Assembly (NCBI RefSeq): GCF_037893015.1
Contig: NC_133666.1
Location: 622,461,156-622,525,155, forward strand
Reading direction: 5' to 3'
DNA length: 64,000 bases
From: Macrotis lagotis
Lineage: Eukaryota > Chordata > Mammalia > Peramelemorphia > Peramelidae
Made by a program: the position numbers and the translations under genes. The notes beneath the pieces were generated by a model. The model was given only the letters and a program-made list of their open reading frames with translations, was not told where the DNA came from and made no database searches. Numbering within the stretch: the first letter of the stretch is position 1; each line of letters begins with the position of its first letter. Of the stretch, positions 1 through 64,000 are shown one piece after another.

Positions 1-360
1 AAAGAGATTGGCCTGTGAAAAGGGGCTTTGAATGTCGGATAGCGTATTTTATATTTGATCTTTTTCCTTGCAATCTGAAACTTTGTTCTTCATTCTCATC
101 ATCATCATCTCCATCCATCAACCCTTCATCCGTTCTCAGGCCATCATCCTTATACTAATTCTTCCTTTCCCTAAATTTATCCTTTAGAAAATGAGTTCAA
201 CTCTCCACTTTCCTCTTTTCTTGAGTCCCTTGTCATTTTACCTTATTGCCTAGATTGCCTTACAAAGGCTCAGTATTGATCTCTTTCATATGTACTGCCT
301 TTTTTTCCTACACAGCTGCCAGTAGCTGAGGAAAATCACAAAACAATGCTCAGTGGGTCA
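1..360. repeat. Tail of an earlier repeat unit
   Basis: Homologous to about 16530-16860 (shared GGCTTTGAAT / TTTATATTTGATCTT, then matching runs around CATCACCTCCATCC and CTACTGCCTTTT). It shows that the tandem array continues to the left of the window. The sequence itself looks like old L2-type LINE. Confidence 0.5.
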
Positions 361-379
361 CTTTATTTTATATTACTTC

Positions 380-2430
380 AGTTTGAACCCTCACTGCTTA
401 AAGACAAGCCTCTTAAACTATCATTTCACTGTCCTCTTTACCACAGTGGCTCTTCTATATCTTTCCATCCCTCCTCAAGCCATTCATGGAGAACAATCCC
501 CACACACTCATAGCTGACAATCTTCCCACACTCATATTTAATTTAATAATTAAGAACTATCTTTTATTTTAATTACTAAGGAGCTTTTCTTCTTCCCTCC
601 TCTTTGTTTTTACATCATTCAGATGACTTCTGCCATCGTTTCTTCTTTTACCCTGTCTCACACAAAGAGGTAGCTCTTCTTGCTAAGGCAAACTCCTTTT
701 ACATGCACAAGTAGTCCCATTCCATCATCTCCTCCAGCATATTGTCCCCTTTATCATTCCCATTCTTTCAATTATCTTCAGTCTCTACTTGCTTATTAAT
801 TACAATTAATTACAAATTAATCACAAAACAACAATTGAACCATCCATCTCTTCTAGTTATTGCCACATCTGTCTCCCCAATGGTGGCTAAACTACTGAGA
901 AAGAATGTACAATATGTGCTTACTTCCTTTTCTCTCTCTTCCTCATTCTCTACAGTTTGGCTTCTGTCATTATTCAAATGAAACTCTTCTTTTCAATTTA
1001 ACAGTCTTTTAATTGTGAATTCCAGTGGCCTTTAAGAAAAAAATCAGATGATACTTCTTGCTCTCTCTGCAACCTGTGACACTGTTGATGACTTTTCTTT
1101 TGCCTGTTGTGGTGGGTCAGTTTTTTCCAACATTTTGTGACCTCATTATGAAACTTTTTTGGCAACTATACTAGAATGGTTTCTCATTCCCTGCTTCAGC
1201 TCATATTTCCAGACTGGGAAAAAGAGGAGACTGGGAAAAAGAGTGCCTAGCAACACACAGTCAGTAAAAGAGGGAGGTGAGATTTGAACTCATGAAGATG
1301 AGTACTGATTCCAAGACCCAGTACTTTATCCATTGCAGCACCTAGCTTCCTTTTTCTTTTGCTTAATACCCTCATCCTCTAGATTTTTGTGATACTGCTC
1401 TATCCTGTTTCTCCTTCAAATCTACCACTCACCTTCACTGGGTTTTTATCCAGGTCTACTGACCATGATTGTCCTACAGGTTTTTGTTGTGAACCTTTTC
1501 TTCTCCCCTTTTTATTATTTCACTCAGTGATCTGACCATCTCACATGAATTCAATTATCCTTTTTATGCTGATATTTCTCTTAATACTTTGTCTAGTCTT
1601 TTTTTTTAAGGTTTTTGCAAGGCAAACAGGGTTAAGTGGCTTGCCCAAGTTCACATGGCTAGGTAATTATTAAGTGTCTGAGACAGGATTTGAACCCAGG
1701 TCCTCCTGACTCCAGGGCTGGTGCTTTATCCGCTACGCCACCTAGCCGCCCCTCACTACGCCACCTAGCCACCCCCACTACGCCACCTAGCTGCCCCAAC
1801 TTTGTCTAGTATTAACATCTCTCTTGACTTCTAGTCTTGCATTTCCAATAGTCCATGAGACATCTCAAAATCAATGTCTCAAAGACATTTTATGGCCAAT
1901 ATGCTTAAAACTGAACTAATTTCCTGCCCTCAAATCCTCCCTTTCCATAACTTCCCCTCTTCCATTTGCAGATACCACTATCTTCCTAGGTAGCCTAGGT
2001 TGCTAATCTGGTTTCACCTTAAATCTTAATTCTCTTTGATCCCTTCCCCATATACAATTTTACTTTTGTGACATTTCTCATATATGCATTCTTCTCTCTG
2101 ACACTGCTACTACCTGAGGTAGGCTTTTATCATCTCACATTTGAACTCTTTCAAATGCCTGCTAGTGGATCTCTCTGACACAAGTATTTTTTTCTATGCA
2201 CACTAGAATATATAGGAAACCAAATTCAATAAATTCTAGTGGCTCCCTATTACTTGCAGTATCAAACATATAATCCACCCTTGGTTTTGAACACCATTTG
2301 TAACTTGGCTCTTTGCCTTTCTAATCTTCTTATACCTTATTCCCTTCCACATCTTCTGATTTCCCCTTGTTTCATTCTAATTTTCCATCATTTTCTTCCT
2401 TAAGTAACATCCATGTGATGTTACTCTTTG
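380..2430 (+). mobile_element. L2/CR1-like LINE relic
   Basis: Degraded reverse-transcriptase region. Around 1050-1100 the reading LLALSATCDTVDD recalls LLDLSAAFDTVDH, and about 1530-1580 ISHEFNYPFYADIS recalls the HGFNYHLYADDT box. Near 2225-2400 the C-terminal part (CCAAATTCAATAAATTCTAGTGGC) is seen. Interrupted by a SINE at 1597-1797. Related pieces lie at 28840-29945 and 54420-55560. The family name is from memory of RT motifs. Confidence 0.5.
1597..1797 (-). mobile_element. tRNA-derived SINE (WSINE type) with tripled head
   Basis: Antisense copy with T-rich start, GGGTTAAGTGGCTTGCCC and TAATTATTAAGTGTCTGAG. Its 5' head (CACTACGCCACCTAGC...CCCC) is repeated three times in tandem at 1728-1797. 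Inserted in the L2-like relic. Confidence 0.8.
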
Positions 2431-2596
2431 GAGTAGGAGAGGCTTTTTATTTTTTGCTTTAACATCTTCTTCTGAAAATAAATTCTGGTCTTCTCTATTC
2501 CCATAGTAACTGTGTATATGGAATCTCCTTAGCTCATTAGAAACAAAATAAGATTTTTATAGCAGCTTTTTCTTATATTCATCTCTAGTCTTTCAA

Positions 2597-2647
<51 letters not shown>

Positions 2648-3230
2648 TATCTCTGGTCCCAGGAGCATTGTCCTGAGCCCAATCTCTGCTCTCCTTTACC
2701 ATTTTAAGCCACAGCTAGGGACTCTTGTCACATTGTGATGGAAATACTCTCACTACCTGAGAATGCTATAATCTTCAGTTCTCCCATCTGGCTTGGTATT
2801 AAGACCAAAAACTCAGTTCTCCTATAAGTAGTGACAGCTAGAAGAGTCTGGTACTACAGCTGTGTGCTGGTTTTCCCCAGACCTGGACTGCCTATCATCT
2901 GTACAGTGAGGCCTGGCATTCCTGATCAGCAAAGGTACTTTCACTTCCTTAACTCAGATGTCACACTTCTCACACTGGAGGTGAAAATTCCTGTGGCTGA
3001 GGCAAATCTACCTCCCAAACTAGATTCTCCTATGGCTGGCCTCTTGCTGTTTCAGGGAACTAGCCTAGAGATGTTTGTGTTTCACTCAATCACTCAACCA
3101 TGGTCCCAGGATCTTTCTTCAGATCTTTTCTAGTAGTCATGAAAAAACATTAGATCTCCAGGGTTAAGGGTTGGGTTTACAGAAAAAGGAGTTTACTGCC
3201 CAATGGAGCATCTTTTGAATAGACTGATAT
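2430..3230. other. No gene seen; contains (GT)n
   Basis: A (TG)n tract lies at 2599-2646. The rest has a 100-codon open stretch (2831-3133) with no domain, no homologue in the other units and no splice context, so I do not call it a gene. Confidence 0.5.
2599..2646. repeat. (GT)n microsatellite
   Basis: About 24 TG units. Confidence 0.95.
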
Positions 3231-3539
3231 AACAATGGAAAAGAGCAGTCATAGTTCATAAGCTCTGGGAAAAGTATGTGTGGGTTTGTGTATTGGGGTG
3301 GGAGTGGTTGAGGTTGCATCATACTAATGCCAAAGAAAGTGTGGAGCAGGTTTCAGAAGGTGGAGTGGGAATTGGAGAGATATGGGCTCTGATGTAGGGT
3401 ATCTCCATTTTTGAGAATTATTATGTCTGAATGTGCCTTGCCTTAGGGAAAGGAGTAGTCATGGGCAGCTTATGGAAGATAGAGAAGAGGAGAAAACATT
3501 TACTTCCCATATTAGGACTGACACTTAATCCAGATGGCA

Positions 3540-3646
3540 TCCAGGAGAAATCTTCCTTCAGAGTAATGATACTCAGCAGAGTCCTGAGTACAAGTCAGCC
3601 ACCATAGGTCCTCAGCATAGTCCATCAGCTTAACTCAGGTTAGGAG
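3540..3646 (+). promoter_or_regulatory. Candidate 5' non-coding exon end, copy 1
   Basis: Sequence ending in TTAGGAG|GTAAGTCT, a strong donor. It is kept at the same relative place upstream of all three signal-peptide exons (donors at 3647, 19752 and 43389). The ATG exons start only five bases before the ATG, so an upstream non-coding exon is expected. The exon's left edge is not defined. Confidence 0.35.
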
Positions 3647-4373
3647 GTAAGTCTATCTTTTATCCTTAGCCTTATTCTTTTTTGTACCACTCTCATCCCC
3701 CTCCAACCAACTTCAGATTACACTGATTTGGGGAATAAGGGTCACTTCTGGCCTGGTATCATATAGTAGGAATTGGACAGAAATAATGGCTTGTATAGTC
3801 ACTAAGTCTGAGCAATCATTCTGGCCTTACTGGTTCTCATTTTTTGGGTGTGTGGTATTTGGGTAGATAGAGCAGGATAAACGAGGTTTAGCAAATGTGG
3901 TAGGTTAGAGAAGATAGGGCTTATGGATGGGGTAGACTGGAGAAAGTGCCTTGAACATTATAAAACTGATGGAATAAAGTAGCCACAAAGGATAGAGAGC
4001 ACAGGATAGAGTGGTTGGAATGAAATCTGGCTAAAATTGAGAGGCATTGTACTCATAGGGTGGGAAGGGATTGGGACACTGTAAATTGCTGGATTCAGAC
4101 AATGTGTAGATTATAATCACTGGTACAGAAAGGCCATAAGCAAAGCTGAAAAGCATGCAGAAGATAGGGTTATGAAGAACTCAGAGATTCTGGAATGGGA
4201 TATTCAATCTTCTTATCCCCAGGCCAGCACAGGATCTTGCACATATTTCTGTATGGGATCTTATACAAAATAGTAGGTTACAAATACAATGGAATTTCCT
4301 TAAAGGCAGGAACTATATATGTAATCCCAGAATTTAGCATAAATTTTTATAAATAATAGGTACTGGGGCAGCA

Positions 4374-4532
4374 ATGGGGTGGCTAGGTGACACAGTGGAT
4401 AGAGCACTGGCCCTGGAGTCAGGAGTACCTGAATTCAAATACAGCCTCAGACACTTAATAATTACCTAGCTGTGTGGCCTTGGGCAAGCCACTTAACCCC
4501 CATTGCCTTGTGAAAACTAAAAAAAAATAATA
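4374..4532 (+). mobile_element. tRNA-derived SINE (WSINE type)
   Basis: Sense copy: GGTGGCTAGGTGACACAGTG head, GGAGTCAGGAGTACCTG, TAATAATTACCTAGCTGTGTG and an A-rich end. Confidence 0.85.
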
Positions 4533-4984
4533 AGCACTAAATAAATGTTTGTTAAATATAAATGAATGTTTGCAATATTTATTGAGTAGCATGAAATTTT
4601 ACACAAAGAAAAGACAATGTGTGATTGGTTTTGGGTATACTCAAATATTTGAAGGATTCTCATATAGGAAAGAAATGAGAAGATATGTTTGCCCCCAAGA
4701 CAAAAGGTTCAGAACAAGGAGCAATGGGAAAAGTGACAGAAGCAGATTTTAATTCAAATAATGAAAGGAAGACATTTCTTCACAATTAGAGCTGAGGGTG
4801 AAATAGGTTGCCTTTGGAGATAGTAGGCTTTCAAGCTAATGCTGGATAGTTTCTTTACAAGGATGGTTTGGAGGTGATTTTTCTGCTCCCTGTAACCTCT
4901 TTCACAAATCCACTAGTGATATTGAGAGAGCTAGGAGTTCATATTTGGGTGGGCTATTGATTAGGGACCAAAGTATTAGCTCTG

Positions 4985-5220
4985 TTATCTGGCATTGAAT
5001 TTCTTCCACAATCAGACAACTTTCTTTCCTGACATCCTTTTATTCTCCACACATTTTAGAGTCTGGAATACTTGCCTATTTTCTTTCCCTGCCACATGTA
5101 TCCTTTGCTTTCCCACCTTAGTGACTTTTGTGCTTTTTAATTCTCTATGCCTTATGTCTTCTCTGTCCTTCCTGCTTCACTTTGTATTATCTGTTTATGT
5201 GTAGGTCTTTCCCCTGATCT
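4985..5220 (+). mobile_element. LINE 3' fragment (L2-like)
   Basis: Resembles the C-terminal coding end of L2-type LINEs (CTCCACACATTTTAGAGTCTGG...). The same piece is at about 45125-45400 in the copy 3 unit and is absent from the copy 2 unit. Confidence 0.4.
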
Positions 5221-5809
5221 GTTCGCACAAGAGGTTCTAAGGGAATCTTTTGTCACTATTCTTTCTTCTAATTCTGACTAACATCCTTCTCTTTTTCTTT
5301 CTCTCACAAGTCATTCTACCAATACAGGGTTATATCTCTCTGCATAGGCAACAACACCAGAGAACTGTCCTTTAGGGAACTGCCAAACCTACCAATGAGG
5401 TGGTGGTGGTACAGAAGGGGTTTTATACCTCCCTTGCAGTAAAACAATGCTGACCTTTGAAAAAATCAGCCAGCATATGTTTGAAACCAGTAACTCCACA
5501 AGAGAAACACAATATTAGCACTTTTAAAACAATAGGGGCAATTTCTATGACATCCCAGAATACTTCCAATATTGTTGGAAATCTAAAAGAGAATGTGAAT
5601 TAATAGTTCATGCAATAGAATTGCACTAAAGCATCCAGTGACCACACAGTCAAGTTAGAAACAGAATATAATACACATACAATTTGGCAGAAAATCCATC
5701 CATAGATAGTTTGCAATAAATAAACAATGAAGCAAAGAATGGCTTAAAGATAAAGTCTTGCTTTTATAATAGTAATGCTAGCAATATACCATACATAAAA
5801 AATAAAGGT

Positions 5810-5995
5810 TGAATGGCTTGATGGACATAACACTTGATTTGTAATCAGGAGGATTTTCACTTGCTAACCATGTGACTCTGGTCAAGTCATTTAACTCTTC
5901 AATTTTAATTTCCTTATCTAAAAAATGGTCCTAATAATAGCACCTACTTCACCACATTGTTAGGAGATTCAAATAAGATAATATCTCTAGCCTCT
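5810..5995 (+). mobile_element. MIR/THER-type SINE relic
   Basis: CTTGCTAACCATGTGACTCTGG...TCAAGTCATTTAAC with the conserved core. Matching copy at 46055-46220. Confidence 0.55.
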
Positions 5996-6751
5996 CTCTC
6001 TCTCTATGTCTACTTCTATCTCTATCTTTCTATCTCTATTTAAACTTAATAAAACTTAAAGTGCTGTATAAAAGCCAGTTATTGATATTACAATGACAGT
6101 AATCATTAATATATATATATGCAAATAAAGAATGATCACAACAACTTGAAGGCATTGCATTAAAAGGAACATAATCCAGTAATCACATGAACAGAACAGC
6201 TAGATAATAAGCAAGTATACTCAAACATGCAGGAATCAACATGTGTAGCAATGAATATATTCAATTATAGGCAAGACACGTTTCTTATGGGCAATTTCTA
6301 GCATTCTTAGCAGAATAAGTGTATAGTTAATTCTTTAGGTTCACCTGTAAATTAGTGTCGTGATTTGTCTGTCTGATGAGGCTAGTTCTCTTCTGAGTGG
6401 CTAAAATCTTTGCCACTATACTTAGTTAGCAATGTATGACCATCAGGATCATTATAGACTTGTTTGTTTACACTTTGGCTAATAGTAGGGGTAAGTTAAC
6501 TGTCAGTGTTTGTGTACTATGGGGTATATCTGTACCCTTGGAGTCTCTATGGTAGCAGTTCTTGCTTAGAAAGGAATTGCCTTTGGAATTCAGTCCTCTT
6601 GCTCCTTAATAGTATACACAGTCTTATTTAAAGGAACATCCCTTTCATTGCCTATAATTGGGCCATACAGTCTATATATCACTAGTGGATAATCTCTTTT
6701 GCTCAGTGTTCACTGAAGAGGTTGCTCATCATTTATCTACATTTATTTATT

Positions 6752-6888
6752 TTTCAAGGCAATGGGGTTAAGTGGCTTGCCCAAGGCCACCCAGCTAGGT
6801 AATTATTAAGTGTCTGAGGTCAGATTTGAACTCAGGTACTCTTGACTCCAGGACTGATGCTCTATCCACTGCACTACCTAGCTGCCCC
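6752..6888 (-). mobile_element. tRNA-derived SINE (WSINE type)
   Basis: Antisense copy ending CACTGCACTACCTAGCTGCCCC; flanked by short repeats close to ATTTATTTA. Confidence 0.8.
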
Positions 6889-7557
6889 TATATTTATTTA
6901 TTGAAAATACAATTAACTCTGCTATGGGAAATAGTTGTGGTAAATGATCTTGATGGGTCCTCCTCTATTTTCTGGAGCTATTCTGTAAAAGGGCAAACTG
7001 CCAATCTTGCAACAACTTAGTGGTCAGCCTTCCATCAGTCAGCTACCTTGTGAGTCACTTGAGTGCCAAGATGTCTCGATAGAATGCTATCTCATTTTTG
7101 AAGGTCTTCCCAATGTACTAATATCATATTGTCTTTACTTTCTTTCACAGATTTCCTGAGCTGCAGTCATGGATAATTGGGAGGTGTCTTAGTTTTTCTC
7201 ATCAATGAAACACATTGATAGTGAGTATTTGCAACAAGTCTTTCATTTGAAGTTATAAAATACAAGTCAGTAGGGAGGTGTGCTTATCACTCAAGCATGA
7301 AAAAGGATGGTGTAAACATATATTATCATTCCCAGTGGAATTGTATTCTAGAAAAGATAGATTTTGATTCCCTTTCTTTTTATCTCAGAGTTTCCAACAT
7401 GTTCATCAGTACAGGGAGATACTATGAGTTACCTGACAATGAGGACTAGTGAAATGGTATCATCAGAAGACTTTCAGATTTTAGTGAGAGTTCAAACTAT
7501 AGGCAGAGAGAGAAAAAATTAACTATGGAGCAGGAACAGATTATTGAATCATTAGAC

Positions 7558-7558
<1 letters not shown>

Positions 7559-7603
<45 letters not shown>
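7559..7603. repeat. (GA)n microsatellite
   Basis: Uninterrupted GA repeat of about 22 units, about 650 bp upstream of the copy 1 signal exon. Confidence 0.95.
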
Positions 7604-7606
<3 letters not shown>

Positions 7607-8252
7607 GGACTATGCTAATCACTGAAAAATGAGTCCAAACTAAGTGTCAGTGACTGGAGAGAGGTCTGTTGAGGCAGACAGATGCTTCCATTTAAGATCT
7701 TTTCTTTAAGTCCAACCTTCTGGCAATTGAGAGTTTCAGCCCTTTGAGACTCAGAAGGGTTACCTCAGAGCAGGCAAGAGCAAGAGTGGGTGTGACCTGG
7801 GGGAACTAGACAGGAGGCAAGAACTGGAAATATGGAGTTCATGTGATCTGAGAAAATCTGCTGAAGCACTGGTGAAGTCTCAGGGAAAAGAATGAAGCCA
7901 TGAGTTTGGTCCTGGGTCCAAGGGCTGATAGAGGAATTTTGGGGTTATCTTTGGAGTGGAGTCTTATACAGCCTTGAAAGGGACAAATAGAGGTCATTGA
8001 TAATTATCACACTAGTGATTCCTTATGTCCTTTTCATAACTATTGCTGTCTTGTGACCTAGTGCTAGAACCTCTCCAGCATTCTTATTAGTCAGTCTTTC
8101 TGTTACCCTGGCAGAGATACTGATCACAATCATTTATTTCCTCTTTCCTTGTCACAGACAGTGTCCCTACTCTCTCTGTCATAGTCATTTATCCTCACAT
8201 ACCCAAATACACATCAATCACTACAACCTCTCCATCCTCTATCTTCTCCCAG

Positions 8253-8342
8253 GTGTGATGGAGATTCTTAATCTCTCAGATTTTTTTCTCTCTCATTTTG
8301 TGAATGTCTTCATCCTCTTCAAGAAGTTAACATTGACTTCAG
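8253..8342 (+). pseudogene. Copy 1 exon 1: signal peptide
   Basis: Acceptor CTCCCAG, GTGTG leader, ATG at 8258, 28 codons (MEILNLSDFFLSHFVNVF ... LTLTS), then phase 1 at G|GTAAGT. It is one codon shorter than copies 2 and 3. Lysines near the end (FKKL) make it a slightly weaker signal peptide than copy 2. Confidence 0.65.
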
Positions 8343-8695
8343 GTAAGTGTATTTGCTTCTCTTTGACTCTCAGGGACAAGGAATACTAAACACTGAGGGT
8401 TGAACATATAGAGATTCTATCCCAATTCATTCCCCTCCAAAACCATTCCCTCACACCCTCCTAGTGCTTTCTGGAGATTTTCTCAACTTTCTTCTTTTTT
8501 CTATCCTATAGCCTACTCCATTGGTTGCTTCCTTAACATTTTCCCCATGCTTCCTTACACTTTACTTTCCTTCCCCACCATCCAATTTTAGTTTTCTGTC
8601 TTTCACACATTTCTTGCAAAAACCTTGTATAACCTTCCACCTTCTGTCGTTCTTTTCTCTGATCTTCTTTCTCTTCTTCCTGCCTAATTGAACAG
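8343..8695 (+). other. Copy 1 intron 1
   Basis: 353 bp, GT...AG, ordinary pyrimidine-rich sequence with no repeat recognised. Confidence 0.6.
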
Positions 8696-9038
8696 GACAG
8701 TTCTCAGTGATTGGACCTACAAGACCCATCCAGGCCTCACTTGGGGGAGAAGCAGAGTTACCATGTTACCTGTCCCCACCTCAGAGTGCTCAGTACATGG
8801 AGGTGATCTGGTTGCAATCCACAAGGGTGGTACATCTCTATAGAGATGGGGAGGATCATTTTGGAGATCAGGATTCTAATTACAAAGGGAGAACAGAACT
8901 AGTGAGAGATGCTATTACAAATGGGAATGTCACCCTGAAGATCCGGGATGTGAGACTCTTGGATGCAGGAAGCTATAAGTGTCTTGTCGAGGATGGTTTT
9001 TACCAAGGGGAAGCTGATAATGGAGCTGAAGGTCTTAG
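8696..9038 (+). pseudogene. Copy 1 exon 2: IgV domain with 1-base insertion
   Basis: 343 bp against 342 in the other copies. It reads QFSVIGPTRPIQASLGGEAE, ELPCYLSPP, VIWLQ, RVVHLYRDG, GRTELVRDA, NVTLKIRDVR and DAGSYKC: a full Ig core with an NVT sequon. The extra base lies in the GATAATGG stretch (about 9019-9020), where copies 2 and 3 have GATTTGG and GATATGG, and it shifts only the last strand. Confidence 0.75.
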
Positions 9039-11184
9039 GTGAGGAGCTGGGGCCTGGATTGGACATGTTTATGCAACTGTGTGGGAGGAGGAGAAGACAT
9101 ATTTTACCAGTACTATTATTAATAGAATCACAGGATAGCCTAGTTGGAAGGGAACTTAAAGATCATGTATTCTAACATTTTTCCAAACAAGAAAACTCTC
9201 TCTACATGCCCTAAAAGTCCCTATTTCTATTTGGCTTATATCCTTGACCTCTAGTCTGATGTCTTACACTTAGAAGATGCTTAAGAAGTTCTTGTTGCAT
9301 TTTATAGAACTTCTGACCTCTGCTCAAAGACTTCTCATGAGAAGACCTTTTGTCTACCTAAGGAAGGAGCCAGTTGCATTTCTGGTTAAACTTAGTCATT
9401 AAGATGTTTTTGTTGACATTAAGTTTAAATCATCCTCTCTGAAGTTTTCACCCATTGTTACTAATTCTATATCAGAGGAACAAGTGGAACAGGTCTAATT
9501 CATTTTCCATTTTTATTATCTATGTAAAACTGAATCAATAATTTTTCTTTTTTGTTCCTTAGTTTCCTCATTTATAATAGGAGAGGGTTGGCCTTGATAG
9601 TCTTGTTCATCTATTTTATTGTCTATCATTATCTATGATCTTATGATAATTACATAATGATTTTATCACCTTAGTCTTTCAGAGTGAGGCTGGCTATATC
9701 ACCCTTGAGGAGACTAGGAGACTTTGAGGAACAGTGGAGTTACCTTTCTCTAATGCTTTCAGAGTTACCATTTTATTGTAACTCTTCCATTATTCACTGT
9801 CATGATTAGCACCCTAGTTCTCTTTAATGAATTAATATCAGAATATCTACTAAAATATTGCAAGAATAGAATTACAAATATTTCCTCTTTGGAGCAAGCT
9901 CTTCCCTATATCACCAGAGTCCAAATGGATTGTAGAAGTAGGTTCAAGCTAATGGAAGTTTCTATATAACACTGATCCAATCAAACTGACTTCCAAAAGT
10001 AACTTAGTCTAAGAATGGTTAAGTCTATCTCCATACTTCCATTGTACTTAGTTCTTTAGATTCCTTGGGACTTTATTTTTTTCTGTTTGGCTACAAGCAA
10101 ATTCCTGGAAGCACCTCAGGCTCCAGATGCCCTGATGGTGTCTTTTGAAGCTCTCAAGGTGCTAGCCATCTCAAAGACTCTTTACCAAAAAACAGGAAAA
10201 ATGCTTACACTACAGACAGAAGGAACAACATGGCCATGTGTTCTTAGTTTCAAGCTGGCTCTAGGTGAAAGAGAATTCAAGGATCCTCTTCCCACTCAGA
10301 GGCCCACAAAGTTGTATTTCATAGCATCTTGTTCTCTTTGAACACCAAGTCCAGAAGAGCAAATTTAGGATTGATGTATGGAGAAATTTTCTAACATATG
10401 GAACAATACCAAAGTGAAAGGAATCCCCAAGATGATGATAATGTTTGTCCTTCTTTCTTGAAGAGGACCATGACATCAGGGAGGTGATACCATGACAAGC
10501 ACATGAATTGGATTTTAGTGAGGGGGCGCTGTGCTAAGTCACCAGTCTCACTTTCTCCTTTGGAGTCAGATATGAATCAGGACAACCAGAGATGGCTCTG
10601 AATGTGAGGCAATCAGGGTTAAGTGACTTGTCCATGATAACTCAGCTTGTAAGTGGCAATAATCTGAGGCAGAATTAGAACTCCCATCCTCTTAACTCCA
10701 AAGCTCTATCTACTATATCACCTAATTGTCCCTCTCTGTGAGACTGGATAACTACTTGTAGGATAATCTCAAGGTAGAATCTGATATAAATGTGTGTTGA
10801 AGAAGAGAGACTGCTGAGTTTTCTTCTAATCGTTAGATCTTGTAATCATCCAAAAAAGAACACAAAATTGCGCCCCAATCCTTCTTATACTCTCTGGTGT
10901 GATAAGTGCAGCTTAATGATATATATCACAAATAAGTGGGGATAAAACCAGGTGATGTGGCCTGAGCTTGGGATGGAGAAAGGATATAGGCATGGTAATA
11001 TTGTTGGAAGGGGGAGGAGTGCCTCTTTTGTGATGCAAAGATGGGGCAAGAATAGCAGGGGCTAATGGGCCATAGAAATACTCTTGTGCTCTGCTTAGTC
11101 AGGGTGTGAGAGTGGGAGCTAGGGACGAAGTTGCTACAAGGATTGGTACATTACTATTGAGACTTATATGCAATTTTGTTTTAG
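9039..11184 (+). other. Copy 1 intron 2
   Basis: About 2.1 kb, homologous to intron 2 of copies 2 and 3, with an extra antisense MAR1-like SINE (10432-10733). No IgC exon was seen. Confidence 0.55.
10432..10733 (-). mobile_element. MAR1-like long SINE
   Basis: Antisense. Contains CATGACATCAGGGAGGTGAT, GAGGGGGCGCTGTGCTAAGT and the tRNA-like part near 10615-10733. Present only in copy 1's intron 2. Confidence 0.7.
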
Positions 11185-11292
11185 GTGAAGAAACTGTGTC
11201 ACAGATGTTGCTACAAAGATACTTTTTCTTCCTTGGTATATTTTGGTTTATTTTGTATGTAATATTTTTATTCTACATGCTGCTAATCCAAG
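11185..11292 (+). pseudogene. Copy 1 exon 3: first membrane segment
   Basis: 108 bp, open, GEETVSQMLLQR then YFFFLGIFWFILYVIFLFYM. Acceptor TTTTAG, donor CAAG|GTAATT. Intact here, but it cannot be read in frame after the shifted IgV exon of this copy. Confidence 0.62.
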
Positions 11293-12060
11293 GTAATTAT
11301 GAGGGGAATATGGGGCAAAAGCTTCCTATCTGTCTCAACAGGCCTGTCTGACAAGGAATTTGAAGTTTTGGGAATCTTTTGCCTAGTCCCCATTCACTTG
11401 TCAAGGCTTATCCCTTGTCCTCCCAGGACACTCTATGGTCCATGTTCTTCAATGTCCACTCATAGAACCTTGTTCTTCCCAAGAACCCTTGTAATTATGT
11501 GATTACTTTAATTTCCATTCCCTCATCATCACATAGCATATTCTATATTCCTCTAGGGTCCTTTGAGACTTATTAGTCCTACCTATCTATTATGGCCTTC
11601 TTTCACTAAATTCATTCATCATATGTTCATCAATATACTATATCCAAAGCATGTTAGACTTCATGAAGTTACAAAATGTCTATTTCCTCTTTTCCTCTCT
11701 GCCCCTCAGTCCCAATCCCTGCCCCTGTTTAGGATAGGTAAGATAAGGGTACAAATAAAGATCACCTTTGACTTTTAAAGGAATTTTTAAAAGTTTAAAT
11801 TAACCAGTATTTTTGTTAGCTGGCTCACATTTTGTAGTGGGGAAGGAAGTTGACATTTTCATAACTTGGTACATGCCCTTTATAATTCAATAACTTGTAC
11901 TTGCCCTCAGAGAGCAAACAATGTCTGTGAGAGTAAGTCAGATACAAAACTGAGTTAAGTTCAAAGTGGAGCTCTGAATGAGAAAGGGAGAAATCAATTT
12001 TACTGGTAATAAGAAGGGGTCAAGAAAGATTCCAATGAGACAATGGCTGAGAAGTATCTT

Positions 12061-12222
12061 TTTTTGTTTGTTTTTGTTTTTATTTTTGAAAGGCAATGGG
12101 GTTAAGTGACTTGCCCAAGGTCATACAGCTAAGTAATTATTAAGTGTCTGAGGCCAGATTTGAACTTAGATACTCCTGACAACAGGGTCAGTGCTCTAAT
12201 CACTGTACCATCTAACTACCCC
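12061..12222 (-). mobile_element. tRNA-derived SINE (WSINE type)
   Basis: Antisense copy with a T-rich start and AGTAATTATTAAGTGTCTGA; diverged head near 12200. Confidence 0.75.
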
Positions 12223-12372
12223 TAAGAAGTATGTTGAAGGAAGAACGAACTTAGATGAAAGTGGGGGTGGGTTGGAGATAATTCTTGCCTTGGGAGTATA
12301 GAAGGAAAGGGGAAAGGACTGCATGAAGAGGAAAGACAGAGACCAGTACTGCTTGACTAAAATTTAAAATAC

Positions 12373-12850
12373 TTGGATCAATCAAGAAAGAAGTATTTAT
12401 TGAGAATTCACAGTACACTCGACCCTGTACTAGTCATTGGGGATACAAAGACTAAAGGGGAAAATTCTTGCTTTGAAGGAGCTTACATTCTATCAGAGGA
12501 GACAAAATGCACTTATATATCTGAATTAGAAATACAGAATAATTACAGAGAGGTGCTTTTAGCATCCTTTAGGTTTCATCTAGCATGTGGAAAGTGTGAA
12601 TTGAACTGATATTTTGGGGGGAAAAAGCCCTAGAGATTCTAAGAGGTAAAGTTTAGGAGTGAGTGCACACTAGAACAGGAAATAGCCTGTACAAAGATTG
12701 AGAGTTGGAAAATAGATGGGGAAGAAAAGCAAGAAAGTGCAAAGCATAGATCTTAGAATATTTGAAGTCATGTGGAATAGTGTTCTAAATGTGGGGCCAG
12801 ACTGTAAAGGGCTTTAATTTTGAATTTAGGCAACTCAAAGAAGGGTAAAA
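12373..12850 (-). mobile_element. L2-like LINE relic in intron 3
   Basis: AAGTATTTATTGAG..., CATTGGGGATACAAAG and GGAGCTTACATTCTATCAGA are typical of a common marsupial L2-type region read in antisense. Shared by copies 2 (25790-26330) and 3 (51660-52200), so it predates the duplication. Confidence 0.45.
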
Positions 12851-13628
12851 ATCTTGAGATGATCATGAAAGTTTGGAAGAGAGTTGTATTTTGTGGCTAA
12901 GACAATCATTTAATATTTATACTTATTATAAACTCAGTATTAGGAATAGAAGAGAGTGAAGTTATGTCAAGGGTGGTGGTCTGGAAAAAGTATGAAGAGG
13001 CCAAAAGATGGGAGTTCATGGTGAACAAAAAGAGTAGGTTGAAAAAGAATGAGGCACAGGGAAGATAGTATGAGTAGAAATTTGTAGGTTTTGGAAAAGT
13101 CAAAAGTATGACTATCTGACTGAGTTGGAATAGAGGACTAAGACCTGTGACTTGAGAAGATTAAGAGACTGAGTTTTTGAATGAATATTTTTGTAGGAAT
13201 ATCAACAGAAAAACATATGTCTTTGTATATATGATAAGATTCGGAGTGGAAAGAAATACTATGAGCCTTCTCAATGAAAAAGGAAGAATGATATGGAGGG
13301 CAATAAAAACTGTCAACTAATTCAGTTGTGTATTTAGCTATAGTTTGCCTCAAAGGAAGAAAAGATTACTGAGTGATAGCAATAGAGTTGAAGTCAGAAA
13401 GTGGCAGTGGAAGTGAATAGCTTTCTAAGTCCCTCTCCCTCTCAAGGACCAATGTGTTGGGGACCTGAAAGAAAGTACAACAAATATTGGAAAGCCCATT
13501 CAAAGGATGAAGTGTCCCTGAAGGCCAGACAGATCTCACTGAGTACCAGAAACTGGAAGGAATAAGAGAGAGAAAGGACCACAATGAAAACAATTTTTTT
13601 GAATTAAGGAGCACAATGCAAGAAAGAG

Positions 13629-13726
13629 GTCTCAGACACTTAATAATTACCTAGCTGTGTGGCCTTGGGAAAGCCACTTAACCCCGTTTGCCTGGAAAAA
13701 ACCAAAAAATAAAATAAAATAAAGGA
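13629..13726 (+). mobile_element. Partial SINE (3' half, WSINE type)
   Basis: Begins CTCAGACACTTAATAATTACC and ends in an AAAAT-rich tail. The tRNA-like head is missing. Confidence 0.7.
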
Positions 13727-13787
13727 GCATTTGTTTTTAAGGAGCAGGAATGCCAGAGCCACAATAGAATGTTGAATAAACTATTCT

Positions 13788-13791
<4 letters not shown>

Positions 13792-13872
<81 letters not shown>

Positions 13873-13884
13873 TCTCTCTCTCTC
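13792..13884. repeat. (CT)n microsatellite
   Basis: About 45 CT units with two small interruptions. Confidence 0.95.
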
Positions 13885-14084
13885 GCTATATATATGTAAA
13901 GTTTAGTTTTGGAAACAGGGAACATGTTTCATCTATTATCCTAGCTAAGGTGCAGCTGCTAATGATATATCCATGAGAGCAATTAGATTATATTTGGAAC
14001 TTTCTGTGAGGAGGGGGCAGCAGAGAAAACAAGACTGAAATCATGCTCTCAGGGTTGGGGACTTCTGTCATTCTATTTTCACAG

Positions 14085-14188
14085 GTCAAATCCCTGGATG
14101 GGTGAGATTAGTGGAATTTTGGTTCTGGCTTCTGCATTGGAAATTGAAATGGCTCTTTTTTACTTGTGGATACAGCACAGATGCAGAG
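14085..14188 (+). pseudogene. Copy 1 exon 4: second membrane segment
   Basis: 104 bp, open when entered in phase 2 (SNPWMGEISGILVL ... FYLWIQHRCRG). It is unusual among the copies in also being open in phase 1. Donor GAG|GTAAGA. Confidence 0.58.
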
Positions 14189-15390
14189 GTAAGAAGGGAG
14201 GGATGGGCAGCAATGTGATCAAATCATAGAAAGATAATAAACCTCCAATTGTGTAATCTCTAACAGCCTAGAATCTGAGTGTCCTTCAGTGTACAATTCT
14301 TACCCCCTCCTTGTTCAATATAACCTGATCTGTACCCACTTTCTTTCCAGCCTGGACCCTGAATTTCCCTCTCCTCCTTAACACGCCCCACCCCAGAATT
14401 ACTATTTCCAAGATCTCTCTATACTTCTCTCTTTTCTTTAGCTCTATCATCTTCTCTTGATAGCTCAACCTAACTCCTCTATACATCTGTCAATAAAAAA
14501 AAACTGATTATCTAGATCATGAAGAAATCTTTATTTCTGTGAGGAAGTTTATATCCCTAGATTCATGTGAAGTGAGAAAATGCCCCAAGAGGCTCAATCA
14601 TCCTCCTTTTTGTACCATTTCCCTCTTTCATGGATGTCCCAGACATACCCGAAGTCTCATTTGTTCCTGCCTTCATACCTGAGCTCTTCAAGCAGTCTTA
14701 CATTTGGCTTAAGTAAGTCAAGTAACCTCAAGTACAAGATAGAAAAAATGAGGAAAGTTAAAAGTTTGTTGAGAAACAGAAATAGAGAAGGAAACAGAAA
14801 GATATACATACTTCTTAGGAAGAAGTCATCAGGAGGAATCAGGAACTCTAAAATGGAAAATGCATATTAAAAAGCACCACCTTGGGAACTCTCACCCTAC
14901 CCTATCAGACCCCTAAACTAAAATAAAGTAATTTCAAGTATGCCTGCATTTGACTTAATTACAGGTGAATATCCTTTCAGACAGTTATTGAGAAACCAAA
15001 TTGTGCCTAGGGAAAACATACTCAGTTGGGATGGGGAGAGGGTAGGGTTGGTGTAGGAGTTAAATAGGATGTAAGGGAAAGAATCATCACAAGATCAGTG
15101 GGAAGTTTGGGGAAGTGGGATTGGATGAAGAAGGCAATGAATTAACCTCTGAATGGGCTAGGAAGAGATGAGTAGGGGAGAGGTAAGAAAGGTCACTCTC
15201 CTTTTCTTCATGCTCTTTTTTTCTTCCTAGTTACCTTAGGCCCTTTGACCCTTCTTTTCCCTGCCTTCTCCCTCTTCTCTCCTCTGCTTCCTTCTGGTGT
15301 CTCTCTCTCTTTATTATTTTTGTTCCCCTCTCCTTCCTCATTCCTCTCCCCTTTTCTGAATGCATCCTCTTCTAAGAGGTATTGAATCAC
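14189..15390. other. 3' flank of gene copy 1; last exon not found
   Basis: 14230-14380 matches the intron after exon 4 of copies 2 and 3, and 14926-15210 matches DNA just after their last exon (GTAATTTCAAG..., then GAATCATCACAAGATC...). The stretch between them (about 14400-14925) does not show the GATGAAACATCA core of the last exon, so it has been replaced or has decayed. Confidence 0.45.
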
Positions 15391-15397
15391 TGAGGTA

Positions 15398-15700
15398 AGG
15401 GCAGCTGGGTGGCACAGTGTATAGAGTACTGGTCTTGGAGTCAGGAGGATAGAAGTTTGAATCTGACCTCAGACACTTGACTCTTACTAGTTGTGTGACC
15501 TTGGGCAAGTCACTTAACTCTGCCTCACATCCAAGGTCATCTCCAGTTGATCTGATTCATATCTGGCCACTGGACCCAGATGGTGCTGGAGGAGAAAGTG
15601 AGGCTGATGACTTAGTAAAGTACCCCTTCACTCAAGTCCAATTCATGGCATCACCTTCCTGATGACATGATCTTTCTCAGAAATGAAGGACAAAAACATT
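15398..15700 (+). mobile_element. MAR1-like long SINE
   Basis: Sense: GGGCAGCTGGGTGGCACAGT, TTGTGTGACCTTGGGCAAGT, CATATCTGGCCACTGGACCC, GATGACATGATCTTTCTC. About 300 bp. Confidence 0.8.
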
Positions 15701-15959
15701 AACCTTATCTGACACACAGGCTTGTTTCCCTCCATCGTCCCCCAATAAGCAAGGAGGCTGATGCCTTCTCTAGTCTCTAAGTTGTAGGGAAATTGGAGTT
15801 GGAGATATATTTCCAAGCCTAGTGGCTGAGGACCACTTTCCTCTGTCAGGCTCCCCAAGTCCTTGTTCTGCTTGAAGCCCTTGACAGTCACCTCCAACCC
15901 TTTCAGTCACATCCTCTCTGTATCTTCTCCCTGTGGGTCAAGTTTCACGGTTCATGGTG

Positions 15960-16865
15960 TTTAGTCTCTCAGGAAATATTTATGAAGCATATACTATATT
16001 CCAGTCTCTCTGCTAAGCACTGGAAATACAAAGAATGATATAAAACTATCCTTTTTTCTTAAAGGGCTCACTATCTAAAACAGGAGGCAATATGGAAACC
16101 ATTAAGTATAAAAAAGTTGTATGTACAAAACAATTGGACACAGCCAGCACAGAAAAGTCACTAGAGTTAAATAGAATTAAGGAATAAGTAAGCATTTGAA
16201 GAAAGCCAGGGAAATTGGGTTGTTTAGATGAAGAGGGAGAGAATTCCAGACATGAGAGGCAGCCAGTGAAAATTCCTGGAGTTGGGATATGGAGTGTCTT
16301 TTTCAAGGACAGCAAGGTCAGTATATTGGATCCCAGAGTATACTGAGTGGAGGGTAGAAGTTGTAAAAAGACTGGACTTCTTTTCAAAATTACTAGCAAT
16401 CTTTCAATTGTCAGATCTGACAGTCTTTTAAAAAAATCAGACATGATGCTTCTTGATCTCTCTGTGGTCTTTGACAATTTTGGCACCTTTTCTTTTGTCT
16501 ATTGTTGGAAAGTTATTTCCAGCTCTTTGGCAGTTTGGCAAGTTATAAAGGTCTTTGAATTCCAAACAGTAGAGTTTATATTTGATCTTCTTTTCACCTG
16601 AAACTGCTATTCATTCTTACCATCACCTCCATCCAGGCCATCATTCCTTTACTAGCCTTTCCTACACTATGCTGACCCCTTGGAAAATCAATCTAACTTC
16701 ACACTTTCCTCTTTTCTTGAATCCTTGCAATCATACCTTAGTTCATAATTTGCCTTGCAATGTCTCAGCATTGATCATACCCACCTTCTACTGCCTTTTC
16801 TCCTATATATCTACAGCATACAAGAACTGAAGAAAATTACAAAAACATGCCATAAATTTGTTATA
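15960..16865. mobile_element. Mixed L2-like LINE relics
   Basis: 15960-16385 is the antisense L2-type piece (GCTAAGCACTGGAAATACAAA, CCAGTGAAAATTCCTGGAGT). About 16435-16500 reads MMLLDLSVVFDNFGTF in sense, a decayed reverse-transcriptase box. 16530-16860 matches positions 1-360. A 146-codon open frame on the - strand here is a by-product. Confidence 0.5.
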
Positions 16866-16869
16866 TTAT

Positions 16870-17640
16870 ATTTTTATACTGATAATTGTTTTCTTTTTTC
16901 TTTTTAATTAAACTAACCAATGGTTTGTCTATTTCATTACTTTTTTCATAAATCCAAATTTTACCTTTATTTATTAGTTCAACAGTTTTCTTAATTTCAG
17001 TTGTATTGATTTTTTCCTTAGATTTTCAGAATTTCTAATTTGGTATATAATTGAAGATTTTTAATTTGCTCTTTTTTATTCTTTAATATTTTTCTTAAAA
17101 TTCATGTAAAAACAATTTTAATATTTTTTCCAAATCTTGATGCCAAATTCTCTTTCTCCTTCCTTTTCTATTGAGAAAGCAAGCAATTTGACATAGATTA
17201 TACATGTATACTTGTGAGAAGCACATTTCCATGTAAGTCATTCTATGAAAGAAAACAAATAAAAAATCTCCAAGAAAATAACAAAGTAAAAAAAAATTGC
17301 ATTTAGACTTTATCAGTTCTATCTCTGGAGATGCATAGGATTTTTCTTCATTAGTTCATCAGAATTTTCTTGGATCATTGTATTGCTAAGAACAGCTCAG
17401 TTATTCACAGTAGATCATTTTACAACATTATTGTTTCTGGAAACAATATCCTTTAGTTTCTGTTCATTTTGCACAGTTTTATATTGCATCAGCTCATATT
17501 AAATCTTTCCAGATTTTTTCTTTTTCTCCTTTTTTTCTAATTACATGCAAAGATAGTTTTCAACATGCATGCTTTGGAAACTTTTGAATTCTATATTTTT
17601 CTACTACTCTCCCTTTACCCCATCCTTCCCATGGCAGTTA
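16870..17640 (-). mobile_element. L1 LINE fragments
   Basis: 16870-17100 reads as antisense L1 ORF2 (AACCAATGGTTTGTCTATTT; TTTCTAATTTGGTATATAAT). About 17100-17510 and 17515-17640 are antisense 3' ends (AAGCAAGCAATTTGACATAG; GATAGTTTTCAACATGCATG). At least two truncated insertions. Confidence 0.65.
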
Positions 17641-17654
17641 ATAACTGATATAGG

Positions 17655-17655
<1 letters not shown>

Positions 17656-17691
<36 letters not shown>

Positions 17692-17700
17692 TATGTATAT
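17656..17700. repeat. (AT)n microsatellite
   Basis: ATATAT run with a short imperfect tail. Confidence 0.9.
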
Positions 17701-17819
17701 ATAATTTTTTTACATATTTCCGTATTAGGCATGTTATGAAAGAAGAATTAGAACTAAGGTGGGAAAAAGATAAGTAGAGAGAAAAAAAACAACACAAAAT
17801 CTTATTAGGTATGTTTGCT

Positions 17820-19345
17820 AGGCCGTGTTATCACATTGTTAAAGAATATTATGATTTGTCTACATTTAGCATTTCTTATGATGAATAGGAATAAACCATT
17901 TGTCCCATTCCTGATTCATATTGTACTTTAATGACCTTGTTATTTTCACCTTTTGGAGGAAAACTGAGACTAGTAGGGATTTGTAAGCCAGTCAATGCAT
18001 GTGAAAAAAGGGAACTTCTACTTTTCAGAGGCCAGGCTACATAGAACTAAACCCAAGTCAACCACATACTGAGTACAAGACAGAAAGGGGTGAGGGCCTC
18101 AGCACCTGTAGTTTCAGTTAATAGTACTTCTAGATTTCAACTAGCAACTCTCCAGCAGAGAAAGGAAACCAGTAAAGTCACCCGAGGTGGGAACAGCCCC
18201 ATAAAGCTCATGACCTTTGACTGCTCAGGTAACTACCCTCTAGTGCATATGTCAGTGACCCATTGACTTAGAAGGAGGGAAGAGAACTGAATGGAGTTGG
18301 GTATACCTCTTAATATGAATCATTTTTAACCCCATCTCCCACTTTCCTTCTTTCTAAGTTAACCCTAAGAACTTAACACCTTATCTCACAGTAAGAGCTC
18401 TGATACTATTCATCTCTTGATGTACCTGCTTACCCTTGCTCAGGTCCATACATGTTTCATTTTAGTTTTCCGTCTTTCCTCTGTAACTGTGATAGGACCT
18501 GGAGTTTTCTGATCCAACTTTCTCAACTTCATGATCTAGCTTTCTCCCCTGTACAAATATCGATTCCCCCACTTCCCAGTATATCGCCTGGTCTTGGGGC
18601 ACAAGAAGTCCCAAACATATGTAGATTCCTTTCAGAGTTGGTAGGTATCTGAGGCCATGTGAGTCATCAGATCTTGCCAACTCATAGATCAGATACATTT
18701 CCAGAGAAGATAAAGGGAACTGCATCCAGGGGAGCCAAAAGCCACTGAACCTTTATTATATATTCTTGCTATTTTAGGGCAATTGTTTCAAATGCTAAGT
18801 ATTAGTGATGTGCAGGTGCCTCATATTATACCAACATTGAACCTGAGAGGTTGCAATCATGCCTCTAAGAGTAAGACATTAATATGCAAAGATAAAAGAT
18901 TTAAGAATAAGAATGATCAGGAGGCCAGACTTGGGTTCAGAAAGTCCTGCCACTGACATATCAAACTGTGTAACCCTAAGCAAGACAGTTAACCTTTTAT
19001 TGCCCTAAGTCACTCTCTAAGGTCAGTGAATTAGCAGAACTTTCTATAAATGGATGAAATCATAATTCCAATCTAAAATAAAGGACAGACTCTTCACTTG
19101 ATACAGGAATAGTTTCTCTTACTCTTTTGTAAAATCTTCTCTAGGTTTGGAAGGCACCATATTATAGTGGAAAGAAGATTATATTTGGAGTAGAAGTCTA
19201 GTTAAGTAGAGTTATCAAGAATTTATTAAGCATTTTGTCTGTTTCTGGCACCCTGATGAGTACTAGGGATATACCAAAAATAAATAAATAAATTAAATAT
19301 AGGGATTCACAGCATAAGTCACAGCATAAAGAGGCAGTCAGATAT
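17820..19345. repeat. Spacer block before the copy 2 unit
   Basis: Homologous to 35740-37480 and 61500-63460 (shared AGCATTTCTTATGATGA..., GAGGCCA...CAACC, CACCTGTAGTTT). It includes an old MIR-type piece at about 18925-19040. No exon was seen. Confidence 0.5.
18925..19040 (+). mobile_element. MIR-type SINE relic
   Basis: CTGTGTAACCCTAAGCAAGACAGTTAACC core. Counterparts at about 37115-37235, 42445-42570 and 63160-63270 in the other units. Confidence 0.45.
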
Positions 19346-19639
19346 AATAATGGAGAGGAGCAGTCATAGGATATAAGCCCAGGAAGGAGTGTATTTGGGG
19401 GGGGTGGTCTGGGTTACCTCATACTGACACCAAGAGTGTAGTGGAACAAGTTTCTTAAGGTGGAGTGGGACCTGGATAGATCTGAGCTCTGTTGCAGAGG
19501 ATCCCCCTTTTTAAGAATGAATACATGACTGCTCCTACCTTGCCTGGGGGAAAGGAGAGGTCATGGAAGAATGGGTGGAGAAGAAATTTGATTACATACT
19601 ATCACACTGGCTCCTAGTCTAGGTAACACATAGGAGAAA

Positions 19640-19751
19640 TCCTCCTCTTGTGTGAAGAAACTTAAAGGAGATATTACACACAGGTCAGCCAACACAGGTT
19701 TTCAACATTGTCCCTCAGCACAGTTTAGCTTGGCTCAGCACAGGTTAGGAG
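19640..19751 (+). promoter_or_regulatory. Candidate 5' non-coding exon end, copy 2
   Basis: Homologue of the copy 1 block; ends CACAGGTTAGGAG|GTAAGTCT. It would splice to 22447, about 2.7 kb away. No TATA box was recognised upstream. Confidence 0.37.
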
Positions 19752-20947
19752 GTAAGTCTGGTTTCTATCCTCAGCCTCATTCTTCCTCCTTTTTCACCGC
19801 TACCACTGGCCAACCTCCATTTCACCACTTCCACAACCTACCTCCACTTCAGCTCTTTCTTTTCTGAGTCTATACTCTATAGGGAAGGAGGCAATAATTG
19901 GCATAATAAAAGGGATCAGCCTGAGCCTGAACAGCTGTTCCAGCCACCCTGATTTTCATGGACTGGATGAGGCCTAAGGAGACAGATGGGGAACAATTCA
20001 TTACATGTTGGCAAAGTAAGTGGGGGGAGGGTGCTGAGTGAGAAGGAATAACTGTACTGGGAGTAGAGCAAATGCAGGTTGTGGTTAGGGTAGACTAGAA
20101 GAAGGGCTGTGAACATTACAAAATTGAGAAGATAAAGTAACCAGAAAAAAATCGCATGGTATAGAGTGGATGAAATGGTGCCAGCCTTCACTGAACAGCA
20201 TTTTACCTAGAGGATAGAAGGGATTGGTTCATTGTAAGCTGCTTAAATCAGACAATATCTAAAGCATCATTACTGGATCTGGATGCTACATCCTGGGAAG
20301 ACTGTAGCCAAGTTAAAAAGCATGACCAGGATGATTCAAATATGCAGTAATCAATATATGTAGCAATGAATATATACATTTAAATGCAAGGCACATTTCT
20401 CATAGGCAATCTCTATTTTTTAATCTGGATAAGTATGTAACCATTTCTTTAGGTTTACCTACATGTTAATGTCATTATTTGCCTGGGTCTAGTTCTTTTC
20501 TAGTAACTGATCTTGATGCCTCTATACCTGAGCTAGTAAAAGGTATAGACTGACAATCAGGATCATTATGGATTAGTTTGAGTATACTCGGGCTAACAAC
20601 AAGGGCAGGGTAGCTATCAGTAGGTTTGTGTCTTATGGGCTATATTGGTGCTTTAAAAGTCTTTATGTAGCAATTCTTGCTATTTGCAAGGAACTTGCCT
20701 TTGACCTTCAATCATCTTGCTCTATAGGAGTACACAGTCTTCTTCATTAGAAACATCACTTTCATTTCCCTATGTGGGACAGACAGTCTTTGTACCACTG
20801 GTGGATAATCTTTTTTTGCCCAGTGATCCCTGAAGTGATTGTTGAACATTTGCCTCCTGCTCATTGAAAGTCCAATTAACTCTCCTGTAGGTAATAGGTA
20901 GTTGTGGTCAAGTCTTGATAGATTCTGCTCTATTTTCTGAGGTTATG

Positions 20948-21092
20948 CTTTTTTTTTTTGTGTTGTTGTTGAGGAGTCAGGGTTAAATGACTTGCCCAGG
21001 TCACAGAGCTAGTGAGTGTCAATATCTGAGACTGAATTTGAATTCATCCAGACTCCAGGGCTAGTGCTCTATTCACTGTGTCACTCGTGGTC
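20948..21092 (-). mobile_element. tRNA-derived SINE (MAR type)
   Basis: Antisense: T-rich start, GGGTTAAATGACTTGCCCAG, CAGAGCTAGTGAGTGTCAA, diverged head. Confidence 0.75.
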
Positions 21093-21564
21093 ACTTCAGC
21101 CATTCTTTAAAAATGTAAATTTTTAACAATTTAGTATGGGTTACCCTTCCATGAATCAGCTAACTTGTAAGTCCCTGGAACGCAAAGGCTTCTCAACAGA
21201 AGTCTATCTCTTTGTTGAAGTCCTTCACATGGGTTTCTCACATCACATTGTCTTTTTATTCCATTGTATTCTGAGCTGCAACCAATCCGATTCTGAATGT
21301 TGTAACACTCAAATCTGAGGTTCTCTAAAAACAAGTCAAAATGAGCAAGGATTGTGTAAATACTATGTTATCATTCCATGTTGAATTGTATACATGTCTG
21401 GAAATGATACATATTGATTCTTCTGACCTTTCTTCTTGCTTCAGAGTTTCCTATATTTTCATTAGTGCATGAGGGACAGTGTGAGTGACCTTACCACCAG
21501 TAAGAGAAAGGTTGACTAGGGAAATGATGTAAACAAGAGGGATTCCAGTCTTAATGAGAATCAA

Positions 21565-21658
21565 AAGATGTAGGGAAAAAAAGGTTTAAATTAATTTAAA
21601 TTAAGAATTAAATTTAATTAAATTAATTTAAACCTTTCCCTTTTCTTCTCTACATCTT
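21565..21658. repeat. Near-perfect palindrome
   Basis: Left arm starts AAGATGTAGGGA...GGTTTAAATTAATTT and the right arm is its reverse complement (...AAATTAATTTAAACCTTTCC...CTACATCTT), centred near 21611. The flanking DNA of copies 1 and 3 has no matching palindrome here. Confidence 0.8.
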
Positions 21659-22446
21659 GGGTAGGGCATTTATGAGTTAGTATTGAAGACATTAGGAATA
21701 AAGTAGTCAGTAGTAAAGTATGAATAATAGAAGCTGTATTGTAATAAACAGAGTTTCAGAGTCACTAGACTGGAAAGACAGAGAGTGTGACTGTTAATAA
21801 CTGAAAACTGAGTCCATGCCAAGTAGCAATGATTGGAGACAGATCTGCTGAGAATAACTGATGATTACATTTAAGATCTTTCCTTTAAGTTCAATCTTAT
21901 AAAAGGTGGAGTGGTTCAGTACAGTGAGGCTCAGAAGGACTTCATCAGAGCAGGCAAGAGCAGAAAAATGAATGACTTGGGGGAGTCTAGACAGGAGGCA
22001 AGAATTGGAAATATGAGGGTCATGTGATCTGAGAAAATCCTCTGAGGCCCTGATGAAGTCTTGGAGAAAAAATGAGGACATAGGCTTTTGTTCTGGGTCC
22101 AGTGCTGATAGAGGATTTTTTGAATAGTCTTTGCAGTTAAGGATCACAGGCAGGCAGCCTTGAATGGGATTGACAGAAGTCAGTGACAGTCATTATGTAA
22201 TGATTTCTTATGTTCTTTTCATAAGTGCTTGTGTCCTGTATTCTAGTCCTAGTCAATAATCTCCATGTTCTTATCAATCATAATCTTTTTGTCTTTTTGG
22301 TAGAGATACTGAATCCAATTATCCATTGGCTTCCTGTTTCCTTGTCATAGACATGTCCCCATTATCTTTTTCATAATCATTTACTGTCAAATGCCAAAAT
22401 TCACATCAATCACTAAAATCTCCTCCCTTCCTGTGTCCTCTCCCAG

Positions 22447-22539
22447 GTGTGATGGAGAGTCTCAATCTTTCAGGCTCCTTTCTTTCTCATTTTGTCATTG
22501 CTTTCATCCTCCTTCTCAAGAAGTCAACATTGGCCTCAG
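22447..22539 (+). CDS. Copy 2 exon 1: signal peptide
   Basis: Preceded by a pyrimidine-rich tract and AG. Five bases (GTGTG) lie before the ATG at 22452, so the true 5' end of the transcript must lie further upstream. It encodes 29 codons, MESLNLSGSFLSHFVIAF followed by a leucine-rich stretch and ending TLAS. It ends in phase 1 at a good donor (G|GTAAGA). The same five-base leader and phase occur in copies 1 and 3. Confidence 0.72.
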
Positions 22540-22601
22540 GTAAGAATCTTTTCTTCATTTTGACTTTCAGAGACTAGGAATGGGATTCTAAACAGTGAGG
22601 G

Positions 22602-22692
<91 letters not shown>

Positions 22693-25600
22693 TTCTATCC
22701 CTACTTACTATCCTTACAAACCATTCCCTCTTATTCTCTTAGTCTTTTCTGGAGATTTTCTCAATTTTTCTCTTTCCTCTCTGCTATAGTCTACTCATTG
22801 TCCTGATATATACTGTCACCTCCATTAATTGCTTTTTAAAAATGTTTCTCAGCTTCCCTCATTCTCTTCTTTAATTTTTTCCCTCCTCCTCATATAATTT
22901 TAGCATTCTGTCCTTCATACCTTTTTTTTTTGCTTTTTTTTTGTAAGGCCATAGGGTTAAATGATTTGGCCAAGGTCACACAGCTAGATAATTATTAAGT
23001 GTTTGAGTTCAGATTCGAACTCAGTCAGGACCGGTGCTCTATCCACTGTGCCACTTAGCTGTCCCCTTCTTACCCTTCTTGAATAAATTTTGTATATCCT
23101 TCCATCTTCTACTGTTCTTTACTCTAACCCTCTGTTTCTTCTTCCTGCCTGATTAACAGGACAATTTTCAGTTATTGGACCTGCAGGTCCCCTTCAGACC
23201 TCATTTGGGGATGAAGTAGAGTTACCATGTTACCTGTCCCCACCTCAGAGTGCTCAGCACATGGAGGTGGTCTGGTTGCAATCCAGTAGGGTGGTACATC
23301 TCTATCAAGATGGTGAGGATCGTTTTGGAGACCAGGACCCCAATTACCAAGGGAGGACTGAACTAGTGAGAGATGGTATGGCAAATGGGAATATCACTCT
23401 GAAGATCCACAATGTGAGACTCTTGGATGCAGGAAGCTACAAGTGTCTCATTGAGAATGGTTTTTACCAAGGGGAAGCTGATTTGGAGCTGAAGGTTTTA
23501 GGTGAGGATTTGAGACTGGACTAGATAAGTTTATGAAACTGTGTGGAGGGAGAAAAAATATCTTCCTGTTATTAACTGCTATTAGCAGAATCACAGGATA
23601 ACCTAGTTGGAAGGGAACTAAAAGGTAATATACTCCACCACTTTTCTGAACAAAAAACCTTTGCAAGAAACCATGCCCTGCAGGTCCCTATTTTCATTTG
23701 GCTTGTATCATTGGCCACCTAGCCTGGTGCCTTGCACATGGAAGATGCCCAATGGATGCTTGTTGTATTTGATAGAGCTTCCAACCTTTGCTCCAAGACT
23801 TCTAATGAGCAGTCCTTATGCTTTCTTGGTGAAGGGGGCCCTTTCCATTTATGGATGAATTCAGTTATTAAGAATTTTTTGCTGACATCAAACTTAAATC
23901 ATCTTCTGTAGCTTTCACCATTGTTACTTATTCTATGCCAAAGTGGAACAAGTCTGATTTATTTTCCATTTTTTCTGTCTTTGTAAAATCCGGACAAATC
24001 ATTTTGCTTCTGTGATCCTAAGTTTCATCTTTGGTAATAGAGGTGGTTTGGGCTCCACAATCCTGTTTGTTTTTTAGCTTTAAATCTATGATCTTATGGC
24101 AAGTACACAACTAATTTCTCATCTTTGTCTTCCAGAGTGAGGCTGGCTACATCTCTTTTCAGTAGACTAGGGTACTTTTGAGGAATAGTGGGGTTACCTT
24201 TCTCTAATCTTTCAAAGGCAGCATTCTATTATGTCTCTTTCCTTATTGACTGCCAGTGATTACCACCCCTATTCTATTTAAAAATTGATGTCAGTTAGCT
24301 TTTACATAGGAATATTCACTGACATTGTAAGAAGAGAATTACAAATAGTTTTCCTAGGGATACTCTCTTTCCTATACCACTTCAGTCCCTGTAGATTGTA
24401 GGGAGAGGGTGTGCTCAGACCAATGAAAGTTTCTATGTAGCCTAGATCTAATCAAATTGACTTCCAAATGTGACTTAAGTCTATGAAAAGATGTATACCT
24501 CCATATATCTACTGGAATGAGTTCTTTAGGTTCCATGGGACTTTGGTTTTCACTGTCTGGCTACAAGCAAATCCTTATAATGATCTTAGGCCCCAGATGC
24601 TCTGATTGTGTCTTTTGAAGCACATAAGAGCTTAGCCATATGAAAGGCTAAAAGCTGGAAAAATGTCTACACTAGAGACAAAAGTGATGACATGGCCATG
24701 TTGTCTCAGGTTCAACCTCACTCTGAAAGATGATCAAAATTCCTGTGCCCACTCAGAGGTCCCCAGAAGCCATGTATCATAGCAGCTTGTCTTTTTTAAA
24801 CACCAAATTCAGAAGAACAAGTTTAGACTTGATGTATGGGGAAAAAAACTATCTTATAATTAGAGCCACACCAAAGGGAAAGGAATCCCTACTAGAATTA
24901 ATTAACTATCTCTCTCTATGAGACTTTAAGCAAGACTGAATGACCACTTGTAGAGAGAGTCTCAAGGCAGAATCTGATTTAAGTGCAATGAGATGTGCCA
25001 CTGAGTTCCCTTCCAACTCTGAAATCTATGTGTATAATATCCAACTAACAGTACACAAAACTGGCCCCTAGTCCTTCTTATAGTCCTGGTATGCCTAATG
25101 ATGTATTACACAAATAGATGGATCTAAAATCTGGTAAAATACCTGAGCTGAGTAAGGAGAAAGGGGATTTAGGCATGATAATGCTATTGGTGGAAGGGGA
25201 AGAATATCTCTTATGGGATACAAAGCTGGGGTAGGAAGTAGCAGGGCCTAGTGGGACCTAGAATATGACCATAAAGATGGCCTTGCCCTCTGTTCAGTGG
25301 AGTGTATAAGTGGAAGGTTTGGAGGGAAGATGGTGCAAGGATTAGTACTTTACTATGTGGGTCCTGAGACTTATGTGCAATTAATTGTGTTTTAGGTAAA
25401 GAAACTGTGTCACAGATGTTGCCACCACTATACTTTTTCTTCCTCATTGTTCTGTGGTTTGTGCTGTATGTAATATTTTTATTATATATGCTGCTATACA
25501 AAGGTAAGTATAATGGGAAATGGGTCAAGGGCTTCCTATCTGGCTTATCAGCATATCTGTTCAGAATATTGACTGAAGAAAGAATTTAGCATCTTTATAA

Positions 25601-27138
25601 CTTGGTACATGCCCTTGCTAACTCAATAACTTGTGCTTGCCCTCATAGAACTAATAGTATCTGTGAGAGTGAGCCAAGGACACAAAATTGATATAAGTAT
25701 AAAGGGGAGATATGAATAACATGTTGTGAGAAATCTGAAGAAAAGATAGAGACTGATATAGTTTGGCTAGATTTTATCATACTTGAATCAATCAATCCAG
25801 AAAGAAGTATTTATTAATTGCATTCTATCAGAGGAGGCAAAATGCATCTTTAAATCTGAATAAAAAATATAAAATAATTAAGGAGGGATTATACCAGCAT
25901 CTTTAAATGTTATCTGGCAACATGACTTGTGGAAGGTGGCAATTGAGCTGTTATTTGAAAAAAAACAAGGAGGATTCTAAGAAGTAAAGTTTAGGAGTGA
26001 GTGCATAGCAGACAAAGGTGACAGCCTGTAGAAAAACATAAGAGTTGGAAAATGGGCTGGGTGAGACAGCAGGTAGAATAGTAGGCCTTAGAATGTTTGA
26101 AGAGAAGTCATGTAGGATAGGGCTTTACATGTGGGACCAGGTCATAAAGGTGTTTAATGACAAAAAAGTTCATATTAGACTCTAGGGGGAATAGAGTAGC
26201 ACTGCTGTTTGTTGTGCAGAAGAGAGACATAGAATTCTTTAACAAAAAATCACTTTGGTAGCTGAAAGGAAGATGAATTTGGAAAGAGGAAACTTTTGAA
26301 GCAAGGAAATCTGTTGAACTGATTAAGTTCCATTTTAGAAGTTGGCCACATGAGCAGAGGAGGAGACTAATAATGCAAGAGACATGTTGGAAGTTGAATT
26401 AACAAGATTTGGTAACTTAATACATTACCATTTTGAATCTAGACATATTTTTGAGAGGATTAGGGCAGTTTTACTATGAAGGTAAGTCAAAATTTAACAT
26501 TTATACTGATTAATTATAAAGGCAATATTAGGAACAGAGGAACATGAAATAATGTCAGGAATGATAGTTGGAAAAAGTATTGAGGGGCGAAAAGATGGGA
26601 AGAAATTGTGGAGAAAAAGATTAGGTTTAGAAGGAATGAGGCAAAGGGAAAGTATGGGTGGAAATTTATGGGTATTCGGAAAGTCAAGGGTATGACTATC
26701 AGACTGAGCTAGACTGGAGAACTAAAGTCATGGAACCTGAGGAGATTAAGAGATTGAATTTTTGAAGGAATATCAACACAAGAATAGATAAGTCATCTTA
26801 TGACAAGATTTAGAGTGGAAAGAAATACAATGAGACAGGTACTTTCACACTGAGAAAAGTAGAATTATCTGGAGGTCAATAGGAAACAGTCAAATAATTG
26901 GGTTAGGGTTTTTTTTTGACAGAATGAGCTTGAAAGGAAAGAAGGATTACTAAATTATAGAAATAAATTGGAAGTCTGGGAGTGGTAATGGAAATGAATA
27001 ACTTTCTGAGTCCCTCTCAAAGACCATTGTGTTGGGGGATATGAAGAAAGGAACAAAAAATAGTGGAAAGACCATCCAAAAGATGAAATATTCTTGCGGG
27101 GCAGCCAAGTCTCACTGAGTGCCAAAAAATGGAGGAAA

Positions 27139-27212
<74 letters not shown>

Positions 27213-28589
27213 TTAAAATGAAGACAGTTTTGTAAATTAATTAAGGACTAGAAAACAAGAAAGAGATTTGAAGTAAAGGAACATTTGTTATTAAGGAGTA
27301 GGAATTCCAGAGGGCACAATAGAAAGGTGAAAAGATCACTCTTACATATAAAGTTTAGTTTTGAGTACCACAAGGACCATTTATTATTGTGAGGTGCAGC
27401 TATCATATGAGCAACCTAGTTGTACTTGAACCTTGCTATGGGGAGGAGACAGCAAAGAAAACAAGATCAAAATCATTTTCTTAGAGTTGGGGATTTCTGT
27501 CAGTATATTTTCGCAGGTCATATCCCTGGATGGGTGAGATTAGTGGAATTTTCGTTCTGACTACTACATTGGAAATTGAAATGGGCCTTTTTTACTTGTG
27601 GATGCGGCACAGATGCAGAGGTAAGAAGGAAGGGATGAGGGGCGGCTAGGTGGCATAGTGGATAAAGCACTGGCCCTGGAGTCAGGCGTACCTGGGTTCC
27701 AATCCGGTCTCAGACACTTAATAATTACCTAGCTGTGTGGCCTTGGGCAAGCCACTTAACCCTGTTTGCCTTGTTAAAAAAAAAGAAGGGAGGGATGGAG
27801 CAGCAATGTGACAAAATCATGAAATGATAATAAAACTTCAGTAACACTATAGACTCTGAGTATATCTCAGTGTTCATTAATTCATTTTTCATTTATTCCT
27901 TATTTATTCCTCAGTCCCTAATCTTGAGTATTTCTCAACTGGGTACCTTTTAGTTCACATACTGCCCTGACCCATTATTTGGGCCAAATTTTATCACTGC
28001 TCTGACCCAAGAGTGCCCACCAATCCACATTCAGTTATACTTCTGAATTTGTCCTGAATTCTGAATGTGACCCATTTTTCTTTGCAGCCCAGAACCTGAA
28101 TTTTCTTTCTTTTTTTTAAAATCCAGCTCTCCTGGAGTCCAAGCAGTCTTATCCCTTAAGTGTGACTAGTTCCCTATGTTACTTCTATGTCCGTACCCAA
28201 AATATAGAGTCCTGGCACCATCCTGAGTATGGATTTACTAGAATAGAATGTGGTGCATTAAAGCACATTTGTATCCCATATGGAGAGGCCTAACAGCCCA
28301 GGACTGCCAAGGGACCAGAAACATATAGTTTCAGTCCTTCTTCCTCAAAAGACTTGGGAAGGTATATCTTGTTTCTTCTCATAAGCTTATAACTCCTTTC
28401 TCATATGCAGGAATTGTTTTTGATGAAACATCAAGTAGCAAAGAATGGAAACTTGTAACAGCAATCTTATTCCTGGCATTTACAACTGTCATTCCCATTT
28501 TTTTACATATGAAATACTTCTTCCAACAAAGCTCCCAACTAGTGCATGGACCCCACAATGAGGTAATTTCAGGCAGCATTTATATTTGA
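22447..28589 (+). CDS. IgV-only butyrophilin/MOG/SKINT-like membrane protein, gene copy 2 (all exons open)
   Basis: Five exons: 22447-22539 (ATG at 22452), 23160-23501, 25396-25503, 27517-27620 and 28411-28589. The order is signal peptide, one IgV domain, then three hydrophobic segments. The predicted mature start GQFSVIGP is nearly the same as the start of mature MOG (GQFRVIGP). The IgV carries ELPC, a W in VVWLQ, GRTEL and DAGSYKC, the usual Ig core, plus an NIT glycosylation site. Family members are cell-surface proteins of myelin or of epithelial and T-cell interaction; the function here is inferred only from homology. No IgC or B30.2 exon was found. All exons are open and have GT/AG ends, but exon 3 ends in phase 1 while exon 4 is hydrophobic only if entered in phase 2. 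With an unseen small exon the product would be about 270 residues; direct splicing gives a stop at 27558-27560 and about 193 residues with one membrane span. MOG-like and SKINT-like labels are both possible. Confidence 0.72.
22603..22691. repeat. (TA)n plus (GA)n microsatellite in copy 2 intron 1
   Basis: About 33 TA units followed by about 12 GA units. Absent from copies 1 and 3. Confidence 0.95.
22921..23066 (-). mobile_element. tRNA-derived SINE (WSINE type) in copy 2 intron 1
   Basis: Antisense copy with a T-rich start, AGATAATTATTAAGTGTTTG and CTATCCACTGTGCCACTTAG. Not present in copies 1 and 3, so inserted after duplication. Confidence 0.85.
23160..23501 (+). CDS. Copy 2 exon 2: IgV domain
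   Basis: 342 bp, phase 1 at both ends, fully open. It encodes a complete V-type Ig domain: strand-B cysteine in ELPCYLSPP, core tryptophan in VVWLQ, RVVHLYQDG (compare RVVHLYRNG in MOG), GRTELVRDG, NITLKIHNVR, and strand-F DAGSYKC. It ends ADLELKVLG, as in MOG and butyrophilins (ELKVE / HLKVAA). The one clear glycosylation sequon is NIT in the D-E region. Confidence 0.85.
23502..25395 (+). other. Copy 2 intron 2
   Basis: About 1.9 kb, homologous along its length to intron 2 of copies 1 and 3. I looked here for the IgC exon that butyrophilin and SKINT genes carry and found no open exon with a C...W...C pattern. No recent transposon insertion was recognised. Confidence 0.55.
25396..25503 (+). 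CDS. Copy 2 exon 3: first membrane segment
   Basis: 108 bp after TTTTAG, entered in phase 1 and left in phase 1 at AAAG|GTAAGT. It encodes GKETVSQMLPPL followed by about 22 hydrophobic residues (YFFFLIVLWFVLYVIFLLYM). MOG has no equivalent at this place; an extra membrane exon is reminiscent of the three-span SKINT proteins. The three copies keep the same length and frame. Confidence 0.68.
25790..26330 (-). mobile_element. L2-like LINE relic in intron 3
   Basis: Counterpart of 12373-12850 and 51660-52200; reads AAGTATTTATTAATTG and, later, GTCATAAAGGTGTTTAATGA. Confidence 0.42.
27145..27210. repeat. (GA)n microsatellite
   Basis: About 32 GA units; a much shorter (GA)n lies at the same place in copy 3 (52846-52860). 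Confidence 0.95.
27517..27620 (+). CDS. Copy 2 exon 4: second membrane segment, MOG-like
   Basis: 104 bp between TTTTCGCAG and GAG|GTAAGA. Entered in phase 2 it reads SYPWMGEISGIFVL ... FYLWMRHRCRG, which lines up with the MOG membrane exon (YWVSPGVLVL ... FLCLQYRLRG). It leaves in phase 1, matching the next exon. Entered in phase 1, as exon 3 would require, it stops at 27558-27560. A SINE sits 17 bases downstream of the donor. Confidence 0.6.
27621..28410 (+). other. Copy 2 intron 4
   Basis: 790 bp, holds the young SINE; the remainder matches intron 4 of copy 3 (53313-53978). Confidence 0.55.
27638..27782 (+). mobile_element. Young tRNA-derived SINE next to a splice donor
   Basis: Sense copy close to the family consensus (GGGCGGCTAGGTGGCATAGTG...AATAATTACCTAGCTGTGTG). 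Flanked by AAGAAGGAAGGGATG (27623-27637) and AAGAAGGGAGGGATG (27783-27797). Confidence 0.9.
28411..28589 (+). CDS. Copy 2 exon 5: third hydrophobic segment and C-terminus
   Basis: After TCATATGCAG, the frame that continues from exon 4 reads GIVFDETSSSKEWKLVTAIL and a hydrophobic run ending IFLHMKYFFQQ. This matches the layout of the second hydrophobic exon of MOG (TFDPHFLRVPCWKITLFVI). The frame runs through a possible donor (GAG|GTAATT at 28563) to a TGA at 28587-28589. Copy 3 has a TGA at the matching site, so I take this as the last coding exon; a splice at 28563 remains possible. Confidence 0.6.
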
Positions 28590-28839
28590 CTCATTTACAG
28601 GTAAAATTATCTTTGCTGTCAACTAGAGAGGGACAAATCAATTCTGAGTTGAGAGTGGTTCAAGAGTAAAAGAAGATGAAAGGAAAGGGGAAACTCACAA
28701 CAGTGAGCTTGGTGGGAGGTTTGGATGCATGAGACAGGCTGAGGAAGGAAGTGAATCTCAGAGTGGGTTGGGAGGTGGCCAGTTTAGGAAAGTCAAAGAA
28801 AAATCAATCTCCCTCTTTTCTTCCCATTCTCCTCCTCTC

Positions 28840-29945
28840 CTTAGCAACTCATTCACATGCTTTTGACTGCTATTTCCTCCTTAATCATATAACAAAATGG
28901 CCTTTTTGCCAAGGCCAACTCCTCTTCATTCACAAATGATCTCAATTATTTTGTCTTATCCAGTGAATTACCTCCTCTGATTATCATTCTCTCACTTATC
29001 TTCAATTATTCCCATTGATTGTCTGCTTCCCTACAAACATGTTTGTTTCTTATTCTCAAAAAACCCTCACTTAGTTTTTTCATCCCTTGCCATGTCTTTC
29101 CTTCCTTTTGTCACTTAAATCCTTGAGATCTTTACAGTCTGACTTCTGACTTTATGATTCAAATGAAACTACTTATTTTAAAGTTACTGATGCTCTTTCA
29201 AAGGACAAATCTAATGACTTTTTTCAACCTTCAACCTGATTACCTGTCTGCAGCCTTTGAGATTCTCACTCTCTTCTTTTTTGTACTCTATTCTTTCAAC
29301 ATTTTCAGGACACTCTTACCTGGTTCTCCTCTTACCTGTGAAAAAGCTTCTTCTTGGTTCCTGTTACTGGATTTTCATTCAGACCATGCCTAATAATTAT
29401 GGCTTTCTCCTGGGGTTCTGTTCTGGAATCTTGATCATTTCTCCTTTTCTTTTCTATATCACTTGATATCTCATCAGCTCCTATGAATTCAATTATCATC
29501 TCTAAGTTAATTTTCTCAGATCTACTTCTCTGTCCCTCATCTCTGAAATGTATAAATCCTATAAACATTGAAATCTTTATACATCCAAAATTTAATTCAT
29601 AATCTCTGCCCACAAATTCTTCCCTTTTCCTAACTTTTCTATTACTCTGGAAGGTACCACCATACTCCCCATCATTCAGTCTTATAAACAATGCGTCATT
29701 CTTTTTTTTCTCTCACTCATCCCTCTAAACATTTACATACTCTGATTTGTTGCCAAGGCTTGTCTTTTTAAATTTTATGTCTATCTTATATAACCTCTTT
29801 TCTGCTCTGACATGGTTACTATTCTGGATCAGATTCTAATTATCTCAAACCAGGACTGTTACAATAGCCTGTTGGTTGCTCTTTTCCCTATATTTCTCCC
29901 CCCGCCCCATTCCAGTCCATTCTCCACTCAACTGGCAAAAAATCA
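28840..29945 (+). mobile_element. L2/CR1-like LINE relic
   Basis: Downstream of copy 2. Signs are AGGACACTCTTACCTGGTTC, a decayed ATGAATTCAATTATC box at 29480, and GACTGTTACAATAGCCTGTTGG (YCNSLL-like) near 29848. Same element at 54420-55560. Confidence 0.5.
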
Positions 29946-29999
29946 CACACACACACACACACATATATATGTATATGCATATATATGTATATATATATA
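29945..29999. repeat. (CA)n/(TA)n microsatellite
   Basis: CACACA then TATATGTATATG. Confidence 0.9.
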
Positions 30000-30000
30000 T

Positions 30001-30141
30001 GGTAAGGCAATGGAGTTAAGTGATTTGCCCAAGGTCACACCTAGGTAATTATTAAGGGTCGGGTCTAAAGCTGGATTTGAACTCAGGTCCTCCTGACTCC
30101 AGACTTGGTGCTCTATCTGCTACACCACCTAGCTGCCCCCA
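30001..30141 (-). mobile_element. tRNA-derived SINE (WSINE type)
   Basis: Antisense: GGCAATGGAGTTAAGTGATT ... TACACCACCTAGCTGCCCCC. It lacks a T-rich start; the TATATG repeat sits there instead. Confidence 0.8.
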
Positions 30142-31606
30142 AATAATATATTTTTAAAATTTTATTTATTATTTTATTTCTCTAAAGTTACTAGTAAAAA
30201 CTATTTTTCACATTCATTTTTAAAACACTAAGTTCCAAATTCCTCTCTTTTTCCCCCTCCTCATCTGCCATCATTGTGAAAACAAGCAATGTGATATAGG
30301 TCAAAAATGTCTAAACATGTAAAACATTTATATAATATTCACATTGTCAAAGAAAACATAGACTTATCCCCCCCCCCCAAAAAAAGAAACTTCAAGAAAA
30401 ATAAAATTAAAAAAAGCATACTTCAATCTGTACTCTGAAAACTATTAACTCTTTCTCTAGGGATGAACAACATTCTTCACCATAAGTCCTTCAGAGTTGT
30501 CATGTGTCATTGTATTGCTAAGAAAAGTGAAATTTACAGATGCTGTTACTTTGTACAGCTTGACTTTGCATCAGTTCATATAAGCATTGCCAGGTTTATC
30601 TGAGAGTCCTTTACTTATTTCTTACAATAGAAATTCCATCTTAATCACACACCACAATTTGTTCAACCATTCCCAAATGATGGACATTCCTTTAATTTCC
30701 AGTTCTTTGCCACCAGAAAAGAACTGCCACATAGATCCTTGTACATATTGGTCCCGTTTCCTTTTTGCTTTTCATCTTTTTTTTGGATACAGATCTAGTT
30801 GTGACAGTGCTAGATCAAATGGCATGCATGATGTTATAGCCCTTTGGGCATACTTCCAACTTGCTCTCCAGACTGGTTGAATGCATAATTAATTTCTCAT
30901 TTTCCCAAGATTTCCTCCAGCATTTTTTTCTGTCCCAATAACCAATCTAATAGGTTTACAGTAATAGCTCAGAATTTTTTAAAAATTTTCATTTCTCTAA
31001 TCAATGGTTAGTTAGAAAAATATTATGTGGCTATAGATAGCATTGAAAACCTCATTTTAAAACTGTTCATATACTTTGATCATTCATCAATTGGGGAATG
31101 GCTTTAATTTTTATAAATTTGGTTCCGTTCTCTATATATTTGAGAAATAAAGACTATTAGAAAAACTTTTCTCAATTACTATTATTACTAACTTAATTTT
31201 CTTCCATCCTATTGCCTGTTTATTCTATTCTCTCTCATTTCACCCTGTCCCTTATCTAAAGTGTTTTGCTTTTGACTACCTCCTTCCCCAATCTGTCTTC
31301 CCTCACTTAATCTCCATACTTTATCCCTTTCCCCTTCTACTTTCCCATAGGATAAGATAGTTTTCCATACCCAATTGTCTGTGTAAGTTATTTCCTCTTT
31401 GATCAAATTCTGATTTATGGAAAGTTCAATTACTCCCCCTCAAATCCCCCCTTCTTGCCCTTCAACTGTAAAAAATTTTTCCTTGTCTCTTTTATGTGAG
31501 ATAATTTACCCTATTCTACCTTTTCCCTTCCTTTTCTCCCATTATATTCTTCTTTCACCCTTAATTTTATTTACATAGCATCCTTTCATATTCAATTCAC
31601 ACCTAT

Positions 31607-31610
<4 letters not shown>

Positions 31611-31657
<47 letters not shown>
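31611..31657. repeat. (CT)n microsatellite, left part
   Basis: About 23 CT units abutting a MAR1-like SINE. Confidence 0.95.
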
Positions 31658-31659
<2 letters not shown>

Positions 31660-31660
<1 letters not shown>

Positions 31661-31956
31661 GCTACAGCACTGGAGAGAGCAACAAAACTGGTGTCAGGAG
31701 CAACTGAATTCAAATAGGACCTCAGACACTTGATATTTACTATCTTTGTAACCTTGGGCACTTAACCCTGGTTGCATTGTATCCAGGGATGTCTCTAGTT
31801 GTCCTGATCCATATCTGGCCACTGGACCCAGATGATTCTGGAGGAGAAAGTGAAGCTGATGACTTAGTACAGCACCCCCCCCACCCAATCCAATTCACAT
31901 GAATGTCATGGCATCACCTCCCTAAAATCATGTCTTCTTTGAGAATGAAAAACAAA

Positions 31957-31960
<4 letters not shown>
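31660..31960 (+). mobile_element. MAR1-like long SINE inside a (CT)n tract
   Basis: Sense: AGCTACAGCACTGGAGAGAG, CCTCAGACACTTGATATTTAC, CCATATCTGGCCACTGGACCC (about 31811-31831). (CT)n lies on both sides. Confidence 0.75.

Positions 31961-32008
<48 letters not shown>
31961..32008. repeat. (CT)n microsatellite, right part
   Basis: About 23 CT units following the SINE. Confidence 0.95.
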
Positions 32009-32010
<2 letters not shown>

Positions 32011-33955
32011 CACCCACTACTAACTAGCAATAAGAAAGTTCTCGAGTTATCAGTATCATTTTACCATATAGACATAAAAACAGTTCCACATCATTAAGTC
32101 CCTTATGATTTTCCTTTTCTGTTTACCTTGTTATGCTTCTCTTGAGTCTTATATTTGAAGATCATATTTTCTGTTCAGCTCTGGTCTTTTCAGCAGGAGA
32201 GTTTGAAAGTCCTCTATTTCATTGAATGGTCTTCTTTTCCCCTGAAAGAGCATGCTCAGTTTTGCTGGGGAGTTGAATTCAAGCTCTTTTGACTTTCAGA
32301 ATATTATATTCCATGCTGTATGATTCTTTAATGTAGAAGCTACTAAATCTTTTGCTATCTTGACTGTGACTTCATTACTTGAATTGTTTTTTCTGCTTGT
32401 AATATTTTCCCCTTTTCCTAGGAGCTCTGGAATTTGGTTCTAATATTCTTTAGATTTTTCATTTTGAGATTTATTTCAGGAGATTATTGGTGGATTCTTT
32501 CAATTCTTATTTTATCCTCTGGTTCTTGAATATTAAGGCAGTTTTCCTTGATGATTTTTTTTGGAGATGATATCTAAGTTTTATTATCATGATTTTCAGG
32601 TAGTCCATTATTTAAAAATTACCTTTTCTGGATCTATTTTCCATGTCAGTTGTTTTTCCAATGAGATATTTCACAGTCTTCTATTTTTTCATTTGTTCAT
32701 TTTGCTTTATTGTTTCTAGATTTCTAATAAAGTCATTAGCTTTTATTTGCTCAATTCTAATTCTTATGGAATTTTTTCTTCAGTAAGATTTTGTGCTTCC
32801 TTTTCCATTAGGTCAATCCTGCTTTTTAAGGCATTTTTCTTCTAATTGTCTTTTTGGACCTCTTTCTCTATTTGGCCTTGTCTGTTTTTTAAGGTTCTAT
32901 TTTCTTCAGTATTTTTTGTGTCTCCTTTATCAAACTGGTGTTTTGTTTTTCATAATTTTTTTTGCATCACTCTCATTTCTTTTCCTAATTTTTCTTCTAC
33001 CTCTCTTATTTGATTTCCAAAATCAGTTTTGAACTCTTCATTGTTCTTTGACCAATTCAATTTTTTCTTGAAGCCTTTGGATGTAGGAGCTTTGACTTTG
33101 TTATCTTCTTCTGAGTGTGTGTTTTGACCTTCACTGTCACAACAGTAATGTTTTCTGGTCAAATTGTTTTCTGTTATTTGCTCATTTTCCTTTCCTATGA
33201 CTTGATTTTTATTCTGTTAAGGTAGGACACTGCTTCTATGGTAGAGGGTGCACTATCTCAAGTTTCTGAGTTTGGGGACTGATGTTTTCTTCTGGGATCT
33301 GTAAACTTTCAATTCTTCCAAGATAGTATGATCCAAGGAGAAGTGTCTAGCACTCTCTTGGCCTATGCTCTGGCCTATGAGTGACCACATGCACTCTTTT
33401 CTGTCCTGGATAGAACCTTGGATGGAGAGGATGGAACCCTGATCCAATATGGCCATAAGCTCTGATGGACTAGTGGTCCTCCTTGCCCTCAGACTTCTAT
33501 CCAAGATTGCAACCAGGATCTGAATATGGGGAAAGCAACAATAGCCTCTATGTTAGCAAAAAAGACCTGTAATCTCCTTCTGATCCCCTTACTATCTGTG
33601 GGCCGAGGTCTCTAGTAGCAGCTGCAGCTGCTTCTTATTCAGTGACTCCTAAGGTCTGTTCCTGGTTTGCTGGGGTTGGTTTACTATAGGGTTGGCTCCA
33701 CAGCTGGACTTTGTTCCTCTCTCACTCAGGTGCAACAGACTATTCCCGATGAACTTCTAAGTTGTCTTTCGTGTCTCTGGGCTAGGAGATATAGAAACTG
33801 CCTTTGCTTCCATTGATTCAGTCTCCCAGTGTCTGTTCCTTGTTTGCTGGGACTGGTCTGCATTGATGAGGTTTGTCCTGATTACATTTCTCTCTCACCA
33901 TGGTTCAACAGATGTTCCTGATGACCTGCCAAGTTGTCTTAGGCTGGAAAACTAC

Positions 33956-35640
33956 TGAACATGTCAAAAAACAGAATAGGTCAAATGGTAAAAGAGGAAC
34001 AAAAATCCAATGAAAAGAATAATGCCTTGAAAAGTAGAACTGACCAAATGGAAAAGGAGTTACAAAAATTCAGTGAAGAAAATAATTTATTAAAAAATTA
34101 GATAGAAAGAAAGCACAAGTGTAAGCTGAATATGATTGGAATGCTTGTCTGAAAAAATAAAATCAAGGAAGTAGAAAAAGAATGCATTGGAAAAAGAAGA
34201 AAGGAACAGATAGAATGCGAAGAATTTTCTAACATAAAAAGAGATTTTATAATGGAGGGAAACATAGAGGAAGAGGGGAGGTGAGTTCAAGAAACTTACT
34301 CTCATTGGAATTCACTCAGAGGGAATAACATACACACTCCATTGGGTGTAAAAATCTATCTTGCCATAAAGGAATGTAGGAGGGGGAAGTGCATAAGAGG
34401 AATGAGAAGACACAAAAGGGAAGGTAGATTGGAGAAGTAAATGTCAGAAGCAAAAACCTTTTGAGAATGGACAGGATGAAAGGAGAGAGAGTGTAATAAA
34501 CAAGAAAAATTTAGAATGCAGAGAAATACACAATTGATCATTGTTATTGTAAAAAAATTAAAGGAAAATTCTCTGATAAAAGATTCATTTCTCAAATATG
34601 TAGAAAAGAGTTAAATCTATAGAAATAAAAACCATTCCTCAATTGATAGTGAATGGATAGGAACAGGCAGTTTTCAGGCAAAGTAATCTTTAGTCTTAAA
34701 GTCTTATGGAAAATGCTTTATAATCTTATCTATAGTCTTATGAGAAATGCTATAAATCACAATTGATTAGAGAAATGAAAATTAAAACAATTCTGAAGTA
34801 CTTCCTGACACTTATTAGATTAATGTATAGAACAGTAAAGGAAAATCAAAAGTATTGGAGGAGATGTGAGAAAATTAATAAATTAATGTGCTGTTAATGG
34901 AATAATGAATGGATTCAAAGATTCTCAAAAGCAATTTAGAACTATGTCCCAAACTATAAAAGGGCTAAAAAACCATGCATATCCTTTAACCAAGCAGTGC
35001 CACTATTAAGTCTATATCCCAAAGAGATTTAAAAAAAGGAAAAGGGGTTATATAAAAAAATATCTGTTTAAAGCTCATTTTAGGGTAACAAAGAATTGGA
35101 AATTAAGGGGATGTCCATGATTTGGGAAATGGCTGAACAAGCAGTGCTGTAAGATTATGATGGAATGTTATTTTGTTATAAGAAATGATTAAAGAATGGT
35201 CTCAGAAAAATCTGGAAGACTTACATGAACTGATGAAAACTGGAAATAGCAGAAGCAGAACATTGGGCATAGTAACAGCAGTATTAGATGATGAACTAAT
35301 AAGAATAGCTCAGCTATTCTCATCAATACACTGATACAAGAAAATTTTGAAGGATTTGTAATGAAAAAGGATCTTCATATACAGAGAATGAACTATTGAG
35401 ACTTGAATATAGATCAATGATACTTTTTCTTTATTCTATTTTTCTTGAGTTTTCTTTTTCTGAGTTTTCTTTCACAGTATTACATGGAAGTCTATATGGC
35501 ATGACTACACAGTTATAATCAAATTGCTTGCCTTTTCAATGGGAGAGAAGAAGGGAAAGGAAGAGAATTTGGAACTCAAAATTTAAAAAAAATGTTAAAT
35601 TTATTTTATATGTATTTTGGAAAAATAATATAATAAATTA
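33956..35640 (+). mobile_element. HAL1/L1-like element, head to head with its neighbour
   Basis: Sense: a coiled-coil ORF1 stretch at 33967-34102 (KNRIGQMVKEEQKSNEKNNA, then LKSRTDQMEKELQKFSEENN), then L1 3' UTR with TTTAACCAAGCAGTGCCACT, CAAAGAATTGGAAATTAAGG and an A-rich end. Its head abuts that of the antisense element at 30160-33955. Confidence 0.6.
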
Positions 35641-35739
35641 ATAAGAAAAATGAATATTAAAATTACCTTTTTGTAAATTTGGGAAACTACATTGGAAAAA
35701 TTATTTTAAAAAATCAACTTTTAAAATATGCCTCCCAGC

Positions 35740-38200
35740 CTATTATACCATTATAATGTTAATAGATTCTGTTCTAATCAATTAATACATAATATAATCT
35801 GTTTCTACTTAGCATTCATTTTTGAGAAGCAATAAATTGCTTTTCCATGCCTGATTTTTATTGTACCTTGAATATCTTTATTACCTTGTCATCTTAGGCA
35901 GCACCAAATGTTTAACAAATAATTACATTTCGTATAGTACTCAGGGTGAATGTTAATCAATACAGGTGGAGGAAAAAATAGCAAGCTTCCTCTCACTAGA
36001 GGCCAACTTGCACAGGACTGAAATCAACCTAACAATATAGTTAGGTTCAGGACAGAGAGGTCTGAGTGCTTCTGCACCTGTGGTCTGAGTCAATGAATCT
36101 AGATCCTTCCTTGTTCTCCCTTCCTGTTTTATCAGAGATGGGAAATCAATCATAGGCATCTGTGGGAGAACATTCCCTTAAATATCATGACCATTGCTTC
36201 CTCAGTGAACTATCCTGCTGCGACAGTTACTGTAATCCAGTAACCTGGAGGAATGAAGGAGAACCCAGCAGACCTAGAAGTGCCTCTCTTAAGAATCATT
36301 GCTACCTGCTTTCCCCAATACCCTTCTTTTTTTTTTACAGTGACCCTAAGATTAGCATTTTTAGTCTCATTGTGACTGCCCTTGTTGTATCCTACTCTTA
36401 TTGCCTCTGATCTGTCATGCTCTTGACCATTCATTTGCAACCCCATTCCTAGCTTTCCAAGACAAATATATTCTGTTCTGCTATAAAATCTGTTTCAAAA
36501 AAAATGTGAATTTGTTTCCATGAAATAAATAAATTAGGGATCACAACAAGAATTTTGAGTTTGCTTATAGGAGATTTCTTGCATGAGAAATAGTAAGAAT
36601 TTAGGAAACTATGTGCCTTCATGATTACTTACAAACTTCAAGCCTTCTTGCAAGCACTCTTACAAGAAGACTATTTTCTTTGTCTAAGTGCAATATTTAT
36701 TGTGTGTATTTTAATGGAATTGTGACAGAGGAGCCTGGGTCAACCTCCTCTCCTTTTTAGCTATGGTCTCCTTTTTTAGCCATGGTCTCTAGATCCAGGG
36801 TTTTCTTGCCCATCTTGCTCCATACTTTGCCAGGCTGCCACCTGGGGTTTAGGTTGAACTGAACATCCTAAGATTATGGATGCTGTCACAATTTATGTAA
36901 ATATTTATATATTTTAACTAATTAATATATACAAAGCTCTGCTGTCATTTTATTAAGCTCTTCTCTGATGAAGTTTTTAGCATTGTGGCCATTAACTTCA
37001 TTTCCTCCCTTATATTTTATGGTTTTTATTGCAGAATTTTACATTAGTGAAGTTTTTGGGGAATTGATATGTTGAAGAACTGACCATAATAAATATCTAA
37101 GAAATTATGGGATATAGTGGTTAGAGGACCTCCCTTAAAGTCAGGGAGACTTGGATTCAAGATACTAACAGACTAGTTATGTGATCACAGGCAAGTTATT
37201 TAACCTTTCAGTACCCAGGTCACTCTCTAAATTCATTAAATTATTAGAGGGAGTTTCCATATCAGGCAGTCCCTAGGCTGATGAAAATTTCCAAACAAAA
37301 ATAAAGGGAATTGTTCTCACCTTATGTCCTTATGTATTGCTAGTCTATCTTATTTTTTTGTTAAATCTTGTCTAAGTTTTGAAGGTATTGTGTAAAGATG
37401 GAAAGAGAATTATATTTGGAAAAAGAGACTAAGTGAAGACATAAAACACTTTATGAAGAAGCTACTGTTTGTGAGGTACCCTTCTAAGTACTGGTCCTGC
37501 TCCCAGAAAACTCATAGCCTAATAAATATATAAACAAATCTGACAAACATGCCATAAGAGAGGTAAATTGTGGTTAATCAAGAGAAAAAAGTCACTAGTA
37601 TCAAGTTAAATCAAAAAAGGCTTCTTCTAATAAATGGGATTTTAATACTGATTTGAAAGAACCCAGGGAAGCTATGAAATAAATGAGTGGTAAGAACAGA
37701 ATATAAGTGTTCAGATCCTGCCTTTGACATATCACTGGGATGATCTTGAACAGATTATTAAATCTTTCAGGGTTCCAGGTTCCTCAATGACAGAATAAGA
37801 CAGTCAGAGTAGGTCAGTGGGGTTCATTTCAAATGAAAACAACCAAATCCATGTGACCACATATTGATATAGAAAACCACATAACCCTAACCCTAACCCT
37901 AACCCTATTTTGTTAAATATTCCCCAATTACATTTTAATTCAGTTCAGGTTAAGGGCCACATGTTTGATACCTCTAGAGCAGGTGACATCTGAGGTCTTT
38001 TCTATCTCTTTATATCCTATTGTAAGGTATCATACATTTCATAGGAAGGCATTTGAAAAAGGCTGAAAATGAACAGACCTTTTTGGGAATCAGAGAACTT
38101 TCAGATGAATATATTGAGATGTCCCATGGACTAGATTTAGGTAATGCTACCAGAAAGAAATTGTGGTCATCAACTCATTTGTATGTGACTGTTTTTTGAG
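35740..38200. repeat. Duplicated spacer block after the L1 pair
   Basis: Homologous to 61500-64000, and its first part to 17820-19200. Includes a MIR-type piece (about 37115-37235), old L2-type sequence (37480-37700) and a telomeric insert. No gene seen. Confidence 0.55.
37883..37906. repeat. Interstitial telomeric repeat
   Basis: Four exact AACCCT units. The matching place in the next unit (about 63935) reads CATACATTAACATTATCC and has no such repeat. Confidence 0.9.
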
Positions 38201-40586
38201 AATTATAGGTTGATAATTGGAAATTACAGAATAGTTAATCTGGGGGCTATGGAAAGACTATATAAGGACTACCAGCGTCAATCCTGAGATAGAATTTTTG
38301 AACTTCACATGTTATGTTTGAAATAAATCATTACTTATGAGGAAGTGACAATTCATTATAAGAAGAGATGGATCAAAAAGAAGCAGGAAAATAAGCTGAG
38401 TGTAGGAGGATCATAAAAAGTCAGGGACAGAAGACAGAGAAGGTAAGGAGAGAAGCTTCCTCCATTTCCTTCTATCTCTTAAGAGATGGTGACAGATAAT
38501 GGGGAAGGTTCCAGAGATGCTTTGCTAGGAATCTGTTGATTGTAAGAGCAGCATTGCTTTGATGATTGGCTAGAGAAAAGGTTGAGGGTTTTTCAGAGGC
38601 TATGCTGATTGGAGGGGAGATAAAAACCTGCTGTGTGCAGAGCCTTCTGAGCCTATTACTCTGTAGTGCCATCTACATTCTGAAAATTAGAAACTGCAGG
38701 GGACTTTGTATGATTTGAGAAACAAACGGACACAGGCTTTGCATCTCTTTTTTATGAACTGTGCTTATTGTTAAAGAAGTTTTAGCCTACTAGAAGGTGT
38801 GGGAATAGTCACTAAGGAATTGGGAAAGGAGAAAGTGAAGTAAGAATGACCTTGGGGGGCTGCACTCTTGGGGCAGGAATCCTGCCCTAAAATCTGTCCA
38901 TGTTCCCAAGGAGACTCTTTCTCAATCCCCTCTCACTTTCAGTTTTTGGATCCCAGGCAGCTCTTCCACTTTCATGTAAATTATGTCAAAATGAAGTAGA
39001 GGTCCTTTTCTCCCTCTTTAGGGAGGGGGATCCATTTTCAGAGGAACCTCTTTGCCAAGGAAGCAAAGGGAGCTCTAAACAAAACAAGCAGCTCAACCAG
39101 ATCATTTCTACCCCAGACAGAAGCCTCCATTCAGGGAGGTGTGGTGGGGTCCATGCCTGAGGAGGCAGGAATAGTATCAGTCACAATTTACTAATAGAGG
39201 TAGCACACACACATGCTCCCTTCAGTGAGGCAGATGTACTGACGACCTCACCAGGTGGTTTCTAAGGCAGTTAAAATCAAGGTCAGCAATACTAAATATT
39301 TCATACATATATGTGAAATGCATCATCTAGATTATGGAAAATGAGCATATATAATAAAAGAGTCAACAAACATTACAGAGAAATAACTACAGGCATCAGT
39401 GTATTTATTCAACCCAGTTTGTGAAGGATTGCCCAATCTGAGGTGAAACACAGCTTGCTGCTGCCTCCCCTCACATCTTTCCCTGAATTGATTCCCTGTA
39501 TTATCTCTAAAACATGCAAATTCAGATGTTTTTGTCTATGAAAATGCCTGGAATCATAGAGAAATCACATGTGTAACACAGATCATTATTAAGATTTATT
39601 TTATTTTATATTTTTTATTTTTCATGTTGTCAGTGGAGGCTCTGCAGTATGAGCATAAGCCCTAAAATGACTGCACCTTTCTGCACTTTGGGATGTCATC
39701 TCTACCTTGGTATTAAGGTTGGTTCCTTCCAGAACAGAGTCTCCTGATGGAATTATCATAGGGTATATTATTAAACCCATTTCAGATGCACATGTGTCAC
39801 TTCTTTACAACCAGGCGTACCCCCATCCTTGTCACAATGTTACTGACTTGCTTCCTTATAATAGTCACTGATTTACTGTATCCTTATGTGAAGCATTATT
39901 CTCCATCACAATAATCTGTTCTCCCATCACCAGAACAGTAAACATTATTAGCCCCTCCTTCTCCTACTTTGTGTTTTTCCCATTCCCTCTACCTCCTTTC
40001 TTAAATTTTTTTTTGCAACTGACATTTTAAAAATTAATCTATCCTTTCCAGTACCTTCCAAACAATTTTTAAAATCATCGATATACAGCCACATTGTCCA
40101 GTGAAACAAACTACAAAATTAGCTATGTTCAAATTGTACCTTTGATGCAGGGAAATGATGTAGAGAATTATGAATATAGCTTTAATGATGTTAAAATCTT
40201 GTTAATTGTAGAAAGTTGTTTGCCCCTGAGATGTAAACTGATCTTGACTGTATCCTATCTCCCCTTGACCCTGTTGTTTTGTACCTTGTCCCCATTTCAC
40301 TTAGCTCTGTCCTGCAAGTTGGGGCAATAGGAAATGACATATTAAATTTGGGGGTCAAGCACCTTGGGACAGGAAGGAGCAGTGTAGCTTGCCATTGGAA
40401 GATACCTGTGCTAAGGTATAAGATCACACTCCAAGCGCTACCCTCTGTCCAACCGACCATGGAAGGGTATTCTTGCTTCTTCCATCCTTCTATTCAGAAG
40501 GTTGGGCTTTCTCTTGCTCTTCCTTAATTCATATGGAACACCATGGGCCTTACTATGTGGCCTGGTTAAACCAGGCCCCATGACTG

Positions 40587-40590
<4 letters not shown>
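38200..40590. other. Stretch unique to this spacer; no gene recognised
   Basis: Not found elsewhere in the window. About 38480-38720 carries an inverted CCAAT-like TGATTGGC and GAGATAAAAACC, which could be an old promoter or LTR remnant, but I see no matched end repeats or internal parts, so I make no element call. Open frames here (for example 38900-39160) lack domain signs. Confidence 0.35.

Positions 40591-40646
<56 letters not shown>
40591..40646. repeat. (CT)n microsatellite
   Basis: About 28 CT units, about 55 bp left of the RPS4X insertion. Confidence 0.95.
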
Positions 40647-40648
<2 letters not shown>

Positions 40649-40701
40649 ACTTCACCTGGCCTGTACTCAAGGATACTTACTGCTTTTCTTACTAATTTTG
40701 G

Positions 40702-40715
40702 CCAATGTACTTTAT
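40702..40715 (+). repeat. Target-site duplication, 3' side of the RPS4X retrocopy
   Basis: CCAATGTACTTTAT, identical to 42022-42035 and followed directly by a T-rich tract (the retrocopy's tail on the other strand). Confidence 0.85.
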
Positions 40716-42021
<1,306 letters not shown>

Positions 42022-42035
42022 CCAATGTACTTTAT
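42022..42035 (+). repeat. Target-site duplication, 5' side of the RPS4X retrocopy
   Basis: CCAATGTACTTTAT, immediately beyond the GC-rich 5' leader of the retrocopy. Confidence 0.85.
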
Positions 42036-42440
42036 AACAATATTTTGCCATAATAAAATCCTGATCATCCTTTAATATTCCAGAGAGCTGAGAATTTCTT
42101 CACCTTTTCAGTGGCCTTAAATCTTCTGTCTTCAATCTTTATATCTTTAATAATCAGCAACACTCCCTGCCTTTTAAGTCTTTCACTTCTTTGTGATATG
42201 GTGATTGGTGTGCTTCATTTTTATTCTTTTGATGCGTGATTTATCATTGACTTAATCAGAGTTCTAAAGTTTTTCAAAAGTTATTCCTTTCTATAATACG
42301 GAATGAATTATTCTCCTAGTTATATTCATTGTTCTATGTATCAATTTATAGAGATCTACTCAGTTTCTTCTGAAATTATCAGCTTTATCATTTCTCATGA
42401 CACAGTAGTATTCCATTACATTCATAAATCAAAGAGACAA
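42036..42440. other. Gap between the retrocopy and the next unit
   Basis: AT-rich; includes a short antisense L1 3' UTR-like piece (TTTCTCATGACACAGTAGTATTCCATTAC around 42390). Nothing coding. Confidence 0.4.
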
Positions 42441-42444
42441 CATA

Positions 42445-42570
42445 AAGTAGTGGCCAGAGGCAAGCCTTGGACTCAGAAAGTCCTACCTCTGATGCATACC
42501 TGCTATGTGTCCAAAGGCAATTCATTTAACCTCTCATTGCCCCAAGCCACTCTCTAAAGTAATTACACTA
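42445..42570 (+). mobile_element. MIR-type SINE relic
   Basis: Related to 18925-19040; CTGCTATGTGTCCAAAGGCAATTC core. Confidence 0.45.
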
Positions 42571-42656
42571 GCAGAGGGAGTTTTCATATTAGTTTTTTCT
42601 TGAACAATGAAATAGTACTTCTAGACCAAAATAAAAGAAAAAGTCCTTACCTGATA

Positions 42657-42846
42657 CATGAAGAGCCTATTTTGGGGAGGCTAGGTGGTACAGTGGATAG
42701 AGCACTGGCCCTGGAGTCAGAAGTACCTGAGTTCAAATCTGGCCTCATACACTTAATAATTGACTAGCTGCGTAGCCTTGGGCATGCCACTTAACCCCAT
42801 TGTCTTGCAAAAACTAAAAAATAAATTCAGCATGAATAGCCTATTT
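42657..42846 (+). mobile_element. tRNA-derived SINE with target-site duplications
   Basis: SINE body 42674-42830 (GGGGAGGCTAGGTGGTACAG...), flanked by CATGAAGAGCCTATTTT (42657-42673) and CATGAATAGCCTATTTT (from 42831). Absent from the same place near 19110. Confidence 0.88.
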
Positions 42847-43284
42847 TATTCTTTTGTGAAATTTGCTCTAAATTTGGAAAGCACCATATTATTAAGTATC
42901 TAATATGTACCAGGCATCCTACTAAGGACTAGGGATAAAAAAACCTCACAGTTTAATGCAATATCTCCTGAACAGACAGATATAATAGTGGAGAGTAGAA
43001 GTCATAGGACATAAGCCCTGGAAGGAGTGTGTGTGGATTTGTGTATTTGGGGTGGAAGTGGTTGGCATTACATTATACTTATGCCAAAGGAAGAGAACAG
43101 GTTTCAGAAGGTGGCGTGGAAACTGGAGAGATCTGGGATCTATTGTAGGGTATCTCTCCTTTAGAGAATAAATTTGTCTTGACATGCCTTGCCTGGGGGA
43201 AAGGAGGAGGTCATGGGCAGTATATAGAAGAGACAGAAGTGGAGAAGAGATTTTATTCCCTTTTTAGGATTGGCTACCTCTCTC

Positions 43285-43388
43285 AGAGGGCATCTAGGAT
43301 TCTCTACCTGAATAGTGAAGATACTCAGCAAAGATACTCTGCACACAAGTCAGCCTCCACAGGTACTTAGCTCAGCTCAGGTTAGGAA
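43285..43388 (+). promoter_or_regulatory. Candidate 5' non-coding exon end, copy 3
   Basis: Homologue of the same block; ends CAGGTTAGGAA|GTAAGTCT, with the last exon base changed from G to A, which would weaken the donor slightly. Confidence 0.33.
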
Positions 43389-45124
43389 GTAAGTCTGTCT
43401 TCTATCCTTAGCCTGATTCTTCCTCTATAAATCCCTGCTTCTCCCCCCCCCCCCACAGCCCCAATCAATCTCAGCTCCCACTGATTCTTTCTCTTTCTCA
43501 GTCCCTAGCCCCTGAGGAATGAGAGTCCCTTCCTTCTAATCTGGCATAATCTGGCAGGAATCAGAAAGCAATCAAGGTTTGCATATTCCCTAAGCCCAAG
43601 TGACTGTTCTAGTCATGTTGGTTCTCATTTGTTAGATATGGGGCAGAAGTGGATGAGATAATTGTAGCCTGGCACAGACAGGGCAGGCTAAATGAGGTAG
43701 ACTAAATGTGGTAGGGTAGAGTAGATAGGGTTTATGAATGGGGTGGACTAGACGAAGTGCCCTGAACATTATAAAATTGACAGGATAAAGTAACCAGAAA
43801 AGATAAAGGAGGGGGAGAGAAGAGAGTGGTTGGAATGGAATCTGGCTACGTTGAAGGCATTGTTCCTCAAGGATGGGAAAGGATTGGGTCATTGTAACTT
43901 GCCTGATTCAGACAATGTATAGAACACTATCTATTGTTCTGGGTGCTATATTCCAGATGGGCCTTAGTCAAGTTAAAACTAAAGCAGATAATGACTGGAT
44001 AAATGAAGAATCCAGAGATTTAGGAAGTGGGAATATTCAGTTTACTTATCCCCAGGCCAGGACAGCAGCTTGCAAATACTTCCCCCTACAAAATAGGGGG
44101 TAGCAAATAGAATGAAATCTTTCTAAGGGCAGGAACTCTATTTTTAATCCCACAATTTAGCACAGTGTCTGGTAAATAAAAATCATTAAATGTTTCTAAA
44201 TGTAAATAAATGGAGAAAATATTTATTGAGTTGAATTAAATTTTACCTGAAGAAAAGGAAATTTGTGTTGTGGGGTTAGATATCCTTGTGTGGGATAAAG
44301 TTTTGAGATTTCTTCAGTAAAATATTATAGATTGAATCTGGTTAGCTATGTGTCCCTCCTCCCTTGACAAAGCAAACTTCTGGGATGTTGTTGAAGAGTC
44401 AACTGACTTCATCTCATCTGTTGATGTCTGGAGAATCATTCAATTTCCTGGGACTAAAGAGATAATCTGGTTTTGGTTTGAATATTATGTTCTTTTCCCT
44501 AGATTAGTTTGCTTTGTTTGAATTCTATGCCCCTTTCCCTAGGGTAGTTTTCTGTTTAGATTGTAAGACCACATTCTTCATTAAGGAAGGTGGGTCAGTT
44601 GTGGGGGGGGTGTGGAATTGAGTTAGGATAAATGTGATTCTTAGGCCTTTTGCTTTTGCCTCGATCTCTCTAATTGATTGTAGCCCATTTCTCCAGAAAT
44701 GAATAATACCTCCATACCTTGAGAAATCTTTGAAATTTATTTAAGTGACATTTATCCCACACATCCTCAAGAATTTGCCAGACTTCCAGATCAAAAAAGA
44801 AATTAAAATATATGTTTGACACTAAGCCAAGAAATTTAGAACAAGAAGCAAAGGGAAAAAGTAGCAGAAGCTATTTCAGTTCAGTCAATGAAAGGAAGAC
44901 ATTTCTTCACAATTAGAGTTATCTGAGGGTATATTAGGCTGCTCTGAAGGTAGTAGGTTCTCTCTCCCAAGAAATATTTAAGAAAATGCTAAATATTTCC
45001 TTTGCAAGTATGGTGTAGAGGTGATTTTCTGCCACTCAAAGTTCTTTCTAAAGTTCACCAAAATAATGACCTAGAGTTGTTAGAAGGTCATTTTTGGGTA
45101 ATCTATTAACTAGGGACCTAAATG

Positions 45125-45400
45125 TCAGCCCCTTTATCTAACTTTGAATGTCCTCCATAATCAGACACCCTTCTTATCTGATATTCTTTTATTCTCCACA
45201 CATTCTACAGTCTGCCCAAACTGGTCTATTCTCTGTCCCTGTATCCTGTATCCTGTGCTTTCCTACTTCAGTGACTTTTGCCCTTTTTATTTTCTATCCC
45301 TTATGTATTATCTGTCATTTCTGCTTGACTTTGTATTATCTGCTTATGTGTCAGATCTTTTCACTAGTCACTTACCCACAAGAGGGTCTAGGAGGTCTCC
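45125..45400 (+). mobile_element. LINE 3' fragment (L2-like)
   Basis: TTCTACAGTCTGCCCAAACTGG matches the 3' coding end of L2-type LINEs better than its counterpart at 4985-5220. Confidence 0.45.
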
Positions 45401-46054
45401 AGCCACTGTTCTTTTCAAATTCTGGCTCATGCAAGTAGGACTTTACTCTGCTTCTTTCTCTCAGAAGTGAGTCCACCAGTATAGAGTCACATCCTTCTAC
45501 ATAGGCTGCACAAGAGGACTATGCTTTAGGGAACTGCCAAACTCATAAATGAGGTAGTGATAGTGCAGAAGGGGCTATTTATCTCCCTTGGCAGGAAATT
45601 TGATGCCAACCTTTGAAAAAAAAGTCAACCAATGTTTGTTTGAAACTTGTAACTCTTCAGAACAAACATAATGCCAATTCTTTGAAATTATAAGGGTAAT
45701 TTCCATGACATCCAAGAATGCTTCCAATATTGTTGAAAACCTATATAGAAAATCATTGTGAATTGCTCATGCAATTGAATTGCTCTAAAGCATCAAGTGG
45801 CAACATAATTAGGTTATATGCAGAGTGTGATATATGTACAAAGGAGAGTATTAGGGAATGGTTTGCAAAGGTAATAAGTTGAGATAGAATCTCTATATGT
45901 TCAACCCTCAATCTCTACTCCCTGAGAGTCAAAAAAAAAGGAAATACTCTTACCGGAGACCAATGTTGGCACCTCCAATAATCATAGTCATTGAGTCCAA
46001 GAATGACTAAAAGATTAAACCTTGCATATTTTAACAAGAGTGCTACATAAAAAA

Positions 46055-46220
46055 AAATTATATGGCATAGTGGACAGAATATTGGATTTGGAATCAAGAA
46101 GATTTTCACTTGCTAGCTATGTGACTTTGGGCAAGTCATTTAGCCTTTTTTGATTTTAATTTCCTTATTTATAAAATGCCTATAATAATAGCACCTGGCT
46201 TACCAGATTGTTAGTAGAGT
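46055..46220 (+). mobile_element. MIR/THER-type SINE relic
   Basis: TGCTAGCTATGTGACTTTGG / GCAAGTCATTTAGCC core; counterpart of 5810-5995. Confidence 0.55.
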
Positions 46221-46228
46221 CAAATGAG

Positions 46229-46279
<51 letters not shown>

Positions 46280-46312
46280 TATATGTATATATACATATAT
46301 AAAAATATATAT
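46229..46312. repeat. (TA)n microsatellite
   Basis: About 42 bp of pure TA then imperfect TATATG/TACATA. Confidence 0.9.
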
Positions 46313-48067
46313 ACTACTTACCAAAAATTAAAGTTCTATCTGAATGCTAGTTATTATTATTGCTACTAATATTAACAATAAATATTAGCATATATATGCA
46401 AATGAAGAATAATTACCAAAACTAGAAGGCATTGCTCTTTTAGGAACATAAACCAAAAGTCATATGAACAGAACAACTAAAGAAAAAAAGCACACTCAAA
46501 TATGCAGTAATCAACATGTGTAGCAATGAATATATACAATTATATTCAAAACACATTTCTCATGGGCATCTCTTTAGTATTTTTATCTGAATAAATGTCT
46601 AACAATTTCCTTAGGTTCTTTAAGTTAGTCACTGGGATGATTGTTTATCATTAGTCTCCATTTGCTCAATGTAATCCAATTAACTCTCCTATGGAAATAG
46701 GTACTTGTGGTAAACAGTTTTGACAGGTCCTTCTCTATTTTCTGGGATTATGCTGTAAAAAAGGCAAACTGCCCAATCTCTCAAAAACTTAATATGGGTT
46801 AGGTTGCTATCAGTCAGCTAACTTGTGAGTCCCTGGATGCCAAAACTTCTCAACAGAATTCCATCTTATTGTTTAAGGTCTTCACAATATATTTATAATC
46901 AACTACCTTTTCCTTCTTTCATACATTTTCTGAGCTGCAGTCATGGCTAATTGACTTTTCTCTTCAATAAAAGATATGTTGATATTGAGTAGTTGCAGTA
47001 CCTCTTTCATTTGAGGTAATAAAACAAAAGTCAACAGGTTACTGTTCTTATTATTCAAACATGAGCAAAGATGGTGTAAATATATATTATCATTCCCAGT
47101 GGAATTGCATATACTAGAAATGACAGATGTGGATTCCCTTGACTTTTCCTTTTTTCTCAGAGTTTCCAACATTTTCACCTGTGCAGTAGCCACTGAGATG
47201 CTATGAGCAACCTTACAACCAGTTAGACATTCAGATTTTAGAAAATATATTAATTATTAATTATATTATTGATATAATATATTAGAAATATATCAAGGAG
47301 AGAAAATACCTATAGAGCAAATCTATGCAGGAGAGTGGAAAGAACAGGTAGATCTGGGGTATGCCATTTTGGGGTGAGTGTTGAAGACAATAGGAATAAG
47401 GAAGTTAGAAGTAAGGGATGTATAATAGAGTTTGTATATTGGCAGACAGGATTTCAGAATCACTAGACTGGAGAGAGTGAGGGAGTGGGATTCTGCTAAT
47501 CACTGAAAAATGAACCTGAACTGAGTATCAGTGACTTGAGGGAAATCTGCTAAGGCAGACAGAAGATTCCACTTAAGCTTTTTCCTTTAAGTCCAACCTT
47601 ATAAGAAGTGAGAGTATCAGTCCTGAGAGATTCACAAGGTTTACCTCAAACCAGGCAAGAGCAGTAGGTGTGACCTGGGGATTCTATACAGAAGGCAAGA
47701 ATTGGAAATATGAGGTTCATGTGATCTGAGAAAAAATGCTCTGAAGCACTGTTGAAAGCTCTGGGGAGAAGAATGAGACCACAGTTTTGATTCTAGATCC
47801 AAGGTTGATAGAGGATTTTTTGGATAGTCTTTGGAGTAGATAGTCTTTGCAGCTAGAATGGGAAAAATAGAGGTTTTTGACAATTATCACACTGATGTTC
47901 CTTGTCCTTTTCATAACTGTGATTGTTCTTGACCTAGTCCTATTTTCTTTGTTTCTAGCAGAAATACTGATCAAAATTAAACATTGACTTCTTGTTTCCT
48001 TGCAATATCACATGTCAAAATTCACATAAATCATGAATATCTCCTCCCTTTCTGTGTCCTTTCTCAG

Positions 48068-48160
48068 GTGTGATGGAGATTCTCAATCTCTCAGGCTCCT
48101 TATTCTCTAATTTTGTGATTTTCTTCATTCTCCTTCTCAAGGTGCCAACATTGGTCTCAG
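48068..48160 (+). pseudogene. Copy 3 exon 1: signal peptide
   Basis: ATG at 48073, 29 codons (MEILNLSGSLFSNFVIFF, then ILLLK, ending TLVS), phase 1 at G|GTAAGA. Open. Confidence 0.65.
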
Positions 48161-48460
48161 GTAAGAGTATTTGCTTTTCTTCAACTCTCAGGGAGTAGAG
48201 ATTGAGGGTTGAACATATAGAGATTCTATCTCAACTTAGTACCATTCCTTAATACTCTCCTGGTCTCTTTGTCTTGAAATACTGTCCCTTGCATTACTTT
48301 CTTCTTTAACATTTTCCCATCTAAACTTACACTCGATTTTCCTTCTCCACCATCCAATTTTAATATTTTTCCTTCACACCTTTCTTGCATAAACCTTGTA
48401 TAACCTTCCATCTTCTGCTATTCTTTTCTCTAACCTTCTGTCTTCTTCCTACCTGAACAG
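48161..48460 (+). other. Copy 3 intron 1
   Basis: 300 bp, GT...AG, no repeat recognised; the shortest version of this intron in the window. Confidence 0.55.
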
Positions 48461-48802
48461 AACAGTTCTCAGTGATTGGACCTGTAATATCCATCCAAGC
48501 CTCACTTGAGTGAAAGGCAGAGTTACCATGTTACTTGTCCCTACCTCAGAGTGCTCAGCATATGGAGGTAATCTGGTTCCAATCTACCTGGGTTGTTCAT
48601 CTCTATCGAAATGGGAAGGATTAGTTTGGAGACCAGGACTCTAATTACCAAGGGAGGACTGAACTGGTGAGAGATGGTATCATAAATGGGAGTGTCACCC
48701 TGAAGATCCAGGACGTGAGACTTTTGGATGCAGGAAGGTACAACTGTCTCTTTCGAGATGGTTTTCAAAAAGATGAAGCTGATATGGAACTGAAGGTCTT
48801 AG
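48461..48802 (+). pseudogene. Copy 3 exon 2: IgV domain with two stops
   Basis: 342 bp. It begins QFSVIGPVISIQASLE, then TGA at 48511. After that [24 protein letters not shown], then TAG at 48622, then GDQDSNYQGRTELVRDG, NGSVTLKIQDVR, DAGRYNC and ADMELKVLG. Cysteines and tryptophan are all present, so the loss is by point changes only. Confidence 0.8.
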
Positions 48803-50638
48803 GTGAGTATAAGGGACCTGGATTAGATATGTGTTTGCATCTGTGTTGGGGGTGGAGAGTTGTCTTCCAAGCACTGTTGTGAACAGAATCATAGGATTGT
48901 CTAGTTGGAAGGGAGCTCAAAGTTCACATAATTCAACACTTCTTTAAATAAAAAACTTCTTTCTATATGTCCTGCAGACCCCTATGTTTATTTGATCTAT
49001 ATCCTTGGCTCCTAAACTGGTGCCTTGCACATGGATAATACTTATTGGATGCTTGTTGCATTTGATAGATTTTCCAATCTTTGCTGAAAGACTTCGAATG
49101 AGCAATCCTTTTGCTTCCCTGTGGGTGGGGCCCTTTCCATTTATGAATAAATTTAATCATTAAGAATTGTTTGTTGATATCAAATTTAAATCATCCTCTC
49201 TGAAGCTTTCGCTAGTTGTTACTAATTTTGTACCAGAGGCACAAATGAAGCAAGTCTAATCTATTTTCCAATTTTACTGTCTGTGTAAATCTGGTCAAAT
49301 CATTTTTATTTTATGCTCCTAAATTGCCTCATCTGTAATATAAGAGGGTTAGACTTTATAGCCTTGTTTGCCTCTTTTAGTTTTAAATCTATGATATTAG
49401 GATAAATATGTAGTGATTTTCTAATCTTAGTCTTCCAGTGTGAGGCTGGCTATTCTCCTCTTGGGAGACTAGGGTACCTTTGAGGAACAGTGGAGTTACT
49501 TTTCTCTAAGGCTTTCAGAAGAACCATACTATTGTGCCTCCTCCATTATTAACTATCAGTCATTATTACCCCAGTTTTATAATCAATTAATATGTTAGCT
49601 TTGAAACAGAGATGTTTGCTAAAATGTTGGAAGAACATCATTGCAAGTATTTCCTCTTTGGGATTTGGAAATATTCCCAGTCCTAGGGAAGTGTAGGACA
49701 AGTAGGTTCAAAACAAGAGAAATTTCTATATAGTACTGATCCAATGAAATTGACTACCAAATGTGACTTAAACTGTGAATGGAAGAGTCCACCTCAATAC
49801 TTCTACTGCACTGAATTCTTTAGGTTCATTGGGTCTTTAGTTTTTGCTGTCTGGCCATAAGTTAAACCTTCAAATGTCCTCAGTCCCCAGATTCTCTCTG
49901 TCTCTTGAAGCTCACAAAATCATAGCCATCTTTTGCAAAGATTCCTTACTGGAAAACAGAAAAAATGCCTACACCAGAGATAGAAGTAATGACTTGGCCA
50001 TATTTTCTCAGTTTCAAGCTGACTCTGTGAAAGAGAATTGAAGGTCACTCTTCCCACTCAGATGCCCACAGAAGTTGGGTTTCATAGCAGCTTGTCCTCT
50101 TTGAATATCAAATTCAAAAGAACATATTTAGACTTGATAAATGGAAATTATTTTAACAATTGGTACAATACTAATATGAAAGGGACCAACAGATGAACTG
50201 ACTGACTACCCCTCTCTTTAAAACTTTAAACCAAGGTTGTATATCCACTTGTAGGAAGTCTTAAGACAGAGTCTGATTCAAATGTGTATTCAACAATATG
50301 GACCATTGAGTTATCCTCAAACCATGAGATCTTGCAACCATTCAAAAGAATAGAAAGTTGAAGTCTAATCCTCCTTGTATTTCATGGTATAATCAATTTA
50401 GCCTATTGATGTATCTCACAAATAGATGGGGCTATAGGCATGACGATGTTATTGTTGGAAGGGAGAGTCTTGTGGAAGATAAAGTTGGGAAAGGAATAGC
50501 AGGGGCCAGAATTTGGGCATAGAGACTGCCTTGCCCTCTGTTCAATAAGGGTGTGAGGGTGGGAGGTAGGGAGTGAAGATGGTACACAGATTAGTACATT
50601 ACTTCTATGGTCCTGAGACTCTTGTGTAATTGTTTTAG
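48803..50638 (+). other. Copy 3 intron 2
   Basis: About 1.8 kb, homologous to intron 2 of the other copies. No SINE and no IgC exon recognised. Confidence 0.55.
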
Positions 50639-50746
50639 GTGAAGAAACTGTGAAAAAGATGTTGCCACCAATATATTTTTTCTTCCTCAGTACTTTTTGG
50701 ATTATATTGTATGTAATATTTTTGAAATACGTGCTGCTATTCCAAG
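50639..50746 (+). pseudogene. Copy 3 exon 3: first membrane segment
   Basis: 108 bp, open: GEETVKKMLPPI then YFFFLSTFWIILYVIFLKYV. A lysine now sits inside the hydrophobic run. Confidence 0.6.
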
Positions 50747-53208
50747 GTAATTATACGGGCCATATGGGGCAAGGGTTTCCTTTGGGTTCATCATGCATAT
50801 CTGACCAGGGAGAGAACAAGGATTTTGGAACTTGGAGACTAGAGAGTCTTTTACATAGTCCCCATTCACTCACCAAGGGTAATCCTTCCCTCAGGACACT
50901 CTTTGTCCTCCCAAGAAACTCTGCTCCTCCCAATTGACTTTGTAGATATGTGATCACTAGAATTTCCTTCCTCATCTCAAACCCTTCTCTATACTTTTCT
51001 GGGGTCCTCTGAAAGGAAATAGTCATATCTATCCATGGTCTTCTTTCCTTCACCATTCATTCATCATATGTTGATCAATTTAATGCATGCAAAACATGTG
51101 CTAGACTTTATGGAATTACAAAAAGTCTATTTCCTCCCACTATCTCAGTTCCAATTCCTGCCCCTGTGTAGGGTATATGTTAGGGTCTGAATAAAGGTCA
51201 TCTTTAACTTATAAAGTAATTGAGAAAAGTTTACATTAATCAGTATTATTATGAGCTGGCTAATGCTTTACTTTGTAGTATGGAAAGAAGGATGAAGTTG
51301 ACATTTTTATCACTTGGTACACACCTTTGTACTTGTTTTCATAGAGCTAACAATCTCTGTGTCAATGAGTCATCACTATAAAACTAAGATAAGTACAAAG
51401 ACAAGATCTGGGAAATGTACCATGAGAAATATGAAGAGAGAGAAATCAATTTTACCTGATGATAGGAAGGAGTTAAGAAAGGTCCTAATGAGGAGTTGGC
51501 CCCTGAAAAGTCTTGAAGGAAGAAAGGATTTAGATGGAAATGGGGGTTGGTTAGAGATAATTCTTGCCTAGGGAGTAAAGTAAGGAAAGGGGAGAGGACT
51601 GGATGAGGAGAAAAGACAAAGACTAGTATTTTATGGCTAAAATTTATCATACCTGAATCAATCAATCAAGAAAGAAATATTTATATCAAGAAAGAAGAAA
51701 TGTTTATTAAGTACTCAAAGTTTGCTAGGCACTCTAGTAGGTACTGGAGATACAAAGAATAAAGGAAAATCTTTGCTTTGAAGGAGATTTCATTCCATCA
51801 TGGAGGCAAAATGCATCTAAAAATCTGAGTAACAAATACATAATAATTAGGAAGGGATGATCCCAGAATCTTTTAGATATCATCTGAATAGAGGACATAG
51901 GGAAGATGTCAGTTCAGTTGATATTTGAAAAAAAAATCCCAAGGGATTCTAATAGGTAAGGTTTAGGAGCTAGTGCACTGCAGCAAAGGTAAGGCAGATT
52001 GTTGGAAAATGGACTAGATAGAACAATAGGAAGGTGAAATGAATAGGCCTTAGAATGTTTGAACTTAAATAGAATGTGACTTTAACTATGGAGCCAGGAA
52101 GTAAGGGGGTTTAATCTTGAATTTATGTTACTGGAAGAATGGTAGTATTCTTGAGTTGATTAGTGCAATTTGAAAGAGAGTTGTATTTTGGGGGGTGGAA
52201 GACAACAATTTAATATTTAAACTGGTTAACTAAAGTCAATATTAAGAATAGAAAACAGTGAAATCATGCCAGGGGTGTTGGTTTAAAAAGTATCAAGAGA
52301 TGGAAAGTTGGGAGGTGGTGGTGAAGAAAAAGTTTAGGTTCAAAAGCATGAGGCACAGGGAAAGATAGTATGAGTAAAAACTAGTGCGTACTGGGCAAGT
52401 CGATGGTGTGACTATGTGACTGAAAAAGAGTAGTGAACTAAGTCATGGGACCTGAGAAGATTAAGAGACTCAGTTTTTGAAGTAATGTGTTTGAGGTTCT
52501 TATATGAAAAGATTGGAGTAGAAAGAAATATTATGAGCCAGGTCCTTTATCACTGAGAAAGGGAGAATGATCTGTAGACCAATAGAAAATTATCAACTAA
52601 TTGGGTTGTGTATTTAGATAGAGTGAGCCTCAAAGGGTAAAAGAATTAATGAGTGATAACAACAGAGTTGGAGTTTGGAAATGACAATGGAAGTGAGTAG
52701 TTTTCTTAGTCCCTCTTATGGAACAATGTGCTGGGGATCATGAGGGAAGATAAAACAAATTTTAGAAAACCTATCCAAAGAATGAAGCATCTCTGAAAGG
52801 TATCCAGGTCTTGTTGAGTAGCAGAAGCTGGAAAGAAGATAGAGTAAGAGAGAGAGAGAGTAAGGTCTAAAATGAAAACAATTTTGTGAATTAATTAAGG
52901 AACAGAAAACAAGAAAGAGGTTTAAAATGAAGAAATATTTGTTACTAAGGAGAAGGAATTCTAGAGAGCATAATGGAAAGGTGAACAGACCATTATTCAT
53001 ATATATACATACATGAAGTTTATTTTTGTTCATAGGGAACCATGTTATTTCTATTATCCTAGGTGAGACACAGCTTCTAAGGATGCTACCTATATCCATG
53101 AGATCAACCAGGTTATACTTTAACCTTGCTATAGGGAGGGGACAGCAGAAAAAATAAGATCACAGTCATGCTCTCAGGTTGGGACCTTCTGTCAGTATAT
53201 TTTCACAG
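50747..53208 (+). other. Copy 3 intron 3
   Basis: About 2.5 kb with an antisense L2-like piece (about 51660-52200) and a short (GA)n at about 52846-52860. Open reading stretches inside it have no coding features. Confidence 0.5.
51660..52200 (-). mobile_element. L2-like LINE relic in intron 3
   Basis: GGCACTCTAGTAGGTACTGGAG and GATACAAAGAATAAAGG; counterpart of 12373-12850 and 25790-26330. Confidence 0.45.
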
Positions 53209-53312
53209 GTCAAGTCCCTGGATGAATGAGATTAGTGGGATTTTAGTTCTGGTTTCTACATTGGAAATGGAAGTGACCATTTTTTATTTGTGGATACAAC
53301 ACAGATGTAGAG
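53209..53312 (+). pseudogene. Copy 3 exon 4: second membrane segment
   Basis: 104 bp, open in phase 2 (SSPWMNEISGILVL ... FYLWIQHRCRG). In phase 1 it stops after five codons (GQVPG). Confidence 0.58.
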
Positions 53313-53978
53313 GTAAGAAGTGGGTAGGGTGGGCAGTAATGTAATTGAATCACTGGAAGCTAAGAAAACTCCACTTTACAGTCTAAGCAGTATAGAATCT
53401 GAATGTCCCTCAGTCTTTGTGCAACCCTTATCCCTCCTTGGTCAGTATAGCCTGATCTGTATTTGTTCTTCAGTCTCCAGTTTTGAGTATTTTTCAACTG
53501 TGGACTACCCTGACCCTTAATTGTGCCCCAATATCTGCACTTCTCTGATAATTTTGTGTCCCTAATCTACAAATAATCATTCTTCTTAGTGTGCCATCTA
53601 TTCTAAGTGTGAACCACTTTCTTTGCAGCCCAGACCTTGAATTTTCCCTCACTCCTTAAAAAAAAAACTTATCAAAATCTCCTGGTAATCAAATATTTTG
53701 ACTCCCTCAGTGTAGCTAGTTCCTATGTAACCTTGAGTGCTAGGTCTCTCTGCCCTCTTCTATGTCTTTACCTAAAGTCTAGAAGCCTAGAGAAAGAATT
53801 AAGTAAAATAGCTTGTGGAATATAAAACATATTTGTACTCCCATATGGAGAGGCCTAAGAGTCCAGGGTTGCCAAAGGACCAGAAACAGATAGCTGCAGA
53901 CCCTCTTTCCCAGGAGACCTAGGAAGGGATATCTTGTAACTCCTAAATATTAGCTCATAACTCTTTTCTCATATATAG

Positions 53979-54170
53979 GACTTATTTTTGATGAAACATC
54001 ACTTTGGAAAGAATCGAAAGTTACGATGGCAATCTTTTTTGCTGATAATTGTAAATATCATTCCAATTATGCTTCACCTAAAATATTTCTGTCAACAAAG
54101 GCACCATCACAACACCCAATCAATGTCTGGATCTGACTATAAGGTAATTTCATACACGGTCTGCATTTGA
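53979..54170 (+). pseudogene. Copy 3 exon 5: third hydrophobic segment, frameshifted
   Basis: Starts LIFDETSLWKES; one extra T in 54035-54040 shifts the frame relative to copy 2. The hydrophobic part (LLIIVNIIPIMLHLKYF) is in the shifted frame and ends at TGA 54168-54170, the same stop position as copy 2. Confidence 0.6.
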
Positions 54171-54419
54171 TTTAATGATAGACAGAAATATATTTTCAAC
54201 CAAAGAGTGAAGGAAACTAATTCTGAATTGAGGGTGGTATAGGAGTAGAAGGGAGTGAAAGGAAACTGGAGACTTAACAATGGACATAGTGGGAGTCTTG
54301 GGAGTATGAGACATGTTGAGGGAGACAATGAACCTGCCTCAGAGTGAACTGGGAGGAAGACAGTATAGGGAAGGCAAAGAGAGATCACTCTCCCTCTTTT
54401 CTTCCATTCTCTACTCCTT

Positions 54420-55560
54420 ATCAACTTGCTCACATACATTTTGTATCACATCTCCTTTTAACCCCTGTCTCATATAATAAAGTGGCCTCCTTTTTCAAGA
54501 CCAATCCCTCTTCATGTACAAGTGATCCCATTCTATGCCCACATCCAGAGAATTACCTTCACAGATCACCATTCTCTCACTTATCTTCAATCTTTTCTTG
54601 TCTATTGGATGTTTTGCTACAGACATACTTCTAACTCTGTATTCAAAATACTCTCACTTGATCTGTCCATCCCTTCTAGTAACTGTTCTTTTTGTCACTA
54701 AATTCCTTGAGAAGGTCACCTACAAGAGATGCCTCCACATCTTTTTCTTTAATTCTCTTCTTACCTGGCTTCTGATTTAATGACTCAACTGAAACTATTC
54801 TAAAGTTACTCTTTCAATGGACAAATCTAATGATTTTTTCCTCAATCCTCTTGATTGATTTCTCTGCAGTTTTGGATACTATCACCCCCCCCCCCCCCAT
54901 ACTCTATTCTTTCTACATTTTCAGGACACACTGTCCTGGTTCTCCTCTTAACTTTGAGAAAGCTCCTTGTCAGTTCCCATTGCTGCATCTTAATTTGGGT
55001 CATGCCTGAGAATTGTGAGCATCCATAGATACTATTCTGGGACCCTGACCTTTTCTTCTTCTTTTTTATTATTTCACTTGATAATCTCATTAGTTCCCCT
55101 GAATTCAATGCTAATGATTCTCAAATCTGCTTTTCCAGTCCAACCAGCTCTCCCCCAGTAACTCATCTCCAATTGCATATTGAACATCAGAAATACGTGT
55201 ATGTCCTATAGATATCTTAATTTCAGAACATCCAAAATTAAACTCATTATCTTTGCCTCCAAAATCCTTCCTTAACATCCCTATTACTTTGGAAAGTACC
55301 ACCAAGTTCTTAGTCATCCAGACTCACAAACCAAGTGTCATCATCTCTTTTCTCTCTCTCATTCTTCTAACCACCAATGTTATCTGATTTGTTGTTGAGG
55401 CTTGTCTATGTTACATTTATACTATCTGTCCAATATTATATTTTCTTGCCTCTGACAAGACTACTATCCTGGAGTGGCCACACTAGGAAAATATTCTGCT
55501 GGTTGGTCTTCTCTCTTCAACTCCCCCTCCCCAACCTTTCCTCCACTCAGCTGGAAAAAC
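54420..55560 (+). mobile_element. L2/CR1-like LINE relic
   Basis: Counterpart of 28840-29945. Includes TCCTGGTTCTCCTCTTAACT, CCTGAATTCAATGCTAATGA (a decayed YADD region) and a C run at 54885-54897. Confidence 0.5.
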
Positions 55561-56040
55561 AATCTTTTTCTTTTTTAAAATTTCTTTTTTAATTTTATTT
55601 TCCCCAGTTACATATAACAACTTTCTTATTTAAACCTTTAAATTCCAAGTTCTCATTCTTCCTCCCTATCTATCCCCCCTCATTTTAAAAGCAAACAATT
55701 TGATAAAGGTTATAAATGTATAGTCATGTAAAACATTTCCATGATATTCATGTTGTGAAAGAAAACAGAATATCTTCTACCATAAAAAGAAATCTCAATA
55801 AAAAAGAAAAATAATATGCTTTAATTTGTATTCTGAAAACTCTCAACTCTTTCTCTGGGGATGGATAGCATTTTTCTTCAGAAGTCCTTCAGAGTTTTCT
55901 TGGGTTATTGTATTGTTGAGAAAAGCTAACTTATTCACAGCTATCACTTTGTTCACAGTACATTCACTTTGCATCAGCTCATATAAATCTTTCCAGGTTT
56001 TTCCTTAGAGCATCGTGCTCATTATCTCTTATAGAAGAAT

Positions 56041-56356
56041 TTTTTTTGTCCTTCATTTTTGGAGATGACCAAGACATCAGGCAGGTGATGCCATGATAAA
56101 TACCTAAACTGGACTTGAGTTAGAGAGTGTTGTGCTAAGATATTAATCTCACTTTTTCCTCCAAAGCCATATGGATCCAATGGTCAGATATGGAATCAGG
56201 AAAACTGAAGATAGCCCTGATTGTGAGACTATCAGGGTTAACTGACTTGCTCAAGGTCTTACTCCTAGTAAGAGTCAAATGTGTGAGACCAGATACAAAC
56301 TCCAGTCCTCATGCTTTCAAAGTCAGTGACTAGCTACTGTGCCACCTATCTGCCCG
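56041..56356 (-). mobile_element. MAR1-like long SINE inside the HAL1-like element
   Basis: Antisense; GACATCAGGCAGGTGATGCC, tRNA-like head near 56330. Flanked by TATAGAAGAA / TATAGCAGAA. Not in the copy 2 counterpart. Confidence 0.8.
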
Positions 56357-57269
56357 TATAGCAGAAATAGCTTTCTGACATAATCACATTCCAAAATTTG
56401 TTCAGTTATTCCCCACCTGATGGGCATCCCCTCAGTTTTCACTTTCTTGCCACCAGAAAATGAGTTACCACAATATCATGGTACATATAGATCTTTTTCC
56501 TTATTGTTTTTCAACTCTTTTGGGACACTGACCTAGTATGTCATTGCTAGGTTGAAGGGCATACTTGTTTTTATAACCCTTTATCTATAGTTCCAAATTG
56601 CTCACCAGAATGATTGAAAACATTTACAACTCCATCAATAATGCATTAGTATCTAATTTTCCCGATATCCTATCCAACATTTGTCAGTTTTCTTTTCTGT
56701 CCTATTATCTGATTCAATATGTATAAGGCCATATCTCAGAATAATTTTCATCTGTACTTTTCCAGTCAATAGTGACTTAGGATATTTTTATATGGCTATA
56801 GACAGAATTGATAACTTCATCTGAAAACTGTTCATATCCTTTGATCATTCATCAATTGAAGAATGGCTCATATAAATTTGACTCAGATCTCTATGTATGA
56901 GAAAAAAGACTTCATCAGAGAAACTTATTTCCCAATTTTTTCCCACAGTTACTATTGCTAACTACATTTCCTTTAATCCTATTGCCCTACTTTTGTTTAT
57001 TCTATTCTTTCTCTCTTTTCAACCTGTCCCTCCTCAAAGGCTGCCATCTTCCCCAATCTCCCCTCCCTTTCATCACTCCATTTATTCCCTATACCTCCTA
57101 CTTTCTGGTAAGATAAGATATATTTCTATACTCAATTGAATGTGTATGTTAGCAATTTGATGGCTTTTTAGAGGTTATGTCTAGGTTTTTTTTTTATCAT
57201 GGCTTTTATGTAGTTCAATAATTATTAAATTATCTCTCCTGGATCTATTTTCTTGGTCAGTTGTTTTTC

Positions 57270-57430
57270 CTTTTTTTTTTTTTTTAGGTTTTTGCAAGGC
57301 AATGAGGTTAAGTGGCTTGCCCAAGGCCACACAGCTAGGTGATTATTAAGTGTCTGAGGCCAGATTTGAGCTCAGGTACTCCTGACTCCAGGACTGGTGC
57401 TCTATCCACTACGCCACCTAGCCGCCCCTG
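57270..57430 (-). mobile_element. Young tRNA-derived SINE inside the HAL1-like element
   Basis: Antisense, near consensus. Target-site repeats TCAGTTGTTTTTCC (57257-57270) and TCAGTTGTTTTCC (57431-57443). Absent from the copy 2 unit. Confidence 0.9.
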
Positions 57431-58909
57431 TCAGTTGTTTTCCAACGAGATATTTCACTTTGTATTCCATTTTTCATTTTTTATTTTTCTTTTTTGTTTC
57501 TTGATTTCCTGAAAGACATTTTCTTCCATTTATTCAATTCTAATTTTTAAGGAATTATTTCTTTCAGTAAGCTTTTGCTCTTTCTTTTCCATTCTAACTT
57601 TTAAAGCATTTTTTAGTGAATTTTTGTGCCTCCTTTTTCCTTTGCTAATTCTGTTTTTTAAAGCATTCTACTTATTGACTTTTTTGAGCCTCTTTTTCTA
57701 TTTGATCTAGTCTACTTTTAAGGCATTATTTTCTTCAGTAATTTTTTTGTCTCCTTTACAAGTTTTCTCACTTGTTTTTCCATGATTTTCTTGCATCATT
57801 CTCATTTCTCTTCCCAATTTTTCTTACTACTTACTCTTAATGTACTTTCAAAAATCCTTTTTGAACTTTTCAATGACCTAAGACCAATTCATATTTTTAT
57901 TGGAGCCTTTGAATTTCCTTTGACTTTATCTTCTTCTGAGTATATTTTGTTACCACAGTCACTTTCTCTGGTCAGATTTTTTCTTGTTTCTCTTTTCTCA
58001 CGCTATGACTTGATTTTAACTTTGTTAAAGTAGGATTCTTGTTTTCAGGGTGGAGGATGCATTGTCTCAAACTTCAGGGGTTTGGTGTAGCTGTTTTTAG
58101 ATATATTTCTGGGGACCAGGGAATTTACAGTTCATTCAAGTTGATATGATCTAAGAAGAGGTGTTTAGTACTCTCCTGGCCTATGTTCTGGTTGGTGAGA
58201 GACTCCATACACTTGTTTCTGCCCTGAACCTAAGAGAAGGGTGCCCTGCTCCCCTACGGCCATAAATTCTGGTATTCTGGTGCTCCTCCTTCAATACTAG
58301 GATCTGAGCATGGGTAAAACAACAGAGTCCTGCCTTAATGCTAGTAAAGAGATCTGTGTAATCTACTTCTGACCCCCTTACCATCTGTGGACTAAGAGAT
58401 CCAGAACCAACTGCTGCCACTGTTGATTCAGTGACTCCCAGGGCCTGCTTCTGGTTGCCTGGTGCTGATTTGTTGGTACATTGACTTGACCTGAAATGAA
58501 CTGTGTTCCTCTCTCACCCAGGAGCTACAGACCATTACTGAAGATCTTCTAAGTTGTCTTTTGTGTTTCTGGGTTAAGAAGTGTGGAAACTGCTACTGCT
58601 GCCATTGATTAATCTCCCAGAGGACTGTGCCTAGTTTTTTGGGGCCAGTCTGCAGTGGTGAGACCTACCTGCCCTGGACTGAGTTGTTATTTTTCCCTGT
58701 TGCAACAGACCTTCCTGCAAACATTCCAAGTGGATCTGGCCTGAAAAATTGTTTCACTCCATCTTTGTTTTGCATTCTGTAGCTCTAGAATTTGTTTAGA
58801 ATCTTTTTAAAAAGTATTTAGATGGGGTTGGGGGAAGAGTTCAGCTGAGTTCCTGTCTTTACTCTGATAACTTGGCTCTGTCTTTTGGTTTTCTTAAAAC
58901 TTGGTTAGT

Positions 58910-59800
58910 CACTGACCTTGGGGTAATTTATTGTTTTTCAGGGGAGATAAAGATTTCCTAATGTGCTGGTAAGTCTTGCCAAAGAAAAAAACTGGAATTA
59001 TATGTAACTACTTATTTATAATAAAATGTAGGTTTATTCTATTAGGGCTTCTCTTAGGTCAAGAAAGGTAGAATAACTCCTTGACACTCTTTGCCATGAC
59101 ATGGATAAAAAACAATTTGAGAGGGAGAGGAGTAAACACTGGAGGGATCAGAGTAGTGTCACAGGTATTGTTATTTGAACTGAGACTTAAAGAAAACTAA
59201 GCATTCTGAGAGGCACAGAAGGAAAAAAGGTGCATTCCATCCATAGTGGATAGAATAAATAAAATCTTGACAATGGAAGAGCAGGTTCTTCCTGAATCAG
59301 GTCCAGAGAGCAGGTTGTAGTTCAGTTTGTCTGGAATATAGAGAAGAAGTGAATAAAGGTACATGAGACCTATAGTTTGCACAGGTTCCCCATCTCCCAC
59401 CATGTAGCAAGTTCAGTAATGATTCTTGTTCCTAAGTGATCACATGGAAGTTCGTGGAACCATGTTGCATCAAGCTTTGGTTGACTCATCATCACTGCAG
59501 GGCTTGCTATGGTAAATGAGAATGGGAGTCCTCTGACTGTGGAGTCAGAAGAGCTGATCACTCCTCTGGATGAAGAAAAGCAAGCTAATGACCTTCTTTA
59601 CTTTCTCATCCATTCTAGTTTTGAAGCATGAAGACTGGATGGACTTTCAAACTTCTAGATGAAAAACCCAGAGCAGAATAGAAAATTTCACTTTTATAAA
59701 CAAGACCCAACAACAAACATAAAAAGATATATAGGAAAGCAATACCATGAGGAATTCAATAAAGTTAAAGTGTTTATCTTGCTAATTTGGAAAATGATAC
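58910..59800. other. Stretch between the two L1 elements of the copy 3 unit
   Basis: About 0.9 kb not present in the copy 2 unit, where the two elements touch at 33955. Part (about 59100-59270) looks like antisense L2-type sequence; the rest was not recognised. No gene. Confidence 0.4.
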
Positions 59801-59809
59801 TTGTAACTA

Positions 59810-61340
59810 TTTTTTAGTATTTTTATACTTCTCATTAATAGGGTAGTTAGAAGGAGTATATATAAAGAGGAAGCACAGGAATAAGTTGAATATATTGGGA
59901 TGTTTATCTGAGAATTAAAAATAAGGGAGTAAAAAGAAGAATGCAATGGGAGAAGGGGAAATGGAGAGGTAGAATAGGGAGAATAGGGAGACTATAAGGA
60001 CATGGAAGAGGATAAAAGGAGATTTTACAATGGAGGAAAGTTGGGTAATGGGGGGAAGTGAGTACATGAAACTTACTTTCCTCGGATTTGACTCAGAGAT
60101 AATATTATACACTACTTGGAGATAGAGGATGTAGAGGAATGGGAGGCCAAAAAAGGGAAGGCAGATTGGGGGAATAAAAATCAGAAACAAAGCACTTTTG
60201 AGGATGGACAGGGTGAAAGAAGAGAGATTAGAATACAGAGAAATATACAGGGAAATGTAAAATGGAGGGAACACATAGTTATTAATCATTATTGTGAAAA
60301 AATTAAAGGAAGATTCTCTGAAAAAGCCCTCATCTCTAAATTGCATAGAAAGTAAGTTATTGATAAATGATCAAAGGATATGATCTGGTATTTTTTGGAA
60401 AAAGTAACCAAAGCTACCTAATTATATGCAAAAATGCTATAAATATGATTGATTAGAGAAATTCAAATTAAAATATGTCTGAGGTACTCCCTCACATCTA
60501 CTAGACTGACTAATTGAACAGAAAATAAAAATGACAAATATTGGGGGAGATGAGGGAAAATTAAAACATTAATTCACTATTAATGGAGTCATGAATCAAT
60601 TTGACCATTCTGGAGAGCAATTTGGAACCATACGCCAAACTATGAAAAAGGGTTACAAAATAATGCATACCTTTTGATCAATCAATACTACTACTAGGTC
60701 TATGTTCCAAAGAGATTTAAAAAAAACTAAAAAGACCTATATGAAAAAAAAAACTCTATTAAGCTCATTTTGTAATGCCAAAGAAATGGAAATTGAGGAC
60801 ATGCCCACCGACTGGGGAATTACTGAACAAGTTGTAATGTACAATTTTGATGGAATACTATGTACTTTTAGAAATTACAAAGCAGGATGATCACAGAAAA
60901 ATCTGGAAAGACTTAGATGAACTGATGCAAAGTGTAATAAGCAGAAACAGGAGAACATTGTACATAGAAACAGCAATACTGTATGAAGATCTTTTGTGAA
61001 TAATTCAGCAATACAATTCAAAACAGTTATGAGGGATTGTTAGTGAAATATGATCTCCATCTTCAAAGAAAGAGCTAGTGAGAACTGAATACAGAATAAA
61101 GATGCTTTTTCTTTATTTTTCTTAAGTTTTATTTTGTCTGTGTTTTATTTCACAGCATGACTCATGGAAATCTGTTTTGCATGATTGCATACATAAGATC
61201 AAATGACTTGCTTTCTCAAGGAGAAGCAGAGGGGAGGGAGACGATACAGTACACAAAATTTGAAAAAATTGTATGTATATGTATGTATTTTGGGAAAAAT
61301 AAAATGTTAAATAAGAAGGTGAATGCTAAAAATTGTCTTT
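59810..61340 (+). mobile_element. L1/HAL1 3' end, sense
   Basis: Counterpart of 34100-35640: GAGAGCAATTTGGAACCATA, CTTTTGATCAATCAATACTA, GGAAATTGAGGACATGCCC, A-rich end near 61340. Open frames inside are by-products. Confidence 0.6.
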
Positions 61341-61682
61341 ACATGTAAATGGGAAAATAAAGTATTATTAAATAAATACTATTAAATTATTATTAAATAA
61401 ATTATTAAATAAAATACTATTAATTATTATTAATATTATTATTAAAAAGAAATCCAACCATTATAAATAAATATTAGCATTCTGGATTATGTACCAGTAA
61501 TAATAAGATACTGAATCTAATTAATACATATTATGATTTGTCTAAACTTAACATTCATTTTTTTGAGGAGGAATAAATTGCTTGTCCTATTCTTGATTCA
61601 TACTGTATCTAGAATACCTTTGTTACTTTGCCCTTTAAGGGAGCACAAAATTGTAAAAAAAATCACATTTTTTATAACCCTC

Positions 61683-61978
61683 AGGGTGAAGGTTTTTTAA
61701 TATAAAAATTTTATTTGCTTTTCAATTATATAAAATAATATTTTCTACCTGTTATTTTTGGTAAGGTTTTGAATTTTACACATTTACACATTTCCCCCCT
61801 TCCCTCCAGAAGACAATCTGATGTTATACATTGATCAAAATTGAATTTGTTGAGACAAAAATCATATCGTTGAGGAAAAAAATATTAGAGATAGCAAAAT
61901 TGTGTGGTACAAAAGACAACTGTTTTTAAATTGAGGGTAATAATCTTTAGTCTTTGTTTAAATAGGGTGAAGCTTTTT
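61683..61978 (-). mobile_element. Short LINE 3' fragment with target-site repeats
   Basis: Insert 61699-61962 between AGGGTGAAGGTTTTTT (61683-61698) and AGGGTGAAGCTTTTTT (61963-61978). The inner sequence (TAAGGTTTTGAATTTTACAC, AGAAGACAATCTGATGTTAT) looks like a marsupial LINE 3' end. The matching place near 35942 is uninterrupted. Confidence 0.7.
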
Positions 61979-62938
61979 TTAAATGAGCAATGTATGTGGG
62001 AAAAAATAGCAATCATCCTCTCACAAGAGACCAACTTGCACTGTACTCATCCCCAAAACATAAGTATAGAAGAGTGGGTTAAGTGTCTCCATTCCTGTGT
62101 TTTGAGCCAATACATCTAGATCCAGCTTAACTTCTCCATTCCTATGTTTCAGAGAAGGGAAACCAATCCTAGGGATGGGACAATGTTCTCATAAATCTCA
62201 TTACCGTTGTCCAATCAGTGAGCTATCCTGCTGTGACCATCACTGCAAACCAGTAACTTGGAATAATGAAGGGAATTAAGCATGTCTAACTGCCTCCCTT
62301 AAGAATGAGTGCTACCTTCTCTCCCACTGCCCTTTTTTGTGTTATAGTAACCTTAAGACTAGCACTCCTAATCTCAGTCCTAGTCTCACTGTGACTGTAT
62401 TTGTTATATCCTTCTCTTATTGCCTCTGGTCCTCCATACTCATGCCTATTCATTTTAGGTGTCATTCCTCCCTTTTTAAGACAAAAATAAAATACAGACA
62501 GTTCTACTATAACACCTGTTTCAAAAAATGTGAATTTGTTTGCATGCAATGATTATATTAGGGAACATTTTGAATATAACAAGAATTTTGTGTTTGTTTA
62601 TAAGAGATTTTTTCCATGAGAAATAGCAAGAATTCAGGAAACTATGATTCTTCATGATTGCTTTTAAGCTGTAATCCTTCTGACAAGGATTCTTAAAGTA
62701 AAAATTTGGACTTGTCAAAGTGCAATATTCATTGCAGATCTTCTGGTTATATCTTCTGTGACAGAGGAGATTTGGTCCACTCTCTCCCCCTTTTAGTCAT
62801 GATCTCTAGCCCCAGGGTCTTCTTGCCCTTCTTGCTTAGTACTTTACTAGCCTGTCACCTAGGGTTTAGCCTGAACAGAATAACCTGTGCTTTTAGCAGC
62901 TGTCATAGTTAATGTAGTATTTACTTCCTTTAACCACT

Positions 62939-62966
<28 letters not shown>
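62939..62966. repeat. (TA)n microsatellite
   Basis: About 14 TA units; not present at the matching site near 36900. Confidence 0.9.
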
Positions 62967-62969
<3 letters not shown>

Positions 62970-64000
62970 TCCTGCTGCCATTTTTATTTGATTCCTCTCT
63001 AATGAAGTTTTTAGCATCATGTCCTTTGTTAACTCCATTTCCCCCTTAAGTTTTGTGTTTTTTATTACAGAATTTTGTCATACTGAAAAGTTTTTGGGAA
63101 CTGATATGTTCAGTTCTTGTATAACTGAATGTTATAAAAATTCTAAAGAGCAATGATATATAGTGACTAGAGTCAGGAAAATTTGGATTCAAATACTCAC
63201 ACACATTAGTTATGTGACCATGGGCTGGTTGTTTTACCACTCAGTGCCCCAGGTCAATCTCTAATTTCATTGAATTAGCCTAGTTTATGAACTAGGTATT
63301 TCTTAACTTGATGAAGATCAAAGTATCAAACAAAAACAAAGGAAAGAATTTTCACTTTATGCATTGCTAATTTGTCTTATTTTTTGGTGAAATCGACTCT
63401 AAGTTTGGAAGGCATCATGTTATAAAGGACTGAGAACTGTATTTAAAATGAGAGTATTTAAGTCAAACCATCAAACACTTATTAAGAACCTGCCTTGTGC
63501 CAGATGCCCTTCTAAGTTCTAGAAATGCAAAAAAGGTTAAAGAATAGTTCTGTTCTCAATGAATTCAGAGTCTAAAGGGAGAGACAATAAACACTCTGTA
63601 AATAAATAAACAGATTAAATTATAGATAATCAAGAGAAAGATGGCACTATCAATAAGCTAGAACAGGAGAGGCTTTTTTTGGAAGTTGGGCTTTTATTTG
63701 TGACTTAAAGGAAAGGGAAGGAGATGGAAATGAATGGGAAGATCAGAGTATCTGTATTCCAATCTTGTCTTTGACATATCTCCTGGGTGATCTTGGACAG
63801 GTTAAAAATTCTCAAGGTTCCAGTTTTCTCAATGACAAAATTAAGCAGTTGGAGTAGGTCAGTGATGTCCAACTTAAAATAAACAACTACATATAAGCAT
63901 CTCTGTGACTAAATATTGACTTAGAACAGCATACATTAACATTATCCTTGATCTATTATGTTTTGTATTTATTTTGTTGAATATTTTCCACTTACACTTT

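Follow-up and report, generated by a model that had tools for sequence, protein, structure and literature searches.

Which branch of the butyrophilin/MOG family do three tandem genes in the marsupial Macrotis lagotis belong to, and is any of them still a working gene? The genes lie in a stretch of 64,000 nucleotides, analysed as a whole and referred to here as the window. According to the available text of PMC4382165, SKINT genes are confined to placental mammals, with none in marsupials or monotremes. Of the open-access matches listed for a marsupial SKINT/BTN expansion, including PMC4382165, PMC4861494, PMC3281993, PMC6823204, PMC6017450 and PMC4271611, none describes the window gene family in its title, abstract opening or available passages. 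The reading that we favour, with a probability of roughly 0.55, is a butyrophilin/MOG-family tandem cluster that split early from the named families and then underwent birth and death, copy 2 being the surviving gene for a predicted surface protein.

Three tandem copies of one exon series

The array comprises three IgV exons, one per long unit, and comparison of the units rules out a chance origin. A signal-peptide exon, an IgV exon, exon 3 and exon 4 follow one another on the + strand in all three copies; exon 5 occurs in copies 2 and 3 only. The preliminary description had recorded this series, with exon 5 absent from copy 1, but had overlooked that copies 1 and 3 are broken. The features are as follows.

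8258-14188, + strand: copy 1 exon series
8258..8342, + strand: copy 1 signal-peptide exon (MEILNLS...), with an acceptor-like CCCAG/GTGTG just 5' of the ATG
8696..9038, + strand: copy 1 IgV exon, with a 1-nt insertion at 9019 causing a frameshift and a stop at the exon 2/3 junction
11185..11292, + strand: copy 1 exon 3, hydrophobic, phase 1-1
14072..14188, + strand: copy 1 exon 4, BTN/MOG-type membrane exon
21940..22070, + strand: 5' block shared by the three units, lying about 0.4-0.5 kb 5' of the ATG exon
Near 7764-7889 (copy 1) and 47645-47767 (copy 3): counterparts of the 5' block in the other units
22452-28562, + strand: copy 2 exon series
22452..22539, + strand: copy 2 signal-peptide exon
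23160..23501, + strand: copy 2 IgV exon, open, with MOG as nearest solved relative
25396..25503, + strand: copy 2 exon 3, phase 1-1, a putative additional membrane span
27504..27620, + strand: copy 2 exon 4, BTN/MOG membrane exon homologue with Glu-x-Glu inside the hydrophobic stretch
28411..28562, + strand: copy 2 exon 5, hydrophobic, frame open with exon 4
48073-54143, + strand: copy 3 exon series
48073..48160, + strand: copy 3 signal-peptide exon
48461..48802, + strand: copy 3 IgV exon, with in-frame stops TGA at 48511 and TAG at 48622
50639..50746, + strand: copy 3 exon 3
53196..53312, + strand: copy 3 exon 4, BTN/MOG-type membrane exon
53979..54143, + strand: copy 3 exon 5, with one extra T relative to copy 2, which takes its hydrophobic frame out of register with exon 4

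The conserved 5' block may be a promoter or a non-coding 5' exon. Scanning the three copies together for acceptor-donor pairs that are conserved and enclose an open frame yielded, on the + strand, exon 3, two nested forms of the signal exon, and exon 4 as read from its downstream acceptor. The same scan returned nothing on the - strand, a weak control given that this strand has just one conserved donor. No flanking gene was recognised inside the 64-kb window, on which Rfam gave 0 matches and ARAGORN 0 genes. A Pfam scan of the nine ORFs of at least 100 aa gave matches for one of them, RPS4.

Relationships of the IgV domain

The best PDB matches of the IgV are MOG (8.3e-33), BTN3A1 (2.9e-28) and SKINT1 (3.4e-28), with BTNL8 also matching at 1.4e-25 or better. 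These confirm the BTN/MOG/SKINT-type IgV first proposed for the locus, and a V-set match at 3.2e-11 marks it as the BTN-type IgV of the butyrophilin superfamily. Copy 1 still gives a Pfam V-set match of 2.5e-12 in the part before its frameshift.

We placed the three domains in a tree of 16 rows and 114/121 columns, in which copy 1 was cut before the frameshift and the copy 3 stops were set to X; it includes one SKINT sequence, no marsupial member of any family, and approximate ERMAP letters. The three copies form their own clade (support 100/99), and MOG forms a separate clade (also 100/99) at a path length of about 1.0-1.2. The preliminary description had agreed to be judged on whether the IgV exons fall inside a known orthologue clade; such a placement was looked for and is absent from this tree without marsupial references. 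One-to-one orthology with MOG is likewise not upheld, the window IgV lying outside a MOG clade that holds no marsupial MOG.

Could the locus nevertheless be marsupial MOG itself, duplicated in tandem? The top hit among solved structures is MOG, and exon 4 matches the first membrane exon of MOG, but the two separate clades and the path between them speak against it. The available part of PMC6017450 lists Tasmanian devil MOG and ERMAP records. We regard this explanation as very improbable. Likenesses to MOG extend to the single IgV without IgC or B30.2; the window genes differ in standing in tandem copies, two of them broken, and in a C-C' loop shorter by two residues in each copy.

In the free tree SKINT1, the one SKINT sequence included, adjoins the window clade with support of 47/68. 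Topology tests covered ten groupings, three of them already present in the tree. MOG or ERMAP as sister fits equally well (p-AU 0.52 each), and a wider group of the window copies with MOG is not rejected; SKINT1, MOG and ERMAP are equally acceptable as sister of the window IgV clade. Grouping with BTN1A1 or BTN2A1 was rejected (uncorrected p-AU 0.039 and 0.014).

These results bear on a further explanation, that the locus is the marsupial counterpart or sister of SKINT, with an IgV and up to three membrane spans and without IgC. Besides the free tree, it draws on the residues exclusive to one family that the window consensus shares, the highest count being that of SKINT1 (6), followed by BTNL3/8 (5), ERMAP (4) and MOG (2). 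In the LSPPQ stretch lie two of the SKINT1-exclusive residues, within the LSPPQ-AQHME residues held in common, and the SKINT1 score is close to that of BTN3A1. Overall identity of the IgV is higher to MOG (64/104 with any of three MOGs) than to SKINT1 (58/104), and the equally good fit of MOG or ERMAP as sister also counts against it, as does the reported lack of SKINT in marsupials and monotremes.

Undetected domains and the membrane exons

No IgC exon was detected in the window with approximate query sequences (best E 0.12 by tblastn and 0.63 by local profile), and no B30.2 exon (best E 3.2 and 4, respectively, also with approximate queries). The local profile search covered 2134 stop-to-stop segments of at least 20 aa in the genomic sequence. 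A control run with an IgV profile recovered all three copies: the E values were 2.2e-39 for copy 1 and 1.1e-39 for copy 2, and copy 3 was hit as two separate segments (1e-17 and 3.6e-10). The B30.2 search reached to the window end at 64000, and a far 3' exon of copy 3 could lie beyond. With the IgV control positive, the window thus yielded neither the IgC and B30.2 of classical butyrophilins, nor the IgC of SKINT, nor the B30.2 of ERMAP. The absence of IgC noted at the outset holds up on the genomic sequence of the window; an IgC or B30.2 exon, which the preliminary description had also named as contrary to its view, was looked for there and not found.

Several named families share features with the window genes and differ in this respect. 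BTN3A, BTN1A1, BTN2A1 and BTNL3/8 belong to the same IgV family, and the membrane exon of BTN3A3 is homologous to exon 4, but no IgC or B30.2 was found here. ERMAP has an IgV without IgC, and its sister position is not rejected (with approximate ERMAP letters); it carries a B30.2 domain, whereas none was found in the window.

Exon 4 scores against the BTN3A3 and MOG membrane exons with z of 7.8 and 7.5 in copy 2, 8.3 and 8.0 in copy 1, and 9.9 and 6.7 in copy 3; exon 4 also has a weak, collinear PDB alignment (E 0.25 on its own). By sequence comparison, exon 4 is a BTN/MOG-type membrane exon following the Ig part in all three copies, as expected of the superfamily. Exon 3 has kept its splice sites and frame in all three copies, being open, hydrophobic and of phase 1-1, and is not recognisable among the SKINT and MOG membrane exons compared (best z 1.4; SKINT sequences approximate). 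For exon 5 of copy 2 the best z is 2.5, and MOG TM2 is outside the best five of ten comparisons; it has no demonstrable homologue among the membrane exons compared. An approximate SKINT membrane string gave one match with filters off (E 0.001, 28% identity), at 51504-51653 on the - strand in the stretch separating exon 3 from exon 4 in copy 3, which we take as chance.

The proposal that exons 4 and 5 mirror the two hydrophobic exons of MOG accordingly survives for exon 4; the exon 5 match is not significant. Exon 3, proposed as an extra span that MOG lacks, does have conserved splice sites and frame, but shows no significant substitution constraint. The mixed layout, which leaned on exon 3 and on an exon 5 without demonstrable relative, is not sustained.

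For the SKINT relationship, the available text of PMC4861494 gives SKINT1 three membrane spans, as the window genes possibly have. Against this stand the lack of a detected IgC and membrane exons unlike the approximate SKINT ones (best z 1.9 for exons 3 and 5). We consider a SKINT counterpart or sister unlikely.

Coding history and the state of each copy

Copy 1 is broken by the IgV insertion, by loss of the exon-4 acceptor (CAG to CAT just before 14072, with a frame-shifting acceptor downstream at 14085) and by the missing exon 5, which was searched for and not found. Copy 3 is broken by its two IgV stops and the exon-5 frameshift. A five-exon open frame is present in copy 2 alone, giving 807 nt when spliced and 269 aa, with GT-AG borders; exon 5 either ends at GAG/GTAATT or continues through 8 codons before a stop. 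The three hydrophobic exons of copy 2, known from genomic sequence alone, have 19-residue means of 2.89, 1.37 and 2.22.

All three copies have kept the reading frame far better than their introns and have a coding past. Over the four exons common to all copies, with exon 5 left out, 1, 0 and 0 frameshifts were observed in copies 1, 2 and 3, against intron-based expectations of 5.4-6.6, 5.9-8.7 and 4.5-7.3 across six filter settings. All three were therefore genes for much of the time since duplication. Depletion as a mark of copy 2 alone was ruled out: once filtered, over the same four exons, the broken copy 3 is equally depleted, so the depletion records a coding past and is not proof that copy 2 is alive.

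Pairwise IgV dN/dS among the copies is 0.38, 0.28 and 0.41 (Fisher p 0.0067, 0.00009 and 0.0044, on rounded counts). Relative to introns, substitution rates in copies 1, 2 and 3 are 0.41, 0.61 and 0.97 for the IgV and 0.18, 0.48 and 0.92 for exon 4, which is constrained in copies 1 and 2. Exon 3 ratios are 0.77-0.83 across the three copies, none significant. Exon-4 dN/dS is 2.32 between copies 1 and 2 (1 synonymous and 9 non-synonymous changes) and 0.97 between copies 2 and 3.

All three copies may be dead; copy 2 would then have lost function recently, its frame still open although no working transcript is made. Two of the three, copies 1 and 3, are broken, and copy 3 kept its four-exon frame just as copy 2 did. 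The in-frame exon-4 acceptor of copy 2 is weak, scoring 1.2 against 8.3 for a frame-shifting one 13 nt downstream (approximate scoring matrix), and the stronger site leads to a stop inside exon 4. In addition, the IgV changes unique to copy 2 number 10, 5 and 10 by codon position, with no protein-constraint signal on that branch alone. Against loss count the lack of any stop over 807 nt (neutral simulation of copy 2 gave a mean of 3.6 stops and P(no stop) of 0.024) and the copy 2 substitution ratios for the IgV (p 0.003) and exon 4 (p 0.017). We hold this explanation to be a serious minority possibility.

The same acceptors allow another arrangement, in which exon 3 has taken over as the anchor and exon 4, spliced at its strong downstream acceptor, is translated in a frame other than its old one. 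The product would be an IgV protein that crosses the membrane once and ends in a short tail. The downstream exon-4 acceptor scores 7.7-11.0 in all three copies (same approximate matrix) and is the one conserved in the three-copy scan, and exon 3 is open, hydrophobic and 1-1 throughout. Yet constraint is found on exon 4 in copies 1 and 2 and at no significant level on exon 3, and the old exon-4 frame is open in every copy, whereas the shifted frame is open in just one. This arrangement is doubtful.

A predicted surface protein and its significance

Under the favoured reading, a small BTN/MOG-family tandem cluster would have diverged from the named families long ago and then gone through birth and death, leaving copies 1 and 3 broken and copy 2 as the probable survivor. 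Its protein would be displayed at the cell surface with a single extracellular IgV. Anchoring would fall to the BTN-type exon 4 and a second hydrophobic exon, the in-frame exon 3 being either included or left out. By analogy with other BTN-family IgV domains, that of copy 2 may act in cell contact, as the ligand of a receptor carried by an adjacent cell that is probably a lymphocyte. The shortened C-C' loop is aligned with the loop of BTNL3 whose CFG-face motif, according to the available text of PMC6868513, binds a gamma-delta TCR. The BTNL3 CFG-face motifs are not kept in the window copies, and the shorter loop would require a different binding mode or partner. Tuning of T cells by the window genes is an inference.

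The trio is a new branch of the butyrophilin/MOG family and not a new kind of system. It is a long shot that copy 2 is still alive and belongs to a sister line of SKINT outside the placentals, with a single IgV and three membrane segments, one of which holds a conserved acidic pair. If so, SKINT-like epithelial surface proteins would predate placental mammals, and by means of a remodelled CFG face they might serve the gamma-mu or gamma-delta T cells of non-placental mammals. If copy 2 is silent, the locus is an ordinary birth-and-death relic. A marsupial tandem array of BTN-family genes that combines SKINT-like and MOG-like features is relevant to the origin of SKINT, and its copy 2 is a candidate for a surface ligand of unconventional T cells in non-placental mammals.

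Three tandem units of butyrophilin-family genes

Aligned with itself, the 64 kb window shows three tandem units: unit 1 at about 3.2-17.4 kb, unit 2 at about 19.3-38 kb and unit 3 at about 43-64 kb. They are 66-76% identical in 12 aligned blocks of at least 1000 columns. In every unit an exon for the signal peptide and one for the IgV (8696-9038, 23160-23501 and 48461-48802 in copies 1, 2 and 3) precede the hydrophobic exons, as expected of the three-copy family proposed in the preliminary description. The IgV of copy 2, the gene in unit 2, matches MOG (8.3e-33), BTN3A1 (2.9e-28), SKINT1 (3.4e-28) and BTNL8 (1.4e-25) in the PDB, and also Pfam V-set. The likeness to MOG and butyrophilins is thus borne out, and the three genes are members of the butyrophilin superfamily. 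Unique intron substitutions reach 0.099, 0.128 and 0.115 per column in units 1, 2 and 3, so the duplications are old.

The preliminary description saw no IgC exon in intron 2. In the whole window, tblastn found neither an IgC nor a B30.2 exon, and profiles built from family members gave best E-values of 0.63 (IgC) and 4 (B30.2) over 2134 six-frame segments. An IgV control profile, built without the window rows, recovered copies 2, 1 and 3 at 1.1e-39, 2.2e-39 and 1e-17.

Units 2 and 3 also share blocks (36449-36600 and 62468-62640) of raised identity, 0.83-0.89 against their median of 0.72. The short interspersed repeats of the window presumably resemble marsupial ones. On the minus strand, 41072-41839 encodes an intronless RPS4-like sequence of 256 aa from stop to stop (Pfam Ribosomal_S4e, 1.3e-34). 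Its RS4NT match begins at model position 6, so that the first residues lie in another frame, and this is probably a processed pseudogene.

One open copy and two broken ones

The five exons of copy 2 (signal peptide, IgV, hydrophobic exon 3, membrane exon 4 and hydrophobic exon 5) form 807 nt encoding 269 aa, with no stops, GT-AG borders and agreeing phases; neutral simulation of this copy gave a mean of 3.6 stops and a probability of 0.024 for none. In copy 1, a 1-nt insertion at 9019 leads to a stop where exons 2 and 3 meet, and the upstream acceptor of exon 4 reads CAT, versus CAG in copies 2 and 3. Exon 5, reported as missing from copy 1, was not found there either, and homology between units 1 and 3 ends at 14334 and restarts at 17176. 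The intervening stretch of unit 1 (14335-17175), without a match in unit 3, is the expected site of this exon. The IgV of copy 3 contains a TGA at 48511 and a TAG at 48622, and its exon 5 has one T more than that of copy 2, with the hydrophobic reading out of frame with exon 4; only in copy 2 are the two in phase. Because unit 1 has no exon 5, the direction of this change is not polarised. These lesions are separate, with several in each broken copy, and a single assembly error would not account for them.

Frameshifts are scarce in the four exons that every copy has. We observed 1, 0 and 0 frameshifting indels in copies 1, 2 and 3; from the rates in introns, 5.4-6.6, 5.9-8.7 and 4.5-7.3 would be expected (six filter settings, with simple sequence kept or removed). 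Thus all three copies, including the broken copy 3, kept their reading frame through much of the period after the duplications. This shortage shows a coding past and does not prove that copy 2 lives. Compared with introns, the substitution rate of the IgV is 0.41 (p 0.0001), 0.61 (p 0.003) and 0.97 (p 0.48) in copies 1, 2 and 3, and that of exon 4 is 0.18 (p 0.0006), 0.48 (p 0.017) and 0.92 (p 0.44). Pairwise dN/dS is 0.38, 0.28 and 0.41 for the IgV and 0.42, 0.35 and 0.52 for the four exons pooled; exon 4 alone, with few changes, gives erratic values (2.32, 0.31 and 0.97). The signs of life remaining for copy 2 are its open frame and the substitution ratios; the spread of its unique IgV changes over codon positions (10, 5 and 10) speaks against a living gene.

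Copy 3 shows an odd mix, with no frameshifts in the four exons, like copy 2, yet an intron-like substitution rate. This may reflect either rapid change before the copy died or a death of middling age.

Membrane exons and splicing

Exon 4 is the BTN/MOG membrane exon. It aligns with the BTN3A3 membrane exon at z 7.8, 8.3 and 9.9 and with the first MOG membrane exon at z 7.5, 8.0 and 6.7 (copies 2, 1 and 3; 300 shuffles), and the copy-2 PDB alignment extends into the BTN3A3 membrane segment at the right place, though this part by itself reaches only E 0.25. Its hydrophobic stretch contains Glu-x-Glu in all three copies (LEIEM, LEIEM and LEMEV), in the following segments:

14074-14187, + strand, exon 4 of copy 1
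27506-27619, + strand, exon 4 of copy 2
53198-53311, + strand, exon 4 of copy 3

Glu-x-Glu is unusual for a membrane span, and 19-residue hydropathy in copy-2 exon 4 is only 1.37. The motif could pair with a basic residue in a partner's span, or the segment could fail to cross the membrane.

In copy 2, exons 3 and 5 are strongly hydrophobic (2.89 and 2.22, same measure), and neither matched any of ten MOG, BTN, ERMAP, BTNL and SKINT membrane exons. The proposed parallel between exons 4-5 and the hydrophobic exons of MOG is supported for exon 4; for exon 5 the match is not significant. The additional exon 3 is present in all three copies, with splice sites, length and open frame kept, but its substitution relative to introns (0.77, 0.82 and 0.83 in copies 1, 2 and 3) is significant in none.

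The acceptor that preserves the BTN frame of exon 4 is destroyed in copy 1 and, by an approximate matrix, scores 1.2 and 3.1 in copies 2 and 3. A second one, 13 nt downstream, shifts the frame and reaches 11.0, 8.3 and 7.7 in copies 1, 2 and 3. Every copy has an open BTN frame in exon 4, and one of the three is also open in the shifted frame. Exon 3 and, with the upstream acceptor, exon 4 are both phase 1-1, so that splicing with or without exon 3 would preserve the frame. Directly before every ATG lies a strong acceptor (10.5-11.9, same approximate matrix), and a block upstream of the ATG exon is common to the three units, with identity of 0.83-0.87 at best in 80-column windows:

7764-7889, + strand, upstream block of unit 1
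21940-22070, + strand, upstream block of unit 2
47645-47767, + strand, upstream block of unit 3

Together these suggest a 5' non-coding exon or a promoter.

Relatives and putative function

An IgV tree of 16 rows, in line with a check suggested in the preliminary description, placed copies 1-3 in a clade of their own (100/99), apart from a MOG clade (100/99). In the free tree the window clade joins SKINT1 at 47/68, with SKINT represented by one sequence and the set holding no marsupial members of any family. Forcing it with MOG or ERMAP carries no cost (p-AU 0.52 each), and forcing it with BTN3A or BTNL (p-AU 0.082 and 0.116) does not reach rejection. Grouping with BTN1A1 or BTN2A1 was rejected (p-AU 0.039 and 0.014, uncorrected). 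The consensus of the three IgV sequences is identical to any of three MOG sequences at 64 of 104 positions and to SKINT1 at 58 of 104. It also shares some residues exclusively with a single family: 6 with SKINT1, 5 with BTNL3/8, 4 with ERMAP and 2 with MOG. According to PMC4382165, marsupials and monotremes have no SKINT-like sequences.

BTN and BTNL IgV domains contact the gamma-delta TCR via the CFG face, where BTNL3 carries the motifs NQFHA, WF and DEEAT (PMC6868513). The aligned counterpart of NQFHA is shorter by two residues in every copy; WF is replaced by LV, LI and LF in copies 1, 2 and 3, and at the last motif, DEEAT, copies 1 and 2 have QGEAD and copy 3 has KDEAD. Given its family, copy 2 could plausibly act as a contact ligand, through an altered surface. 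Gamma-mu T cells are known from marsupials and monotremes (PMC6823204), and a tie of the three genes to these cells or to epithelia is speculation. No earlier description of their family appears among the literature matches listed. The three genes are most aptly classed as a new butyrophilin-superfamily branch that may have a variant layout.
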